Positions 1 through 64,000 of a stretch of DNA of 64,000 nucleotides are shown here, one piece after another. Position numbers and translations under genes: made by a program. The DNA is from Clostridiaceae bacterium (lineage in GTDB: Bacteria > Bacillota > Clostridia > Acetivibrionales > DUMB01): assembly GCA_012840085.1 (NCBI GenBank), contig DUMB01000072.1, positions 1-64,000 on the forward strand, in the 5' to 3' direction. Position 1 is the stretch's first letter, and the number at the start of each line of letters is the position of its first letter. Below the pieces are notes generated by a model that made no database searches, was not told the origin of the DNA, and worked only from the letters and a program-made list of their open reading frames with translations.

Positions 1-115
1 CTGGGATTACTACAAAACCGTAACGGCGTAAACTTGGGAACCGCCTAGTACGGGACCGTAGGCTAGGTGGTGTGAGAGGTCGGTAGGTGAATTAATCACC
101 TACCTCCTACTCGAT
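1..115 (+). mobile_element. Group II intron, 3' end only (domains V-VI)
   Basis: The first bases fold like the end of the complete intron at 51839-53750. A domain V hairpin lies at about 27-72 with a CGC catalytic triad (CCGCC near 31), and is followed by the same domain VI core (TGTGAGAGG ... CCTCCTACTCGAT) that ends the other intron. The 3' splice boundary is placed at 115 by that comparison. The reverse transcriptase and 5' end lie outside the window. The CGC triad and small domain VI are typical of group IIC. Confidence 0.85.
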
Positions 116-735
116 TGATTCATCCTTTAGAACGATGTTTTTTAGAGGCTTCTTCCTTAAAATTTATACTGGAGGAGGTATGGTGCAAATGAAATCAATC
201 CGAAAACGGCGCAATGGATATGCCTTATTGTTTGCAGCCAGTATTTGCTTGGCGGTGTGGTTCGGCATTGAATTTATGTCAGAAGCGGCTTTCGTATTTG
301 GAGCCATCAGTGCTATCTCCCTCCTGTTACTGGTGGGGCAGAGCCGTCTGCTCTGTCACGCAACACTCATTTGAGATAATCGCATCCTTGCGGTGCCATC
401 TGCTCTCATCTCCACGGTAGGCGGGCAGAGGAAAAATGACGCAGAGGAAACCGTGGTATCTACCTTTGGTATATTAATCGGCAGCAAAATCTACCGGTGG
501 GGTCTCGATGGGGTGTATGGCGTGAGGCTGTACGCCGTAAAAATTGATCAGGAACGGATGTACCTGACCTTTGGCGACGCGGCCCAGACCATGCGTGTAG
601 AACTGCTGCACGGAATGACCCAAAAGCAGGCGGTACTGGATGCCGCACAAAAGCTGTGGTATGAAACCGGGGTAACGGCTGACATCACCGGTTGGTAACG
701 AGACAAAGCACGTGACTAAAGAAAGAGCAAGGTAG
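116..735 (+). repeat. Direct repeat copy 1 (partner at 37954-38490)
   Basis: From TTCATCCTTTAGAACGATG onward the DNA matches 37954-38490 closely, including a shared 5' leader, the ribosome binding site GGAGGAGG and the membrane-protein gene described separately. Similarity fades shortly after the stop codon, near 735. The two copies lie about 37.8 kb apart in the same orientation, so recombination between them could in principle delete everything between. Confidence 0.9.
189..698 (+). pseudogene. Small membrane protein, broken by a TGA stop (copy 1)
   Basis: The start ATG at 189 lies about 10 bases after GGAGGAGG. The frame codes for a basic N-terminus and two hydrophobic segments (about residues 10-28 and 33-50), reaches TGA at 372-374, then continues in the same frame to 698 with a soluble domain ending ADITGW. 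The second copy has TGG (Trp) where this copy has TGA, so this is a nonsense mutation and not a real C-terminus. The soluble part is rich in Asp, Arg and Tyr and has no family I recognise. Its neighbours are zinc-ribbon membrane proteins. Confidence 0.8.
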
Positions 736-762
736 CGGTCACCGCTTTTCTGAACGCCGCCA

Positions 763-1232
763 TTGCGCCGCTGTTCCGGAAAAAAAGCCCCCTTTTCTGG
801 GATCGGCGGCATCAAGGGCTTTTTCGGCGGGCTTGCCGTCAAGAGCATAACCGCTGTAGCCACGCTTTTGGGCGGAGTAGGCGCTTCTTTACTGCTGTAT
901 GCTTTCATGAACAGCAATCAATCGTTGCAAAACAGCATTTTGGGCATTATTCCCTTTGTAATGCTGCTGCAGGGCATGAAATACAGTATGCAAAGGATCC
1001 GCTGCTCAACATCGTTCGAGGCGGAGAGTACAATGCCGGGCTATCGGACGAGTCATGCAACAGAGTTGTATGGAATTTTGAAACCGAAGGAATGTATTTT
1101 GAGGAGGTGATCGCCCCCGGCGAAACGAATAGTGGTTGGACGGTGTTCCAATTAAAACCGGACGAAAAAGAAATCATCATGAAATATAACGTCATGTATG
1201 ATACCGTTAAATTTAAGTTTCTGATAGCCTAA
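763..1232 (+). pseudogene. Membrane protein remnant with a frame shift
   Basis: Up to about 990 the first frame codes for two hydrophobic stretches (around 820-905 and 925-975). After that the convincing coding frame is a different one, ending at the TAA of 1230-1232. It gives a polar, Glu- and Tyr-rich stretch including GGEYNAG and NFETEGMYFEEV. Neither half has a good ribosome binding site and start. The simplest reading is a shifted gene or a join of two fragments. A further short scrap with a good RBS (AAGGAGAT) and ATG at 1255 stops after 13 codons. Function unknown. Confidence 0.5.
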
Positions 1233-1353
1233 GCGTGCGAAAGGAGATATCGTTATGAAACAAAAATACGATCCCTTTTGCTTGCAGACGCTATAGACGG
1301 CTTTATCCAAAATGGTGAAGCAAATTTATAAAAATAGAAAGGACGTGTGTACT

Positions 1354-1998
1354 ATGACAAAAGGAAAATTTGGTCTGAGTCTTGCCGCCGTCGCGGTAAT
1401 CGCCTTCGGATTTTCGGCACTCAGGCAGCCACAGTCGGTGCTGCTGGTGACGGGCTTTGCTTTGCTGGCCGAAAAGGACGAATGGCTGAACAGGCAGGCG
1501 ATGCAGGCGCTCCTCCTGACCATCGTGTATTACGTGGCCGAGCTCGTGACGGACTGGATATTTGGTGGCCTTGCCCGGTTTTTTGGATGGGTGAAGCTGT
1601 ATGACGCGGCAAGCGCTATGAGTAAAGTGGACTCGTTTGTGGGCGGTATTCTTTATCTCGCTCTGATAGTGTTCTCCATTCTAGCAGTCCTGCGCGTGCT
1701 TCGCGGCAAGGACGCGGGGCTCCCATTTCTCTCAAAGATGGCAGATGGAGATATTGCGGCGGCGCTCAAGTCCAAGACCCGAGCCGCAGTAGCATACACG
1801 CAGACGGCTCCCCCTGTACAGGCTGTACCGACTCAAACACAATACGCACCTCCGGCACAACCTCCGGCTTCGTTCCAGACGCCTCCCATCGTGAATCAGG
1901 ATTCGCCTGCTCCGGTTCCCAGGTTGTGTCCCGCCTGTTCCGCCCTCTTGCATGAGGATTCCGTGTTCTGCACCGAGTGCGGAGCGAAAACGAAATAA
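1354..1998 (+). CDS. Membrane protein with a C-terminal zinc ribbon
   Basis: 214 residues. The start ATG follows GAAAGGA; a longer in-frame reading from 1312 lacks a ribosome site. Hydrophobic segments lie near residues 6-38, 46-70 and 90-117. A Pro/Gln/Ala/Thr-rich linker follows, then a terminal Cys-x2-Cys ... Cys-x2-Cys ribbon (CPACSALL to CTECG). This is the mirror image of the next gene, which has the ribbon first. The ribbon likely faces the cytoplasm and binds zinc. Such ribbons plus a few helices are common in uncharacterised Firmicute membrane proteins; no function can be assigned. Only 25 bases separate it from the next gene, suggesting an operon. Confidence 0.8.
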   Translation: MTKGKFGLSLAAVAVIAFGFSALRQPQSVLLVTGFALLAEKDEWLNRQAMQALLLTIVYYVAELVTDWIFGGLARFFGWVKLYDAASAMSKVDSFVGGILYLALIVFSILAVLRVLRGKDAGLPFLSKMADGDIAAALKSKTRAAVAYTQTAPPVQAVPTQTQYAPPAQPPASFQTPPIVNQDSPAPVPRLCPACSALLHEDSVFCTECGAKTK

Positions 1999-2023
1999 AA
2001 ATATGATAAATGGAGGAAATATT

Positions 2024-2482
2024 ATGTTTTGTGCAAACTGTGGGAACAAACTTCCGGAAGGAGCAAAGTTCTGCGGAGGCTGCGGTGTAAAAACTGAGCC
2101 TGTGCAGCCAGACTATACAGTGTCGGAAAAATCTGCTCCGATGCGCCCTGCCCCGCCGCCCCCGATCAACACGCCCCTGGTACAGACAGCATCTTCTCAC
2201 CAGCAGGCCTATGCGCCACTGCAATCCACAGCCTATTCCGGACAGCTGGGAGATGAGCCATTGCGCGTTGGACAGTACATAGGGATGTTTCTTTTGATGT
2301 GCGTGCCCATTCTCAATATCATTCTGCTGTTTGTGTGGGGTTTCGGTTCTTCGGCCAATCTGAACAAAAAGAATTTTGCGAGAGCCGCGCTAATTCTATG
2401 CGCCATCATGCTGATATTCTGGATTGTCGCCGGAGGGATTATCAGGAACTCCTTGGGCAGCATCATCGGGGGCTATTATTAA
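2024..2482 (+). CDS. Zinc-ribbon membrane protein
   Basis: 152 residues; RBS TGGAGG upstream. The N-terminus is a classic zinc_ribbon_2 type motif (CANCGNKLPEGAKFCGGCG, residues 3-21). A Pro-rich low-complexity linker (about 25-75) and two transmembrane helices (about 90-112 and 122-142) follow, with a short Gly/Ile-rich tail. Topology by the positive-inside rule would keep the ribbon in the cytoplasm. It sits between another ribbon protein and a lipoprotein gene and is probably cotranscribed with both. The specific role is unknown. Confidence 0.85.
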   Translation: MFCANCGNKLPEGAKFCGGCGVKTEPVQPDYTVSEKSAPMRPAPPPPINTPLVQTASSHQQAYAPLQSTAYSGQLGDEPLRVGQYIGMFLLMCVPILNIILLFVWGFGSSANLNKKNFARAALILCAIMLIFWIVAGGIIRNSLGSIIGGYY

Positions 2483-2508
2483 AGCTGATCATGAAAAGGA
2501 GGATGACG

Positions 2509-4110
2509 ATGAAAAAGATAGTATCTATTTTACTTGCGGCGGCGCTGTTTTTAGGCGGCCTTGTCGGATGCGGCAAGGGCGAGGCAGAAAGGAAAGGCTC
2601 TACCGTATCGTTGCCCGCCGCGGATGCCCAGCGCACGGTCGTGGAGCAGGCCGGGGCCATGGCAACACGGCTGTTCGTGTTGGCCAATCTTAAAACCGAC
2701 GCGCTGCTGGAATACGATATCAACAACGGCAGCATGGAGGAATTGCAGGCTCTGACCGCCGACGCGCTGGAAACATGGCGGCTGTGCGACGTGGCCAGCG
2801 CCAAGACCATGCAGTTGGCCGATTACGCACAGGCGCTGCACGTGCAGGCGACCACCCAAGCGGCGCGGATGTTATACGCCGATAGCGGCGGTCCGTCGTT
2901 TTCTCTGTTCTCCACAGTGGCCTACGCCGCGGAGGAAAACGCTGCCGTCAAATGGGCCAGAGAACTGACCGAAAAATTTGACTCCTACCCCGCCGGGCAA
3001 AAGATCAAGCAACTGGCCGAGAATCTGGGTACGGACGCGAAAAAGGCTTACGCCCAACTGAAAATGGCGCAGAACATCCTGGAAGGCGAAGCCTATTCCG
3101 CCGAGGGCGACACCATGCAGAAGTTCGAGAACGCGGCCATAGTGACTAAAACCGTCTGCAAGACCGGGCTCTATATCGGAGGCGTGGTGGCCGGCGGCGG
3201 CGTAGCCAACGGCATTTTGGAGGCCGGCGGCATAATCATAGGCGGCGTCGATACCATTGTAGATATCGCCTCCACCGGCAGCACCATCATCTGCGGCGAG
3301 AACAGCAAGGTCACTATGGCGGTAAATGACTTAAAGGACTTCATGGGTCCCATTTCCTCCGTGGCCGGGGGTGTAAACGTGCTGACCGGCGGGATAAAAT
3401 TCACCGGGACTATGGCGGACAAGGTGGTCAGCATCGACAAGCTGTCCTATATCGGCGAAAGCGTTTTAGACCTGGTCAGGGAAGGCAAGATACTGGGCGG
3501 CCTCATCACCGTGGGCAAGGACGGCCAGACCACCGTCTCCATGACCGAGATCGACGTGGAGGGCAAGACCCCGGAGGAGATCGAGAAAGAACTTGAAAAA
3601 GCTGGCCTTTCTCTGCCGGAGGACGAGACGGCAAAAACCGCCGCCGAGCTGGTTCAAGAGATGGAGGAGGAATACTATTACACCGAGGAGGAGATAAGCG
3701 GGATAATAGAGTATCTGCGCGAGCTTCTTTATGATATGTTCCTGGAGCCGGAGGAGGAGCCGCAGAAGGAAGAAGAACCGGCTGAAAAACCTGCCGGCGG
3801 CGGGCTTTCCATAGATGAGGTTGTGGGGACATACAAGGTGAAAAGGGTAGATGGCGAGGTGGAATTTCTGATTAATATTACTAAAAGTGGAAATGGACAA
3901 TTGTCTTATAATGATGACCTTATTTTTGACTATGACCCAAATACAAGTACCGCAACCTGTTCATATGAGAATGAAAGTGGTCGGGGAACAGCGGATCTCA
4001 TGTTTGCTTTCAAGGACGGCAAAATTCATCTAAGCATTTATTGGGTTTATACAAATGAAGAAATCGATAAAACATCTGTCATGGAGTCTAAAGGAATCAA
4101 AATCGATTAA
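2509..4110 (+). CDS. Large lipoprotein with a Gly-rich hydrophobic core
   Basis: 533 residues. AAAGGAGG lies just before the start, and the N-terminus is a lipoprotein signal (MKKIVSILLAAALFLGG then LVGC; lipid anchor on Cys about 21). A long alpha-helical region follows (about 35-215), then a glycine-rich hydrophobic stretch (about 220-310) resembling glycine-zipper segments, then a very acidic Glu-rich linker (about 355-435). The last 90 residues form a small Thr/Ser-rich beta domain (VGTYKVKR onward), and that last part is much AT-richer than the rest. The protein should sit outside the membrane, tethered by lipid. The family is not recognised; the zipper stretch could insert in membranes, but that is a guess. 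Confidence 0.8.
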   Translation: MKKIVSILLAAALFLGGLVGCGKGEAERKGSTVSLPAADAQRTVVEQAGAMATRLFVLANLKTDALLEYDINNGSMEELQALTADALETWRLCDVASAKTMQLADYAQALHVQATTQAARMLYADSGGPSFSLFSTVAYAAEENAAVKWARELTEKFDSYPAGQKIKQLAENLGTDAKKAYAQLKMAQNILEGEAYSAEGDTMQKFENAAIVTKTVCKTGLYIGGVVAGGGVANGILEAGGIIIGGVDTIVDIASTGSTIICGENSKVTMAVNDLKDFMGPISSVAGGVNVLTGGIKFTGTMADKVVSIDKLSYIGESVLDLVREGKILGGLITVGKDGQTTVSMTEIDVEGKTPEEIEKELEKAGLSLPEDETAKTAAELVQEMEEEYYYTEEEISGIIEYLRELLYDMFLEPEEEPQKEEEPAEKPAGGGLSIDEVVGTYKVKRVDGEVEFLINITKSGNGQLSYNDDLIFDYDPNTSTATCSYENESGRGTADLMFAFKDGKIHLSIYWVYTNEEIDKTSVMESKGIKID

Positions 4111-5179
4111 AACAAATCTCGTTCCGTCCGATGCGAATATCATTGACAATATCGACCCGCCGACCGGGAGCTGGAAAGCACTGATTATTTACGACCCCAA
4201 TAACGAATACGGCGCAGGAGCTATGGAGTTTCTTAATGTCGTTCTTGCAGGTGCGGCGGAAAGCCTGAGCCCCACTCTTGACTGGTATCAGATTTTTTGG
4301 TCAAACGAGGGGGAGAGCTTTGATGGGACAGATATGGAGGACGGCATATTCAGCGGTGCAACTGTTTTTAATGCGCCCGCAAGTCCTGTTACCGCAGCAC
4401 AGCCAAAACCTGTGCCGCAGCCACAGTTTAAAACCAAAGCGCAGCCTCAAAAACACACCCCGCCAGTTGCGCCTCCAAAAACAAAAAGCGTCGCAGCACC
4501 GAAAAGAAACGGCGGGCGCAATGCAATGTGCATTGTGCTTTCCGTTTTGCTCGTCGTGCAGGTCGCGGCGGTGGCCCACTACGGCTGGCCGGGGCTTATG
4601 GTTAGCGACAACAGCGCGGTTGTTGAAACCGAAAAGGCAATTGCCTCAGTGGAGAACGCATCGGTCACGCTGTGCGGTGTGCGCATTGATGTCAATCCCC
4701 TAAACCTCATTGGCGGTGAAAAGGAACTGATTGTCAGCCGTAAAAAACAATCTTCTGACGAAGCCACCGGACTTACATCGGTGGAATACGACATTTCGCT
4801 GGGAGATATGCATCACCCTAACGCACCGCTTACGCTCACCGTTCCCTACGACAAAACAACTGCCGCTGGCGGTGACGTTGCGTTATTGTATTATAATAGC
4901 GACTATGAGCTGTGGATACCTCAGGGTACCGCCAATAATGGCGACGGTACAGTCACCGCAAGCCTGACCTCCCTTTCACCCGTGAAACTCGTTTATCTTG
5001 GCAACGATTATCCCAGCGGTGTTTTTTTCATTTCCCAAAAAGGTACGAGCAACGCAAAGATGGAGGTAAGGATTGCGTTAACACAGCCCGGAATAGATCT
5101 TCATGATTCAAAAGGCAATGACAGGACTACGGCAGTGAATCTTTACAAGAATATCTTTTCGGGTAGCGGTTCCTTGTGA
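4055..5179 (+). pseudogene. Membrane-anchored surface protein, truncated at both ends
   Basis: The open frame runs 374 codons, but its first about 20 codons overlap the end of the preceding gene out of frame and have no ribosome site, so the true start is probably lost. From about 4110 it reads as a soluble domain (WKALIIYDPNN, LDWYQIFW). A Pro/Gln/Lys linker follows, then one transmembrane helix (about residues 158-176) and an extracytoplasmic beta-rich region with VPYDK and YYNSDYELWIPQG. It ends abruptly after SGSGSL. Probably the remains of a larger anchored protein fused by deletion to the lipoprotein gene; a functional short product cannot be excluded. Confidence 0.5.
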
Positions 5180-5259
5180 CTGTCCTATACTTGTTTGGCG
5201 TGGGTTGGCGTGAAAAGTAGGATGTAATAATTTATTGTTTAAATAAAGGAGGATTTGAA

Positions 5260-5619
5260 ATGAAACAATTTACCACCCTGCTGGAGGCGGCGGAGTTTGC
5301 TGCCACACTCTGTGGAAGCTGGAGCTTTGCCACTTCCGATGACAGATACGATGCAAAAGGCTTGCTGGTACTTGCCGAGATAAGCGACAGTGAAAACCCT
5401 GCCGATGAGGACAGATTTTATGTGGTGTCTCTGAGCGGAGCCATTGGCTTTTGCAAGGATGGCGAAGATATAGAATGGCTGTTTCTGTCCGACGCCGCAC
5501 CGAATGAGAATTTGCCACTTACATACCAATCTGCCCCTCAGATAAGGTTTTGCCCCAAATGCGGCAATCCCGCCGTTCCCGGCGCTCGCTTTTGCGGTCA
5601 GTGTGGCAAAGCACTATAG
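5260..5619 (+). CDS. Small protein with a C-terminal zinc ribbon
   Basis: 119 residues with a strong RBS (AAAGGAGG) 7 bases before ATG. About 85 acidic residues, no membrane helix, then a ribbon CPKCGNPAVPGARFCGQCG at the C-terminus. It looks cytoplasmic. It is the fourth ribbon protein or remnant in the first 6 kb and has a cousin at 38519. The N-terminal domain is not one I can name. Confidence 0.8.
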   Translation: MKQFTTLLEAAEFAATLCGSWSFATSDDRYDAKGLLVLAEISDSENPADEDRFYVVSLSGAIGFCKDGEDIEWLFLSDAAPNENLPLTYQSAPQIRFCPKCGNPAVPGARFCGQCGKAL

Positions 5620-5659
5620 CACAAATTAAGTGCTTTTTATGGTGTAACGTTATTTTATG

Positions 5660-6790
5660 AATAATTTATCGATGGTGATGTTCTGGGAGACAGCGGCCCG
5701 GTGCAATATGACGGCAGTGGCGTCCTTACGCAGAATAATGCGACTATTAAGGGTAATAACAAGAACAACTGGCTATCCTTTAACAATAGGCCTGAATTTA
5801 ACCACCGACACCCACGATAGTAAAACACTTGATATTGACGGCTACACATGGGACGGCAACACCCTTACCCTGAAAAACGTTATCATCAACGTACCCAAAT
5901 AGCCGAGTGGTCTTAACACCACCCTCTACGATCTGCGACTCCCGGCAGGTGCTAAGGTGAAGCTGGAAGGCGTAAATATCATCAATACCGGTAATGTCAA
6001 ATCTGCTAAAAACAATTATGCCGTGTACAACGCCGGCATCCAAACCACTTATGCTGCTGCCATCACAGGGGGCAAGTTTATTGCCATCAGCAATTCAAGC
6101 TATAGTTGTGGATGTGGTATAGAAAGCTGCGGATCCATAACAATCTCCGGCGGCACCACCATAGCTGCAGGCAGCATAGCGTCCATAAGTCCTGCACCGG
6201 ATATGAGCGGCTACTCTGGTTACGCCGGCAGCGGTGACAGCAACAGTATTTATTTCAAAGTCGGGGTCAAATCCGCTACGCCTGCAGCGGCACTTGCGGA
6301 CGTAACTATCGTTAAAACCAGCGCAACCATTAAGGTGTCAGCCGGCGAGGGCGGCAGCATTTCCTTCACAGGCGATGTGTCCTACCGGGAGGGGAAGGAT
6401 AAAAGGTTTGCTGTCACTCCAAACGAGGACTGTATCATTTTTGACGTGCTGGTTGACGGCATGAGCGTCTGTCCCGTGAGCGAATATGAGTTTGAGAACA
6501 TCCAAAAGTGCCACACCATAGAAGCTGTTCTTGCAAAGGGTGATATGGCGAACTTCAAGCTGACCGGTGAATATGCGGGCTATTCCGATGTGGATGAACA
6601 TAAATGGTATAGTGCGGAGAATAAAGATGTTATCCGCAACGCGACACGGCTGGGCATTGTAGAGGGCGATGGTACAGGCTTCAGGCCGGAGGACGGAGAT
6701 GCGAGCTTCGCTGAAACGTGGAGTCCAATTATCATCGACGAACTCACGGAAAATATGATGTGGGTATATCCCATCGAAAGGAGTAGAAGT
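5660..6790 (+). pseudogene. Secreted beta-rich/SLH protein remnant
   Basis: A coding-like stretch starts in one frame near 5669 (GDVLGDSGPVQYDGSG), shifts frame near 5800, meets TAG at 5900-5902, and continues in the same frame to the start of the next gene. It codes for Thr/Gly/Ser-rich repeats typical of secreted parallel-beta or carbohydrate-associated proteins. The end resembles part of an S-layer homology repeat (YSDVDEHKWYSAENKDVI, about 6575-6640). There is no signal peptide or start, and the SLH region is cut short. Since no stop intervenes, it runs into the next gene, but that gene has its own RBS and signal peptide. Confidence 0.75.
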
Positions 6791-6793
6791 AAC

Positions 6794-9148
6794 ATGAGAA
6801 AAATGAGATTATATGCGGCGATTTTATGCGTTGCCATGCTGTTGACTTTGATGCCGGTGACGACGCTGGCGGCGGAGACGTTCGACGTGACCGTTACAGT
6901 GGGCGCAAACGGGACAATAATCATCGGCGATGCGCCGCAACCAGATGAAACCGACACCAGAGTATCTTTCAGAAGCGATACCGAAAACCAGACTATTTCC
7001 ATAGAGGCTAACCTCGAAGGCGCGGACAATACACCTGTGCCTATCACGATCACTCCGGATCCAGGCTACGAGATCGCTAGCGTCACACTTGGCGATACGG
7101 TGCTGGAAGTTGGGGATAGTATAGGAGAAGACCCGCCCTTTACAGTGAAAAAACACCATTTTGGAGGGAGGATACTCGGCAGCTTTCTGAAAATTTCAGA
7201 CACCTACATCGTCTCAGCTACGTTTAAAGAGGCAGAAGATGAGCCGGGCGACGGAGGCCAGGGCAATGAAAATCACATAATAACCCTCATCGTGGGCGCC
7301 AACGGTTCCGTCATATCAGTAACCCGGAAAGATGCTGAGGAAGACGTACCCGTCCAGCCTGACGAAGGTGGCAACACCTATACTGTTCCCGCCGGCAGTG
7401 ATGTAACCTTTACTTTTGAGCCGGATCCCGGCTACATCATCGACCAGCTGCGGATTGGCAATAACCCGGAATGGTTTGATCGGGATAATAAGGTCACACT
7501 TCATAATGTGCGCAGCAGCCAGACGATTGAAGTCACCTTTATAGAGGCTGAGGAATACACCATTACCGTACAGCATGATGAGCATGTGACGATGGAGATC
7601 AATATAAACGGAGACCCGGTCGACCTCGTTGACAACCAATTCACAAGCCTCACCCGCGACATGGTGCGCTATTGCTTCGCGATCGAGCCCGGATACAAGT
7701 TAAAGGATTTCTATATCAGGGAGGAGAACGGGCTGATCGATGGCGCATTTACAGTATATGACCCTTACACCAACAGGTTTTACGCGGATGTGGAAACTAA
7801 TTTCAACTACACTCTTGTCGCCGAAACAGAAGTGCCGACAGGCCTGCCGACTCCGTATTACGCGATTCTGGACAGCGAGGCAAACGGGGATGAGTCCGCA
7901 ATGAAGGCAGCCATACGGCGCGAACTGGGCTTGCAGGGGATCGTCGTTTCAGACGAAGGCATAACTATTGCTGCCGGTACAGCCCCCGTCACGGCACTTG
8001 GAGCAACATACAAGGAGGTCACTGCTGGCAGTCTGGGCATCGCTCATTTCTATACCGTCGCAAACGCTAAAACGCTGCTTATAATAAACGAGCCTACGGA
8101 CGGCGCCAAAGCGCTTACCGTTTACGACGGCAGCGCAAATAATGATTTTGAGCCGGTTAATATCACAATACCAGCTATAACAAGTGGGAAAATCTATGCT
8201 TTTGGGCCGTATGGCGCTTTTGCAATGGATATGTTGCGCGCAATCCAGCTTAACCTCCCCGTTAGCGTGGGAGAAGACGGTGCATATATCGTAACGGGAG
8301 CGTTTTACAATATGCAGTGGCATGTTGTTAACCAAGGCACTTCGCCTGACACGGCGATAAACTGGTATCCGACTAATGTTATCACAGAAGACGCGGTGTA
8401 TATAGAAGCAGCGGCGACAAAGAACGGCGTTACTCAAAGGGCAGGATCGTGGGCTATCGATACCTCTCCCCGAATAAACAGCGTGGACGACGATGGCACG
8501 GTGAATTACCGGTTGGAGATATTCTTCGGCAATGATACCGTTACCATCTCGCCTCCCACAGACGGCAATGTCACGGGCGTCGCCGTTCGTACTGCGTCAG
8601 ATAGTCCCGGATATACGTTTATGGATAATTCGGGTTCTGTTAATGTGATGTTCCATTCTGATTTTTATGACTACATAACCGTTCCGCTGACGTTGACACT
8701 AAGGGCTGGCGGGACGAAATCAGCAAATGTAACCATCCATCGCGTGGGAGTGGATATACAGGAGCATAGCGGCACAACTTTGAGTCGAATAGGGCACGGG
8801 ACGCAACCCGGCAGCCCTGTGGATCTGTCGGAATATGGATTCAGGCTCACCGCCACCTATTATATACCTGACGACGGCAATATCGCGCCTTACGGCCTGT
8901 TCGTCACCCGCACATACTCAGACGGCAGGGTCGAAACGGAAACCATACTTATTCCGATGGGGGGCGTGTTTGATTACGGCAATGCGGCCAGCGCAGTCGA
9001 TTATCTTACCTACTCCGGCACGGACGCCGACACCGCGCCCGTATCCGTTTCAGTGCTGGTGCTGAAAGACGAGCCAGGTAACAATACCTTTGGTGGCGTG
9101 AGCTTTGGTTCCGGCATCGGCGTAACATGGACAAATCGATATCGATAA
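6794..9148 (+). CDS. Secreted repeat-containing surface protein
   Basis: 784 residues when started at ATG 6794, which follows GAAAGGAG and opens a clear signal peptide (MRKMRLYAAILCVAMLLTL, cut near LAAE). The mature part begins with at least three related units containing VTVTVGANGTI, VGANGSVIS and TITVQHDEHVT, each ending in a Tyr/Gly 'DPGY' turn, as in Gram-positive 'bacterial repeat' adhesin-type domains. The rest is Thr/Asn/Gly-rich beta structure without enzyme motifs. It lacks its own wall anchor. The next gene, 12 bases downstream and probably cotranscribed, carries SLH repeats. Confidence 0.8.
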   Translation: MRKMRLYAAILCVAMLLTLMPVTTLAAETFDVTVTVGANGTIIIGDAPQPDETDTRVSFRSDTENQTISIEANLEGADNTPVPITITPDPGYEIASVTLGDTVLEVGDSIGEDPPFTVKKHHFGGRILGSFLKISDTYIVSATFKEAEDEPGDGGQGNENHIITLIVGANGSVISVTRKDAEEDVPVQPDEGGNTYTVPAGSDVTFTFEPDPGYIIDQLRIGNNPEWFDRDNKVTLHNVRSSQTIEVTFIEAEEYTITVQHDEHVTMEININGDPVDLVDNQFTSLTRDMVRYCFAIEPGYKLKDFYIREENGLIDGAFTVYDPYTNRFYADVETNFNYTLVAETEVPTGLPTPYYAILDSEANGDESAMKAAIRRELGLQGIVVSDEGITIAAGTAPVTALGATYKEVTAGSLGIAHFYTVANAKTLLIINEPTDGAKALTVYDGSANNDFEPVNITIPAITSGKIYAFGPYGAFAMDMLRAIQLNLPVSVGEDGAYIVTGAFYNMQWHVVNQGTSPDTAINWYPTNVITEDAVYIEAAATKNGVTQRAGSWAIDTSPRINSVDDDGTVNYRLEIFFGNDTVTISPPTDGNVTGVAVRTASDSPGYTFMDNSGSVNVMFHSDFYDYITVPLTLTLRAGGTKSANVTIHRVGVDIQEHSGTTLSRIGHGTQPGSPVDLSEYGFRLTATYYIPDDGNIAPYGLFVTRTYSDGRVETETILIPMGGVFDYGNAASAVDYLTYSGTDADTAPVSVSVLVLKDEPGNNTFGGVSFGSGIGVTWTNRYR

Positions 9149-9160
9149 GGAGGGCAAGAT

Positions 9161-10561
9161 ATGAAAAAGAGACTTTTCGCGCTGGTACTGGCGTTCCTGA
9201 TGCTCTGCGCATTTCCTGTTCCCGCATTGGCTGTGGAAACCACGGGTTCCATCACTGCGTCCTACAGCGGCGGCATGGTGACATTCTCGGGGTCTGTAAC
9301 GGGTGACGTAAAAGCCGTGGCCGTGCTGCTTTTTAACCCGGATGGTGTTCAAATAGCAATGACCACCTGCGCTGTGACGAGCGGGGGCGGGTTCTCCGGA
9401 AGCATTCGCATAAAACTTACAAGCTATGGCACCTACTCCGTCAAGGCAGCCGATTACGAGGGAGGAGCGTTCTTCTCGGAGGACACCTTCATATTGACGG
9501 AACCTTCACAGCCTCCGACTTCACAGCCTTGGATTCCCCAACCGTCCGTACCGATTACTGATTTTGACAGCGGTGAGAGCGTCACCGCAGCTGATATCGA
9601 AAGGCTTGTCTCAGAGGACAAAACGCTGACCGTGCACGGTGAAGATGGCGCTAAGCTGGTATTCAGCACCGAGGCGCTGGAGGGTATCAGTAAACAAGCA
9701 ACCGGCAGCGTCAAGATGGAAATTGCAAATGTTTCGGATGAGTATCGGCAATCGCATCCCGGCAAGCTGGTGTTCTCCCTGACTGTCAGATCCGGCGATA
9801 AGTACATCACAGATTTCGGCGGCTCCGTCACGGTGTCCCTGCCCTATGAGCTGAAGGAGGGCAAAACTGCGGAAAATGTGACGGCCTGGCACCTGACCGC
9901 AAGCGGCGTCATGATCGAGATACCCTGTACCTATGATACGGCAACGGGACTTGCCAGCTTTACGGTCAGTCACTTTTCCTTATATATCGTGGGCGTCGCA
10001 GGGAAATGGGAAAACCCCTTCGCTGATGTCAGTGAAAGCGATTGGTTCTATGATGCTGTGCGATTTGTCTACGAAAATGGACTGATGGTCGGTACCGGCG
10101 ACACAGCCTTCAGCCCGCAGGTCAATACCTCACGCGGCATGATCGTCACTATCCTGTATCGTCTGGAGAAACTGCCTAAGACAAGTGCTGTCAATCCTTT
10201 TGATGATGTGGCAGCAGGCAAATGGTACACCGATGCCGTCGCATGGGCGGCTGAAAACGGGATTGTCAGTGGCTACGGCGACGGAATGTTCGGCCCTGAG
10301 GATGCTATCACCCGTGAGCAGATGGCGGTGATTCTAATGAATTATTCTAAATTCAAGGGCTATGATGTATCCATGAGCGCCGATCTCTCCAAGTACACAG
10401 ATGCAAGTTCTATCTCAAGCTGGGCAAAGGATGCTATATCCTGGGCTAACGCTACTGCCTTGATCCAAGGCGATGGCGCAAAGCTGATGCCTACAGGCAA
10501 AGCCGAGCGTTGTCAGGTAGCAGCGATTCTTCAGAGGTTTATTGAGAATGTTGTGAAGTAA
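9161..10561 (+). CDS. S-layer homology (SLH) domain surface protein
   Basis: 466 residues; RBS AAGGAGG. Signal peptide MKKRLFALVLAFLMLCAFP with cleavage near ALAVE. An Ig-like N-terminal beta domain is followed by a Pro/Ser/Gln linker (about 115-130) and a second beta domain ending VSHFSLYIVG (about 275). Three SLH repeats follow, at about 285-335 (FADVSESDWFYDAV), 345-395 (FDDVAAGKWYTDAV) and 405-460 (YTDASSISSWAKDA). Three SLH units are the usual number for binding pyruvylated secondary cell-wall polymer. A strong terminator follows, closing the surface-protein operon. Confidence 0.92.
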   Translation: MKKRLFALVLAFLMLCAFPVPALAVETTGSITASYSGGMVTFSGSVTGDVKAVAVLLFNPDGVQIAMTTCAVTSGGGFSGSIRIKLTSYGTYSVKAADYEGGAFFSEDTFILTEPSQPPTSQPWIPQPSVPITDFDSGESVTAADIERLVSEDKTLTVHGEDGAKLVFSTEALEGISKQATGSVKMEIANVSDEYRQSHPGKLVFSLTVRSGDKYITDFGGSVTVSLPYELKEGKTAENVTAWHLTASGVMIEIPCTYDTATGLASFTVSHFSLYIVGVAGKWENPFADVSESDWFYDAVRFVYENGLMVGTGDTAFSPQVNTSRGMIVTILYRLEKLPKTSAVNPFDDVAAGKWYTDAVAWAAENGIVSGYGDGMFGPEDAITREQMAVILMNYSKFKGYDVSMSADLSKYTDASSISSWAKDAISWANATALIQGDGAKLMPTGKAERCQVAAILQRFIENVVK

Positions 10562-10621
10562 GACCGATAGAGTATATTAAATCAGCATAGAGCATTCATG
10601 AGATTGTCAGGAACGAATAAA

Positions 10622-10647
10622 GGGCAGTCAAAAGATTGCCCTTTTTT
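10622..10647 (+). terminator. Rho-independent terminator after the SLH gene
   Basis: GGGCAGTC and GATTGCCC form a stem around an AAAA loop, followed by six T residues. It lies 60 bases after the SLH gene stop. Confidence 0.9.
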
Positions 10648-10769
10648 GTGTTTCAGGGCAAACCAATTTCATATCTGTACATCCGCTTTCTTTTCCATCG
10701 ATATGTTTCCACGAACAGTTGATAAGGCACTTTTGGGCTTCTGGAGTAAAAATCGGGAGTTTTTAAAAT

Positions 10770-10965
10770 CGCCAAAAAAGCTTAAGGGAACAAATCAAGA
10801 AAGATGAAGCTTTTTCTGGCAGCGGTAACTTAAAATCTCAAGACGAAGAATTAAGGCAACTAAAAAAACGCATCGCTGATCCTAGGAGAAAATGCGATAC
10901 TAAAAAAAGCCGCGCCCATCTTTCAAAGACACCAGAAGCAGGACACAGGAATACTCCTTTAAAGG
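10770..10965 (+). mobile_element. IS3-family orfA remnant
   Basis: Read in two frames, this short stretch matches the end of an IS3-type OrfA: a helical stretch leading to AFSGSGNLKSQDEELRQLKK, then after a one-base shift ENAILKKAAPIFQ. The leucine-zipper-like heptads and the ENxILKKA motif are typical of that family. There is no start, no inverted repeat and no OrfB here; an OrfB piece lies at 16480-16854. Confidence 0.7.
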
Positions 10966-10977
10966 CTCAGCCCTTCT

Positions 10978-12042
10978 CTATTTAAAATCCCTGCACGCAT
11001 TTACATACGCAATAACATTTTCCCAAGGTACTTCCGGTTCCAAAAGGTGCGTAGGCGCAACAATCAATCCGCCTTTATCGCCCGCAATTTCAAGATTTTT
11101 AAATACTTCTTTTCTTACCTCATCCGGTGTCCCAAATGGCATTGTAGTTTGTGTTCCAATTGTCCCATAAAAAGAGAGTATATTTCCATACTGCTCATGA
11201 ATTTCTTTAAAATCCATGCATTCAGGCTGCACTGGATTCAACACATCTATACCTGCATCAATAAGATGTGGGATAAAAGGTGCCACAAAACCACACGAAT
11301 GATAAAACACTATAATATCTGGATTAATAGCTTTAGCAGCTTTAATTACCTTTTTAAGTCTAGGCTTTAACCATGTTACATATAAATCCTCGCTCATCAT
11401 CGTGGTTCTCTGCATACCAATATCATCACCTAAGTACAAAATATCCACTCCTGCGCGAGCGTAGGCTTCAGCTCTATGTACTGCAATTTTAGTAACCATG
11501 TCAAGCAAGTATTCTGCTTTTATGTCTTCCATCATCATGTCAATCATAAGCTCTTCCATACTTCTTATGTACCAGGCAGTCTCCCATATAGTGCATTGCA
11601 TATTGCCTACAGCTGCCAATCCCCTGGAATGTATTTCATCAGTTTGCTGTTTTTGATGTGAATTGTCTGCATTAAAATAATCCGGGAATGGATAGCTTTG
11701 AATTTCCTCTAATGAAGTCGCTCTTTTAAGTGGATTGCGCATATATGTCATATGCTTTGCGGCTTCACTTCCTGGCTCATGTGCAACGCCCCATACATCA
11801 ATTTCAGACCCTGCTTTAAGTTCAAAATCATAATACTTTTTAAAGTGGCTGGTATCCTCTGATTTTAGTTTCAAATCGTCAACTGTTCTCCATGGAAAAC
11901 TAAAATAGTCCCGATAATCTAATGTACTTCCGGTTTGACTTTTAAACTCCTGTTCAAGCGAAGGGCAAAGCTCAAAGTTAATTGGCACCTTGTTATAGCC
12001 CTTACGCTTCAATAATGAAATAACATTTTCTCTCTGATTCAT
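10978..12042 (-). CDS. Uroporphyrinogen decarboxylase-family protein
   Basis: 354 residues, close to the usual length for the UroD/MtaA/CmuA superfamily. It has the conserved beta-alpha barrel signatures: GDDIGMQ after strand 5, FYHSCG (His and Cys), and the C-terminal APTHLLEPEVP segment. The lone heme-pathway HemE is unlikely because the N-terminal substrate-binding motif of HemE is absent and no heme genes are nearby. In Clostridia such proteins often act on methylated compounds with corrinoid proteins, which are not encoded here. It is divergent from an AraC regulator that probably controls it. Confidence 0.85.
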   Translation of the reverse strand: MNQRENVISLLKRKGYNKVPINFELCPSLEQEFKSQTGSTLDYRDYFSFPWRTVDDLKLKSEDTSHFKKYYDFELKAGSEIDVWGVAHEPGSEAAKHMTYMRNPLKRATSLEEIQSYPFPDYFNADNSHQKQQTDEIHSRGLAAVGNMQCTIWETAWYIRSMEELMIDMMMEDIKAEYLLDMVTKIAVHRAEAYARAGVDILYLGDDIGMQRTTMMSEDLYVTWLKPRLKKVIKAAKAINPDIIVFYHSCGFVAPFIPHLIDAGIDVLNPVQPECMDFKEIHEQYGNILSFYGTIGTQTTMPFGTPDEVRKEVFKNLEIAGDKGGLIVAPTHLLEPEVPWENVIAYVNACRDFK

Positions 12043-12197
12043 GCCTTAAGCTCCCCGCAATGTTATATTTGGTATTTAACATACATGATACTCATATTTG
12101 CTAAATATACTTACAATATACCATTGACTTATTGTAAATAGAATTGTAAATTTGGTATTAATGATGTTATTATTGGTATTTTGTAATGGGGGATTAT
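12043..12197 (+). promoter_or_regulatory. Divergent control region with three TTGGTATT copies
   Basis: The region between the UroD-family gene and araC-type gene holds TTGGTATT at 12069-12076, 12152-12159 and 12173-12180, all in one orientation. A promoter fit for the right-hand gene is TTGACT (12124-12129), 17 bases, TAAATT (12147-12152). The middle repeat overlaps that -10 box, as expected for an autoregulated AraC protein. Function is inferred. Confidence 0.5.
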
Positions 12198-13043
12198 ATG
12201 TTCTTATTGCCAGATGAGTTTTATAAAACAGATACCGTTCATCGCGTCTTAGGCAATGATCCTATAAACGGGGTACTTTCCTGTGGCTTTATCAATAAAA
12301 AGACAAAAAGTGCAAGTGATAATAACATAGTTTTTGAGTATTATGGAGCACTCCTTCTGTTAAGTGGAGAGGGAACTCATATTGATAGCGAAGGTAAGGA
12401 ATATAAATTATACCCTGGTTGCTTTATTCAAAGAATTCCCGGGAAACCTCATTCTACCATCGTACATCCAGATGGTAAATGGGTTGAATTTTTTATTTGC
12501 TTTGGTAAGGGCTTGTTTGATTCCCTATGCGGGCTTAGTATTATGGATAAAAATCATGATGTTTTGTATCCAGGGGTAAATTATGCGCTGCTTGATATGT
12601 TTATAAATTTGCAAAATCAAATTAAGAACTTGCCTGTGGAACAACTTACATTGGCATTATCAGAGGCTCTAAGAATTATCTTTATTATATATCAAATGCA
12701 TCAGCAGGCACAGTCTTCCGATGAAAGTATTACTCTGGTAAAAGAAGCTTGTTCAATGCTGCAAAAGGACTTTGAAATTAAATTACCTTTTTCTCAAGTC
12801 TGCCATCAACTTGGAGTAGGATATGAAAGTTTCAGAAAAACTTTTAAAAAAATTGTAGGTATTTCACCTACAGAATATCGAGTTCAAAGCAGAATTAATG
12901 TAGCAAAATCACTTTTACTTGAATCTGATAAAAGTATAAAACAGATCGCCTACGAATTAGGATTTCCCGATTCTTATTCATTTTCTGCTCAATTCAAGAG
13001 ATATGTCGGAGTTTCTCCATCTGTATTTAGAAAGAAGTATTAA
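12198..13043 (+). CDS. AraC-family transcriptional regulator
   Basis: 281 residues from ATG 12198, chosen because GGGGG sits 6 bases upstream; an ATG 12 bases earlier has no such site. An N-terminal cupin-like ligand domain (GEGTHIDSEGKEYKLYPG, about residues 62-80) is followed by a C-terminal double helix-turn-helix (about 180-280), including GVGYESFRKTFKKIVGISPT and ELGFPDSYSFSAQFKRYVG. It probably senses a small organic molecule and switches the divergent UroD-family gene. Confidence 0.92.
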   Translation: MFLLPDEFYKTDTVHRVLGNDPINGVLSCGFINKKTKSASDNNIVFEYYGALLLLSGEGTHIDSEGKEYKLYPGCFIQRIPGKPHSTIVHPDGKWVEFFICFGKGLFDSLCGLSIMDKNHDVLYPGVNYALLDMFINLQNQIKNLPVEQLTLALSEALRIIFIIYQMHQQAQSSDESITLVKEACSMLQKDFEIKLPFSQVCHQLGVGYESFRKTFKKIVGISPTEYRVQSRINVAKSLLLESDKSIKQIAYELGFPDSYSFSAQFKRYVGVSPSVFRKKY

Positions 13044-13119
13044 GATTAAGTCAAAACTCAAATATATAACACCTGAAATTAGGCGAAGTTTATATATAAC
13101 GCTGTAAACTTCGACACGG

Positions 13120-13616
13120 GTGAATATGGATATTTACATTGAAGCTGAAAAAGTGGAGCTCGATGGGTATTTGGCGGATGTAACTGATATACAGGATTCC
13201 AATGTTGATGAGATTTATGTTTGGGGCTATGTTACTCATCATAGCGGATTTGGAAATGAGAAATATATTCCTTTACTCGAGATGAAAAATAATAATGTTA
13301 TAAGAGATATAAAAGGGTTCAGCTTTAATATCCATACATATCTGTTTTAATAAACAATCCAGATGAGGACATTACCTTAAAAGAAAACATGAAAACGTAG
13401 ATAAAAATGGAGGGTGGACAAGATTATACGTTATTGGAAGACATTGACGTTGATATACCAGCAAACAGTTTGTTAAGACCCGAGGACAGACTGTATCTGA
13501 ATCTGGTTCATACAGACCTTGAACATTCTTATTTTAAACCAGGAACTTATACAGTTGAAGGGGGATTTGGTGAGTATTCCATTGATAAATTTAGAATTAT
13601 TATAGATGAAGAATAG
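13120..13616 (+). pseudogene. Small protein gene broken by frameshift and stop
   Basis: Two open pieces, 13120-13350 and 13407-13616, read as one protein if a shift near 13345 and a TAG at about 13396 are ignored: an acidic beta-rich chain with YVWGYVTHHSG in the first half and PANSLLRPEDRLYLNLVH and YTVEGGFGEYSIDKF in the second. It resembles a single immunoglobulin-like or lipocalin-like domain. Family unknown. Confidence 0.5.
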
Positions 13617-13621
13617 ACGCC

Positions 13622-13861
13622 ATATCGCTCTTTTTATCTGAAAAAGCCGTAAAGGTATATGGGGTTGAAGTGATAGAAGATGCTGTAAGGGATGCCAAAA
13701 GAAATGCGGAGGAAAAGGGAGTGAATAATGTGCAGTTCATCACCGGGGAAGCGGAAACGGTCATACCGCAGATGTATGACAATGGCATAAGGGCAGACGT
13801 GATGGCAGTGAACCCGTCCAGGAAGGGCTGTGACGAGAGGCTGCTGAAGAAATTGTGGACA
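13622..13861 (+). pseudogene. 23S rRNA uracil-C5 methyltransferase fragment (RlmD/RumA type)
   Basis: About 80 codons match the SAM-binding half of the RumA/RlmD family: KVYGVEVIEDAV, a GEAE motif and NPSRKGCD, where the family has DPPRKGCD before the catalytic region. There is no start and no catalytic Cys segment. The altered DPPR motif shows decay. It ends at a hairpin terminator. Confidence 0.75.
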
Positions 13862-13868
13862 TGCAGCT

Positions 13869-13915
13869 TATACCATCGATGTGTGTCCATGGGAACATAT
13901 CGATGGTATATTTTT
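13869..13915 (+). terminator. Terminator hairpin
   Basis: TATACCATCGAT (13869-13880) pairs perfectly with ATCGATGGTATA (13899-13910), a small inner stem lies in the loop, and five T residues follow. Confidence 0.7.
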
Positions 13916-14109
13916 GCCTAAATTTGAGCCTGAAATTAGGTAGGGTTGATTGGACAGAATAGGAAAATTCGTAGGGTTGTGGAGATAGGATGAATGTGTA
14001 TATTCAGATGTTTCATATATGTTGATAATGATGTGATGAGAGGATAGAATCTATGAGTTCGCGGATATTTTTCTAGTTTTCATAAAATATATTTGATATA
14101 ATTATAAAA

Positions 14110-14235
14110 ATAGGTAATGCCTTTGATAAACCTACTGCAGATATAGGTGTATGGATTTCTGATTTCTTTGGAAGTGGTAAATCTTACTTTCTAAATGCTT
14201 TCCTACATACTAGAGAACCGCAGCGTAAAAGGTGA
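14110..14235 (+). pseudogene. BREX BrxC-like ATPase fragment
   Basis: A 41-codon open stretch reads KPTADIGVWISDFFGSGKS and then YFLNAFLH before a stop. The BrxC family of BREX phage-defence ATPases carries GVWISGFFGSGKSHF around its Walker A loop, at the same distance after a DKP-type motif. Everything else of the gene and of BREX is missing. This is a scrap, identified on a short but characteristic motif. Confidence 0.6.
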
Positions 14236-14291
14236 TAAAAGGCTAGTTAAATTAAATGATATATTAACAAGGTTTAGAAAGGAGAAATGAG

Positions 14292-14903
14292 ATGAACGAG
14301 AAAATAGTAGGGAAGCATAAAGAAGGTATTAGTTTAGGGAAAGGGACATTAGCTATTATACTTATAAATATAGTTTTATTTATTGCTTTAAATACAGCTC
14401 CTGGCCTTAGAGAGAATTTATTGTTGAATCATGAGATATCTATGATACTAGAAAAACCTTGGACACTAATTACTGTGTTTTTATCACATGAAGTGTTTAT
14501 TCATCTTATTTTTAATATGGGTATATTTTTCTTCTTTGGTTCAAGATTAGAAAAGATAACAAGTGCAAAAACAGTAGCAATAGTCTACTTGATAGCAGGG
14601 CTGATAGGTAGTATAACATTTCTATTTACTAGTTTAATAGTACAACGGACAGGGCTTATGACAGGAGCTTCTGCAGCAGTTTTTGGAATAGTAGGTACCT
14701 TTGCGACATTGAGGCCTAATGCTGTATTATTAGGCTCAAAGGCTAAGCTGTGGACGTGGGTATTAGTTATCTTTACTGTACTTTTAGCAGTTATAAACCC
14801 TCAAACATTGGGTAGCGCTGTTGCTCATGTCATAGGAGTATTTGTTGGGATAATCTGTGGCTATTGGCTTAAAAACAAAGAAGATAAGAAGGCTAGATGT
14901 TAG
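14292..14903 (+). CDS. Rhomboid-family intramembrane serine protease
   Basis: 203 residues, about the minimal six-helix rhomboid core; RBS AAAGGAG. Catalytic Ser127 lies in GASAAVFGI and His179 in AHVIGVFVG, with Asn75 in HLIFNMG, the usual rhomboid dyad and oxyanion helper. It acts inside the cytoplasmic membrane, cleaving single-pass membrane substrates. A CPBP membrane protease gene follows 112 bases later in the same direction. Upstream lie only decayed fragments, so it may be an island survivor. The substrate cannot be inferred. Confidence 0.93.
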   Translation: MNEKIVGKHKEGISLGKGTLAIILINIVLFIALNTAPGLRENLLLNHEISMILEKPWTLITVFLSHEVFIHLIFNMGIFFFFGSRLEKITSAKTVAIVYLIAGLIGSITFLFTSLIVQRTGLMTGASAAVFGIVGTFATLRPNAVLLGSKAKLWTWVLVIFTVLLAVINPQTLGSAVAHVIGVFVGIICGYWLKNKEDKKARC

Positions 14904-15015
14904 CTGGTTATAAATTTGACTATATGACATAAATTAAAATCCATTATACACTATAATGTGCAATAATTACTTAACATTCTATTGAACAATCAAGGGGATA
15001 GGATGATAGAGGCAT

Positions 15016-15765
15016 ATGATAAATAGTAAAAGCAATCAGACAGGGGTAAGTATAGTAGCAATAGCCTTACTATTAATATTCCAGCAATTTGCGAGTAAAG
15101 TTGGAAATATAATTGCTAACTGTTTTGATTACAAGATAATAGATGAATATGGTATTTTTGCATACGTATCCGTACATCATATTGTACAGATGCTTATAGC
15201 GTTATTAGCTATTATAATACTTAATAAAAAATATAAAATTGATTTTGGTTTTAATGCTGGCAATAGAAAATTAGGAATGAAGTATTTGTTAGTTTTTACA
15301 GTTGCTGTACTTATATTTACTGTAATCTCATATGGGATTAGATATTTTAGTAATCAAATTATTCAATATGATTATCCGTTAAATGCAAAAAATGTTCTAG
15401 GTACATTAGGATTCCAACTATTGTTGTCAGGGATATCAGAAGAAGTTTTATTTCGTGCTTTACCTATAGGGATTCTCACATTCTGGATTGGCAGTAATAA
15501 AGAGAGAAAATTTACAAAATTGAACTTATCTTATGAGGTTATTATAGCTGCAGTATTGTTCTCAATTGCACATATTAGATGGACTATCAATCCATTTTCA
15601 ATAGGTATGAATTACCTTCAACTGATATACTGCTTTGTTCTAGGGATAGTCTATGGAAAAGCATATCAAGAAAGTAACAGTGTTATATATCCAATGATAA
15701 TGCATAGTATTTCAAATGTTATTATGGTGGGTCTAGGATACATATTTTCAATTATAAATGTCTAG
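15016..15765 (+). CDS. CPBP-family intramembrane metalloprotease
   Basis: 249 residues, mostly transmembrane helices. It shows the CPBP (Abi/CAAX-processing) motifs: EEVLFR (Glu142-Glu143), FSIAHIRW (His186) and HSISN (His230), the metal-binding and catalytic residues of the family. These proteins trim prenylated or peptide substrates or give self-immunity to bacteriocins. A clearly related gene with the same layout lies at 58742-59485. Very AT-rich, unlike the first 10 kb. Confidence 0.93.
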   Translation: MINSKSNQTGVSIVAIALLLIFQQFASKVGNIIANCFDYKIIDEYGIFAYVSVHHIVQMLIALLAIIILNKKYKIDFGFNAGNRKLGMKYLLVFTVAVLIFTVISYGIRYFSNQIIQYDYPLNAKNVLGTLGFQLLLSGISEEVLFRALPIGILTFWIGSNKERKFTKLNLSYEVIIAAVLFSIAHIRWTINPFSIGMNYLQLIYCFVLGIVYGKAYQESNSVIYPMIMHSISNVIMVGLGYIFSIINV

Positions 15766-16425
15766 TAGGATTACCGATTATTCTGCAATAATACAATGGT
15801 TAAGCTGCATGGTTAAAATGCTGTGAATAGGGAAAAATGAATACTATTAGAAGAATAATGGATACAGAATTAGAATACTTAAAATAGTTTTCAAATTTTT
15901 CTGATGAAGGGATCAATATTAAAACCGTTGGAAATATTCCATCCTCGAATTATTGATAGCTGTAAAATGAAAAAAGCACAACAATTATCATGGAGTTTTT
16001 AAACGGCATAAATTACATAGATGAACCCAAAGCAGAATATTTATATATGGCTGCCGAAAAAATAAGAGCGATATGCTTGAAATCGACAGAGAATATGAAC
16101 TGCTTAGATAAAAGGTGTTGTGAAAAAATATACTATAAACAAAATAACATTTTAATATTCGTTAAGAAGTATTTAGTTTCTCAGCAAATGCAGTTATAAA
16201 ACTAGTTTTTAGTAAAATTGTATACCTGTTATCTGGTTATATTCCCTAAAACCTCAAAAGTCGTTGACATGATTCCGCAACCTGCAAAATGCTCAAAAAC
16301 GGCTGACCTGTTCCCATGGACGTAAACATCAATAATGGCCACTTGAGCTAACTACAGACTTTGTGAATGCGGTTAAAGTCAGGAAATTAACTTTGCAGGC
16401 AGGACTGGCAAGTATTTGCGGCTGA
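15766..16425. other. Gene-poor stretch with decayed fragments
   Basis: About 650 bases without an intact gene. A 69-codon open stretch at 15990-16199 (MEFLNGINYIDEPKAEYLYM) has no good ribosome site and no family I recognise. A second short coding-like scrap starts at 15839. Near 16260-16325 the text TTGACATGATTCCG and CTGTTCCCATGG resembles insertion-sequence end repeats. Confidence 0.4.
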
Positions 16426-16450
16426 GTGCTGAAAGGAAGAATAATATCGG

Positions 16451-16485
16451 AAAGCCGTATGCGGGAAAACCGCACGTACGTTTTT
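16451..16485 (+). mobile_element. Relict group II intron domain V
   Basis: AAAGCCGTATGCGGGAAAA followed by CCGCACGTACG is almost the textbook domain V of bacterial group II introns (AGC triad, GNRA-type loop, CG bulge). The last G pairs are replaced by a T run. No other intron domain or reverse transcriptase is adjacent. It belongs to a different class from the CGC introns at 1 and 51839. Confidence 0.6.
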
Positions 16486-16854
16486 TTGGATAAAGCAATA
16501 AAGGATAGAGGAATTGAACCGTTAGGACTTATTTTAAGAAGCGATAATGGATCGCAATATATAGGCCAAAACTTTGAAGAATACTGCAGATTAAAAGGGA
16601 TTTATCATGAATTTACCCATGCAAGATGTCCTGAAGAGAAGGGACATATAGAAGCATATCATGGAATTGTTGAGGAAGAATTACTGAGCAGGAGCGAATT
16701 TGACAGTTTAGAAGAAGCAAAGGCTGCGTTATCAGACTGAGAAGACTTTTATAATAACAGGAGACTGCACTGGGGGCTTAAGTTAAAGACTCCAAGACAA
16801 GTGTACATGGATTTTGAAAATAAAATTAGGATTATAAAAGAAAGAGCAAGCTAA
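16480..16854 (+). mobile_element. IS3-family transposase (OrfB) C-terminal remnant
   Basis: One frame codes for the DDE integrase core: LILRSDNGSQY (second catalytic Asp), then PEEKGHIEAYHGIVEEEL (catalytic Glu), then after an in-frame TGA at 16738-16740 the typical tail FYNNRRLHWGLKLKTPRQ. The N-terminal third, including the first Asp, is missing and replaced by the domain V relict. Not functional. Confidence 0.9.
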
Positions 16855-16989
16855 TGTCCAATATTAAGGTGCCAAAGCAGTTTAGAAAGAAAAGGAACAC
16901 TTGGACAGTGGATGGATAAATGCGATTTTCATTTAAAGTCGTACCTGTAGAATATTACGGATTAATCGCCTTATTTGGAGGTATTCTTA

Positions 16990-17196
16990 ATGAGTAATGA
17001 TATGTGGTATTGCCCTGCTACTGAAAAAGAAATTGACGAGGGACTATGTTGGGAATATTGTTTTGTTGATATAGGAGGACCTATTGATACTACATATGAA
17101 CTTAAGAGATGGATTGAACTAACAAAAAAGTTTAAGGACATTGAAGAATTTCATAAGGAATGTGAGAATTGTATTCATTGTCAATGGGCAAAGTAA
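16990..17196 (+). CDS. Small Cys-rich protein
   Basis: 68 residues; GGAGG lies 8 bases before ATG. Six cysteines (YCPATE, LCWEYCF, ECENCIHCQW) suggest a metal or Fe-S site; the CxxCxxC cluster at the C-terminus is most striking. It has no signal peptide or membrane helix, so it is cytoplasmic. Families of short clostridial proteins begin with the same MWYCPA-type motif, but their role is unknown. Stand-alone gene beside IS debris. Confidence 0.65.
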   Translation: MSNDMWYCPATEKEIDEGLCWEYCFVDIGGPIDTTYELKRWIELTKKFKDIEEFHKECENCIHCQWAK

Positions 17197-17391
17197 TTCG
17201 CAATCTTTATTTAATGTGTCGCTTTAGTAGAATTATATGAAGCAAAAATTATTTATATAATGTGCACTGAATCCAAGATGTTTCCAGTATAGAATTATGT
17301 TTGCGGACCTATATCGGAATTATTGCGTACTTCGGTATTTCTACGTGATAGGAAATAATACGAAAAAGAGTACTACTGTTGGGAGGATATC

Positions 17392-17835
17392 ATGAGAATT
17401 ATCTTAAACGAACCTAAGGGTGAAAATTATAAAGAGCTTATTCAACTTGCATTTGATAAATGCGACATCTTCCTTTTTATTAAGCACAGCCAACTTACAT
17501 ACTACCAATCCTTTGATACTCTATTGGGGGAATTAAAGGATGATTTTATCTGCAATAAGGAACAAAGTGAATGGCCTGGTACACTCTCTGTTCCAACGGC
17601 AACGGTTTATTATTTCCGTACTTCTGAGAAAAGTAGAGAGATAATTAAAAATATAACCGATTCTCTTTTTAATTGGCAGGCACCTTATCTCCCTGACGAC
17701 TTATGTTTTTTGAGAAATAATAAAGAATGGCTCGTTACAACTGCTCATGCACAATATTGTCATATCCTAACGGAAAATCAATTTGAAGTCGAACAATTAC
17801 AAAAAATAAATAGGCTAATTGAGAGGATAGACTAG
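17392..17835 (+). CDS. Hypothetical protein, 147 residues
   Basis: RBS GGGAGG 7 bases before ATG. A soluble protein without signal peptide, rich in Leu, Tyr and Phe, with motifs NEPKGENYKELIQLAFDKC at the start, YYFRTS in the middle and LPDDLCFLRNN later. The regular length and lack of frame damage argue that it is a live gene. The family is not recognised. A small perfect hairpin follows its stop. Confidence 0.7.
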   Translation: MRIILNEPKGENYKELIQLAFDKCDIFLFIKHSQLTYYQSFDTLLGELKDDFICNKEQSEWPGTLSVPTATVYYFRTSEKSREIIKNITDSLFNWQAPYLPDDLCFLRNNKEWLVTTAHAQYCHILTENQFEVEQLQKINRLIERID

Positions 17836-17849
17836 AAATGAATTCAGTG

Positions 17850-17867
17850 GACCGACATCTGTCGGTC
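17850..17867 (+). other. Short perfect inverted repeat
   Basis: GACCGAC and GTCGGTC flank ATCT, 15 bases after the preceding stop codon. No T tract follows, so it is either a weak terminator or a mark of a lost element. Confidence 0.4.
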
Positions 17868-17980
17868 TAGCAAGAATCGGACATATAGGGAACAATCAAA
17901 ACTAACTGCTATTTGGATTGTTAAAACTAAAAAGAACGAACTAGCGTATCAATTCTTTACTGTCTTAAATTAATTTGAGA

Positions 17981-18317
17981 TCATGGATATTGGACTGAAA
18001 GTCTGTTGACTCCACCCAGTGACGAAGCCCTCAGGTTTGATATTGAAATGACAAAATCTTTTGGATTTCTGCTGGTTTGGGGTGAAATGCTAAGCCCGTA
18101 TGATTTTAATGTAGAGCAGACCCAAAATGTTGTTTCTGAATTTATAGGATTTATTAATAGAGATTATAATCATCCGTCAATTATGGCATGTGTGCCTTTA
18201 AATGAATCCTGGGGAGTAGGAAATATAGTATCTGATAAGATGCAGCAAAATTTTGGCATGTCTTTGTATCATATTGCAAAAGCAATGGATCAAACTAGAG
18301 AGGTAATAAGAAAATAG
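17981..18317 (+). pseudogene. GH2 beta-glycosidase fragment
   Basis: The frame reads GYWTESLLTPPSDEALRFDI then EMTKSFGF, then LLVWGEM, then FINRDYNHPSIMACVPLNES with WGV. These are the barrel landmarks of glycoside hydrolase family 2 (beta-galactosidase/mannosidase/glucuronidase), including the Asn-Glu acid/base pair. The segment normally between EMTKxxGF and LLVW, carrying the RxxH region, is missing, and both ends of the protein are gone. It stands directly upstream of the carbohydrate locus. Confidence 0.85.
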
Positions 18318-18335
18318 ATGAATAGTTCAAAACTC

Positions 18336-18348
18336 AGCAGAATAGTGT
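18336..18348 (+). promoter_or_regulatory. 13-base motif shared with the sugar-importer promoter
   Basis: AGCAGAATAGTGT occurs here, 80 bases before the esterase gene, and again at 29446-29458 upstream of the sugar-binding protein gene; both are followed by a TAG-containing AT-rich stretch. A possible operator or activator site common to the locus, perhaps for the YesN-type regulator. Confidence 0.4.
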
Positions 18349-18427
18349 ACTTATAGCAGTTTTGTGGTCTTATACATGCTTCCATTCCTATGCTATCATA
18401 AAATAAAAATGATAGTCGAGGTGAAAA

Positions 18428-19498
18428 ATGGAGGCATTTGATTTCAATAAAAGCATGGAATATTTCTGGAAGAACAGGACCATGTACAATGAATCGGTGC
18501 TGATGGTATCCAACGACGGAAAACTGCCAGAAGCAAGTCTGCTTTACAAGCCAACAAAAATAATTTCAGTAAAAAATGCCCGTTTGGATAAAGAATATAT
18601 AGAGAACGTCGATTGGTTTTTTGAGGATGGCAAACTGAGACTTACAAAAAAATCCAGAGCTCCATTTCTAACCCGTGAACAACTCTATCCTGCCGAACCA
18701 AGAGAAGGTTGGACTCTTCCACGTATTGGCGGAGGTTATATACTTTTTCAGGAAGGACATTATTTACATGACATGCAGCTTAGTGTCACATATACTCATA
18801 CTGGAGACCAATGGACGGGGCCTGTACCGGTTTTTAACAAGGCAATGCTTAAGAAAACACTGGCCATCCTGGAAAGAAAAGAGACTTTGAAAATTGTCTT
18901 AAATGGGGATAGCATCTCAGCAGGAGCCAATGCCAGCGGTCTTATGTCAGTGCCGCCTTTTCAGCCGGACTGGGGACATCTTTTTGTACGAAAGCTTGAA
19001 GAGGTTTATGGAGCAAGGATTGAGTTTGTCAATACCTCAAAGGGCGGAGAAACCTCTGACTGGGGAATTCAAAATGTTGATACATTGGTGGCAAATCACC
19101 ACCCGGACCTGGTTATTCTAAATTTCGGAACCAATGATGGTACCTGCAGAATGCCTATAGACAGATATAAAAACAATATTGAAGGAATTATAAAAAAGGT
19201 ACGGAGTGTAAACTCTGATGCGGAGTTTATTCTGATATCACCCCTTATGCCAAATTATCTTGCTGCACTACCCAATAATCCGGAAATCAGCTTCTACGGA
19301 GAACAGGAGAAATATCTGCAGGCTTTGTATGAGATTAAAGAAGACGGAATTGTGGTTGTGGACATTATCAGTATTCACAAGGAACTTCTCAAACATAAAA
19401 AATATTACGATATATCCGGAAACCACGTAAACCATCCTAATGATTTCCTGATTCGTTGGTATGCGCAGGTACTGTGTACAACCTTGATTCAGGATTGA
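18428..19498 (+). CDS. SGNH/GDSL-family carbohydrate esterase
   Basis: 356 residues. An N-terminal beta-sandwich-like domain (about 1-145) precedes an SGNH hydrolase domain: block I NGDSISAG (Ser162), block II KGGETS (Gly), block III FGTNDG (Asn236), and block V GNHVNHPND (His336). This two-domain layout resembles acetyl-esterases that de-acetylate xylan or mannan oligosaccharides (CE2-like). There is no signal peptide, so it acts in the cytoplasm on imported sugar. It is the first gene of the locus; the GH130-type gene follows 32 bases later. Confidence 0.88.
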   Translation: MEAFDFNKSMEYFWKNRTMYNESVLMVSNDGKLPEASLLYKPTKIISVKNARLDKEYIENVDWFFEDGKLRLTKKSRAPFLTREQLYPAEPREGWTLPRIGGGYILFQEGHYLHDMQLSVTYTHTGDQWTGPVPVFNKAMLKKTLAILERKETLKIVLNGDSISAGANASGLMSVPPFQPDWGHLFVRKLEEVYGARIEFVNTSKGGETSDWGIQNVDTLVANHHPDLVILNFGTNDGTCRMPIDRYKNNIEGIIKKVRSVNSDAEFILISPLMPNYLAALPNNPEISFYGEQEKYLQALYEIKEDGIVVVDIISIHKELLKHKKYYDISGNHVNHPNDFLIRWYAQVLCTTLIQD

Positions 19499-19530
19499 TT
19501 TTAATATTGAGTATATAAGGAGAATTAAAA

Positions 19531-20739
19531 ATGAAACCAAAATTTACATATCTTACGGCACCGGCCATTGAACCACAGCCAGGCTGCATGTGGGCAGATA
19601 CAATGGTTTTGAACCCTGCCATTGTAAAGGATCCGGATTCTGATACCATTCACATGCTGTTTAGAGCAACTGGTCCCTGTCCTCACAAAAAAGCCTTTCC
19701 AGGGTGCAGGGATCCGTATCCCATTTTCCTAGGCTATGCTAAAAGCGAAGACATGGGCAGAACCTGGGAAGCTGACTTTTCAAGACCTGCTTTGGAGCCT
19801 TCGGTGGAATACGACAAAGATAAAATATATATAAAGGATGACCAGGGGAATATGGTGATGAATTACACCAATGGATGCCTGGAAGATCCAAGAATATTTC
19901 AGATTGAAGGACAGTATTACGTTACCATTGCCGGTCGCATGTTCCCTCCGGGCCCCTATTGGGATTTGAATCCGGAGGGTGCTGAGAATATACCAGAATG
20001 GGTTGGAAGCGAGGATGATCCAACCGGACTGAAGGACTGTAAGAATACTACTTCTTCAATATATAAATTGGATCTGAAAAGCTTGGCAAAAAAGGACTAT
20101 GCCAATGCATTTCAATACGTTTGCAATTTAACTGATCCACGGGTGGACGATAACAGGGACGTCTTTTTATTCCCTGAAAGAATGTTGATTAATGGAAAGC
20201 TAATGTATGTAATGATCCACAGACCTAATAACCCAAGCAATTTTGAAGCCGGAAAAGGACATACCAAGCCGTCCATCATGCTGGCTGCAGCTGAAAACAT
20301 AAGAGACTTTGCAACAGATAAGGCAATTCATAAATTTCTTGCTGAAGGAATATTTGATTGGGAACAGGAGAGAATCGGAGCCAGTTGGCCTCCAATCAGA
20401 ATCAGTCATGATGAATGGCTCCTGCAATACCATGGCAAAACCATGCCGGGTTATGGGTATACGCAGTCATTTATGATACTTCGAGAAAAGGAGAATGATT
20501 TTCCGGAGATTGTCCACCGCTGCCCCGAAAGACTTATGTATGCGCGTCAGGACTGGGAGATGCCGGATAAGTTTCAATGCCCCTGCATTTTCGCAACCGG
20601 CGGGATTGTTGTGGATGATACGCTGATCATAAGCTATGGAGCTGCCGATCAGAAGGTGGGTGTGGCATGGACTAGCCTCACTGGTATTATTGAGTTCGTG
20701 AAAAGGTTTGATGAAAATGGCAATCTGTTGAAGAAGTAA
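19531..20739 (+). CDS. GH130-type glycoside phosphorylase/hydrolase
   Basis: 402 residues, five-bladed propeller length. Motifs MWADTMVLNPAIV, HMLFRATGP and CLEDPRIF fit the family; the catalytic Asp of GH130 is the one in EDPR (here Asp119). The C-terminal FATGGIVVDDTLIISYGAAD is the conserved last blade. Known members phosphorolyse or hydrolyse beta-mannosides. Intracellular, no signal peptide, and paired with the esterase. Whether it is a phosphorylase depends on phosphate-binding Arg/His residues that I cannot place by eye. Confidence 0.85.
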   Translation: MKPKFTYLTAPAIEPQPGCMWADTMVLNPAIVKDPDSDTIHMLFRATGPCPHKKAFPGCRDPYPIFLGYAKSEDMGRTWEADFSRPALEPSVEYDKDKIYIKDDQGNMVMNYTNGCLEDPRIFQIEGQYYVTIAGRMFPPGPYWDLNPEGAENIPEWVGSEDDPTGLKDCKNTTSSIYKLDLKSLAKKDYANAFQYVCNLTDPRVDDNRDVFLFPERMLINGKLMYVMIHRPNNPSNFEAGKGHTKPSIMLAAAENIRDFATDKAIHKFLAEGIFDWEQERIGASWPPIRISHDEWLLQYHGKTMPGYGYTQSFMILREKENDFPEIVHRCPERLMYARQDWEMPDKFQCPCIFATGGIVVDDTLIISYGAADQKVGVAWTSLTGIIEFVKRFDENGNLLKK

Positions 20740-20827
20740 GGGTAAACCAGCTTATGAAGTATGTGTATTTAACATTTTATTATTTATCGTAATAGTTTTT
20801 TTTACATTTGGAGGAGTAGGTAAAGTA

Positions 20828-22363
20828 ATGGCAAAAGGCACAGTTTATTATGTAGACTCTGTAAATGGAAATGATACCAATAATGGCTTAAGTCCTGAGA
20901 CCCCATGGAAGACCTTTGACCCGGTTAATAAGACCACTTTTAAGCCGGGAGATGAGATTCTGCTTAAGTGTGGAGGTGTATGGAATGAGCAGTTGTATCC
21001 AAAGGGGTCGGGAACTTCAGACTTGCCTATCACCATCAGTTCCTATGGTACAGGCAGCAGGCCAGTTATCAACGGGGGAAGTCTTTCACAGGGTGCAGCA
21101 GTTTATCTATTTAACCAAAGTTACTGGGTTATAGAGAATCTTGAAGTAACCAATGATTCCGGTGTTGACAATTCAGGGACTGCCACAACACCAGGTGTCC
21201 CTCGGTATGGTATTCTCGCTGAGAATGATAGACCTCAAAGCGGCATAACAATTAGAAACAACTACGTTCATAATGTTAACGGAGCATTTAATCTGGTAGG
21301 TATTATGGATGCTCATATTAATGGTGGTATAACATTGCATGCAATAGGGCCTCAAGGCAAGTTTACCGATGTACTAATTGAAGGAAATACTGTGGAGAAT
21401 GTAGGACGCACTGGAATTGTTGCCTGGCAGGATAGATACTACGATAAAGTAGAGACTCAAATTGACAGAGATTTCATGGGAACAGGTTTGATTATAAGAA
21501 ACAATTTTGTTTCCAGGTTGGATAGCGATGGTATCCTTGTTTTTGGTTTTAAGGGATCACTGATTGAGTACAATGTATGCCAATCAGCAGGCTTGAAAAT
21601 GATTGAAGGTTTCAATATGAATTCCTGCGCAGGAATTTGGTCTACCCGGTCTGCTGATACAATTATTCAGTATAATGAGTCTTACGACTGCAGGACAAAC
21701 GACAATATCGACGGGCAGGGTTTTGACGTGGATGTGCTAAGCGACAATACCATAGTTCAGTACAACTATAGCCATCACAACCAAGGAGGCTTCCTGCTGT
21801 TGATGGGTGGGTACAATTCCAATGTTAAGGTCAGATACAATGTCATTGCAAATGAAGGCAACAAAAAAGGGATATTTACTTTTTCCTGGGGTACACCGCA
21901 AAATACCGAAATTTATAATAATACCATTTACATAGGTCCTGAGGACGGTGATGTGAAGGTAATCAACACTGATGGCGATATCAGCACCAATGATTATCAG
22001 TTCAGAAACAACCTGATTTATAATCTTGGAAGTGGAGAGTATAAGCTTCCTCAGATGAACGGTAAAGTGTTTGGTACCTTTGAGCATAACCTGTTTTTCG
22101 GGAATCATCCAGCTACCGAGCCCGCGGACCCATACAAGCTCACTGCAGATCCTATGCTTGTAGAACCTAAAAACTTTGGTACCGGAAGAATAGAAGCAGA
22201 TGGTCTGAAGCTTAAAAAGGGGTCTCCGGCTATAGGAGCAGGCAGTGTCATAAAAGATAATGGTGGTTTGGATTATTGGGGCAATGTGGTATCGGAAACA
22301 GAGCAGCCCAATATTGGAGCATACAATGGAAAAGGAGTTGTGGTTTTGGATTCACAGGACTAA
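20828..22363 (+). CDS. Right-handed beta-helix protein, no signal peptide
   Basis: 511 residues. It opens with YYVDSVNGNDTNNGLSPETP, the start motif of many secreted parallel beta-helix proteins, and contains dozens of IRNN/IEYN/IQYN turns typical of pectate-lyase-like coils, ending in a LKKGSPAIGAG motif. Unlike its tandem partner it starts just before the YYVDS motif with no signal peptide. The frame is open upstream and codes for a hydrophobic run (about 20768-20809) but contains no ATG, GTG or TTG there. GGAGGAG lies 12 bases before the ATG. Probably a polysaccharide lyase-like or binding protein; substrate unknown. Confidence 0.8.
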   Translation: MAKGTVYYVDSVNGNDTNNGLSPETPWKTFDPVNKTTFKPGDEILLKCGGVWNEQLYPKGSGTSDLPITISSYGTGSRPVINGGSLSQGAAVYLFNQSYWVIENLEVTNDSGVDNSGTATTPGVPRYGILAENDRPQSGITIRNNYVHNVNGAFNLVGIMDAHINGGITLHAIGPQGKFTDVLIEGNTVENVGRTGIVAWQDRYYDKVETQIDRDFMGTGLIIRNNFVSRLDSDGILVFGFKGSLIEYNVCQSAGLKMIEGFNMNSCAGIWSTRSADTIIQYNESYDCRTNDNIDGQGFDVDVLSDNTIVQYNYSHHNQGGFLLLMGGYNSNVKVRYNVIANEGNKKGIFTFSWGTPQNTEIYNNTIYIGPEDGDVKVINTDGDISTNDYQFRNNLIYNLGSGEYKLPQMNGKVFGTFEHNLFFGNHPATEPADPYKLTADPMLVEPKNFGTGRIEADGLKLKKGSPAIGAGSVIKDNGGLDYWGNVVSETEQPNIGAYNGKGVVVLDSQD

Positions 22364-22463
22364 AACGTAATAAAAAGTCACGGTAATACATTGGTTCTGT
22401 ATAGCAAGCCGGCAGCTTATAGAATCAGTTCAAATAAAAAATATAAATTTAAGGAGGTTCACT

Positions 22464-24485
22464 ATGAAAAAAAGAGTTCTGAGTTTATTTCTTGTTCTTG
22501 CTATGCTTTTGACATTGCCAACCGGTTTGAAAATGGTACAGGCCAGCAGTAAAGTTTATTATGTAGACTCGGTTTCAGGAAGTGATTCAAACAATGGTTT
22601 AAGCGAAAGTACGCCATGGCGTACCTTTGCAAATGTAAATGCGACGACATTCCAGCCGGGAGATAAGATTCTGCTTAAGTGCGGAGGTGTATGGAATGAG
22701 CAGTTGTATCCAAAAGGGTCGGGAACTTCAAACTCGCCTATCACCATCAGCTCCTATGGTACAGGCAACAGGCCAGTTATCAACGGGGGCAGTCTTTCAC
22801 AGGGTGCAGCAGTTTATCTATATAACCAAAGTCACTGGATTATAGAGAATCTTGAAGTAACCAATGATTCCGGTGTTGACAATTCAGGAACTGCCACAAC
22901 ACCAGGTGTCCCTCGGTATGGTATTCTCGTTGAGAATGATAAACTTCAAAGCGGCATAACAATTAGAAACAACTACGTTCATAATGTTAACGGAGCATTT
23001 AATCTGGTAGGTATTATGGATGCCCATATCAACGGCGGAATATCTGTCCGTGCATCAGGTTTCAATGGTAAGTGGAATAATGTTCTTATTGAAAACAACA
23101 CTGTCCAGAACGTTGGCCGTACAGGAATTGTTGCCTGGCAGGACAGATACTTCTTCCTGAGTCAGACATCCCCGGACAGAGCCTATATGGGTACTGGACT
23201 GATTATACGAAACAACACCGTTTCAAATCTTGACAGTGACGGAATCCTTGTACGGGGATTTGTAGGCTCAGTTATTGAGTATAATGTATGTCAGTCGGCA
23301 GGACTCAAAATGATCCCGGGGTTCGATATGAATTCATGCGCTGGGATATGGCCTTTAGCTTCAGCGGATACAGTAATTCAGTACAACGAAGCCTATGATA
23401 CCCGGTGCAACGATACTGACGGACAGGGCTTTGATGTGGATCTGGGAAATGACAATACAATAGTACAGTACAACTATAGCCATGACAACGAGGGAGGATT
23501 CATCCTTTTGATGGGCGGATACAATTCCAATGTAAAGATACGGTATAATATCAGTCAGAATGAAGGAAATAAAAAGGGTATCTTTACATTTTCATGGGGC
23601 ACACCGGTCAATACTGAAATATATAACAATACGATTTATATTGGTCCGGATTGTGGAGCAGTAAGACCCATCTATACGGATGGTGATGCAAGCACGAATA
23701 ACTATACGTTTAAGAATAATATTATCTATAACCTTGGTTCAGGAGATTATGAGCTTCCGACTGTAAATGGTGTAAAATACGGAACATTTTCACATAATCT
23801 CTTCTATGGAAATCATCCTGAAAATGAACCAGCGGATGCGAATAAGTTAACTTGTGATCCTATGTTTGAGAATCCCGGAAGCGGAGGTATAGGAATAACT
23901 TCTGTTGATGGTTACAAGCTTAAGGAAGGTTCGCCAGCGCTGTCATCAGGAACGCCTATCGCCAATAACGGTGGAAAAGACTATTGGGGAAATATTATAT
24001 CGCCAGGAGAAACACCCAGCAGAGGTGCATACCATGGATCTGGTACCGGCTCCACCGAGAAAACAATAGTTGATACGCTGGATAATTGGAATTACACATA
24101 TTCCCATACCAGCAACATGGTGTTTGATTCCACTAATCCATCCTATTTCAACGGGGATACCTCTAGAGTAAAACGAAGCAATAGCAGCACAGGTAACATT
24201 ATTTACAATTACAGCAATATAAAAACCTTCGTGGCAGATATCTATAAATTCGGTACAACAGACCTGAGCAAGGTTAAGTTCTATGCCTCTCCGGATAATG
24301 TAACCTGGACGCTGGTAAGTACTACGTATACTACACCTGTCTTAACTGAAAATGCATGGTATTCAACTACCTTTACCCCGGTTTCAAATCTCCCGCCGGG
24401 AACAAACTATCTAAAGGTGGAGTTAACGGATTCAAATGCATGGGCAACGCAAATAGGTCAGATGAGCATAACCTGCTCAGATTAA
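22464..24485 (+). CDS. Secreted right-handed beta-helix protein with C-terminal beta domain
   Basis: 673 residues; strong RBS AAGGAGG. Signal peptide MKKRVLSLFLVLAMLLTLP, cleavage near VQASS. The beta-helix (about 30-525) is closely related to the preceding gene. An extra domain of about 140 residues (TLDNWNYTYSHTSNMVF onward) resembles discoidin/F5-8C or similar sugar-binding jelly rolls. One DNA tract near the start is almost identical between the two genes while the rest is diverged. It probably attacks or binds the polysaccharide outside the cell. Confidence 0.9.
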   Translation: MKKRVLSLFLVLAMLLTLPTGLKMVQASSKVYYVDSVSGSDSNNGLSESTPWRTFANVNATTFQPGDKILLKCGGVWNEQLYPKGSGTSNSPITISSYGTGNRPVINGGSLSQGAAVYLYNQSHWIIENLEVTNDSGVDNSGTATTPGVPRYGILVENDKLQSGITIRNNYVHNVNGAFNLVGIMDAHINGGISVRASGFNGKWNNVLIENNTVQNVGRTGIVAWQDRYFFLSQTSPDRAYMGTGLIIRNNTVSNLDSDGILVRGFVGSVIEYNVCQSAGLKMIPGFDMNSCAGIWPLASADTVIQYNEAYDTRCNDTDGQGFDVDLGNDNTIVQYNYSHDNEGGFILLMGGYNSNVKIRYNISQNEGNKKGIFTFSWGTPVNTEIYNNTIYIGPDCGAVRPIYTDGDASTNNYTFKNNIIYNLGSGDYELPTVNGVKYGTFSHNLFYGNHPENEPADANKLTCDPMFENPGSGGIGITSVDGYKLKEGSPALSSGTPIANNGGKDYWGNIISPGETPSRGAYHGSGTGSTEKTIVDTLDNWNYTYSHTSNMVFDSTNPSYFNGDTSRVKRSNSSTGNIIYNYSNIKTFVADIYKFGTTDLSKVKFYASPDNVTWTLVSTTYTTPVLTENAWYSTTFTPVSNLPPGTNYLKVELTDSNAWATQIGQMSITCSD

Positions 24486-24513
24486 TTTGCATGCTTTAAG
24501 GTAAGAGTATTAA

Positions 24514-24543
24514 GGTTCGGCAGGAGATTGTGCCTGCCGGACC
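24514..24543 (+). other. Intercistronic hairpin
   Basis: GGTTCGGCAGG and CCTGCCGGACC form an 11-pair stem with an 8-base loop. No T run follows, so it may shield mRNA ends or weaken read-through rather than terminate. Confidence 0.55.
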
Positions 24544-24577
24544 AAGCTATTTGATAATAGTTAAAGGATGACGGCTT

Positions 24578-25204
24578 ATGAAATGCAATTTAAACAGAAA
24601 AATAATCATTTTAGCAGCAGTTGTTTTGGCGGGACTAATCAGTGCCACTGTGTTTATTAGCGTCAGAAATACCGGGGATCGGATTATTTTCACTGTGGAC
24701 GGTGATCCCGTTACCTACGATGAGTTTATAATGCAGGCTGGCATGGAAAGAGCCAATGTTATCTCCTATTTTCAAAATCAGTATAAAGCACAGTTTACTC
24801 AGGAGTTTTGGAATACGCCTTATGCTGAAGAATATCCTAAAGAAAAGCTGAAAAAAGTGGTTATTGACAAGTTAATACGAACCAAAGTAATAAAAAAACT
24901 GGCCCTTGACTATGGCATTATTTCGGATACAAGCTATAAAAATTTTATTTCCGAAATGAAGAAGGAAAACAAAAGAAGAGCCAAGGCTATAAAAGATAAT
25001 CAGCCGGTGTATGGACCTAAACAGTTCAGTATAGAGGCATATTATTCTTATTATATGAGTACACTGGAAGTTGCGATTAAGAATGCAATGAAAGCCGAAC
25101 CTGATCAAAAGCAGGAAATGTATGAGCAATTATTAGAAGAAAAAATCCGAAATGCAAAAATCGAAATTATGGAGAATGAATTAAGCAGCATTGAATTCAA
25201 CTAG
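24578..25204 (+). CDS. SurA/PrsA-like membrane-anchored chaperone-type protein
   Basis: 208 residues. An N-terminal anchor (about 8-30) is followed by VDGDPVTYDEFIMQAGMERA, the usual opening of SurA/PrsA N-terminal domains, and a long helical region with an EKLKKVVIDKLIRTKVIK motif. The parvulin prolyl-isomerase domain of full PrsA is absent. It lies in the sugar locus just before the regulator genes, so it may help fold the secreted beta-helix proteins; that role is inferred from position. Confidence 0.75.
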   Translation: MKCNLNRKIIILAAVVLAGLISATVFISVRNTGDRIIFTVDGDPVTYDEFIMQAGMERANVISYFQNQYKAQFTQEFWNTPYAEEYPKEKLKKVVIDKLIRTKVIKKLALDYGIISDTSYKNFISEMKKENKRRAKAIKDNQPVYGPKQFSIEAYYSYYMSTLEVAIKNAMKAEPDQKQEMYEQLLEEKIRNAKIEIMENELSSIEFN

Positions 25205-25275
25205 GGTGTTTGATTTTTAAATCATCATGTAATAGAATAATATATGTGCCCAAAATATGGTTCGGGGGTAAATAT

Positions 25276-26553
25276 ATGCTGACAATGTTGATTGTTGATG
25301 ATGAATACCTAGTAAGATTAAGGATCAAAGAGACCATCGACTGGCAGCAATATGGGGTTGAAATAGTGGGAGAGGCTGCTGACGGTGAAGAGGGCTTGAG
25401 CCTAGCACTTCAGTATAAGCCGGAAATTATCATAATGGACATGCGCATGCCGTTTATTGATGGCATGGAGTTGATGAAGGGAATAAGGGAAAACCAGCTT
25501 GGATCAAGAATTATTGTGTTGAGCGGCTATAATGATTTTGACTATGCAAAGGCAGCCGTGGATTATGGCGCTGATGCATACCTGCTGAAACCCATCGATA
25601 ATAAACATTTGATTGAGACCGTTCTAAAAGTCAAAGACAAAATCAAGCGCGAAAAGAGTACCACTCAGTATATTGAAAAATTAAAAAAGGAAATGTCCTC
25701 CGTCAAAAAACAATTGCTTCGGGACCTGCTGAAAGGGAATGTTACTGATTATATGGAGATACAGGAAAAAATCCAGCTCCTTGATTTGCCACTTGAGATG
25801 AAACATAACTATGTTATACATATTCGTATAGACCGCTTTAAATGGATGCTGGAGCAGCAGGCACAGACCGGAATTTTCAGCACCAAAAATGCTATTGGAG
25901 ATTGGATTGCCAGGAAGCTTCTGATAAGCTCCTTTTATATCGGGCTGATGGTAGATGTGACAGATGATGCGTGGACAGTCATTGTCCATCCGTTCAATAC
26001 GGAAAATCCGGATGAAACAATCAAACTCATCAAAGAGAATTGTCGGAAAATGACCGATGAATTGACCGAAGAATTTAAGCTGACCTTTTCTGTAGGAATA
26101 AGCAGAATGAGTGAGGGCCTGGATACTTTGAATGATGCGTATTTGGAGGCTGTAGAGGCTTCAAATATAAAGCTTTTATCAGGCTTAAACAGCATTGTAT
26201 ACAAGGGAGATAATGAATTAACCGGCTACCGAAGGGAAGTAATAGAGGCAATCAAGTATATAAAGAATAACTATTTTAAAGATATTTCCGTAGAGACGGC
26301 TTCCAAAGCATTATATATCAGTCCTTCCTACCTGATGCACCTATTTAAGGATGAACTGGGAAAGACCTTTAATGAATGTCTGACCGAATGCAGGATTGAA
26401 ATGGCAAAGGAGCTTTTGAAGGATCCCGAAAACAGAATGTGTGATATTTGTGTTAAGGTGGGATATAATGATGTTAAGTATTTCAGGCGTGTTTTTAAAA
26501 AAATTACTGGCATAAATCCCAGCGATTATGTGAGGTTGAAAAATGAGAACTAA
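25276..26553 (+). CDS. YesN-type response regulator with AraC DNA-binding domain
   Basis: 425 residues from ATG 25276, preceded by GGGGG; earlier in-frame starts lack this. Receiver domain (1-120) with Asp8-Asp9, phospho-acceptor Asp55 in IIMDMRMP, and the Lys in YLLKPID. A middle region (about 125-310) precedes an AraC double helix-turn-helix (about 320-425: ALYISPSYLMHLFKDELG and VGYNDVKYFRRVFKKITG). The gene overlaps the kinase gene by 11 bases, so the two are translated together. It probably activates the sugar-import and degradation genes on either side. Confidence 0.95.
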   Translation: MLTMLIVDDEYLVRLRIKETIDWQQYGVEIVGEAADGEEGLSLALQYKPEIIIMDMRMPFIDGMELMKGIRENQLGSRIIVLSGYNDFDYAKAAVDYGADAYLLKPIDNKHLIETVLKVKDKIKREKSTTQYIEKLKKEMSSVKKQLLRDLLKGNVTDYMEIQEKIQLLDLPLEMKHNYVIHIRIDRFKWMLEQQAQTGIFSTKNAIGDWIARKLLISSFYIGLMVDVTDDAWTVIVHPFNTENPDETIKLIKENCRKMTDELTEEFKLTFSVGISRMSEGLDTLNDAYLEAVEASNIKLLSGLNSIVYKGDNELTGYRREVIEAIKYIKNNYFKDISVETASKALYISPSYLMHLFKDELGKTFNECLTECRIEMAKELLKDPENRMCDICVKVGYNDVKYFRRVFKKITGINPSDYVRLKNEN

Positions 26554-28306
26554 CCGGGGATTGAGCAGCATTATCGCTTTACTCAGACATTTTAAGATAA
26601 GAAGCAGAATTATGGTTTATCTATTGATAAGCCTTTTTGTGTTTTCTATTTCTATTCTGTTGTTTTCAAGAACTTATACCCGGATACTGATAAACAAATA
26701 TATATACGATTATGTACAATCAGCACAGCAGCAGATAATTACCAGTATTGAGCTAACGATAAATGAGGTTAATATGCTGTTTGTGCGTCTGCAAGGCAAT
26801 CAGCAGATATATGATATAATTGAGGATAAAGCCTTGACGCATGACCAAAAGCTGAAACAATTAAGAGTACTATTGGATTCATTTGTAGGGAGCAAGGACA
26901 CTGTAGGAGATATACTCTTTGTAACCTCGGAAGGAGAAACCTTTGATTACAGAGCTCTCATAGTGGATTTGCCCGCAGCAAGCTATCTCAAACAAATTCA
27001 AGCAACGAAAATACCAGTATGGGGCAACGTATATAAGGACAACATCAATAATAAGGCATATATTCCCTTTGGCGTCAAGTTCAACAATTTTTATACAGGC
27101 CAAAAGCTGGGGTATATGATTATTTATATTAATGAAGATGCCCTTTATAATATTTATAAGGAAATTGTTCCCGATTGGGGCTATTCCTTTTTGGTCACAA
27201 AAGACAACTATATTCTGTCACACCCGGATAAGAGCAAAATCGGCTATATGATTCTGGATTCTGAGGCACAGCTCACGAATAAAAAAGTGTTCAGTGCCGT
27301 TACTGTGAACTATGAGGGGGAACGGTCTGTTGTTGCCTCCCTGGATCTTGGACAGCGGATGAGAAGCGTGGGGGCAGATTGGAAAGTCGTCAGTGTTATC
27401 TCCTACAGCAAGCTGTTCAGTGTAATGGCAAGAATTAATATGGACCTTCTTGCTATTGGCATTATTATGGTTTTGACCATTATTACCGTTTCAGTGACCA
27501 TGTCCAGAAGGATCATAAATTCGCTTGAACGGTTGAAAAAGAAGCTTAATGATTTTGGCAGAGGCAATTTTCAGGTTACTTTGGAGGAAAATATAAAGGA
27601 CGAAATATGGGAACTTGAAAAAAGCTATAACAGTATGATTGTACGTATAAATGAACTAATTGAAAAAATAAAAATAGAAAAGGAAAAGCAAAGGGAATTG
27701 GAGCTGATCGCACTTCAAGCACAAATTAATCCTCATTTTTTATATAATACACTTGATGCCATTGCCTGCATTGCCAAGCTGAAGAACAGGCAGGACGACA
27801 TTGAGCTGATTGTTATGGAATTGGCCAGGTTTTTCCGGCTGAGTCTTCACAATGGGGACAAGTATATTACCGTGGAAGAAGAGATACAGCTGGTACAAAG
27901 CTTTGTTACCATAGAACAGATGCGGTACCCAGATAAATTCGATGTACAATACAATATTCCGGAGGAAATTTTACGTTTAAAAATGCTGAAATTAACATTG
28001 CAGCCTTTAGTGGAAAATGCCATAAAACATGGTATACGGCAAAAGAGAGGCAAAGGTCACATAATTGTCAATGGAATGAGGTTTGGAGATGAGCTGAAGT
28101 TTCAGGTGATTGATGATGGAGTGGGATTTGATGTGAAGAATACTGATCTGCATAAAACCTCAAGCAATATGTCTAAAAGCGGCTATGGCCTTTACAATGT
28201 AGACGAGCGTATAAAACTGGAGTACGGAACACAGTATGGAATACATATTGACAGTGAAATCAACAAGGGAACTACTGTGGATGTGAATTTCAATATTATA
28301 GTATAG
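26543..28306 (+). CDS. YesM-type sensor histidine kinase
   Basis: 587 residues. Two membrane helices (about 23-42 and 299-320) enclose a 255-residue extracellular Cache-like sensor. A HAMP domain (about 320-375) and His_kinase region LQAQINPHFLYNTLD (His398) follow, then a C-terminal ATPase with LQPLVENAIKHG and IDDGVGFD. This is the LytS/YesM class, partner of the overlapping response regulator. It should sense an extracellular sugar or its binding protein. It ends 4 bases from a convergent sensor-only gene. Confidence 0.95.
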   Translation: MRTNRGLSSIIALLRHFKIRSRIMVYLLISLFVFSISILLFSRTYTRILINKYIYDYVQSAQQQIITSIELTINEVNMLFVRLQGNQQIYDIIEDKALTHDQKLKQLRVLLDSFVGSKDTVGDILFVTSEGETFDYRALIVDLPAASYLKQIQATKIPVWGNVYKDNINNKAYIPFGVKFNNFYTGQKLGYMIIYINEDALYNIYKEIVPDWGYSFLVTKDNYILSHPDKSKIGYMILDSEAQLTNKKVFSAVTVNYEGERSVVASLDLGQRMRSVGADWKVVSVISYSKLFSVMARINMDLLAIGIIMVLTIITVSVTMSRRIINSLERLKKKLNDFGRGNFQVTLEENIKDEIWELEKSYNSMIVRINELIEKIKIEKEKQRELELIALQAQINPHFLYNTLDAIACIAKLKNRQDDIELIVMELARFFRLSLHNGDKYITVEEEIQLVQSFVTIEQMRYPDKFDVQYNIPEEILRLKMLKLTLQPLVENAIKHGIRQKRGKGHIIVNGMRFGDELKFQVIDDGVGFDVKNTDLHKTSSNMSKSGYGLYNVDERIKLEYGTQYGIHIDSEINKGTTVDVNFNIIV

Positions 28307-28310
28307 AATG

Positions 28311-29291
28311 CTATTTTTGCATGCTTTCGTAAAGTCTTGTCAAAGGGTAAATGATACTTTTTGACAGAATTTTTATCAGTAAAAAAGATACCAGTACAAA
28401 AGAAAATCCTAGTACAAGCAGTACCGTGATTAGAGTACCAAGCTGTGAATTGAGATCAAGTGGTGTCACTATAACAACTGTATCACTTGAATTTGGAATA
28501 GGGTAATAGGTAATAATACTTTTTCTGTTTTTCTCAATAGTATATGAGCTATCCATGAAGGGTGGAATCATGTTTATGTCTGCCAATTGTAATCCTATAC
28601 CTAATGGAGGATTATAGGGAGATGTGAGAGTTTTTTTATCGGATGTAATTATGTAAATGCTTGATTTATTATAAAACATGCCACTATCGTCTGGTTTGTA
28701 AAAATCATAAATGGAATTTATATTTGTATCAACAAATAAATAGCCTAAAGACTCTCCATGATTGTTTTTAATGCAAATAGCACAGGTGAAAATTCCGGTT
28801 TTTGAAACAGAATTGTAGTTGTAAAAACTTGGAATGTCTTTGGTCCGGACCATCCAGTAGGAATTTTTCTCAGCGAGCTTATTAAGGAAATGAAAGTTGT
28901 CTTTGACTTTTTCAAACTTCGGAGCGTTATATGTATTACTTGAAAGGTATAGTATTCCATTACTGCCATAGACAGTAACACCTAAGATATTCAGATTGGA
29001 AGCGCGTAAACTGTCCAAAAGAGGAATTACCTTATCACTGAAATCTGTTGTTTCAAGACTTTCCTTAATCACAGGATTTTCTGAAATAAGCCTGGAGGTT
29101 TCTTCAATCAGGTTCATATTTAGCCTTAAATTTTGGTTTTGCTGCTTTATATGCTGCTGGGACAGCTGAACCGAATGGTCGTATATATTTTTTCTTATGG
29201 TCAGATTAACTGTTAATGAGTTTATCAAAGCAGCCATTATAATGATAATTATTAAAAAAACTTTTATCTTTCTTTCTAATGCGATAAACAA
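28311..29291 (-). CDS. Stand-alone Cache sensor protein without kinase
   Basis: 326 residues. Helix at about 8-28, an extracellular dCache-like domain (about 30-285: LGVTVYGSNGILYLSSN and GYLFVDTNINSIYDFY), a second helix (about 287-310) and the first 15 residues of a HAMP-like coil, then a stop (YESMQK). The architecture equals the front half of a YesM-type kinase with no histidine or ATPase part. The stop is followed at once by the convergent kinase gene, so no hidden continuation exists on this strand. It may be a truncated kinase or a decoy/co-sensor of the neighbouring kinase. Confidence 0.8.
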   Translation of the reverse strand: MFIALERKIKVFLIIIIIMAALINSLTVNLTIRKNIYDHSVQLSQQHIKQQNQNLRLNMNLIEETSRLISENPVIKESLETTDFSDKVIPLLDSLRASNLNILGVTVYGSNGILYLSSNTYNAPKFEKVKDNFHFLNKLAEKNSYWMVRTKDIPSFYNYNSVSKTGIFTCAICIKNNHGESLGYLFVDTNINSIYDFYKPDDSGMFYNKSSIYIITSDKKTLTSPYNPPLGIGLQLADINMIPPFMDSSYTIEKNRKSIITYYPIPNSSDTVVIVTPLDLNSQLGTLITVLLVLGFSFVLVSFLLIKILSKSIIYPLTRLYESMQK

Positions 29292-29445
29292 GTTAACCTC
29301 CCTGGTACGCTTAGAAAATACGTACGTATAAAGTTAATTACAATAAGAAAGAAATGCTGCCATATTCTCATTATAATGCTGCCCTTTTCTATTTGCAACA
29401 GAAACAGAACCCCCACGCAAAAACAAGTAGTTTTGTACCCCTTTT

Positions 29446-29490
29446 AGCAGAATAGTGTTTCTAGTTATTCAAAATTTGTGATGATATAAT
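29446..29490 (+). promoter_or_regulatory. Promoter region of the sugar importer
   Basis: A perfect -10 box TATAAT lies at 29485-29490 without a good -35 box, which suits an activator-dependent promoter. The motif AGCAGAATAGTGT at 29446-29458 ends 26 bases upstream of it and is the same as at 18336-18348. A palindrome ATACGTACGTAT at 29318-29329 lies nearer the opposite gene. Confidence 0.5.
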
Positions 29491-29571
29491 GAAAACATAG
29501 TACGGATCCGTAAACTTTATAAAATTTTCCTATGTCAACCCAAAGATAATTAAAAAGGAAGTGGAGTCAAT

Positions 29572-31029
29572 ATGGTTAAAAGATTAATATCTTTAATGTT
29601 AATGGCTTTCATGTGTATTTCAATGATTGCAGGATGTTCAGGGAACAAAGCAAGCGAATCAACAACTTCAGTTCAGACGACGACAGCAGACACAGATGCT
29701 GCTGACAATACAAATACCAGCGACGAGCCAAAACCGGTTACAATTACAGTAAGCAATTGGCCAAAAGGCGATGATGAAGCAAATACAAAGCTTTATGCAC
29801 AATATGTTGAGACAATGAAACAGAAATATCCTTATATTACTATACAGGGTGAGGAATGGAGCTATGATGTGAATTCCTTCCTTCCGAAGGCTGCCAGCGG
29901 ACAGCTTCCAAATCTGTATGACACCTATTTTACTGAGGCATCCAAGATTATTGAGGGCGGATACTCAGCGGATATTACTGATATTGTAAAAAAATATAAT
30001 TATGATAAAACCATGAACCCAGATATGCTGGCACTTGTTACGAAGGATAACAGGTATTACGGCTTGCCCCAGGGCGGCTATACAGTAGGTTTGATGTATA
30101 ATGTCAACGTATTTAAGGAAGCAGGACTTTTGGATGAAAAGGGAGTTCCCAAGTTCCCGAGGACTTATGACGAGCTTGCTCAGACAGCTCAGATAATTAA
30201 GCAAAAGACAGGAAAGCCGGGCTTCTTCTTCCCAACGAAAAATAACCAGGGCGGCTGGATGTTTATGAACATTGCATGGGCTTATGGTGCAGAATTCGAG
30301 AAGAAGGTGGACGGCAAGTGGAAGGCGGTATTTAACAGTCCGGAAGCAGTTGCAGCGTTGCAATATGTAAAAGACCTGAAGTGGAAATACGACGTACTTC
30401 CTGAAAACAACCTGGTTGAGGTTGCCGATTTAATGGGCTTGATGGGGACGGATCAAGTTGGCATGGCATTCGGTGCGTTGGGCTGGGTACCAATGATTAT
30501 AACCAATACAAAGATGAGCAAGGATGCCATAGCCATGTCACAGAACCCTGCGGGGCCTAAAGGTGTTGCGACTGTCTTGGGTGGATCAATCTTTATGTTT
30601 GCACCCCAATCTACTCCTGAACAGTTGGATGCATGCATCAAGTGGCTTGAGGTTTCGAAGGGCTTCTCACCTATTGTTACGGACGAAATGAAGCAGAACT
30701 TTGAGGCAACAGCAAAAATCAACAATGAGCAGGGTCTTGTTGTTGGTCCGCATGACATGCGTGTATGGGTTGATCCTGAACGTGTCGCTGCGGAAGATGA
30801 AATTCTCAAAAAGTATCAAAACGTTAACATGGATTTGTGGAATGATTATGTAAATAACTCTACTAAAGGAATGCGCCCTGAAGAACCAGTTCTCGCACAG
30901 GAACTTTATAAAACATTGGATACAGCTATTCAGTCTGTATTGACGGATAAAAATGCAGATCCTCAAGAAATACTAAATAGATTGGTTGAAACCTTCCAGA
31001 GAGATTACCTGGATAAAGTAGCGCAATAA
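29572..31029 (+). CDS. ABC sugar importer: extracellular solute-binding lipoprotein
   Basis: 485 residues; RBS AAGGAAG. Lipoprotein signal with lipobox MIAGC (Cys22), a Thr/Ser/Asp linker, then a type I (family 1) solute-binding fold: VTITVSNWPKGDDEANTK start and YGLPQGGYTVGLMYN hinge region. It captures an oligosaccharide outside the cell and hands it to the two permeases that follow. No ATPase is encoded here, so a shared MsmK-type ATPase elsewhere is expected. Confidence 0.95.
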   Translation: MVKRLISLMLMAFMCISMIAGCSGNKASESTTSVQTTTADTDAADNTNTSDEPKPVTITVSNWPKGDDEANTKLYAQYVETMKQKYPYITIQGEEWSYDVNSFLPKAASGQLPNLYDTYFTEASKIIEGGYSADITDIVKKYNYDKTMNPDMLALVTKDNRYYGLPQGGYTVGLMYNVNVFKEAGLLDEKGVPKFPRTYDELAQTAQIIKQKTGKPGFFFPTKNNQGGWMFMNIAWAYGAEFEKKVDGKWKAVFNSPEAVAALQYVKDLKWKYDVLPENNLVEVADLMGLMGTDQVGMAFGALGWVPMIITNTKMSKDAIAMSQNPAGPKGVATVLGGSIFMFAPQSTPEQLDACIKWLEVSKGFSPIVTDEMKQNFEATAKINNEQGLVVGPHDMRVWVDPERVAAEDEILKKYQNVNMDLWNDYVNNSTKGMRPEEPVLAQELYKTLDTAIQSVLTDKNADPQEILNRLVETFQRDYLDKVAQ

Positions 31030-31054
31030 CGAGGCACTATAAATATATCACAAG

Positions 31055-31075
31055 GGGAGTGGTTGAACCACTCCC
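31055..31075 (+). other. Hairpin between binding protein and permease genes
   Basis: GGGAGTGGT, TGA, ACCACTCCC: a perfect 9-pair stem, 25 bases after the binding-protein stop and without a T run. Such stems commonly stabilise the upstream mRNA, so that the binding protein is made in excess over the permeases. Confidence 0.75.
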
Positions 31076-31104
31076 TGAAGCAAACTATTGGAGGAAATTG
31101 GAAC

Positions 31105-32046
31105 ATGATCAAAGAACAGTTGGGCAATCAAAACAGCCCACTTAACGTTAAAAGGAGTATCAGAACCACTCTTGCTGCAATTAAATTGAATACTGCAGCA
31201 TGGTTACTGCTGATACCAAGTCTGATTAGCTTTATAATCATTGTATGGATGCCTATGATTTCAGGTATTGTTCTCTCGTTTTTTGAAACAAAAGGTTACG
31301 ATGCGGTTAAGTTCGTAGGACTGAGAAATTTTATCGATGTAATACAGGACTCGGAATTTAAAAGCACACTGCTTAATACGGTATCATATACCGTTTGGTC
31401 ACTTATCATCGGATTCTTATTTCCAATTTTTGTAGGAATCCTATTGAATGAAATGATTCACCTTAAGGCATTTTTTAAGTTTTCCGTATATTTTCCTACA
31501 ATAGTTCCTGGAATTGCATGTTCTCTCCTATGGTCCTTTATGTTTGACCCGGGAAAAGGAGGGCTTCTCAACTCACTGTTAGCTCAGCTGGGATTGCCTC
31601 AGTCGTCATGGCTGCAAAATCCTAAGCTCACAATACCATTGATTGTCACAACTATGACATGGAAAGGGTTTGGCGGTACATCACTTATTTATTTAGCTAG
31701 TCTGCAGGGCATCAATCAGGAATTGTATGAAGCTTCCATCATAGACGGAGCAAGCGTTGTTCAGCGTATCCGCTATATAACATTGCCGCAGATTGCCAAC
31801 ATAATATTACTTATGCTTATCATGCAGATTATAGGTGTTTTTCAAGTAATGGCCGAGCCGTTGACTATGACTGACGGAGGTCCAAACAATGCATCAACAA
31901 GCCTGATGCTGCAGAGCTATTTTTATGCCTTTAGATATTTCAGGGCGGATAAATCCATGGCTCTCGGTGTAATTACATTCGTAATGCTTGCTTTACTTAC
32001 GGTAATTTATCAGTTATTTAGCAAGAAGGCGACTTTGGACGAATAA
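31105..32046 (+). CDS. ABC sugar importer permease 1
   Basis: 313 residues from ATG 31105, behind GGAGG; an in-frame upstream reading would start inside the hairpin. Six transmembrane helices and the inner-membrane EAA loop ELYEASIIDGASVVQRIRYI then LPQI near residues 220-245 mark a MalF/UgpA-type permease. It pairs with the following MalG-type gene to form the channel. Confidence 0.95.
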   Translation: MIKEQLGNQNSPLNVKRSIRTTLAAIKLNTAAWLLLIPSLISFIIIVWMPMISGIVLSFFETKGYDAVKFVGLRNFIDVIQDSEFKSTLLNTVSYTVWSLIIGFLFPIFVGILLNEMIHLKAFFKFSVYFPTIVPGIACSLLWSFMFDPGKGGLLNSLLAQLGLPQSSWLQNPKLTIPLIVTTMTWKGFGGTSLIYLASLQGINQELYEASIIDGASVVQRIRYITLPQIANIILLMLIMQIIGVFQVMAEPLTMTDGGPNNASTSLMLQSYFYAFRYFRADKSMALGVITFVMLALLTVIYQLFSKKATLDE

Positions 32047-32060
32047 GGGAGGTAAAATTC

Positions 32061-32954
32061 ATGGCTAAGTTAGAAGAAAAACATACAGGAATTATAAATT
32101 CCATAGAAATGAAAAAGACAAAATATAAGATGGTGTATTGGATTTTATTTCTTCTCATGGTTTGCATTTCGCTGATATGTCTGCTGCCTCCCGTATGGAT
32201 TCTTTTATCCAGTATGAAGGATATCAAGGAATTTTACAAAATACCGCCAACAATTTTACCGGAGACTTTTCAACCGGAAAAACTCCTCGAGACCTGGAAT
32301 AAATTGAAGTTTATCCGTTATTATATCAATACACTTGAGTTGGCTGCAGGTTGTGTGGTATTTTCGGTTGTTATAAACGGTCTTGCTGGATATGTTTTAT
32401 CCCGGCTGAAGCCAAAGGGGAGCAATTTTTTTCTTTCCCTTATGATATGGACAATGCTGATGCCAGCCTCTTTAAGTTTGGTACCATTATTTAAGACAAT
32501 GATCAAGTTCCCTATTTTCGGGTTTAATTTGACAAATACATATATCCCTATGTGGCTTATATCCGGAGCCAGTGCATATTTTGTACTAATTTTTAAGGGA
32601 TTTTTTGATAGTATTCCGGTGTCGCTTTTAGAAGCTGCCCGTTTGGACGGTTGCGGGAATTTTAAATTATTTTATAAGATTATTGTACCATTGAGCAAGC
32701 CTATTATCGCCGTGGTATCCATTTTTACCATAAACAGCGCCTGGGGAGATTTTCTGATGCCTTACCTGATAATCAAGAATCCGGAGAAATACACAGTAAT
32801 GGTAAGAATATTTACAATGCGCGGTTCGGTCGGTTTTGCACTGGATATCCAGATGATAGCGTTGGTTTTTGCCATCATCCCGCCGATTATTCTGTTTTTG
32901 ATCTTTCAGAAGCACATCATGCACGGCTTTACTTTAAGCGGCATAAAGGGGTGA
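32061..32954 (+). CDS. ABC sugar importer permease 2
   Basis: 297 residues, RBS GGGAGG. MalG/UgpE-type: the first helix is followed by PPVWILLSSMKDIKEF, and the EAA loop is LLEAARLDGCGNFKLFYKI then IVPL (about 197-220). Six helices. It starts 14 bases after permease 1 and ends 7 bases before the phosphorylase gene; the four are one operon. Confidence 0.95.
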   Translation: MAKLEEKHTGIINSIEMKKTKYKMVYWILFLLMVCISLICLLPPVWILLSSMKDIKEFYKIPPTILPETFQPEKLLETWNKLKFIRYYINTLELAAGCVVFSVVINGLAGYVLSRLKPKGSNFFLSLMIWTMLMPASLSLVPLFKTMIKFPIFGFNLTNTYIPMWLISGASAYFVLIFKGFFDSIPVSLLEAARLDGCGNFKLFYKIIVPLSKPIIAVVSIFTINSAWGDFLMPYLIIKNPEKYTVMVRIFTMRGSVGFALDIQMIALVFAIIPPIILFLIFQKHIMHGFTLSGIKG

Positions 32955-32961
32955 TTGAACT

Positions 32962-35220
32962 ATGTTTGGTGAATATATTGTATCCGATCCCCTTCAGAAG
33001 AAATATCAGGACAATTTTCTGTTTAATGAACGATTTTTTTCCTACGTTACACATACGGGGATGGGATATTCAAGATATACAGATGAAAATGATTATACAA
33101 CGAATATCATTCATGGAACCATTGACAACCAGCAGTATGAACACAGTCGAATGGTTTATATAAGAGACAATGATACAGGAGAGTTTTGGTCCGTGGGCTG
33201 GGAACCGGTCTGCAAGCCTTACGAAAAATATGAGTGCAGACTCGGATATAACTATACTACCATCACTAACTTAACCGTTGGTGTAAAATGCAAATGGACC
33301 ATTCTAGTGCCCCAGGGAAGGGATCCTGTGGAGCTTTGGAATGTGGAAATAGAAACAGATATACCAAGAAATCTAAGTGTTTATCTGTATTCTGAGCTTT
33401 CGCTGCTAACCACTATTCCTACCTATGGACATGACGGATACATGAGCGCAGCATACAACCCTCTAATCAACGGTATCACCGTGAAAAAAAGTGCCCAGGC
33501 CTTAATTGATAAGCTGAATTCAATTTCCGTTATACCTTCCCGGAAGCCAGACTATTACACTTGCAGCCGATTTGACTTTATGGGCTTGTACAGGACAGCT
33601 GCAAATCCTTTGGGACTTGTAGAAGGTAAGCTTCCAAATTCAATTGCTTCGAAGGAGCGGATTTGCGCTGCTTTCCAGTATAACTGTATTGTGGAAGGAC
33701 AGTTTTCTGTGAATCAAATGATCATTGGACATCACAGTGGGCAGGATCTAACAGGTGCCATAAATAAATACAGCGATTTTGATAAGATTTTTATGGATAC
33801 CGTTGGTTCAATAAAGGACCGGTTCAGAAAATTGCTTATCAAAACGGGTGATGTATCATTGGACACCATCACAAATACATGGAACAAGCAGCTGATCCTA
33901 TTTGGGGCAACTCATTGCCGGTGGGGGATAAAAGGTTTCCGGGATGTGGTACAGCACGCCCAGGGAGTGCTGTATTTTGACGCGGAGCTTACAAGAAAAA
34001 GCCTGCTTAAGTCGCTTCAGTTTCAGTATTCCAATGGATTTGCAGTCAGGTCCTACCCCGTTGTCTATGAGGATTCAAAAATGCATTACAGTGACAGTGC
34101 TTCCTGGCTGCTTTATGCTGTTTCAGAGTATGTGAAGGAAACCGGCGATACAGATTTTCTGAAAGAGGAAGTCTCTTTCCTTGACGGTGGAAAGGCAAGC
34201 GTTCTCAAACATATGGAACTTATTATTCATTCATTGTATCAGGATCGTGGCGAGCACGGTTTGGTACGGATCCACGACGGAGACTGGAATGATTCTCTTA
34301 CTCATGTAGGAAGAGAAGGGCGTGGAGAAAGTGTATGGCTTTCCATGTTTCTTGCCAAGGGCCTGCTTATATATGCTGAGCTTTTGGAATTTCTGGGGCA
34401 GGATGCAAGAGATTATTATTCCATGTATGAAAAACTCAAGCACGACATTAATGAAAATGCATGGGACGGAGAATGGTATATACGTGCCTTTAATGACAAG
34501 GGAGGCAAACTGGGTTCCAAAGAGAATGAAAGAGGCCTGATATTCCTGAATACACAGTCCTGGGCCATTATTTCAGGTGTAGCAGACCAGGAGAAAATAG
34601 ATTGTATACTCAAATCCATTAAAAGATACCTTTATACAGATTATGGCTATCTTTTAAACTATCCCACATACACTTCATTGGACGAAAATGTGGGACGAAT
34701 GAGCTGCATGGAACCTGGAACAGCGGAAAACGGATCAGTCTATATACACGGCAATGCATTTCTCATCTATGCTTTACTGGGCATAGGATATAGTGAAGAT
34801 GCGTATAAAATATTAAAATCCATTCAGCCGGATAACCCCTTATTGGCTGATAAGCCAGTTTGCCCGTATATATACGGCAACTGCTACTATGGTCCGGATC
34901 ACAAAAAGGAAGCAGGAAAAATGGAGTTCAGTTGGATTACAGGCTCGGCGAACTGGCTGCTGCAAAGTATTGTTGAACTAATGCTGGGAATCCGGAGAAC
35001 CTACGAAGGACTTGTGATTGAGCCTATGCTTCCGGAAGAATTAAAGCAGGTTGAGGTTTACAGGGAATATCGGGGCTGCAGATACCATATTGAGATAAAA
35101 AATAACGGCAAAAATGTAAAAAGTATTACACTGAACGGAGTAGTGCAGGATCCTCTCAAAGCACTTCCTATAATGAAGAATAATGAGACAATCAACCGGG
35201 TTCAGGTTGAAATGGAATAA
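32962..35220 (+). CDS. GH94-type disaccharide/oligosaccharide phosphorylase
   Basis: 752 residues, slightly shorter than cellobiose or chitobiose phosphorylases (about 800). Family landmarks: N-terminal beta-sandwich, WGIKGFRDVVQHAQGVLYFD, the catalytic-acid loop DGDWNDS (Asp441) and the phosphate-binding end region near SCMEPGTAENGSVYIHGNA. It would split a beta-linked sugar with phosphate, giving sugar-1-phosphate and saving ATP. No signal peptide: it acts on what the importer brings in. The exact disaccharide cannot be told from sequence. Confidence 0.9.
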   Translation: MFGEYIVSDPLQKKYQDNFLFNERFFSYVTHTGMGYSRYTDENDYTTNIIHGTIDNQQYEHSRMVYIRDNDTGEFWSVGWEPVCKPYEKYECRLGYNYTTITNLTVGVKCKWTILVPQGRDPVELWNVEIETDIPRNLSVYLYSELSLLTTIPTYGHDGYMSAAYNPLINGITVKKSAQALIDKLNSISVIPSRKPDYYTCSRFDFMGLYRTAANPLGLVEGKLPNSIASKERICAAFQYNCIVEGQFSVNQMIIGHHSGQDLTGAINKYSDFDKIFMDTVGSIKDRFRKLLIKTGDVSLDTITNTWNKQLILFGATHCRWGIKGFRDVVQHAQGVLYFDAELTRKSLLKSLQFQYSNGFAVRSYPVVYEDSKMHYSDSASWLLYAVSEYVKETGDTDFLKEEVSFLDGGKASVLKHMELIIHSLYQDRGEHGLVRIHDGDWNDSLTHVGREGRGESVWLSMFLAKGLLIYAELLEFLGQDARDYYSMYEKLKHDINENAWDGEWYIRAFNDKGGKLGSKENERGLIFLNTQSWAIISGVADQEKIDCILKSIKRYLYTDYGYLLNYPTYTSLDENVGRMSCMEPGTAENGSVYIHGNAFLIYALLGIGYSEDAYKILKSIQPDNPLLADKPVCPYIYGNCYYGPDHKKEAGKMEFSWITGSANWLLQSIVELMLGIRRTYEGLVIEPMLPEELKQVEVYREYRGCRYHIEIKNNGKNVKSITLNGVVQDPLKALPIMKNNETINRVQVEME

Positions 35221-35241
35221 ATTAAAGGGGCTGAATGAAAA

Positions 35242-37302
35242 TTGAAAGACAAGTTTTTTATTCCCGGCAACTATGTACCAGTCAGCGAGTTTTTTTTATC
35301 AGGATCGGAACTTCGCATTCCTTTGACACTCCTGGACTTTGTAAGAGAGAGGCAGCAACAAATTCGCGTAGCGTATTGGGATGGTTTCAATACAGAGCTG
35401 CTAAAACCGGACAAGATGGATTTGGAGCAGGGGACTATCGGATTGAGTTATAAAAAGAGTGGTATATTCACAGTTGTGCTAGATACTTTGATAAATGATT
35501 TTCCTGTAGTTACCCATTGGAATGCACAGCTTAATAACAACAGAGGCGGGTTTTGCCTGGGTGCTGCCGACGGAGTTGGAAAGCTTGACATTGACCTGAA
35601 TACCGATACTGTAATAAATGAGAAGCCTATATATGATAAAAATTTGGAAAGCCCCTATACATTTTTATCAGACAAATATATGTTTTTTTCGGGAAAAAGC
35701 CTTAATCTAAAAGTGCCGGGATATGAGCGGTATATTGGGGAAAATTACAGCCTGTTTCAAGTTACCGATGCACTTGCCCTGTGGTTGTCAGTAAAGACAC
35801 TTAAGGATACAGGCTATCCCGTCATCTATAAAAACTACCCTCAATTTGAATTACAGGAGAATATACCAGCTTTTCAGGTTGTCAGTAATTTCATTATTGC
35901 CAGTAATAAAGAAACACCCAGTTTGGCTACTTTCATTTTGCCACCTTATTGGCAAGCCGGGAAACAAAATAAGTATCCTGTTTTATTCAGTGGTTTTTAT
36001 GACAGCAACGAGAATATGTTTCAAACCATAGGGCCATCCGTTCTTAAGGTTATTGGAAATGTAATGAAGAAGACAAGTAAGGCTGTGATAGGGGTTATTT
36101 GGAACGGAGGAGGATCAATTGGAGCCAGAACCTTTCAGTATTCTGCCTTCCACAATCTTTCGGAGTTGTTCAGGACTGCTGCAAAGGAGTTTTCAGGAGA
36201 TCCCGGCAGCATCGTGGCAGTAGGGGGCTCCCGTGGAGGAATCACAGCACTTATAGCTGCGGGCAATTCTTATCATAATAATTACAGAATAAAATATGCG
36301 GTTTGTTATAATCCCATAGTACGCTTTGGAGAAAATGACTGGGAGGTGCCAAACCCTACATGTCCGCTGGTCTATGCAGCAATCAGCGAAGATACGGGTT
36401 ATAAGCTGGCATGGATGAGAAGCTGGAGGGATCCGGTATATGGTTTAAGCGGGCAGAAACTCTTTTTAAACAATCTCTTCGGCACCTGTGACAGGTCTAT
36501 TGCCAATGAAGTATTATGCCCGTGTTCAAAACAGTTCGCTAAAACAATAGCTGAAAAGGGTACAAAGGTGTTTTTAGCAGTAGGTACCCATGATGCTTTC
36601 GCCACAAAGGATGGTATCATAGACTTTGCAGAGCTTTTGATTAGCTGTGGGGTCCAGGTTCATCTTCAGTTTGGCTACAGATTCGGACACAACAATGCAA
36701 CGAATCTGTATGATACGGCAGAGGACTTTTTATGTGATATTATTCTTGGAAAGGAAAAGAAACTTTCCGGGATAAGCCATTACCGGAGAATCAGCAAAGA
36801 TGCAGCAGAGTGGGAAAAATCAGAACAGTTTTTTCCGGAACGGCAGCCGGCATTCTTTGAAGGTCCCAAGAAAGCTGCTCTAGGCGATAAGGCTGTTATT
36901 AACATAGTTGGAGCAGCTGGCATGGCCTACATTCTGAAACTGTATAAAATCGATGATCTTGCATGGATAGAGCAAAAGCAAGCCATCATCGTTGATGAAG
37001 GGAGAATACTCTTTGAGGGAGTCCTGAATGAAAAAACACAGCACCTGGAGGGTATATCCTATTTTAAGAGTATGATTGAATTTGATGGTTCTTATGTAGA
37101 AGGCTTCTATTTATATGAGTTCTGCCATACCCAAGGGGATACAATGAAGTGGGTAAAAGTACCCTTTGAAAATGTACCTCAGCCGGGAGTTGAAACCTAT
37201 CCGGTATTGGAGCTTTTAAAGCATTATCCTGCAGTCAGCGGACTTGAAATGGCAAAAATGCAGGATGTGAAAGCCATTGGGTGGGGATTAAGTGATGTTT
37301 AA
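35242..37302 (+). CDS. Large alpha/beta-hydrolase, probable sugar esterase
   Basis: 686 residues. The start is a TTG 11 bases after GGGG; an ATG 7 bases earlier is in another frame and soon stops. An N-terminal beta domain (about 1-225) precedes an alpha/beta-hydrolase core with nucleophile elbow GGSRGG (Ser330), an Asp in VGTHDAF (about 455) and a His in RFGHNN (about 481). A C-terminal beta domain follows. No signal peptide. Its place as last gene of the import operon suggests it removes an acyl decoration from the imported glycan. The family is not one I can name. Confidence 0.8.
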   Translation: MKDKFFIPGNYVPVSEFFLSGSELRIPLTLLDFVRERQQQIRVAYWDGFNTELLKPDKMDLEQGTIGLSYKKSGIFTVVLDTLINDFPVVTHWNAQLNNNRGGFCLGAADGVGKLDIDLNTDTVINEKPIYDKNLESPYTFLSDKYMFFSGKSLNLKVPGYERYIGENYSLFQVTDALALWLSVKTLKDTGYPVIYKNYPQFELQENIPAFQVVSNFIIASNKETPSLATFILPPYWQAGKQNKYPVLFSGFYDSNENMFQTIGPSVLKVIGNVMKKTSKAVIGVIWNGGGSIGARTFQYSAFHNLSELFRTAAKEFSGDPGSIVAVGGSRGGITALIAAGNSYHNNYRIKYAVCYNPIVRFGENDWEVPNPTCPLVYAAISEDTGYKLAWMRSWRDPVYGLSGQKLFLNNLFGTCDRSIANEVLCPCSKQFAKTIAEKGTKVFLAVGTHDAFATKDGIIDFAELLISCGVQVHLQFGYRFGHNNATNLYDTAEDFLCDIILGKEKKLSGISHYRRISKDAAEWEKSEQFFPERQPAFFEGPKKAALGDKAVINIVGAAGMAYILKLYKIDDLAWIEQKQAIIVDEGRILFEGVLNEKTQHLEGISYFKSMIEFDGSYVEGFYLYEFCHTQGDTMKWVKVPFENVPQPGVETYPVLELLKHYPAVSGLEMAKMQDVKAIGWGLSDV

Positions 37303-37872
37303 GCAACATCATTAACATCTATAAGCTTCCACCATACAGCAGGACGTATATATGAGATTGAATACGAAAGAGACGAAGATTCTACTCCAGGAAATTGCTT
37401 TCCTATGGACGTAGATGAAAATGGCAATATCTATTTCGTTCATAATTGTAAAATATTAGTATATATGGCTTATATGGCTCATCATCAAGAGCTTTACGGC
37501 GTAAGCAGAACAGCCGGACGGGTTTGTGTTTTGAATAATTACATGGTGGCGACTGGTCTTTTCGTGGACTCAAATGGGGAGCTTTACTACCTGACCGGTT
37601 TTAGTTCAAAGACTCCCGAAAAAAATACCGTACTGACCGGTATCCTGGGATCGGAGTTCATGGATTGGGATACAGAAGAAGCAACAATAGATAATGTAAC
37701 CGGCTTTGACAGCAGTGCTCCGGCGGAGGAAGCTTTGCCAATGCTACCAGTGCAAGCACAATCTTCACCATGCCTGCCGGTGATGTCACAATTACTGCTG
37801 AATTTACCTACCCTGTTAAGAAAAAATAATTTCATAATCAGCACCCTACTGAAGAATCAAAGGGTTGAATAG
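37303..37872 (+). pseudogene. Remnants of a propeller-like and a repeat surface protein
   Basis: The open frame after the hydrolase stop reads HTAGRIYEIEYERDE, PMDVDENGNIYFVHN and FVDSNGELYYLTG, propeller-type blades. There is no start with a ribosome site, and the end is scrambled. From about 37735 another frame gives TIFTMPAGDVTITAEFTYP, the closing motif of Gram-positive bacterial-repeat surface domains. Two fragments joined; not functional. Confidence 0.6.
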
Positions 37873-37915
37873 TATTGAATAGTATATAAAACCGCATAAA
37901 TACTGGATTTAACCA

Positions 37916-37947
37916 GCCTCTCACCCAAAAGGGTGAGGGGCTTTTTT
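37916..37947 (+). terminator. Rho-independent terminator, unoccupied IIC-intron-type site
   Basis: GCCTCTCACCC, AAAA, GGGTGAGGGGC, then six T residues. The sequence continues TTTTTTATG|TAAATTCATCC. At copy 1 of the direct repeat, a group II intron ends exactly where TGATTCATCC begins, so this terminator looks like the empty version of that site. Confidence 0.9.
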
Positions 37948-37953
37948 ATGTAA

Positions 37954-38490
37954 ATTCATCCTTTAGAACGATGCTTTTTAAGGCATCCTTTCCCTAAAAC
38001 TTATACTGGAGGAGGTATGGTGCAAATGAAATTAATCCGCAAACATTAATGTTAGAAGCGGTTTTTGCCTTTGGAGCCATCAGTCTTATCGCCCTCTTGT
38101 TATTGGTGAGTCAGAGCCGTATGCTATATGAAGCAACGCTCATTTGGGATAATTGCATCATTGTAGCGCCATCTGCTCTCATCTCCATGCCGGGCCGACA
38201 AATGAAAAAAGACACCTATGAAACCGTAGTATCTACCTTTGATATCCTTATCGGCAGCGAAATTTACAGGTGGGGTCTCGACGGGGTACATGACGTGTGG
38301 CTGCGCACCGCCCATATTGATCAGGAACGGATTTACCTGACCTTTGGCGACGCAGCCCATACCATGAGGGAAGAACTGCGGCACGGTATAACCCAAAAGC
38401 AGGCGGTACTGGATGCCGCACAAAAGCTGTGGCATGAAACCGGAGTAACGGCTGACATCACCGGTTGGTAACGAAACAAAAGCGCGTGAT
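37954..38490 (+). repeat. Direct repeat copy 2 (partner at 116-735)
   Basis: Starts with TTCATCCTTTAGAACGATG like copy 1 and stays closely similar through the membrane-protein gene and a few bases beyond its stop. It has a 64-base deletion relative to copy 1 inside the gene's first third. Confidence 0.9.
38026..38471 (+). pseudogene. Small membrane protein, broken by a 64-base deletion (copy 2)
   Basis: ATG 38026 lies behind the same GGAGGAGG leader as copy 1 but hits TAA after seven codons, because 64 bases were lost between the start and the codon matching Met30. The rest of the gene is intact in another frame from 38049 (MLEAVFAFGAISLIALLLLV) and has TGG where copy 1 has a stop. An internal start at 38049 would lack a ribosome site. 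The soluble domain ends ADITGW. Confidence 0.8.
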
Positions 38491-38518
38491 TAGAGAAAAA
38501 GTGAGGAGTGAGTATTTT

Positions 38519-38782
38519 ATGGGTAAATTCTGCACAAGCTGCGGCGCGGCTCTGAATGAAGGAGCGAAATTTTGTAAAAAATGCGGAGCCAATGCTTCCC
38601 CCATACCGAAAGAAGCCAGGGTGCTACCGTATCAGGCAACACCGAACCGCGAGACTGTCCTGTCAAAGGCCGGTAAAAAAGTGAAATATAAAGCAAAAGT
38701 CAAGGCAACCGAGCATGCGAAGAGCATTCTCCCCGGTGCGATTCCTGCTTATCAGATGGCGGGCGAGCTTGCCCTGCCATAG
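38519..38782 (+). CDS. Small zinc-ribbon protein
   Basis: 87 residues; GTGAGGAG precedes the ATG. N-terminal ribbon FCTSCGAALNEGAKFCKKCG, then a Lys/Ala-rich tail with AGKKVKYKAKVKATEHAKS and no clear membrane helix. It sits 47 bases after the broken membrane gene, as zinc-ribbon genes do at the other repeat copy. It may be shortened at its C-terminus, since the family usually continues with a helix or domain. Confidence 0.7.
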   Translation: MGKFCTSCGAALNEGAKFCKKCGANASPIPKEARVLPYQATPNRETVLSKAGKKVKYKAKVKATEHAKSILPGAIPAYQMAGELALP

Positions 38783-39208
38783 GAGCTGATTCCCACCACG
38801 GGCAATCTTGCCGGAGAAGGGCTGCTGTCTTTACAAAAATAACGGTCTATTTCACCATTCACAAAATCCGATATGAAATCAATCATAAATGCTGTGTGCT
38901 TTTTATACTTCAATATACAGCATTGTCCGAATTCGGGCATTTTGCATAATGTATTAGGAGGAAAGAAATTGTTTCAACAAAGCCGGATCTGCCCCATAAG
39001 AATTAGCCCATACAAAGACTGGGAAGAGATATACCGGGGTTGCAGAGCATTATTCTGAATATTTTGAATTGCAAATAACAATATGATAAAATGCACTTAA
39101 AAGACTGCAACGAAAAACAAAAGCAGGTCAGAAGGTGAAAATGATAAAATTTGATATTTGGATATTGGTATAGATATAAATGAAAGACTTTTTTGATAAG
39201 CCGTTTCT
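38783..39208. other. Gene-poor stretch
   Basis: No gene that I can support. A 61-codon open stretch at 38873-39058 has no ribosome site at its first Met and resembles no family. A good RBS (TAGGAGGAAAG) at about 38957 leads only to a 30-codon tail. The last part leads into the MarR remnant. Confidence 0.4.
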
Positions 39209-39448
39209 CAAATTCTAAGATCTCTTGAAAATAAGGGTTTTATTATTAGAGATGTTGATAAAAGCGATTGCAGGATTTTAATTATAACAATGACACCAGA
39301 GGGACAAGAGATGCTAAGAATTAAAGATGAGGAATTCAATGAGAGATTCAATAAAATAACAAATGCTTTAGGAGAATCTGATATAACGCAGATGATTGAA
39401 ATTATAAATCGTATGAGCAAGACACTTTCTCAAATGAAAGATCAGTAA
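39209..39448 (+). pseudogene. MarR-family regulator, C-terminal part
   Basis: The frame reads QILRSLENKGFIIRDVDKSD then LIITMTPEGQEML, the recognition helix and beta-wing of MarR proteins, then a dimer helix to the stop at 39448. The upstream half is out of frame or missing. It lies just before the flavodoxin gene it may once have controlled. Confidence 0.75.
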
Positions 39449-39463
39449 AAACAGGGGGTTCTT

Positions 39464-39907
39464 ATGAAAGTAGCAATTGTATACTATTCCCAACATCATG
39501 GAAATACAAAAAAACTTTTGGATGCCATTAAAGAATTGTATGATGTAAAACTAATTAATGTGGTTGAATGTAAAAAGGAGGACTTATCTGATTACGATGT
39601 AATAGGTTTTGCATCAGGGACATATTTTGGTAAATTTAGTGAGAAGGTTTTGGATTTTGCCAAGAACAATCTGCCAAGCAAAAAACAAGTATTTCTTATA
39701 AATACTTATGGTGTAAAAGCAAATTACACAAAAGAAATAGAGCAGATCATTACAGAGAAATCCTGCCGGTTGATTGGGACTTATAGGTGTAAAGGTTTCG
39801 ACACATTTGGGCCTTTTAAGTTGATTGGCGGAATTGCAAAAGGACACCCAAATGAAAGTGATGTGAAAGGAGCAATAGAATTCTTTAGGAGGATTGTTGA
39901 AAAGTGA
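39464..39907 (+). CDS. Flavodoxin family protein
   Basis: 147 residues; GGGGG lies 10 bases upstream. FMN phosphate loop YYSQHHGNTKKL (about 7-18), FASGTYFGKFS (about 50-60) and GTYRCKGFDTFGPF near the isoalloxazine site. A cytoplasmic electron carrier or FMN oxidoreductase. The stop overlaps the GTG of the nitroreductase-like gene, so the pair is coupled and probably shares an electron-transfer task. Confidence 0.9.
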   Translation: MKVAIVYYSQHHGNTKKLLDAIKELYDVKLINVVECKKEDLSDYDVIGFASGTYFGKFSEKVLDFAKNNLPSKKQVFLINTYGVKANYTKEIEQIITEKSCRLIGTYRCKGFDTFGPFKLIGGIAKGHPNESDVKGAIEFFRRIVEK

Positions 39908-40596
39908 AGAATGAATATATTACTAAGAGGAAATCGGTAAGAAAATTTGACAATTCAGCGTTACCAGATGAACTACTTACTAGAATCAAAGAAAAAATAA
40001 AGTTAGTTACACCTTTGTTTCCTGATATAAGATATTCGGTTGAACTTATTGAAGATAAGAATCCATCAAAGCAAAATGCACGATATTATCTTTTATTTAA
40101 TAGCGAAGAAAAAAACGGTGCTTATGAGAATATTGGCTTTATTGGCCAACAGTTAAGTCTCTATTTCAGCAGTATAGGTTTAGGTTCGTATTTTAGAATG
40201 GCAAAACCGAATGTAAATTCAAATAGCAGCTTGCCATATGTTATCTGCATACCTTTTGGAAAGCCTGCAGAACCATTGTTTAGAGAACTGTTCGAATTTA
40301 AAAGAAAGGAATTATCTGATATTTCTGAAGGCTCAGATATTCGTATAGAAGCTGCGAGGCTTGCACCCAGTGCGCTTAATGAGCAAGATTGGTATTTTAT
40401 TGCTGAAAAAGGTTTTATTCATTGCTACCGTAAAAAACCAAACGTCATTATGAACTTTATAAAAAATAAACTTAATTGTATCGATATGGGTATTGCATTA
40501 TGCCATATATACGAAGAAAGTGAAACTTTTGGCTATAAGAAGTTAGATACTGCCCCTAAGAAAAAAGGGTATATTTATATGGGTACAGTAATATAA
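39904..40596 (+). CDS. Nitroreductase-like flavoprotein
   Basis: 230 residues, GTG start overlapping the flavodoxin stop by four bases. Starts ITKRKSVRKFD, the nitroreductase opening motif, and later has AARLAPSALNEQDWYF, the FMN-binding motif (usually APSxxNxQPW). Arrangement as two half-domains in one chain fits the TM1586-type nitroreductase group. Probably reduces a quinone or nitro compound using the neighbour flavodoxin or NAD(P)H. Confidence 0.85.
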   Translation: MKNEYITKRKSVRKFDNSALPDELLTRIKEKIKLVTPLFPDIRYSVELIEDKNPSKQNARYYLLFNSEEKNGAYENIGFIGQQLSLYFSSIGLGSYFRMAKPNVNSNSSLPYVICIPFGKPAEPLFRELFEFKRKELSDISEGSDIRIEAARLAPSALNEQDWYFIAEKGFIHCYRKKPNVIMNFIKNKLNCIDMGIALCHIYEESETFGYKKLDTAPKKKGYIYMGTVI

Positions 40597-40633
40597 CTGA
40601 AGGTCTCTACGCATTGATAGCCAGATATTAAGA

Positions 40634-40886
40634 TTGCAGGATTATATAGAAAAAAGTAAATACACAGTAGTAATAACAGGTGCTGAAATTTCTATATCAG
40701 CAGGTATTAAAGATATGCAGCACATGAATGTTTTAGAAGTTATGCAAATAATGTCACAGGTAATACTTCTAGTTGCACCCAATCATTATTACAAAATAGC
40801 TTGGAAAATTTTTTAAAATATATTTTGAAAACGGTCCAACTATCACGCATAGAAAATTGGCTGCATTAGAAAATGGCGTTAAGTAG
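40634..40886 (+). pseudogene. Sirtuin (Sir2) remnant
   Basis: YIEKSKYTVVITGAEISISA matches the NAD-binding start of Sir2 deacetylases (TGAGIS.ASGIPDFR), with the second Gly already changed to Glu and the DFRG motif lost. After a stop, another frame gives GPTITHRKLAALENG, which corresponds to the PNxAHxALAxLE segment. Most of the protein is gone. Confidence 0.75.
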
Positions 40887-40898
40887 AAACGTATTAAA

Positions 40899-41345
40899 AT
40901 GAAATATATTAAATATAATGATTTTATTGATAAATGCGGTATTATGACACCTAATATAAGTATTGTCCAGCTAGAAAATGAAATTAAATCGTTATCTTTC
41001 CCAAAAGAAGAGGTTGAGATAGCGAAATATCTTAAATGGGATTTTGAATTATTTCAGTGTTGTGAAATTGCAATTGAGCACCGCGAAAAAATCAAGGACA
41101 CCTTTTTCCAATGTTGGTACATAATTTAAAAGTAGAAATTAAAGAATCATATAAACTTGCCAAGGAAAATAGAGAGTATAAGACTATCTCCACTACTCAA
41201 ACAATAACAAAAGAAGAACTCGAAAAGTACATTGCTCCCTTTATTGGTGCTTCAGCTAGTGAGTCCTTGCATAAATTAAGTCATGCAAGCGACTTTATTC
41301 CGCATAGAGCAGACATTGAAATAGAAGCAGAGAAAAATTGCTTTG
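40899..41345 (+). pseudogene. Unknown gene split by a frameshift
   Basis: Frame one (40899-41105) ends KIKDTFF; a one-base shift near 41107 continues with MLVHNLKVEIKESYKLAKEN and KEELEKYIAPFIGAS. Together they give an acidic helical protein of about 150 residues. The family is not recognised. The tail merges into unrelated DNA after about 41345. Confidence 0.55.
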
Positions 41346-41755
41346 TGAACGGTACAATATTACAAAGGTGCAAAAAATCAGCCCAAGACATCAATCCAAG
41401 TGGCTCCTTCCATGTGTTTCCAGACATTGATCCTTTTCCTCGGCTGTTCTTTCTGATATAATAGTGTGTGGAAACCCTTATTTTGAAATAACAAGGTTCC
41501 TGGGTTCCCACTGAGAATCTTTGATTCACTAGCCTAAGGCTTAATCATGCTGATATGGGCTTTGGAACAGGTCTGGGAGTAAGCATTGAGTTCGACGATA
41601 AGGCTGTAATTTCGGTTGAAAAAGGCCTGCTTCTGGTTTTCGTATCGAAAAATTGATTTCTCTTGATATTGAAATTATCTTATAAAAAAGTTATCATTAA
41701 AAAGAATTTGTTATAAATAATTATCGAATAACAGATGTAAGGAGTATCCAGGAGA
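41346..41755. other. Gene-poor stretch before the ligase gene
   Basis: No intact gene. A short coding-like piece near 41546-41656 (ADMGFGTGLGVSIEFDDKAV) has no start. The rest is AT-rich leader of the acyl-CoA ligase gene. Confidence 0.4.
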
Positions 41756-43498
41756 ATGAATAATAACATAAAATATCCACTATACGAGACCACAGTCTTT
41801 GAAAATTTCCGCATAATGGTCGAAAATGTAGCCAGGAAATATCCCGATAGAATAGCATATTCCTATAAAAAAGATCCGCGTGATACAAAAACAGTTGATG
41901 TAACCTTCAGAGAAGTACGTGACAATGTACGGAATATGGGTACAGAGCTGATATCATTAGGTTGTACTGATAAAAAGGTCGCCATTATAGGCGAAACATC
42001 ATATAACTGGATCTGCAGTTATTTTGCGCTGATAGCCATAGGAGCGATCGTGGTCCCGATAGACAAGGATATGCCTTTTGATGAATTAACGGGGATACTC
42101 GGTTTTGCTGAGTGCGAATATATTGTTTACAGCACTTCTGTCGAAGAAAAGATCATGCAGATCGGTGACAGCATTCCTACTCTAAAGACCTATATATGCA
42201 TGGGTGAGCCAAAATTGGAGTCGGCCCTCAAGCTCTCGGATCTGGTTGAAAAGGGTAAGGCAAAATTCGAAAACGGCGATAATTCATACTATGACTATGA
42301 AATCGATCCTGACAGGCTTGCGACCATCGTATTTACATCAGGTACAACAGGCAAAGGCAAGGGAGTTATGCTTTCCCAGAAAAATATCGTTTCGGACATG
42401 ACACAGGGCATGTATCTCTTTGCAATAACACCCAAAACCATGGCAGTGCTTCCACCGCATCATACCTATTGCTCTACGGTGGTTTTTGTCGGACATTTTT
42501 CGCAGGGCTGCACTACCTTTATTAACAGCGGACTTAAGTATTTCATGAACGAAATAATGGAGCAGCAGCCAAGTCATCTGGTCCTGGTACCGTTGTTCGT
42601 AGAAACCATGTATAAAAGGATATGGACCGCTGCTCAGAAAAGCGGGAAGGCTGATACACTGAAGCGCATGATAAAGGTCAGCAATTTCTTAAGGAAAATA
42701 GGCGTAGATTTACGGCACGTATTTTTTAAGAGTATACTGGAAAATTTCGGCGGAAAGCTTGAGATGATCATTTCGGGCGGTGCGGCCATAAACCAGGATA
42801 TAATTGACACGTTTGATGCCATAGGTATAACTGTTCTTAACGGATATGGAATAACTGAGTGTTCGCCTCTGGTTTCATGTAACAGAAACAAGTATCAGAA
42901 GAAAGGAAGTGTCGGGATCCCTATCATAGGCGAGCAGGTTAAGATCAAAGACCCTGATGAAAACGGAGAAGGAGAGATCTGCGTAAAGGGACCCAATGTT
43001 ATGCTTGGTTATTATAAAAATCCTGAGGCTACTGCCGCAGCATTCGATGAAGACGGTTACTTCATGACAGGAGATTATGGAAAGCTCGACGATGAAGGCT
43101 GGTTGTATATTACCGGCAGACGGAAGAATATCATTATACTGAGTAACGGTAAGAATGTATATCCTGAGGAGATCGAACAGGAGATACAAAGGATAGACGG
43201 CGTTTCAGAGGTCGTTGTTTATGCCGGAGAAACAAAGAACCAGAACAATAAGGAAGTTATCGTTGCCGAGATATTCCCGGATCACGAATTACTCAGATTA
43301 AAAGGTATTGAAGGTACGGAGGCTATTAATGCGTACTTTAATAAGGAGATAAAAAAGGTAAACAGCAGAATGGCACCGCATAAGACCATCAGAATGGTGA
43401 AGATCCGTGAAGAGGAATTCATTAAGAATACTTCGAAGAAAATACTCCGCCATGCGATTGATAAGAGTATCGACAATGAAGTTCTCACGGAGAACTGA
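41756..43498 (+). CDS. AMP-dependent acyl-CoA synthetase/ligase
   Basis: 580 residues; AAGGAG lies upstream. ANL-superfamily motifs in order: P-loop FTSGTTGKGKGVMLS (about 192), YGITECSP (about 365), TGDYGKLDDEGWLYITGR (about 440), KNIIILSNGKNVYPEEIE hinge, and a C-terminal SKKILR with the catalytic Lys. It activates a carboxylic acid, most likely a medium- or long-chain fatty acid, to its CoA thioester. It stands alone; the neighbours give no hint of the substrate. Confidence 0.93.
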   Translation: MNNNIKYPLYETTVFENFRIMVENVARKYPDRIAYSYKKDPRDTKTVDVTFREVRDNVRNMGTELISLGCTDKKVAIIGETSYNWICSYFALIAIGAIVVPIDKDMPFDELTGILGFAECEYIVYSTSVEEKIMQIGDSIPTLKTYICMGEPKLESALKLSDLVEKGKAKFENGDNSYYDYEIDPDRLATIVFTSGTTGKGKGVMLSQKNIVSDMTQGMYLFAITPKTMAVLPPHHTYCSTVVFVGHFSQGCTTFINSGLKYFMNEIMEQQPSHLVLVPLFVETMYKRIWTAAQKSGKADTLKRMIKVSNFLRKIGVDLRHVFFKSILENFGGKLEMIISGGAAINQDIIDTFDAIGITVLNGYGITECSPLVSCNRNKYQKKGSVGIPIIGEQVKIKDPDENGEGEICVKGPNVMLGYYKNPEATAAAFDEDGYFMTGDYGKLDDEGWLYITGRRKNIIILSNGKNVYPEEIEQEIQRIDGVSEVVVYAGETKNQNNKEVIVAEIFPDHELLRLKGIEGTEAINAYFNKEIKKVNSRMAPHKTIRMVKIREEEFIKNTSKKILRHAIDKSIDNEVLTEN

Positions 43499-43507
43499 TA
43501 CGTCGAT

Positions 43508-43550
43508 ATGTTTCCTTGAACGATGATTTTTCAAAAACCACCGAAAAACC
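43508..43550 (+). repeat. IS-end-like repeat (partner at 63671-63732)
   Basis: ATGTTTCCTTGAACGA and, 32 bases on, ACCGAAAAACC also occur together at 63671-63712. The layout of short repeated boxes resembles multiple transposase-binding boxes at IS21-type ends, but no transposase is near. Confidence 0.5.
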
Positions 43551-43677
43551 TATCAAGGGGTATTTTGAGAGTAAAATTTAAGCTCAAAAATTGGTAGGGT
43601 TGGGTTGACAGATTAGACAACGGACATTTTTATGGGGTTGAATGCGGAAATGTGGACTTCACAAGAAAAAATTTCTA

Positions 43678-43707
43678 TTGACAGGGCAAGTTGAGATATA
43701 ATAAAAT
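43678..43707 (+). promoter_or_regulatory. Promoter of the T-box/aspS operon
   Basis: TTGACA (43678-43683), 18 bases, TAAAAT (43702-43707), a near-consensus vegetative promoter about 30 bases before the T-box Stem I. Confidence 0.7.
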
Positions 43708-43734
43708 ATATAGCAAAAAAAATATAGAAAAGCG

Positions 43735-44000
43735 ATGACGAAGAGAAGTAACATGAATTATCGTTCACAGTGAGCGGGGAATGGTGAGAACCCTGTAAAG
43801 TGAATTCATGCGAATAACACTTCACCAGCTTCAATCTGAAAGTCATATTGCATATGGCGAGTAGGTGCGACGTAAGCCGTACGTTACAACGGCAGACACT
43901 AAGGAGTGACTGTACGATGAAGTACAGTAATTCAGGTGGTACCGCGGACGATAATAGTGCTGTTCGCCCTGAAATTTTTATTTCGGGCGAGCAGCTTTTT
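43735..44000 (+). promoter_or_regulatory. T-box riboswitch controlling aspS-gatCAB
   Basis: It contains the invariant T-box AGGTGGTACCGCGG at 43934-43947, upstream of a tRNA-synthetase operon. Stem I can be drawn from GAAG (43745-43748) with CTTC (43820-43823) and CATGAATT (43752-43759) with AATTCATG (43803-43810). The bulge on the 3' side, 43811-43819, reads CGAATAACA. The AAC there (43816-43818), followed by A as in other T-boxes, is the best specifier codon and means Asn. No GAC or GAT (Asp) occurs in that loop. Uncharged tRNA-Asn would then turn the operon on. Confidence 0.9.
43960..44000 (+). terminator. T-box terminator
   Basis: CTGTTCGCCCTGAAAT pairs with ATTTCGGGCGAGCAG around a T loop, followed by CTTTTT. 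This is the stem that forms unless uncharged tRNA binds the T-box and stabilises the antiterminator. Confidence 0.9.
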
Positions 44001-44059
44001 AATTTTTGTGAGTGCTCTCCCGACACAGTGAATTGAGAAAAGAGGGGAAGGGAGATTTT

Positions 44060-45805
44060 ATGTCAGAGATTTATCGTACCAAGACAATGAATCAAATTAC
44101 CGAAGAAGATATCGGCACCGTTCTTAAAATTGCCGGTTGGGTGGAAAACATCCGGGACCACGGCGGTGTGTCTTTTATTGACCTTAGGGACATGTACGGT
44201 GTCATGCAGGTGGTATTTAAAAACATCGAGCTTCCAAAAGGTATCAGAAAAGAAGAATGCTTATCCATTGAAGGTGTGGTGGAAGAACGGGATGAAGAAA
44301 CCTACAACCCCAGGATTCCCACCGGTACTATTGAGCTTGCGGCGCAAAAGGTCACAGTTTTAGGCCGGGTCTATAAGGATCTGCCGTTTGAAATCGCCAC
44401 TTCCAAGGAAATTCGTGAGGAAGTGCGCTTAAAGTACCGTTATCTTGATTTGAGAAACCGGAAGGTAAAGGACAATATTCTGTTTCGGTCCCAGCTCATT
44501 AGCTTTTTAAGGCAGAAGATGACCGAGATGGGCTTTGTCGAAATCCAAACGCCGATTCTGTCGGCATCCTCTCCCGAAGGAGCAAGGGACTATATCGTTC
44601 CTTCCAGAAAGTATAAAGGAAAATTTTATGCACTGCCCCAGGCACCCCAGATATATAAGCAGTTGTTGATGGTCGCGGGCTTTGACAAGTATTTTCAAAT
44701 TGCCCCCTGCTTCCGTGACGAGGATGCGCGGGCCGATCGCTCTCCGGGCGAGTTCTATCAGCTCGATTTTGAAATGAGCTTTGCCACCCAGGAAGACGTT
44801 TTCCGCGTAGGCGAGGAGGTGCTGACTGCGACCTTTAAAAAGTTCGCACCCGAAGGGTATGAAATCACCGAGGCGCCGTTCCCTGTTTTCAGCTACAAGC
44901 AGGCCATGCTGGAGTTCGGTACCGACAAGCCGGATCTGCGCAACCCCCTGCGCATCATCGATGTGACCGATTTCTTCTGGAGATGCGCCTTCAAACCCTT
45001 CCATCATAGGACTGTCAGAGCCATCAAGGTTCATGCCGAAATGTCCAAGGGCTTTCATGAAAAACTGCTGGAATATGCACTGTCCATTGGCATGGGCGGG
45101 CTTGGTTACCTTGAGGTTCAAGAGGATATGACCTATAAAGGCCCTATCGACAAATACATTCCCGAAGAAATAAAAGGGGAGCTGGCCCAAATTGCCGGCC
45201 TCATTCCCGGCGATGTCATATTCTTCATCGCCGACAAGGAAAAGCTTGCCTGCAAATACGCAGGGCTAATCCGCAATGAGCTGGGCAAACGCCTTGACCT
45301 CTGTGAGAAGAAGGCTTACCGCTTCTGTTATGTCAATGATTTTCCGATGTATGAAATCGATGAGGCGACCGGAAAAGTAGTATTTACCCATAACCCCTTC
45401 TCCATGCCGCAGGGTGGGCTGGAGACGCTTAACACCAAGGATCCTTTAGACATTCTGGCTTACCAGTATGATATCGTCTGCAACGGCGTTGAGCTTTCCT
45501 CGGGCGCGGTTCGGAACCACGACTTGGATATCATGGTCAAGGCCTTTGAGATTGCGGGTTACGATGAGGAGACCTTGAAAAAGAAGTTCGGAGCGTTATA
45601 TAATGCATTCCAGTACGGAGCGCCGCCCCATGCCGGCATGGCTCCCGGGGTTGACCGGATGATCATGCTTCTTAGGAATGAGGAAAACATCCGCGAGGTC
45701 GTGGCCTTCCCCATGAACAGCAACGCACAGGATCTGATGTGCGGCGCGCCCAGCGAAGTGACCGAACAGCAGCTGCGTGAGGTGCATATTAAAATCAGGA
45801 ATTAA
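44060..45805 (+). CDS. aspS: Aspartyl-tRNA synthetase, probably non-discriminating
   Basis: 581 residues, the usual bacterial AspRS length. Start ATG 44060 has GGGAAGGGAG upstream; longer readings run back into the T-box leader. Order: OB-fold anticodon domain with WVENIRDHGGVSFIDLRD (about 28-45), class II motif 2 FRDEDARADRSPGEFYQLD (about 218-236), bacterial insertion domain, and motif 3 GMAPGVDRM. Being joined to gatCAB and preceded by an Asn-type T-box, it probably charges tRNA-Asn with Asp as well as tRNA-Asp. Confidence 0.96.
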   Translation: MSEIYRTKTMNQITEEDIGTVLKIAGWVENIRDHGGVSFIDLRDMYGVMQVVFKNIELPKGIRKEECLSIEGVVEERDEETYNPRIPTGTIELAAQKVTVLGRVYKDLPFEIATSKEIREEVRLKYRYLDLRNRKVKDNILFRSQLISFLRQKMTEMGFVEIQTPILSASSPEGARDYIVPSRKYKGKFYALPQAPQIYKQLLMVAGFDKYFQIAPCFRDEDARADRSPGEFYQLDFEMSFATQEDVFRVGEEVLTATFKKFAPEGYEITEAPFPVFSYKQAMLEFGTDKPDLRNPLRIIDVTDFFWRCAFKPFHHRTVRAIKVHAEMSKGFHEKLLEYALSIGMGGLGYLEVQEDMTYKGPIDKYIPEEIKGELAQIAGLIPGDVIFFIADKEKLACKYAGLIRNELGKRLDLCEKKAYRFCYVNDFPMYEIDEATGKVVFTHNPFSMPQGGLETLNTKDPLDILAYQYDIVCNGVELSSGAVRNHDLDIMVKAFEIAGYDEETLKKKFGALYNAFQYGAPPHAGMAPGVDRMIMLLRNEENIREVVAFPMNSNAQDLMCGAPSEVTEQQLREVHIKIRN

Positions 45806-45867
45806 ACGTGTTTAAATCATCCGGACGAACTTGACAGCCGGCTGCTGTCAGAAATGGAGTGAGGATT

Positions 45868-46161
45868 ATGACAATTTCAAAAACCGAGATAGAAAAGCTC
45901 GCAAAACTTGCAAAGCTGAGCTTCTCGGAAGAGGAGCTTGAGAGATTTACGGCTGAATTTGATGAGATTATAGCATTTGCAGACACCATCAACCAATCCA
46001 TCGAAGGCGGGACTGAACAGATAAGAAACGTGGGTGCCAGGATGGTCTCATTTGATGACCTGCGCACTGATGAAGTGGTGCCGTCCCTGCCCAATGAAAA
46101 AATCCTTTCCAATGTCGAAGGGTATAACGGATTTTTCAGCGTGGAAAGGAGTAAAAAATGA
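45868..46161 (+). CDS. gatC: Asp/Glu-tRNA amidotransferase subunit C
   Basis: 97 residues, the normal length. ATG 45868 has GGAG 8 bases upstream. Typical GatC: EIEKLAKLAKLSFSEEELER at the start and RTDEVVPSL near residue 66, the belt that holds GatA and GatB together. Its last four bases overlap the gatA start (ATGA), so the subunits are translationally coupled. Confidence 0.95.
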   Translation: MTISKTEIEKLAKLAKLSFSEEELERFTAEFDEIIAFADTINQSIEGGTEQIRNVGARMVSFDDLRTDEVVPSLPNEKILSNVEGYNGFFSVERSKK

Positions 46162-47618
46162 GAACGGGAATATCTGAACTGGCCATAAGGCTTCGTAACC
46201 GCGAAATTTCCGCGGTGGAGCTGACAAAAGCATATATCGATGCCATCGAAAAACTGAATCCAACCCTCAATGCCTATGTGCATTTGACCTTTGATACCGC
46301 CCTGAAGGCTGCGGAAAAGGCCGACCAAATGCTTAAAGAGGATGATGCGCCGCTGCTCTGCGGCATTCCCATGGCCCTGAAGGACAATATTTGCACTGAC
46401 GGGCTTACCACCACATGCTGCTCCAAAATCCTGAAAGGCTTTAAGCCTTACCATGATGCTACCGTCTGGGAAAAGCTGAAAGCCCATGGTGCAGTGCTTC
46501 TGGGCAAGACCAATATGGATGAGTTTGCCATGGGAAGTACCTCAGAAACCAGTTGCTATGGGGCGCCGTTGAATCCCAGAAACACGAATTATGTTACAGG
46601 CGGTTCTTCGGGCGGCTCGGCTGCGGCCGTTTGCGCCAATCTTGCGGTATACAGCCTGGGCTCGGATACGGGCGGTTCCATCCGTCAGCCGGCCTCCTTC
46701 TGCGGTGTGGTGGGACTTAAACCCACCTATGGTGCGGTATCCCGCTATGGGCTCATCGCTTACGGCAGCTCTCTGGACCAGATCGGCCCCCTGACAAATA
46801 GCGTGAAGGACGCTGCCATCGTTTTCGATGCTATCAAAGGCGGCGACAAACGCGATCAGACCAGTGTGGATTATGATTATGGTTCCTCTCTGGCTGAATG
46901 CCTGGACCGGGATGTAAAAGGCATGCGCATTGGTGTTGCCGAAGAATTCTTTAACGGAATCAATCCTGAGATTAAATCAAAGATTGAGGAAGCCATAAAG
47001 CTGTTTGAAATAAACGGTGCTGTGATAGAAAACATCAGGCTTCCGGCCCTGAAGCTTGCGCTTCCGGTATATTACATTATCGCCTGTGCCGAAGCATCCT
47101 CCAATCTCGGACGATATGACGGCATCCGTTATGGCTATCGCACATCCTTCTATACAAGCATTGAGGACATGATTGTAAAAACCAGGAGCGAAGGTTTCGG
47201 CGACGAAGTTAAACGCCGCATCATGCTGGGAACCTATGTGCTGTCCAGCGGTTATTATGATGCTTACTACAAGAAAGCCTGCCTGATTCGTGAAGAGATA
47301 AATCGGGAATTTGATGCCGTCTTTGAAAAATGTGACGTGCTCGTTGCTCCTACGGCGCCCAATACCGCATTCCCACTGAACTACAAGGGCGCAAGCCCGG
47401 TTGAGATGTACTTGTCGGATATCTGCACCGTGCCCGTCAATATCGCAGGCGTTCCGGCCATCTCAGTTCCATGTGGGGAGGACGCCAGGGGGCTTCCCAT
47501 CGGCATGCAGATTATCGGCAGGAGGTTTGATGAGGCAACGGTTCTTCAAGTGGCTCATTTCTATGAACAAATCGCCGGAAAAGTGATTGGCGCTTACGAA
47601 GGAGGTGCCGGGATATGA
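46158..47618 (+). CDS. gatA: Asp/Glu-tRNA amidotransferase subunit A
   Basis: 486 residues. Amidase-signature enzyme with catalytic Lys75 (MALKDNI), Ser150 in GGSSGGS and nucleophile Ser174 in DTGGSIRQPAS. It frees ammonia from glutamine and passes it to GatB. The ATGA overlaps link it to gatC before and gatB after. Confidence 0.97.
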   Translation: MRTGISELAIRLRNREISAVELTKAYIDAIEKLNPTLNAYVHLTFDTALKAAEKADQMLKEDDAPLLCGIPMALKDNICTDGLTTTCCSKILKGFKPYHDATVWEKLKAHGAVLLGKTNMDEFAMGSTSETSCYGAPLNPRNTNYVTGGSSGGSAAAVCANLAVYSLGSDTGGSIRQPASFCGVVGLKPTYGAVSRYGLIAYGSSLDQIGPLTNSVKDAAIVFDAIKGGDKRDQTSVDYDYGSSLAECLDRDVKGMRIGVAEEFFNGINPEIKSKIEEAIKLFEINGAVIENIRLPALKLALPVYYIIACAEASSNLGRYDGIRYGYRTSFYTSIEDMIVKTRSEGFGDEVKRRIMLGTYVLSSGYYDAYYKKACLIREEINREFDAVFEKCDVLVAPTAPNTAFPLNYKGASPVEMYLSDICTVPVNIAGVPAISVPCGEDARGLPIGMQIIGRRFDEATVLQVAHFYEQIAGKVIGAYEGGAGI

Positions 47619-49030
47619 ATTATGAAATTGTCTGCGGCATTGAAACCCATATTGAACTGGCAACCAAAACCAAGATTTTTTGTGGATGCACCACCGAATT
47701 CGGGGGGGAGCCCAATACCCATTGCTGCCCTGTTTGCACCGGCCAGCCGGGATCCCTTCCCATTCTCAACCAAAAAGTGGTGGAATACGCCATTAAAGCC
47801 GGCCTGGCGCTGAACTGCAAAATCAATACCAAATCTCATATGGACCGGAAAAATTATGTATATCCCGATTTGCCCAAAGCCTACCAGATCTCGCAATATG
47901 ATGAGCCCCTCTGTGAAAAGGGCTATATCGAGCTGGACAGCGGCAAGCGTATCGGTATTACCCGCATTCATATCGAGGAGGATGCCGGAAAGCTCATCCA
48001 TGAGAACGGGTATACCTATATTGACTATAACCGTAGCGGTGTTCCGCTGATTGAGATTGTTTCCGAGCCCGATATTTCTTCTGCCGAAGAGGCAAAAGAG
48101 TATGCCGAAAAGCTGCAGCTGATCATGCGCTATATCGGAATATCTGATTGCAAGATGCAGGAAGGCTCCATGCGCTGCGATGTCAATCTTTCGCTGCGAA
48201 AGCCCGGTGATCCCCGTTTCGGCGTAAGAACCGAAATTAAGAATATCAACTCCTTGAGTTTCATTCAAAAGGCCGTTATGGCCGAAGCGGAAAGGCAGGC
48301 TGATATTCTGGATGCGGGAGGAACCATTGTTCAGCAGACCATGCGTTACGACGAGGGAACCAATAGCACCACCCCTATGCGTGATAAGGAAAACTCCGAT
48401 GATTACCGCTATTTCCCTGATCCCGATATTCTGAGATTCAGTATTGATGATGAGAAGGTGGAAGAAATTCGGACATCCTTGCCCGAGCTTCCCTTTGACA
48501 AGCTCAAGCGATACGTGAATGTCCTGGGGCTTCCTGAAGCTACAGCCAAACAGATTTCTAGGTACAGAAAGGTAGCTGAATTTTTCGAAGGCGCGCTGGC
48601 CGAGGGCGCAAGTGTTAAAAATACGGCTAACCTGATTGTTGGCACCATCTTTTCCAATATGGACACCGAGGAGGAAAAGGAATTATTCGCCGTCAGGATT
48701 TCCGCAGCCCAGTTTGCCGCCCTTGTAAAGCTCGCCGATGAGAAAAAAATCAACATCGGATTTGCCCAGAGTACCTTGCAAAAAATGCTGGAAAGCGGCA
48801 AACCGGTAGAGGAGTTTATTAAGCCGGAGGATCTTGTGGGTATCTCCAATGAGGAGCTTGAAAGCTTATGCAAGGAAGCCGTCGATGCCAATCCCAAGGC
48901 GGTAGCCGATGTCAGAAGCGGTAAGGACAAAGCCATCAACATGTTGTTCGGCTACATTATGAAGAAAACCGGCGGTAAGGCAGATATTCGCAAGGCTGAA
49001 GTCTTGTTGCGAAAACTGATCGGACAATAA
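47615..49030 (+). CDS. gatB: Asp/Glu-tRNA amidotransferase subunit B
   Basis: 471 residues. Starts YEIVCGIETHIELATKTKIF, with the Cys-x-Cys ... Cys-x2-Cys zinc motif (FCGCTTEFGGEPNTHCCPVC), MDRKNYVYPDLPKAYQISQY and SMRCDVNLS, all GatB signatures. The C-terminal YqeY-like tail binds tRNA. It phosphorylates Asp-tRNA-Asn or Glu-tRNA-Gln and amidates it with ammonia from GatA. Last gene of the aspS operon. Confidence 0.97.
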   Translation: MNYEIVCGIETHIELATKTKIFCGCTTEFGGEPNTHCCPVCTGQPGSLPILNQKVVEYAIKAGLALNCKINTKSHMDRKNYVYPDLPKAYQISQYDEPLCEKGYIELDSGKRIGITRIHIEEDAGKLIHENGYTYIDYNRSGVPLIEIVSEPDISSAEEAKEYAEKLQLIMRYIGISDCKMQEGSMRCDVNLSLRKPGDPRFGVRTEIKNINSLSFIQKAVMAEAERQADILDAGGTIVQQTMRYDEGTNSTTPMRDKENSDDYRYFPDPDILRFSIDDEKVEEIRTSLPELPFDKLKRYVNVLGLPEATAKQISRYRKVAEFFEGALAEGASVKNTANLIVGTIFSNMDTEEEKELFAVRISAAQFAALVKLADEKKINIGFAQSTLQKMLESGKPVEEFIKPEDLVGISNEELESLCKEAVDANPKAVADVRSGKDKAINMLFGYIMKKTGGKADIRKAEVLLRKLIGQ

Positions 49031-49441
49031 AAATGCAGGATATAGATGATGGCGGTGTTATTGAATTTAATTATAAAATGAGATTTTTAATTTTATATCT
49101 TGCAAAATGTTGGAGAGTCTGCTAAAATATAATAAACTTGAATTGTTCGATGGACTAGGACAGCAGAATTGTTAATGATTGTTACAAGGGCCTTTTATGG
49201 TTGGCAGGAGTATGTGAAAGATGCATCAAGAAGGGCAAGTATTTTGCATGGTGTGATGCAGTATGGCAAAAAATGAAATTTTAATTGACGGGTTCCTGCA
49301 ATTACTGCTATATTTGGTACGGATGTAACAAAGGCCATTTTTAGTGACATTATCAGAAAGCAGATGTATTGTATATAGAATCCATAGAAGGATTCTGGTC
49401 ATCGAACCTGAAGCATTTATATAGCGTTTTAACGGAAACAA
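49031..49441. other. Gene-poor stretch after gatB
   Basis: No intact gene. Short pieces in different frames (FYGWQEYVKDASRRASILHG at about 49194-49253, then VPAITAIFGTDVTKAIF) look like scraps of one decayed coding region, possibly a LacI-type regulator; this is weak. Confidence 0.35.
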
Positions 49442-49476
49442 AGGCGTTTCACCAAGAGAGTGGAACGCCTTTTTTG
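49442..49476 (+). terminator. Terminator upstream of glnN
   Basis: AGGCGTTTCAC and GTGGAACGCCT pair around CAAGAGA, followed by a T run. It lies about 100 bases before glnN, so it either ends the upstream remnant or attenuates glnN. Confidence 0.85.
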
Positions 49477-49573
49477 CGTATTTCTATTGGGCTATAACCG
49501 GTGATGAACCGGAAATTATTAAAATTTGCGAGATAGATCAAGCTTTTATAGTATTTTGAAAGGAGAATAGATT

Positions 49574-51700
49574 ATGGAAAGGTGTATTGATGAGAGGTCA
49601 AAATGTATTGATGAGATTTGTTCCGGTATGTTTGGTTCAGCTGTGTTTAGTGAGACGGTAATGCAGGAGCGTCTGCCAAAACCTATTTATAAGAAACTGA
49701 AGAAAACAATTATGGAAGGCCTTCCACTTGATCCGGATGTAGCCGAGGTCGTAGCCTGTGTAATGAAGGATTGGGCGGTTGAAAAGGGTGCAACCCATTT
49801 TACCCACTGGTTCCAGCCATTGACCGGCATTACTGCCGAAAAGCATGACTCCTTCCTGACACCTACAGGGGACGGCAAAGCCATTATGGAATTCTCAGGC
49901 AAGGAACTTATCAAGGGTGAGCCCGATGCTTCATCCTTCCCCTCCGGAGGTCTTCGTGCAACCTTCGAGGCCAGAGGCTATACCGCATGGGATTGTACTT
50001 CGCCTGCATTTGTGAAGGATCGTACCTTGTATATCCCGACAGCCTTCTGCTCCTATACGGGCGAAGCTCTGGACCTGAAAACTCCGCTCTTGCGTTCAAT
50101 GGAGGCACTCTCCAAACAAGCGCTTCGTATTCTGAGACTCTTTGGCGATACCACCACCAAGCGGGTTGTAACGACTTTAGGGCCTGAGCAGGAATACTTC
50201 CTTGTAGACAAGGAATACTTCATGAAGCGTAAGGATTTGCTCTACACCGGAAGAACCCTGTTTGGTGCCAAGCCGCCTAAAGGACAGGAGCTTGAGGATC
50301 ATTATTTCGGAATTCTGAAAGAAAAGATATCCAATTTCATGCATGATCTGGATGCTGAGCTCTGGAAGCTTGGGGTTTCCGCTAAAACCAAGCATAATGA
50401 AGTTGCGCCCGCGCAGCACGAGCTGGCTCCGGTATTTGCCACCACCAATATCGCAACTGACCATAACCAGCTAACCATGGAAATAATGAAAAAAGTGGCC
50501 GACAGGCACGGGCTTGCTTGCCTATTGCATGAGAAGCCGTTTGCAGGCGTCAATGGCTCCGGTAAACACAATAACTGGTCCATTTCAACCAACGAGGGCA
50601 AGAACCTCCTTGATCCCGGCACTACACCATTGGACAATGCACAGTTCCTTATCTTCCTCGTTGCTGTCATCAAGGCTGTCGATGAATATGCGGATCTGTT
50701 GCGCTTCTCTGTTGCCACAGCTGGAAATGACCACAGACTTGGAGCCAACGAGGCACCTCCGGCGATCATGTCTATCTTCCTTGGCGATGAGCTGACCAGT
50801 GTTATCGAGCAGATAGAAACCGGCGTTGTCAAAAACAACGGAAACAGCAGAACCCTGGAAATCGGTGTTTCCACACTTCCGGTTCTTCCGAAGGATACCA
50901 CCGACAGAAACAGAACCTCCCCGTTTGCATTTACAGGTAATAAGTTTGAGTTCAGGTCCGTGGGTTCCTCACAGTCCATCGCCACCCCGAACTTTATAAT
51001 CAATACCATTGTGGCCGAAACTCTGAGCCAGATCGCCGATCGCCTCGAAAAGGCTGAGGACTTCAAGGCAGAAGTGAATGCTGTAGTGAAGGAGATCATC
51101 AAGAACCATAAGCGCATTATCTTCAATGGCAACAACTATTCCGAGGAATGGGTTGCTGAAGCCGAGAGAAGAGGTCTGCCCAATTTGAAGACCACTGTCG
51201 ATGCCATTCCGGTGCTTATCGCTGAAAAGAACGTCAAGGTACTTGAAAAGCATGGCGTTTTGAGCCGCGCAGAAGTACTTTCCCGTTATGAAATCTGCCT
51301 GGAGAACTATATAAAGACAATCCGCATAGAAGCCCTGACCATGATTGAAATGGCAAGCAGGCAGATTCTTCCGGCATCGCTGGTCTATGTCAGAAAGGTT
51401 GCAGATACCGTCGCTTCCCTCAATGCGGCAGGCGCGGATTCCTCCTTCGTCAAGGAAGAGCTGGATAAACTTGTCTCGTTGACATCTGGCCTGAAGACAT
51501 ATATCAGCATGCTAAGTGCGAAGATAGAAGAAGTTGATATGCATGAAGGGGATTCGCTGGAACATGCCCTTGCTTATAAGGATGTTATCATCCCGTTGAT
51601 GAACGAATTGCGCGCCGCTGCCGACAAGCTTGAAACCATGGTGGATGCAAGCATGTGGCCGATGCCCACCTACGGCGATCTCCTGTTTGGTGTTGTCTGA
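49574..51700 (+). CDS. glnN: Glutamine synthetase type III
   Basis: 708 residues, the length of GSIII (about 700) rather than GSI (about 450); RBS AAAGGAG. GSIII features: [20 protein letters not shown] and [19 protein letters not shown] near the N-terminus, GPEQEYFL metal ligand, [27 protein letters not shown], and [16 protein letters not shown]. It makes glutamine from glutamate, ammonia and ATP. Placed next to gatCAB, which consumes glutamine. A perfect 15-pair terminator hairpin follows, then the group II intron. Confidence 0.97.
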
Positions 51701-51798
51701 TAAGAACTTGTCTGATAAAGTCGATGAACCGTTCATGAAAGCTTGGTTCTATGTCAAATGTTGAAGATGAACTAAGTAAAATGAAATAGAATATGTAA

Positions 51799-51832
51799 AC
51801 TGGCAGATGACCAGACTTGGTCATCTGCCAGT
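51799..51832 (+). terminator. glnN terminator hairpin, interrupted by the intron
   Basis: ACTGGCAGATGACCA, GACT, TGGTCATCTGCCAGT: 15 perfect pairs. The following tract is CTTATG, and the group II intron begins right after it (51839), so the natural U-tract is cut. This placement is the habit of group IIC introns. Confidence 0.9.
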
Positions 51833-51838
51833 CTTATG

Positions 51839-53750
51839 GTGCGCCCGGCGGGCGCACGTTCTAATGGGTGAAAGTCCCGAATCTGCCCGGTAGTGGGAAG
51901 GATATAGCCGAAGGCAAGGGTGTCCATCGTGAGATGGAATCTGAAGGAAGCCGGATGTCGGGAACATACTAACCGACGGGCAAATCTCTGGTCTGACGAA
52001 CAGGAATCACATAAGGCTATGCAGGAGGGTAAGGCTGCCATACAAGTCGAAGCCCAATAACTACACGGAATCCTGCATGGTAAATGTGGCAGATAGATGG
52101 AGAGAAAGAACGTGCGAGTACCCGGGGAGGTCTGTATGGAACGCTCTGAAAGGAGTAACCACCGCACAAGGAAACGAGGCGGTGCTGAACATACAGAAGT
52201 CAGCAGAGGTCATAGTAGCCGGGAGGTGAAGGACCGAATCAATAGGAGTCCCAAGTATAACCGAGAAAGGAGGAATGGCCGGTGAAGGCGGAAAACTCTG
52301 GGAACAGAGACTGTCCGCAGAGAGATAGTGCGGAACATGAAGGGTATGCGGAAGTGCGCAGGTCATTCCGCTCGATATGGAAAGAAAGGGACAGTGCACA
52401 GCCGGAGCTTTTGGAGAGGATACTGGACAGAGAGAATCTGAACAGAGCCTTCAAGAGAGTAAAGGCAAGGAAAGGGGCACCGGGAATCGATGGCATGACC
52501 GTAGAGGAAGCCCTGCCCCACATTCGGGAAAACCGGAAGGAGCTTCTTGAAAGGATTTATCGAGGGAAATATACACCATCCCCGGTAAGACGAGTAGAGA
52601 TACCGAAGCCCGATGGTGGAATACGCAAGCTTGGTATTCCCACCGTGATAGACCGCACCATACAACAAGCCATAGCGCAGCAGCTTACACCAATCTATGA
52701 ACCGCTGTTTGCAGACGGAAGCTATGGATACAGACCGGGCCGCAGTGCAAAGGATGCCATATCAAAGGTGAAGGAGTATGCAGAACAGGGATACCGTTAT
52801 GCAGTGACACTGGATTTATCCAGGTACTTCGATACACTGAACCATGAACAGCTGTTGAACATCCTGCGCAGGGATGTGAAAGATGAAAGGGTCATACAGC
52901 TCATCAAAAGATATTTGAAAAGTGGAGTCATGGAAGATGGCGTTGTTTTGGCAACCGAAGAAGGTTCACCTCAGGGCGGGAATTTATCGCCACTATTGGC
53001 GAATATCTACCTGAATGAGTTTGACCAGGAGTTCAAGAAAAGAGGAGTACCCTGTATACGCTATGCAGATGATATTGTATTACTGGCAAAAAGCAAGCGT
53101 GCATCGGAAAGACTTCTGGAAACAAGCACAACCTACCTTGAGGAGAAGCTGAAGCTGAAAGTCAATAAAGACAAAAGCAGAGCGGTCAGCGTATTTGCAA
53201 TCAGAAATTTTAAGTTCCTTGGCTTCGCATTGGGAAGGAACGGAAGGGGCATATTTGTCCGGGTTCATCCGAAGTCATGGAAGAAATTCAAAGCCCGATT
53301 GAAGGAACTCTCTTCCCGAAGGTCTGTACAGAGCATACGTCCCTCGCTAGCGAAAATTACGGAGTATGCCCGCGGGTGGCTGAATTACTATGGGGTTGCG
53401 GATATGAAGAATCCAATAGATGATATCAACAGCTGGCTTTACCATCGTATTCGTATGTGTATATGGAAACAATGGAAGAAACCAAAAACCAGGAGGAGGA
53501 ATCTTCTGAAACTTGGTGTGCCAGAAGAACTTGCACACATGGCGGCAAACAGCAGGAGAGGATATTGGTTTGTTACACACACGGTAGCGGTAAACATGGC
53601 ATTTACAAAGGAAAGACTGATACGAGCAGGTTTTTATGATTTAACTGCTGCGTATCAGTCTGTGCACGTCAACTATTGAAAGCGCCGTGTACCGAACGGT
53701 ATGCACGGTGCTGTGAGAGGACGGCGGCTAATCACCGCCTCCTACTCGAT
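51839..53750 (+). mobile_element. Complete group IIC intron
   Basis: 1912 bases. The 5' end GTGCGCCC fits the GUGYG consensus and follows TTATG of the exon; the 3' end CTACTCGAT is set by comparison with the intron end at 115. Domain V at about 53678-53712 has a CGC triad (AGCGCCGTGTACC ... GGTATGCACGGTGCT). It encodes an intact reverse transcriptase/maturase in domain IV. The terminator-adjacent site and lack of an endonuclease domain both fit class IIC. It looks mobile-competent. Confidence 0.93.
52282..53679 (+). CDS. ltrA: Group II intron reverse transcriptase/maturase
   Basis: 465 residues, GTG start with AAAGGAGG 8 bases upstream. RT domain with APGIDGMTVEE (RT0-1), EIPKPDGGIRKLGIPTVIDR (RT2), SYGYRPGRSAKDA, LDLSRYFDTLNH (RT3), EGSPQGGNLSPLLANIYLN (RT4) and the active-site YADD (residues 261-264). 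A maturase domain X with ITEYARGWLNYYG and a short basic tail follow. No HNH endonuclease. It splices the intron RNA and copies it into new sites. Confidence 0.97.
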   Translation: MKAENSGNRDCPQRDSAEHEGYAEVRRSFRSIWKERDSAQPELLERILDRENLNRAFKRVKARKGAPGIDGMTVEEALPHIRENRKELLERIYRGKYTPSPVRRVEIPKPDGGIRKLGIPTVIDRTIQQAIAQQLTPIYEPLFADGSYGYRPGRSAKDAISKVKEYAEQGYRYAVTLDLSRYFDTLNHEQLLNILRRDVKDERVIQLIKRYLKSGVMEDGVVLATEEGSPQGGNLSPLLANIYLNEFDQEFKKRGVPCIRYADDIVLLAKSKRASERLLETSTTYLEEKLKLKVNKDKSRAVSVFAIRNFKFLGFALGRNGRGIFVRVHPKSWKKFKARLKELSSRRSVQSIRPSLAKITEYARGWLNYYGVADMKNPIDDINSWLYHRIRMCIWKQWKKPKTRRRNLLKLGVPEELAHMAANSRRGYWFVTHTVAVNMAFTKERLIRAGFYDLTAAYQSVHVNY

Positions 53751-54030
53751 TACAGATTTAAACCATCACATGCGGTATTCTGTTTATGAACCTCTCGATG
53801 AAATCAGCAGGAACCTCACCATGTATTTCTGCGGGACAAATCATATTATGGTCAGGAAATTGCTGAAAAAACCAACATGCTTTATACAAATGTATAAAAA
53901 AATATAGGTAAATAAATGATTTTCATATATATTTGTAATTAGGTGGTAAATTATAAATATAGGCCATGTGTTCTCTGCTGTTATAACTTCTTCTGAGTAA
54001 TAAAAAATTTATTGGATTGGAGGAGATGAG
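53751..54030. other. Leader region with a small coding scrap
   Basis: Right of the intron a short open piece (YSVYEPLDEISRNLTMYFC, to 53907) lacks a start of its own. The remainder is AT-rich leader of the RidA gene with GGAGGAG before its ATG. Confidence 0.35.
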
Positions 54031-54450
54031 ATGAGCAGGTTAGTAGTAAAGCATAGCAATCCGGAAGGATTATTTGATTCAAAGTTTTATAGTCAGGTGG
54101 TTACAGTCAGCGGCCATGCAAAGACAATCTATATCGGAGGACAAAACGCCATTAATTCTAAAGGAGAGTTGATAGGGCGGGACAATTTTGAGCTTCAAAC
54201 AAAGCAGGCTCTGCAGAATATCAAAATAGCTTTGGCTTCCGAAAATGCTACCTTTGATGATGTGATAAAGCTCAATATTTACATGGTTGACGGATGCGAT
54301 CCGGCAATCGGTTTTAAGGTTTTTCAAGAAACTGTGGGCCATATGGAAAAGCCTCCTTTGATTACAGTCCTCAAAGTGGCCGGCCTTGCTAATCCTTTAT
54401 GTCTGATTGAAATTGACGCCATTGCTGTAGTTGAAGATAAAGGAGAATGA
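54031..54450 (+). CDS. RidA/YjgF/UK114-family protein
   Basis: 139 residues. IYIGGQNAINSKGELIG, TKQALQNIKIALASENATFD then DVIKLNIYM, and a C-terminal LCLIEIDAIAVVE fit the family. The Arg that binds the substrate carboxylate in true enamine deaminases, in the stretch before VEIEAIA, is not present (PPLITVLKVAGLANP), so it may belong to a non-deaminase subgroup. It faces a convergent AraC regulator and lies near a cupin and a dehydrogenase, suggesting a small catabolic set. Confidence 0.88.
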   Translation: MSRLVVKHSNPEGLFDSKFYSQVVTVSGHAKTIYIGGQNAINSKGELIGRDNFELQTKQALQNIKIALASENATFDDVIKLNIYMVDGCDPAIGFKVFQETVGHMEKPPLITVLKVAGLANPLCLIEIDAIAVVEDKGE

Positions 54451-54620
54451 AAGGTAAATGGATACCTCCGGTTGAAAAGAAAGATCAATCCCAAACCCGA
54501 AGATGTAGAGAAAAGGCTTATTAAAGGAAATGTTGGGCTATCGAATAAATTGAATCTGCTCCAGCAAAGCAAGATAACGGCATCCGGTTATTTTATGCTT
54601 TTGTATTGCAGCTGCGCTCA

Positions 54621-55364
54621 TCAACGGTTGCGAAAAGCTCTGGGGGACATTCCTATTCGTGATTTGAAAAATTTACTAAAAGAATACAAATCTGAGAATC
54701 CGCAATTAATCGCGATTTGTGTAATACTCATATTAGAGTATCGCAGACATATTTGTGCAAGATCGAGTCTTGCCTGTTGTATAAAGGCATATGGACTTTG
54801 TCCGGTTTCTTTTTTGAATATGCGGATAAAATGGTCGGTAGACAGTCCGAATTCCTCTGCAAATTCGGATATGCTATAATCAACACCGGGGGTTTGTCTT
54901 ATTCTTTCACAAAGCAACTCAATTTTTTCACTATAGGGGGAATAAATATTTCCGTCATCGAGGGATTGATATTCCCGAAGGAGAGCATTCAGCCACAGAG
55001 AGGCTTCATCCTTACTTTTCTGCAAAGCTACTCGTACGCGTTCAAGTAGAGACAGTATAAAATTCATATGGACTACCTTCTTATGAAGTATAAATTGTGA
55101 GGTGTCTTCCGATTTGTCAGGTATAAAATCTACATATTGGACATGTAATGGATTTTCATCATCCTGAACTCCAACAAGAGGCTTGTTATAGTTCAGATAA
55201 AAAATATCACCACGACAAAGCATAAAGGATTTATCGCCAACTTTTAGTGTGCCTTTTCCTCCACATATGCACCACAATGTATGTGCGGGATGCATATTTT
55301 CTTCAACACTCCAGCGCCATCCCTTAACACAATGACGGCCGTATACTATATTTGTAAAATTCAT
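54621..55364 (-). CDS. AraC-family transcriptional regulator
   Basis: 247 residues; AGAGAGG precedes the start. N-terminal cupin (VKGWRWSVEENMHPAHTLW, GDIFYLNYNKPL), then a C-terminal AraC domain (about 150-247: EFAEEFGLSTDHFIRIFKKE then TGQSPYAF, and INCGFSDLYSFSKFFKSRIG). Divergent from the cupin/dehydrogenase pair, with 113 bases between, and probably its regulator. Confidence 0.93.
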   Translation of the reverse strand: MNFTNIVYGRHCVKGWRWSVEENMHPAHTLWCICGGKGTLKVGDKSFMLCRGDIFYLNYNKPLVGVQDDENPLHVQYVDFIPDKSEDTSQFILHKKVVHMNFILSLLERVRVALQKSKDEASLWLNALLREYQSLDDGNIYSPYSEKIELLCERIRQTPGVDYSISEFAEEFGLSTDHFIRIFKKETGQSPYAFIQQARLDLAQICLRYSNMSITQIAINCGFSDLYSFSKFFKSRIGMSPRAFRNR

Positions 55365-55477
55365 TCATACACCTCTCTGAATATCGATTTTTGACAAGTT
55401 ATTATCTGATAATACCATTGTTATGCAAAGGCGTCAACGTTATACTGAAATCAAAAATGAAAGGAAGTTTTATTCAT

Positions 55478-55846
55478 ATGAAAACTACTGAATTTATTCC
55501 AGCGCACGCACCGGTAATCATTGAGGGATGCCACGGCGGGGTTGGTCCATTTAGCTTTAACGATGTCTTAAAGGGGATGGATCCGGATGGTTATCAGTGT
55601 ATAAAATTCATACATAACAATCATATCCCTCCAAAAACAACATTCGGTATTCATCAACATCATGGAAAAAAATTTGAGGAGTGGTATTATTGTCTTGAGG
55701 GAAGTGGAATCGTACATCTGGACGGCAAGGATTACGTAATGAATCCCGGTGATATAGCAGTATGCCGTGGTGGAGGAGTTCATGGTTTAACAAACAATTC
55801 TGACAGTGATTTACACATTATTGTTATTTGCGCGGAAGCAGAATGA
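55478..55846 (+). CDS. Single-domain cupin protein
   Basis: 122 residues from ATG 55478, behind AAAGGAAG. Cupin motif 1 HQHHGKKFEEWYYCLEGSG with His-x-His ... Glu ligands, and motif 2 MNPGDIAVCRGGGVHG with the final His. One beta-barrel binding a metal ion. It ends 11 bases before the dehydrogenase gene, and the two are coexpressed; probably an isomerase or sugar-acid binding protein for the same pathway. Confidence 0.88.
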   Translation: MKTTEFIPAHAPVIIEGCHGGVGPFSFNDVLKGMDPDGYQCIKFIHNNHIPPKTTFGIHQHHGKKFEEWYYCLEGSGIVHLDGKDYVMNPGDIAVCRGGGVHGLTNNSDSDLHIIVICAEAE

Positions 55847-55857
55847 GAGGTTTAAAA

Positions 55858-56907
55858 ATGAATACATTAAAAATAGGAGTTGTGGGGCTTACAGTCGGAA
55901 ATGAGCATATAAAATCATATATGAATGCCTCCTATGACATTGAAATTTTCATATGCGATATAGACAAAGATCGATTAAATACAATCGGTACCCAACATCA
56001 AATACCGGTAGAAAACCGTTTTTGTGATTTTGACGAAATGCTTTCATCTGTGAAACTTGATGCCGTGAGCATATGTGTGCCGAATTTTCTCCATAAGCCC
56101 TTTACGATTAAAGCGCTTGAGGCAGGAGCTCATGTGCTGTGTGAAAAGCCGATGTCAGTCAATGCAACTGATGCTTTACTAATGAAAGAAGCGGCTGACC
56201 GTACTGGTAAGAAACTGATGATTAACTATAATCAGCGCTTTACAAAAAATTGCCGAATAGCTCAGAAATTGATTTCGGAAGGTGCACTGGGTGATATCTA
56301 TTTTGTCCGTACAGTATGGCATAGACGAAGAGGTGTGCCCTGGTGGTATCCGCTTTCTGAGGCAGATAAAACCTGTGGAGGCGGGCCACTTATTGACCTA
56401 GGCTGCCATGTACTCGATCGGGCACTTTGGATGTGCGGCTTTCCGCAACCAAAATGGATACTTGCGAATACTTTCTGCGCTGTTGTCGGCGACGAAGCAA
56501 AGCAGCGGGGAATTGATAACTTCAGTGTGGAAGATATGGGAGTCGCCATGCTGGCTATGGAAAACGGAATGATGCTGGAACTCGAAGCATCATGGGCATC
56601 GAACCGTGAATCGGAATTGGTAAAAACACGTATTTACGGAACAAAGGGTGGTCTTGTAATTGCCAGTGATTTTGCTAGTGATAACAGGAGTATTAACAGC
56701 CTCTTTATTGAAAAGAATGGAACACTGGAAGATGTACCATTCTCGGATTTCGAGGACGAAGATACAGGTGATATACGAATTTCCTTTATTGAGTCCATCC
56801 TGAATGATACCCAGCCGGTTTGCACGGCAGAACAAGGGCTGACCGTAGCGCGTATTATTGACAAGATATATCTTTCGGCTAAGCAAAAAACACCTGTGGA
56901 GTATTAG
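55858..56907 (+). CDS. Gfo/Idh/MocA-family oxidoreductase
   Basis: 349 residues from ATG 55858, with AGAGG 6 bases upstream. Rossmann start KIGVVGLTVGNEH, strand-end SICVPNFLHKP, catalytic Lys in HVLCEKPMSVNA (about 96) and the C-terminal GGGPLIDLGCHVLDRALWM containing the Asp and His. NAD(P)-dependent dehydrogenase acting on a sugar, inositol or sugar acid. Paired with the cupin and controlled by the AraC regulator. Confidence 0.93.
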   Translation: MNTLKIGVVGLTVGNEHIKSYMNASYDIEIFICDIDKDRLNTIGTQHQIPVENRFCDFDEMLSSVKLDAVSICVPNFLHKPFTIKALEAGAHVLCEKPMSVNATDALLMKEAADRTGKKLMINYNQRFTKNCRIAQKLISEGALGDIYFVRTVWHRRRGVPWWYPLSEADKTCGGGPLIDLGCHVLDRALWMCGFPQPKWILANTFCAVVGDEAKQRGIDNFSVEDMGVAMLAMENGMMLELEASWASNRESELVKTRIYGTKGGLVIASDFASDNRSINSLFIEKNGTLEDVPFSDFEDEDTGDIRISFIESILNDTQPVCTAEQGLTVARIIDKIYLSAKQKTPVEY

Positions 56908-56924
56908 GATTTCTCTTGTCAGTG

Positions 56925-57265
56925 ACATCCTCTCCCCGATAAATTGAGGAGCTTCCATGTGGAAGTTCGGGGGTTACTATAATAAAAACCATGGGTAGTG
57001 CCATTCTACCCATGTGAGCTTATACCCCATGGGCACTTGCTCTATCAGCTCATACAGTTTTTGCATATGAATTTATCTTTTTTCTGTTCTCTTTTTTGTG
57101 TGTCCACATATAAAGCATCACTGGCTTGTATATTTTGCATCGGCCATTACTACGGGTATCCCGTACCTTGTCGCTTTTTGTTTTATGCATTCCTGCGACT
57201 GATGGAATGACCAGGAATGTATTGCCTTGTCTGAATGCTGATACTGACATTGAAGTTCTCCTCAT
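56925..57265 (-). mobile_element. Insertion-sequence remnant with end hairpin
   Basis: GACATCCTCTCCCCGA ... TTCGGGGG at about 56926-56974 is a nested hairpin like the ends of IS200/IS605-type elements. Next to it the minus strand codes, in two frames, for GNTFLVIPSVAGMHKTKSDK then VRDTRSNGRCKIYKPVM and, after a shift, GYKLTWVEWHYPWF. Such a protein piece often sits beside those ends. Decayed, no start. Confidence 0.55.
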
Positions 57266-57397
57266 TCCAACCTAGTGTATCTGACATTATTTATATTGGT
57301 GAGTGGAAGAAGCAGACATCAATTCAATCAACCCGGCCCACGTTGAGACGGTAGAAAGCATTCTAAAACCAAATCCCAAAAATTATTATTAAATCTA

Positions 57398-57441
57398 TTG
57401 ACAAACAAGATTTGGCATGATAGAATTCTAACGAACGTTAG
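57398..57441 (+). promoter_or_regulatory. Promoter and operator of the TetR gene
   Basis: TTGACA (57398-57403), exactly 17 bases, TAGAAT (57421-57426), then the inverted repeat CTAACG-AA-CGTTAG at 57428-57441 over the start point. The same core TAACGAACGTTA stands before the next operon (58194-58205). Confidence 0.85.
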
Positions 57442-57456
57442 ATAAAGGAGGGGCCT

Positions 57457-58032
57457 ATGACAGATAGAGACTTACGTGATCGAATAAAAGAAGTAGCAGT
57501 TAAGCAATTCAATGCTAACGGTTATCATGGAACAACAATACGTAATATTGCGAAGGATGTGAATTGCTCTCTGCCCATGATCTATTATTATTACAATAAT
57601 AAAAAAGAGCTGTTCGATGAGATAATTAAAAAGGATTTTTTTAGTCTCATAAAAAAGCAGGCATCTCAATTGAAAAATGAAAATATTATTGATTTTTACA
57701 CTAAGTTCATTTATAACTTAAATGCCCTAAGCGACTATGACAAACTGGTATATCGTCTTGGAATCAAAGTTTACATGTCGTTCGACGGAGACGAGGAATT
57801 GATGAGTCTTATGGATGAGTGGGAAAAAAATATATTGCCAAGGCATCGTGAGATTCTCAAACCCTATACGAAGAACATGAATAATGAAAAAGCGATAGTA
57901 AGAACATTGGTACATTTATTAGAGACACTGATAGTAAATATCGTCGTGAAAAACCGATATTTAACTGAGGATGAAATCAGAGAAGAGATTTCCATCGTTT
58001 TACAGGGCTGCATAACGAAAGAAGATGGTTAA
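57457..58032 (+). CDS. TetR-family transcriptional repressor
   Basis: 191 residues; RBS AAAGGAGG. N-terminal helix-turn-helix FNANGYHGTTIRNIAKDVNC then SLPMIYYYYNNKKELFDEI (about 18-58), then a helical ligand-binding domain. It sits directly behind an inverted-repeat operator and is followed by a second copy, so it very likely represses itself and the Cys-rich/CPBP gene pair. Confidence 0.95.
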   Translation: MTDRDLRDRIKEVAVKQFNANGYHGTTIRNIAKDVNCSLPMIYYYYNNKKELFDEIIKKDFFSLIKKQASQLKNENIIDFYTKFIYNLNALSDYDKLVYRLGIKVYMSFDGDEELMSLMDEWEKNILPRHREILKPYTKNMNNEKAIVRTLVHLLETLIVNIVVKNRYLTEDEIREEISIVLQGCITKEDG

Positions 58033-58192
58033 TTCCAAACTATGCTTAATGCTTATACCATATGAGAAAAGAAAACATAGCTTGCTGCAAATTGTTGCAG
58101 CTGGGGGTTTTGATTCACTGCCTGTTATGGGAATCAGATACCATCCATATTATAGATGAATACATTAATAATTCTTCATTTATATGCTTAAC

Positions 58193-58206
58193 CTAACGAA
58201 CGTTAA
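58193..58206 (+). promoter_or_regulatory. Second TetR operator
   Basis: CTAACGAACGTTA repeats the operator found over the TetR promoter, 30 bases before the next gene and 17 bases before its AAAGGGGAG ribosome site. Confidence 0.8.
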
Positions 58207-58235
58207 AATAAATTATTAATAAAGGGGAGATCATA

Positions 58236-58733
58236 ATGGAAATTGAAAAAAGGCTTGCATTTTTGCAAAATACTTATGCGGTATCTATCGCAGAGACTGT
58301 AAACACATATGAGAAATTAAAGGTATTAAATGCGGTTGTTGAAAAAAGGAAAGAAAGACAAACACAGACGGCTCTCTATCTGAATCAGCAGTTGGACATT
58401 AATAGCGTTGAAGACATCTTTCATACCCTTTCTGAAATCTATGGTTGTGCAAACTGGGCAGTGAAGAAAATTGAGGACGGGTATGTTGCTGCGGCAACAT
58501 CATGTAAACTTTGCACGCTTTCGAAGAAGATGGGCGGAGCAAATCCATGCAATGGCTGGTGCCTTGACCCAATGATTGCCATGATTACTGCCGCGGGCGG
58601 AATCGATGCAGAAAATATAGCTGTTGAAAGTACGTTGATGAATGGAGATTGCTGTAAGATATTTATTCATATTCATGAAGAACAAAATAATGCTTCCCAA
58701 AATCCATTTGTAAATGAAAGTAAAGGAAGGTGA
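58236..58733 (+). CDS. Cys-rich protein, ATC-hydrolase-like
   Basis: 165 residues; AAAGGGG upstream. A helical first half (about 1-60) is followed by a Cys-rich second half with TSCKLCTLSKKMGGANPCNG, WCLDP and ESTLMNGDCCKIFI, seven cysteines in total including YGCAN. The closing T-x-x-x-G-D-x-C pattern resembles the L-2-amino-thiazoline-4-carboxylate hydrolase-like family, but no full match can be claimed. It is under the TetR operator and precedes a CPBP protease by 8 bases. Confidence 0.6.
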   Translation: MEIEKRLAFLQNTYAVSIAETVNTYEKLKVLNAVVEKRKERQTQTALYLNQQLDINSVEDIFHTLSEIYGCANWAVKKIEDGYVAAATSCKLCTLSKKMGGANPCNGWCLDPMIAMITAAGGIDAENIAVESTLMNGDCCKIFIHIHEEQNNASQNPFVNESKGR

Positions 58734-58741
58734 ATAAATGA

Positions 58742-59485
58742 ATGTTTATCTATATGAAAATTGGCCGGAAAAAGGTATTATTATCAGGAGCCGTTATTTT
58801 GCTGTTGCTCATTTTTCAGAAAGTGTTGGGCTTTGCGGGAAGTGACATTGCCGATATGTTTTCATTCGAAAAAATTGACCCCTATAAAGCCTTTGCCTGG
58901 AATTTTGTTCATCATATAACCATATTGCTCCTTGCGCTTTTTGCAATTCTGATACTAAATAAGCTATTCAAATTAAATTTCGGTTTTGGCCTTGGTGACA
59001 GTAAAACAGGAACCAAATTTGTTGCTATATACACTGCTATTTTTGCAGGGGTCACACTTGTTGTTCATGTACTTATGATGGTAAACAACTCATTACCAGT
59101 ATATGCCTTCCCCCTTAACAAAAGAAATATCATCGGTACCCTCTGCTTTCAATTGTTTTTAAGCGGACCGGCTGAAGAGGTACTATATCGGGCGTTACCG
59201 ATTGCAACCCTTGTGCAGGTGTTTGGTAAAAATATAGAAGTTAAGTGGGGTATTACATTAGAATCAATTATCGCTTCTTTCTTGTTTGCGATTGCCCATA
59301 TAAAATGGTCATTATTCCCGTTTGCAATTGAAGCGGATTATTCTCAATTTTTATATGCATTTGCGCAAGGAATTATTTCCGGTAAAGCTTACCAGGATAG
59401 CAGAAGCGTCATATATCCAATGTTCATGCACAGTATCAGCAATGTACTAATGGTTGGAACCGGGTATTTATTTCTCTTACTATAG
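58742..59485 (+). CDS. CPBP-family intramembrane metalloprotease (second copy)
   Basis: 247 residues. EEVLYR (Glu-Glu), FAIAHIKW (His) and HSISNVLMVG (His) stand at the same places as in the gene at 15016, and the two proteins are obviously paralogous over their full length (both have FGFxxG, YxFPLNxxNxxGTL, SGKAYQ). Multiple membrane helices. Part of the TetR-controlled pair; may process or give immunity to a peptide. Confidence 0.93.
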   Translation: MFIYMKIGRKKVLLSGAVILLLLIFQKVLGFAGSDIADMFSFEKIDPYKAFAWNFVHHITILLLALFAILILNKLFKLNFGFGLGDSKTGTKFVAIYTAIFAGVTLVVHVLMMVNNSLPVYAFPLNKRNIIGTLCFQLFLSGPAEEVLYRALPIATLVQVFGKNIEVKWGITLESIIASFLFAIAHIKWSLFPFAIEADYSQFLYAFAQGIISGKAYQDSRSVIYPMFMHSISNVLMVGTGYLFLLL

Positions 59486-59656
59486 GTTAGTGTATTATTG
59501 CTGAATTGCGGATTCCGGCGCAGGTATATCATTGAACCGGTACCGGCCTTTATACTCCGATAGCTTTTCCTGTGTACGTATAATGTATTTTACTGTGGAA
59601 AAATTGATATGTTATCATCTGTATATAGGGCAAAAAAAGATTGTGGATGTTTCTGT

Positions 59657-61048
59657 TTACATCTTTTTAATAATATCAGACAATAGTGCAACACCGTTTC
59701 TGATTACATCAGGTTCCAGATGTCCATATCCAATAAGTAACTTACTTTGGTGCCGGCCTTTCTCTATACAATGGCTTTCTACCAGAGTAATATATAACCC
59801 GTTTTCAAGGCAGCTTTTTTTAAAAGCCTCATCGAATAGCTTTCCGGGAAAATCGATAGCGACATGCAATCCAGCAGAATCTCCATAAGCAATCCACTCG
59901 CTGCCAAAGGCTTCTTTCAGCGACTCTAACAACACCTTTCGGCGCTGGCTATAAATTTTACGCATCTTTTGGACATGCCTGTCAAGCTTACGTGTCCTTA
60001 AAAACTCTGCCAAGGCAACCTGCTCAATGGATGGATTTTGTACATCAGTATGAGTACGCAGATCACACCAGCGTGCCTGAAGCGTGTAGGGCAAAATTAC
60101 ATAGCCTATCCTCAGTGCGGGAAAAACTGCTTTACTGAAGGTGCCAACATAAATCACACGTTGAGGGTCCATAGTGTAAAGCGGAGCAATGGGTTTGCCA
60201 CTATATCGGAACTCGCTGTCATAATCGTCTTCAATAATATAAAGATCATTTTCTCTGGCAAAGCGAATAAGCGCGGCACGGCGTGATGCGGGAAGAATTC
60301 CTCCTAAGGGAAACTGATGAGATGGTGTAACATATATCGGTCCTGTACTTTGGCACTTTGAAAGGTAATCTGTCTGCATCCCCTCGGTATCCACCGGTAT
60401 GGGAACAATGGAGTAACCTTTGTTTATGAATGTACCAAGCATACCGATATGACATGGATCCTCTATCAATAATTTTTGGCTATTTCTACACAGCATATCA
60501 GCAATAAGATGCAGCCCGTGGGTTGCACCTGCAGTTATAAAGATATCGTCAGAGGAAACCTTAAGACCCCGGCTCCTGAACAACCAAGCCGCAATTTCCC
60601 TTCGAAGTTCAGGTAATCCCTGTGGTCCACAATAATTAAAAGCTTCAAGAGGCAGCTCCTCGGAAGCTTTATGTAGCAGTTGCCGCCAAAGGAACCTGGG
60701 GAATTGGTTTAGGTCGGGACTGCCCGTCCGAAAGCTTACTGAAATTGACTGGACTGCATTGTTTGCTACTTTAGGAGATAATGGCGGTTCAACTGATTCG
60801 ATGCATAAACCGTCCGAAACCCGTGTGTGGGCTCCCTGACGGCTTATTAAGAAGCCCTCTGCAATCAGTAAGTTATAAGCCTCGCAAACTGTATTTCGGG
60901 AAACATTCAGCTCTCTTGCTAATTCCCGTGTGGACGGCAGAGCTTCCCCTGCCTTCAGTTTCCCAGATAGCATCAGATCCTTTAAGGCCTGATAAATTTG
61001 ACGCCATAACTTTAATTCGCTTTTTCGTTTTAATTCAATTCCTAACAT
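59657..61048 (-). CDS. MocR/GabR-type regulator (GntR fused to aminotransferase-like domain)
   Basis: 463 residues from ATG 61048, chosen because GGAGGC lies just upstream; a longer reading enters the control region. GntR winged helix (about 13-80: LPSTRELARELNVSRNTVCE) joined to a fold-type I PLP domain with IIEDDYDSEFRY and the PLP-binding Lys306 in GTFSKAVFPALRIGY. It senses an amino compound through PLP and controls the divergent exporter operon. Confidence 0.95.
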   Translation of the reverse strand: MLGIELKRKSELKLWRQIYQALKDLMLSGKLKAGEALPSTRELARELNVSRNTVCEAYNLLIAEGFLISRQGAHTRVSDGLCIESVEPPLSPKVANNAVQSISVSFRTGSPDLNQFPRFLWRQLLHKASEELPLEAFNYCGPQGLPELRREIAAWLFRSRGLKVSSDDIFITAGATHGLHLIADMLCRNSQKLLIEDPCHIGMLGTFINKGYSIVPIPVDTEGMQTDYLSKCQSTGPIYVTPSHQFPLGGILPASRRAALIRFARENDLYIIEDDYDSEFRYSGKPIAPLYTMDPQRVIYVGTFSKAVFPALRIGYVILPYTLQARWCDLRTHTDVQNPSIEQVALAEFLRTRKLDRHVQKMRKIYSQRRKVLLESLKEAFGSEWIAYGDSAGLHVAIDFPGKLFDEAFKKSCLENGLYITLVESHCIEKGRHQSKLLIGYGHLEPDVIRNGVALLSDIIKKM

Positions 61049-61057
61049 TATGCCTCC

Positions 61058-61124
61058 AACTGGCACTATAAAATCTGCGTTAAACTGGCTCTTTACAGAA
61101 CCAGTGGTACAAGTAAAATTATAC
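61058..61124 (+). promoter_or_regulatory. MocR-EamA control region with half-site repeats
   Basis: AACTGGC at 61058-61064 and 61083-61089 are direct repeats, and AACCAGT at 61099-61105 is inverted (ACTGG ... CCAGT). Two direct and one inverted half-sites are typical of MocR-type operators. AT-rich promoter-like text (TTTACA, TTATAC) overlaps them. Confidence 0.6.
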
Positions 61125-61167
61125 CATAAGGCAATAGAAATGCAACAAACTTCGGAGGGCAATTAGA

Positions 61168-62139
61168 ATGAATCAATTGAGTGGGAAATTATATTTGATT
61201 TGCGCTTTTTCACTGGCGGGAACCAGTGTTATATCGGCCAAGTTTGTTACTGGAAAGCTCGGGACCTTTACCATCACGGCAGTTAGCCTGTTTTTTGCGT
61301 TCGTATTTTTGGTCCTGTTATGCGGAAAACAGCTTGTCCGATACATTCAGCTGATATCGTTTCGCAATTTTCTTTATTTATCACTTCAGGCCTTTTGCGG
61401 TATTTTTCTGTCTCGTATGTTTTTACTAAGCGGCCTTCATTATACCAGCGCCGGAGAAGCAGGCATATTCACTGGCGCGACCCCAGCTATAACTGCGTTT
61501 CTCGCTATGGTCGTATTAAAGGAGCCATTAGGGGGCAAAAAGCTTGCCGGAATACTGTGCACTGTGGGAGGCATTCTGATTATTCAGGGAGTGTTAGTCC
61601 CAGGGAATAATTTATCTTTGAAACATATCGGCGGGAATATTCTCGTGTTATGCGCGGCGGCATGTGAGTCCACCTTTAGCACATTGTCGCGTATTTTTGC
61701 TGCTAATGCTGCGGCAGACAATAAAGAGCCTCCAAGTCCTGCTGTGCAAACCGCAATTGTATCGGTAATTGCTATGATTCTATGCTTGATTCCTGCAACA
61801 TTTGAGCATCCCTTGAAGAAACTATCAGGTATTGGTATATCAGGCTGGATGGCTCTTCTTTGGTACGGTGTGTTTGTTACGGCCTTGGCATTTATTTGCT
61901 GGTACTCGGGAATAAAACAGTGCGGCGCGTTCACAGCCGCGGCTTTTTCAGGCATTATGCCGTTTACCTCCATGCTTTTATCGACTGTAATATTAGGTGA
62001 AAGCACCGATTACCGGCAGTGGTTGGGTGGTTTTCTTGTAATCATTGGCATGATTCTTATCGGGACCGAAAGTATGGATGCTACTTCTGTAAAATCTAAG
62101 AACATAAAAATATTGGGAAAGGAATGGATAGAGGAATAA
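61168..62139 (+). CDS. EamA-family (DMT) transporter
   Basis: 323 residues, ten predicted helices in two EamA repeats. First repeat GTSVISAKFVTGKLGTFTI, end of repeat AGIFTGATPAITAFLAMVVL then KEPLG; second repeat ending GIMPFTSMLLSTVILGES. Members export amino acids or other small metabolites. Controlled by the divergent MocR; its TAA overlaps the ATG of the next gene. Confidence 0.93.
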   Translation: MNQLSGKLYLICAFSLAGTSVISAKFVTGKLGTFTITAVSLFFAFVFLVLLCGKQLVRYIQLISFRNFLYLSLQAFCGIFLSRMFLLSGLHYTSAGEAGIFTGATPAITAFLAMVVLKEPLGGKKLAGILCTVGGILIIQGVLVPGNNLSLKHIGGNILVLCAAACESTFSTLSRIFAANAAADNKEPPSPAVQTAIVSVIAMILCLIPATFEHPLKKLSGIGISGWMALLWYGVFVTALAFICWYSGIKQCGAFTAAAFSGIMPFTSMLLSTVILGESTDYRQWLGGFLVIIGMILIGTESMDATSVKSKNIKILGKEWIEE

Positions 62140-62807
62140 TGGATATTTTTATAAATGAAGCAGGAGAGACTGAAAAGTGCTCTATCGGAATTCTAGTTAT
62201 GGAGAACGTAAACAATGAATCTTCTGAAGATAAGCTAATGTATGTAAGACAGGAACTTGAAGATACGATCAGATCAAAATATGGTCAGGCAACACGTGGG
62301 GATCTGAAAATGCTCCATCCCATAGACGCTTTTGTCTCATACTATAAGAAATTCGGATATACTTATCATGTGCTGCTTCAGCTTGAATCGTTTATAAAGG
62401 GTAAACCAATACTTGGCAGATTACCTTTGGTTGAAGCGATGTTTATCGCAGAGCTAAAAAATATGCTTCTGACAGCCGGCCACGACTTCGATAAAATAAA
62501 AGCACCGTTGAGCTTGAGGGTCTCAACTGGCAACGAAAGATATACCACTATAAATGGGAAAGATGTAACAACCATATCAGGAGATTTCATGATTGCGGAT
62601 CAGGAGAATGTTATATCAAGTATCCTTCGAGGCCAAGACCTGCGAACTGCCATAACTAAGGATACAACACGTGTTATTTATACGGTATATGCCCCTTTTG
62701 GCGTAGAAGAACAATTAGTGCGAGAACATTTGAGAGAAATTGAAGCTTATGTCCGAATATTTTCGCCAAAATCTAACACTTGTTTATGTCAGATTTTTAA
62801 GGAATGA
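62139..62807 (+). CDS. B3/B4-domain protein (tRNA-editing-like fold)
   Basis: 222 residues from ATG 62139 in a TAATG overlap with the exporter stop; AGAGGA sits just before it. The order HPIDAFVSYYKKFGYTYHVL, PLVEAMFIAELKNMLLTAGHD then FDKI, and RTAITKDTTRVIYTVYAPFG follows the B3/B4 domain of the PheRS beta chain, seen in free-standing form in many bacteria. A role in checking mischarged tRNA or binding a free amino acid is plausible; coupling to an exporter suggests joint handling of one amino acid. Confidence 0.8.
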   Translation: MDIFINEAGETEKCSIGILVMENVNNESSEDKLMYVRQELEDTIRSKYGQATRGDLKMLHPIDAFVSYYKKFGYTYHVLLQLESFIKGKPILGRLPLVEAMFIAELKNMLLTAGHDFDKIKAPLSLRVSTGNERYTTINGKDVTTISGDFMIADQENVISSILRGQDLRTAITKDTTRVIYTVYAPFGVEEQLVREHLREIEAYVRIFSPKSNTCLCQIFKE

Positions 62808-63203
62808 GATAAAAATATAAATGTGAAATTCAGTAGAGTTAATCCCATTTATCAGTTTTCGGCTAAATAAATTGAAAATAGAATTGATGAAACAGATTCA
62901 AACACACATGGGGACGGTGTCGATACCGTCATCCAATGGCTGATAAGCTACGATGAATTGGGATTGCAGTCTCAAATTAACAAAAAAAGGTCCGCTGGTT
63001 AGACAAGTTAGTGGACGAACTGGCAAAAGATATGCTGATGGAGAAGGTGTTGAAGTGGTTACTCTGCTTACAAGGAGCTACACTACGCAGTAAGCAGTTA
63101 GTACAACTCCTGCAAGGATTGCCCAAGAAGGCGAGCACTCAGTGCGAAGCCTGATTGGTTATAGTAACTGATGGGACTTTTGATCATAGGGGAAAGCCAT
63201 CAA
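62808..63203. other. Gene-poor stretch with decayed coding text
   Basis: No intact gene. A 43-codon open piece (LVRQVSGRTGKRYADGEGVE, about 62996-63092) without start and no family that I recognise. Confidence 0.35.
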
Positions 63204-63560
63204 AACATCCTTTTGCCTGTTCTTCTGGATGGAAAAAGCATAAAGGATTATAAAAAGCAGCTAAATGAGATTTTAGAGATTGTATGCCTTACCGATAGAA
63301 GGAAACACACCCCGTGAGAATTGTCCGGTGGCCAATAGCAGCGTGTGGCCATTGCCAGGGCGCTTATAAACAGCCCTGAAATTATTTTCGCGGATGAGCC
63401 AACCGGAAATTTGGACAGCAAGACTGGTACTGAAATCATGAAGCTTTTGCAGGAGATCAATAGGGAAAGCAATAAAACAATCATAATGGTAACGCACTCT
63501 TCCGATGCTGCAGAGTACAGCAGCTGCATTATCAACGTTAAGGATGGAGCGATCGCTTAA
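63204..63560 (+). pseudogene. ABC-transporter ATPase (LolD/MacB type), truncated
   Basis: One frame reads NILLPVLLDGKSIKDYKKQL, then ELSGGQ, stop, [17 protein letters not shown], then [13 protein letters not shown] and [13 protein letters not shown] to TAA 63560. The Walker A part is missing. Stop codons at TGA before ELSGGQ and TAG (from CAG) inside GGQQQR break it. It matches the bacitracin/lipoprotein-export ATPase family. Confidence 0.92.
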
Positions 63561-64000
63561 TTACAAAAAGGAACATTTTGCCGTCCCCAAATACCGTAAT
63601 CTCCGCACTTAATATGAACAAGAGGTATTGATACGAGGGTTATGGGGGATTTGCGAATGTTAATTTTGCTATGTTTCCTTGAACGACAATTTTTCGAAAT
63701 GACCGAAAAACCCATTGACATGTTTCCTCGAATAAATATTATAAAATCAGTCTGAAAGAGAAACTTAGAAAGAAATCTGAAATGCTTTGATTTCTTTCGT
63801 TTGTTTGCTATTATAAAATTGTAATTTTATACTCTGACAGGTAATTATATAGATTACTCAATGGCAAACAGGCAACGAAAAAATGAATAATATCTCAGTG
63901 CAGGGTTCAGGTCTTATGTAAGCAAGGCTGAAGAAATCATATCTACCTGATAAAAGAAATATGAGGGAACACGAAATGGAGAAAAACATGGATATTATCA
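63561..64000. other. Gene-poor window end
   Basis: Holds the IS-end-like repeat described separately and AT-rich DNA. An ATG at 63976, with GAGGG upstream, could open a gene that runs off the window, but only about eight codons are visible. Confidence 0.35.
63671..63732 (+). repeat. IS-end-like repeat (partner at 43508-43550)
   Basis: ATGTTTCCTTGAACGA (63671-63686), ACCGAAAAACC (63702-63712) and a second near-copy ATGTTTCCTCGAA (63720-63732). The first two boxes have the same order and spacing at 43508-43550. Confidence 0.6.

Follow-up and report, generated by a model that had tools for sequence, protein, structure and literature searches.

The window analysed here, a stretch of 64,000 nucleotides from contig DUMB01000072.1 of a Clostridiaceae bacterium, contains two blocks of plus-strand genes (18428-28306 and 29572-37302; G000:C62 in our numbering), with intergenic gaps ranging from -11 to 100 bp inside each block. 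All the open reading frames described in an initial annotation of this DNA were recovered, and the GH130-type enzyme, the GH94-type phosphorylase, the YesM/YesN sensing pair and the importer which it had proposed were each confirmed by the profile matches given below.

The first block begins with an SGNH/GDSL esterase (18428-19498, plus strand) having an N-terminal domain of ~140 aa, a candidate cytoplasmic deacylase in which no signal peptide was seen by inspection. It matches Lipase_GDSL_2 (PF13472, 2.9e-18; 67.4 bits, cutoff 32.9), its best PDB matches are GDSL esterases and TesA, and the blocks GDSI, GGETS, GTND and HVNHP are visible. It is followed by a divergent enzyme of the GH130 phosphorylase type (19531-20739, plus strand), matching Glyco_hydro_130 (PF04041) over residues 213-392 at 1.1e-17, with 64.4 bits against a cutoff of 26. 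This protein keeps the motifs EDPR, NRD, HRP, YHG and YGAAD and carries extra insertions; phosphate-binding basic residues are conserved at NRD and HRP, the placement of the third one being uncertain. Its closest solved enzyme is a 1,2-beta-oligomannan phosphorylase (8e-16), while 1,4-mannan enzymes and the N-glycan enzyme 4udg (5e-8) are matched weakly.

The next two plus-strand genes encode the beta-helix proteins BH1 (20828-22363), composed of a catalytic domain only, and BH2 (22464-24485), which has an additional C-terminal domain; both show family-level homology to the beta-helix domain of the GH136 enzymes LnbX and ErLnb136II. The NCBIfam lacto-N-biosidase profile LnbX matches BH1 at 4.2e-30 and BH2 at 1e-31, with scores (104 and 109 bits) that fall far short of the full-length equivalog cutoff of 2500. 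BH2 also matches Beta_helix in Pfam (2e-11) and the lacto-N-biosidases of the PDB at 1.6e-44 to 3.8e-29, among them 7v6m (1.6e-44), 6kqs (3e-35) and 5gqc (1e-33). An identity as pectin- or mannan-type lyases or hydrolases was discarded, GH136 enzymes being the best matches. Neither the GH136-type identity of these proteins nor the LnbY-type identity of the ORF at 24578-25204 had been part of the initial annotation.

BH1 and BH2 are 75% identical at the protein level over their common length, and their dN/dS of 0.16 (dS 1.2) indicates purifying selection on both copies. The two had been described as extracellular; both are beta-helix proteins indeed, but by inspection a clear and intact signal peptide is found in BH2 only, which is thus the one predicted to be secreted, while the start of BH1 (ATG 20828) lacks one. 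Upstream of BH1, and in its frame, there is a stretch resembling a signal-peptide hydrophobic core; the ATG at 20754 lies in a different frame, and the signal-peptide-like remnant that runs from ~20754 is interrupted by a frame change. Either secretion of BH1 has been lost or the assembly contains an error at this point, and BH1 may be intracellular or miscalled.

In ErLnb136 the acid/base is D568, the nucleophile is D575, and W548 stacks on the galactose of lacto-N-biose (PMC7335108). Our alignment showed that both catalytic Asp are kept, as DGQGFDVD, in BH1 and BH2. We placed W548 at the second Trp of IWPW by its offset from the reported catalytic residues; this Trp (W548 in 6KQS) is kept in every solved lacto-N-biosidase aligned, as well as in the protein of a GH112-containing locus of the same genome (C71), whereas at this position BH1 has Thr, BH2 has Leu and the copy of a further locus of this genome (C76) has Ile. 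The loss of the galactose-stacking Trp in both window copies and in the C76 copy argues that the product of BH1 and BH2 is probably not lacto-N-biose. This Trp is also lost, and its position varies, in GH136-type genes without a nearby GH94, therefore its loss should be read as "not lacto-N-biose" and not as a signature of the GH94 substrate.

A mannan- or pectin-side-chain substrate, as initially guessed, finds no support, since the extracellular enzymes are of GH136 type, neither a mannanase Pfam family nor a pectinase is present among the proteins of the locus, and the GH94 protein has no close relative among characterised enzymes. The beta-mannan loci of Roseburia, that of Roseburia intestinalis among them, contain GH130 phosphorylases, two esterases and an importer. 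The window likewise holds a GH130 enzyme, an esterase and an importer, a set that would suit the use of acetylated beta-mannan or glucomannan oligosaccharides; however, it differs from the R. intestinalis locus in having GH136-type enzymes in place of a mannanase and a divergent GH130 that matches 1,4-mannan enzymes weakly, and we regard this explanation as quite unlikely.

The ORF at 24578-25204 (plus strand) encodes a membrane-anchored protein of the GH136I/LnbY type, matching NF047894, designated GH136 chaperone/subunit LnbY, at 2.5e-18, together with SurA_N matches in Pfam; a plain PDB sequence search with this protein gave no useful match. It is 31% identical to the protein adjoining the GH136 of C71, and LnbY-like genes adjoin GH136-type genes in loci L096, L098, L100, L101, L117 and L118. 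Characterised enzymes depend on the LnbY/GH136I part to be active, and this part helps to form their active site (PMC7335108); the fold of this unusual subunit was reported to be one not known before. Modelled with AlphaFold, the window protein (pLDDT 89) superposes weakly on GH136 domain I of 6kqs (96 residues, 2.7 A, Z just 3.5) and scores higher against SurA, PpiD and PrsA, with Z values of 6.8-8.4. This genome offers a link at the sequence level between the subunit and the PrsA/SurA-type foldases. The parvulin domain is absent from the window protein and present in its C71 and C76 homologues; parvulin-bearing and parvulin-less forms, each adjoining GH136-type enzymes, occur in one genome, and a foldase of the PrsA type may be the ancestor of this partner.

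The first block ends with two overlapping genes, a YesN-type response regulator (25210-26553; receiver plus AraC HTH) and a YesM-type histidine kinase (26543-28306; HAMP, His_kinase and HATPase_c), both on the plus strand and assigned by Pfam. On the reverse strand, between the two blocks, lies a gene encoding a dCache domain with a transmembrane segment (28311-29291; PF02743, 4e-12). Its alignment to YesM ends at HAMP, where the gene itself stops, it has no kinase domain, and its end is located 4 bp from the YesM stop; for these reasons it looks like a truncated YesM-like sensor left at a rearrangement junction. As this gene lies between the two operons, a secondary and possibly recent joining of them is suggested; a plasmid origin of the left half found no match. 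The GH130/GH136 half and the importer/GH94 half are separate operons, an arrangement that speaks against a coherent locus. The initial view of the locus as coherent, serving import and phosphorolysis under the control of YesM/YesN, is supported, with the correction that it consists of two operons split by what looks like a truncated sensor gene on the reverse strand.

It could then be argued that two unrelated sugar operons with different substrates, one comprising SGNH, GH130, GH136, LnbY and YesNM, the other importer, GH94 and hydrolase, its own sensor lost, were rearranged together. The cut of the dCache gene precisely between the halves would agree with this, as would the closest relative of the window GH94 (L010), which has no GH136 or GH130 nearby. 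Against it, the C76 locus of this genome has its GH94, LnbY and GH136 genes one after another on one strand, and neither half of the window locus by itself holds a releasing enzyme plus an importer; we consider such a union of unrelated operons unlikely.

The second block, all of it on the plus strand, starts with a solute-binding lipoprotein (29572-31029) that matches sugar-binding proteins of the PDB, down to 5.6e-15, and the NCBIfam carbohydrate SBP profile (2.6e-07), followed by two ABC permeases (31063-32046 and 32061-32954), both matching PF00528 (BPD_transp_1). No ABC ATPase is encoded within the locus, as had been noted; the single MalK/MsmK-type ATPase of the genome (OB_MalK match) is located on a different contig, and no permease gene lies within ~4-6 kb of it. 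A solute-binding protein with two permeases and no ATPase, plus a single orphan MalK-type ATPase elsewhere, is the pattern of MsmK-sharing importers, in agreement with the initial proposal.

The following gene encodes an inverting phosphorylase of family GH94 (32962-35220; PF17167, 6.9e-81), which belongs to a rare and deep lineage. One relative, L010, reaches 41% identity, and no further members of the lineage were found in 397 other genomes of the phylum at E<=1e-112; the tree groups both proteins on long branches, a placement that the tree tool flagged as unsafe. The window enzyme has the same catalytic fold and general acid as chitobiose phosphorylase (ChBP, 1V7V), cellobionic acid phosphorylase (CBAP, 4ZLE) and cellobiose phosphorylase (CBP). 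Besides the general acid Asp, it keeps R333, R349, D350, W490, D492, E637, H644, T709 and G710 (ChBP numbering); Met is found where ChBP has Val631, CBP has Tyr and CBAP has Lys613. The segment near ChBP 627-644 resembles that of CBAP, with Arg at its Arg609 and Met at its Lys613, positions that we take to bind the acceptor carboxylate, and the motifs GR(M/V)(S/T) and AENGSVY are shared with 4ZLE. Identity as a chitobiose, cellobionic acid or cellobiose phosphorylase was rejected in each case, as the enzyme is equidistant from the three (28-30%) and has no matching specificity residue.

With ChBP as its best single solved relative (28-29% identical) and Met, not the Tyr of CBP, at ChBP V631, the GH94 could be seen as a chitobiose phosphorylase acting on the N-glycan core, next to a GH130 acting as a Man-beta1,4-GlcNAc phosphorylase, an activity of a kind that exists in GH130 (PMC8950772). 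Nevertheless, the identity to ChBP is nearly equal to that to CBAP and CBP, the match of the GH130 to 4udg is weak, no endoglycosidase was found in the locus, and the esterases would be left unaccounted for; this explanation is highly improbable. As for the GH94-GH130 pairing, it had been called uncommon, a claim that is weakly true and does not make it a rare signature, since a GH130-like gene lies nearby in 6 of the 80 GH94 loci fetched. Two of the four short GH94 genes adjoin GH136-type genes.

The second block closes with a rare 686-aa probable alpha/beta-hydrolase (35242-37302), which carries a GGSRG nucleophile motif near Ser330. Its Pfam Esterase match (PF00756, 8e-4) is below threshold, 19.6 bits for a cutoff of 22, and an alignment-free model reached a pLDDT of 36; no homologues were found in the 290 other genomes of the class or the 397 of the phylum that were sampled. 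Of the two esterases initially proposed the SGNH enzyme is supported, while the 686-aa one is weakly supported.

The same genome contains two related loci. C71 comprises YesN, a solute-binding protein, permeases, GH112 (PF09508, 648 bits), a GH136-type enzyme, a parvulin-bearing LnbY-like protein, GH29 and a PfkB kinase, and is a canonical lacto-N-biose layout. C76 (L098/L124) is like the window in having YesN, YesM, a solute-binding protein, two permeases, GH94, and LnbY-like and GH136-type genes, and differs from it in its GH29 fucosidases, the absence of GH130 and a cellobiose-phosphorylase-like GH94 (40% identical to CBP). These genes are followed by an open frame of 3138 aa encoding an S-layer-type multi-enzyme surface protein, in which GH136-type repeats and GH29 are combined with a segment resembling an SGNH esterase and with repeats of the S-layer type, the last two having been assigned by eye. 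Taking the window and C76 together, this genome shows two cases of a GH94 linked to GH136-type enzymes. Among the 58 genomes searched in this order, GH136-type genes occur in 8, and within the stretches fetched from the other genomes searched none paired GH136 with GH94; in the titles and abstracts of the literature searched, the two families appear together only as incidental co-mentions.

The GH136 and LnbY homologues would also fit an ordinary locus for lacto-N-biose or mucin O-glycans. Nonetheless, Pfam found no GH112 among the proteins of the window locus, the GH112 of this genome adjoins another GH136, that of C71, and the galactose-stacking Trp is lost in BH1 and BH2; moreover, we know of no GH94 or GH130 enzyme that cleaves Gal-beta1,3-GlcNAc. 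We thus hold this possibility to be very unlikely.

The GH136-GH112 lacto-N-biose pathway is known from Roseburia/Eubacterium and from Bifidobacterium longum, with its LnbX/LnbY (PMC7335108). Common to that pathway and the window are a GH136-type beta-helix with both catalytic Asp, an LnbY-type partner, an ABC importer with a shared ATPase and a cytoplasmic inverting phosphorylase; the window differs in having GH94 and GH130 instead of GH112, an added esterase, two catalytic copies that have lost the galactose-stacking Trp, and a partner related to PrsA-type foldases but without their parvulin domain. We favour with moderate confidence the reading of the window locus as a GH136-type system of glycan scavenging by release, import and phosphorolysis, in which GH112 would have been exchanged for the GH94 lineage and GH130. 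The locus is genuine and of a coherent type, subject to the possibility that its two operons were joined recently, and is most likely a variant of the lacto-N-biose pathway design.

In such a system BH2, and possibly BH1, would act outside the cell on a larger glycan and release a disaccharide or a short oligosaccharide, as their homology suggests, with the membrane-anchored LnbY-type subunit (24578-25204) folding or completing the beta-helix glycosidase. The product would be imported by the solute-binding protein and the two permeases, presumably powered by the single MsmK-type ATPase of the genome; the cytoplasmic SGNH esterase, perhaps together with the 686-aa hydrolase, would remove acyl groups, and GH130 and GH94, going by the mechanism of their families, would cleave beta-linkages with phosphate to yield sugar-1-phosphate. 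The genes are probably switched on by YesM/YesN. The replacement of GH112 by the GH94 lineage and GH130, along with the changed sugar pocket, suggests that the substrate is probably not lacto-N-biose; a different glycan, possibly acylated, is probably consumed, one that sequence does not allow to be named, because the GH94 is equidistant from the characterised types and the GH130 is divergent.

In the literature examined, GH136 is described solely as lacto-N-biosidase-type, in connection with the glycans of human milk and mucin. We tentatively propose, giving it slightly less than even weight, that the GH136-type enzyme and its LnbY-type partner, the latter perhaps derived from a PrsA-type foldase, have diversified beyond lacto-N-biose towards another, probably acylated disaccharide, which a new GH94 specificity would split. 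In this genome the same enzyme-plus-chaperone module is coupled to other phosphorylases, with an altered sugar pocket. A GH136 specificity and a GH94 phosphorylase that have not been described before are therefore predicted, and recombinant proteins would allow both to be tested.

An acylated substrate, already suggested in the initial annotation, is plausible: besides the SGNH esterase of the window, a carbohydrate esterase is found together with GH136-type enzymes in C76 and in another genome (G705), where the operon of an importer and the gene of an AXE1 acetyl esterase precede the GH136-type gene.

The sole 41% relative of the window GH94 that we found is encoded in locus L010 of another genome (JAUWOV010000029.1), where its neighbours are a GH4 enzyme, a 400-aa protein and dehydrogenases. 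A GH130-like gene was located near GH94 in loci L062, L071, L076, L079, L081 and L031, lying directly 3' of it in three of these six; the hosts are Bacteroidota, Ignavibacteriota, Aminicenantes, Calditrichota and Lokiarchaeota MAGs.

Within the source genome, an additional GH94 gene is present on contig C36 (L097, 8001-23273), adjacent to a GH127 gene and to one for a 1372-aa beta-helix protein of GH141-like type. Contig C76 (L098 and L124, 93001-127000) carries a locus with GH94, LnbY-like and GH136-type genes, including a 3138-aa open frame composed of GH136-type, GH29, F5/8-type, SGNH-like and S-layer-like segments, and contig C71 (L096, 42001-62000) holds a locus of canonical make-up, with GH136, LnbY-like/parvulin, GH112, GH29, PfkB and importer genes.

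The junction of the two window operons is probably marked by a dCache sensor gene on the minus strand (28311-29291), cut off at HAMP and 4 bp from the YesM stop. Directly upstream of the SGNH gene lies a short GH2-like fragment (18006-18317), apparently a decayed gene, and a transposase integrase core-like fragment, read by eye, is also found upstream of the locus (16426-16740). Just 5' of the GH136-type gene BH1, at 20750-20830, a signal-peptide-like sequence is interrupted by a frame change. Downstream of the locus there are a T-box leader (43726-43974), upstream of the ORF at 44012, and group II intron segments (51923-53750).
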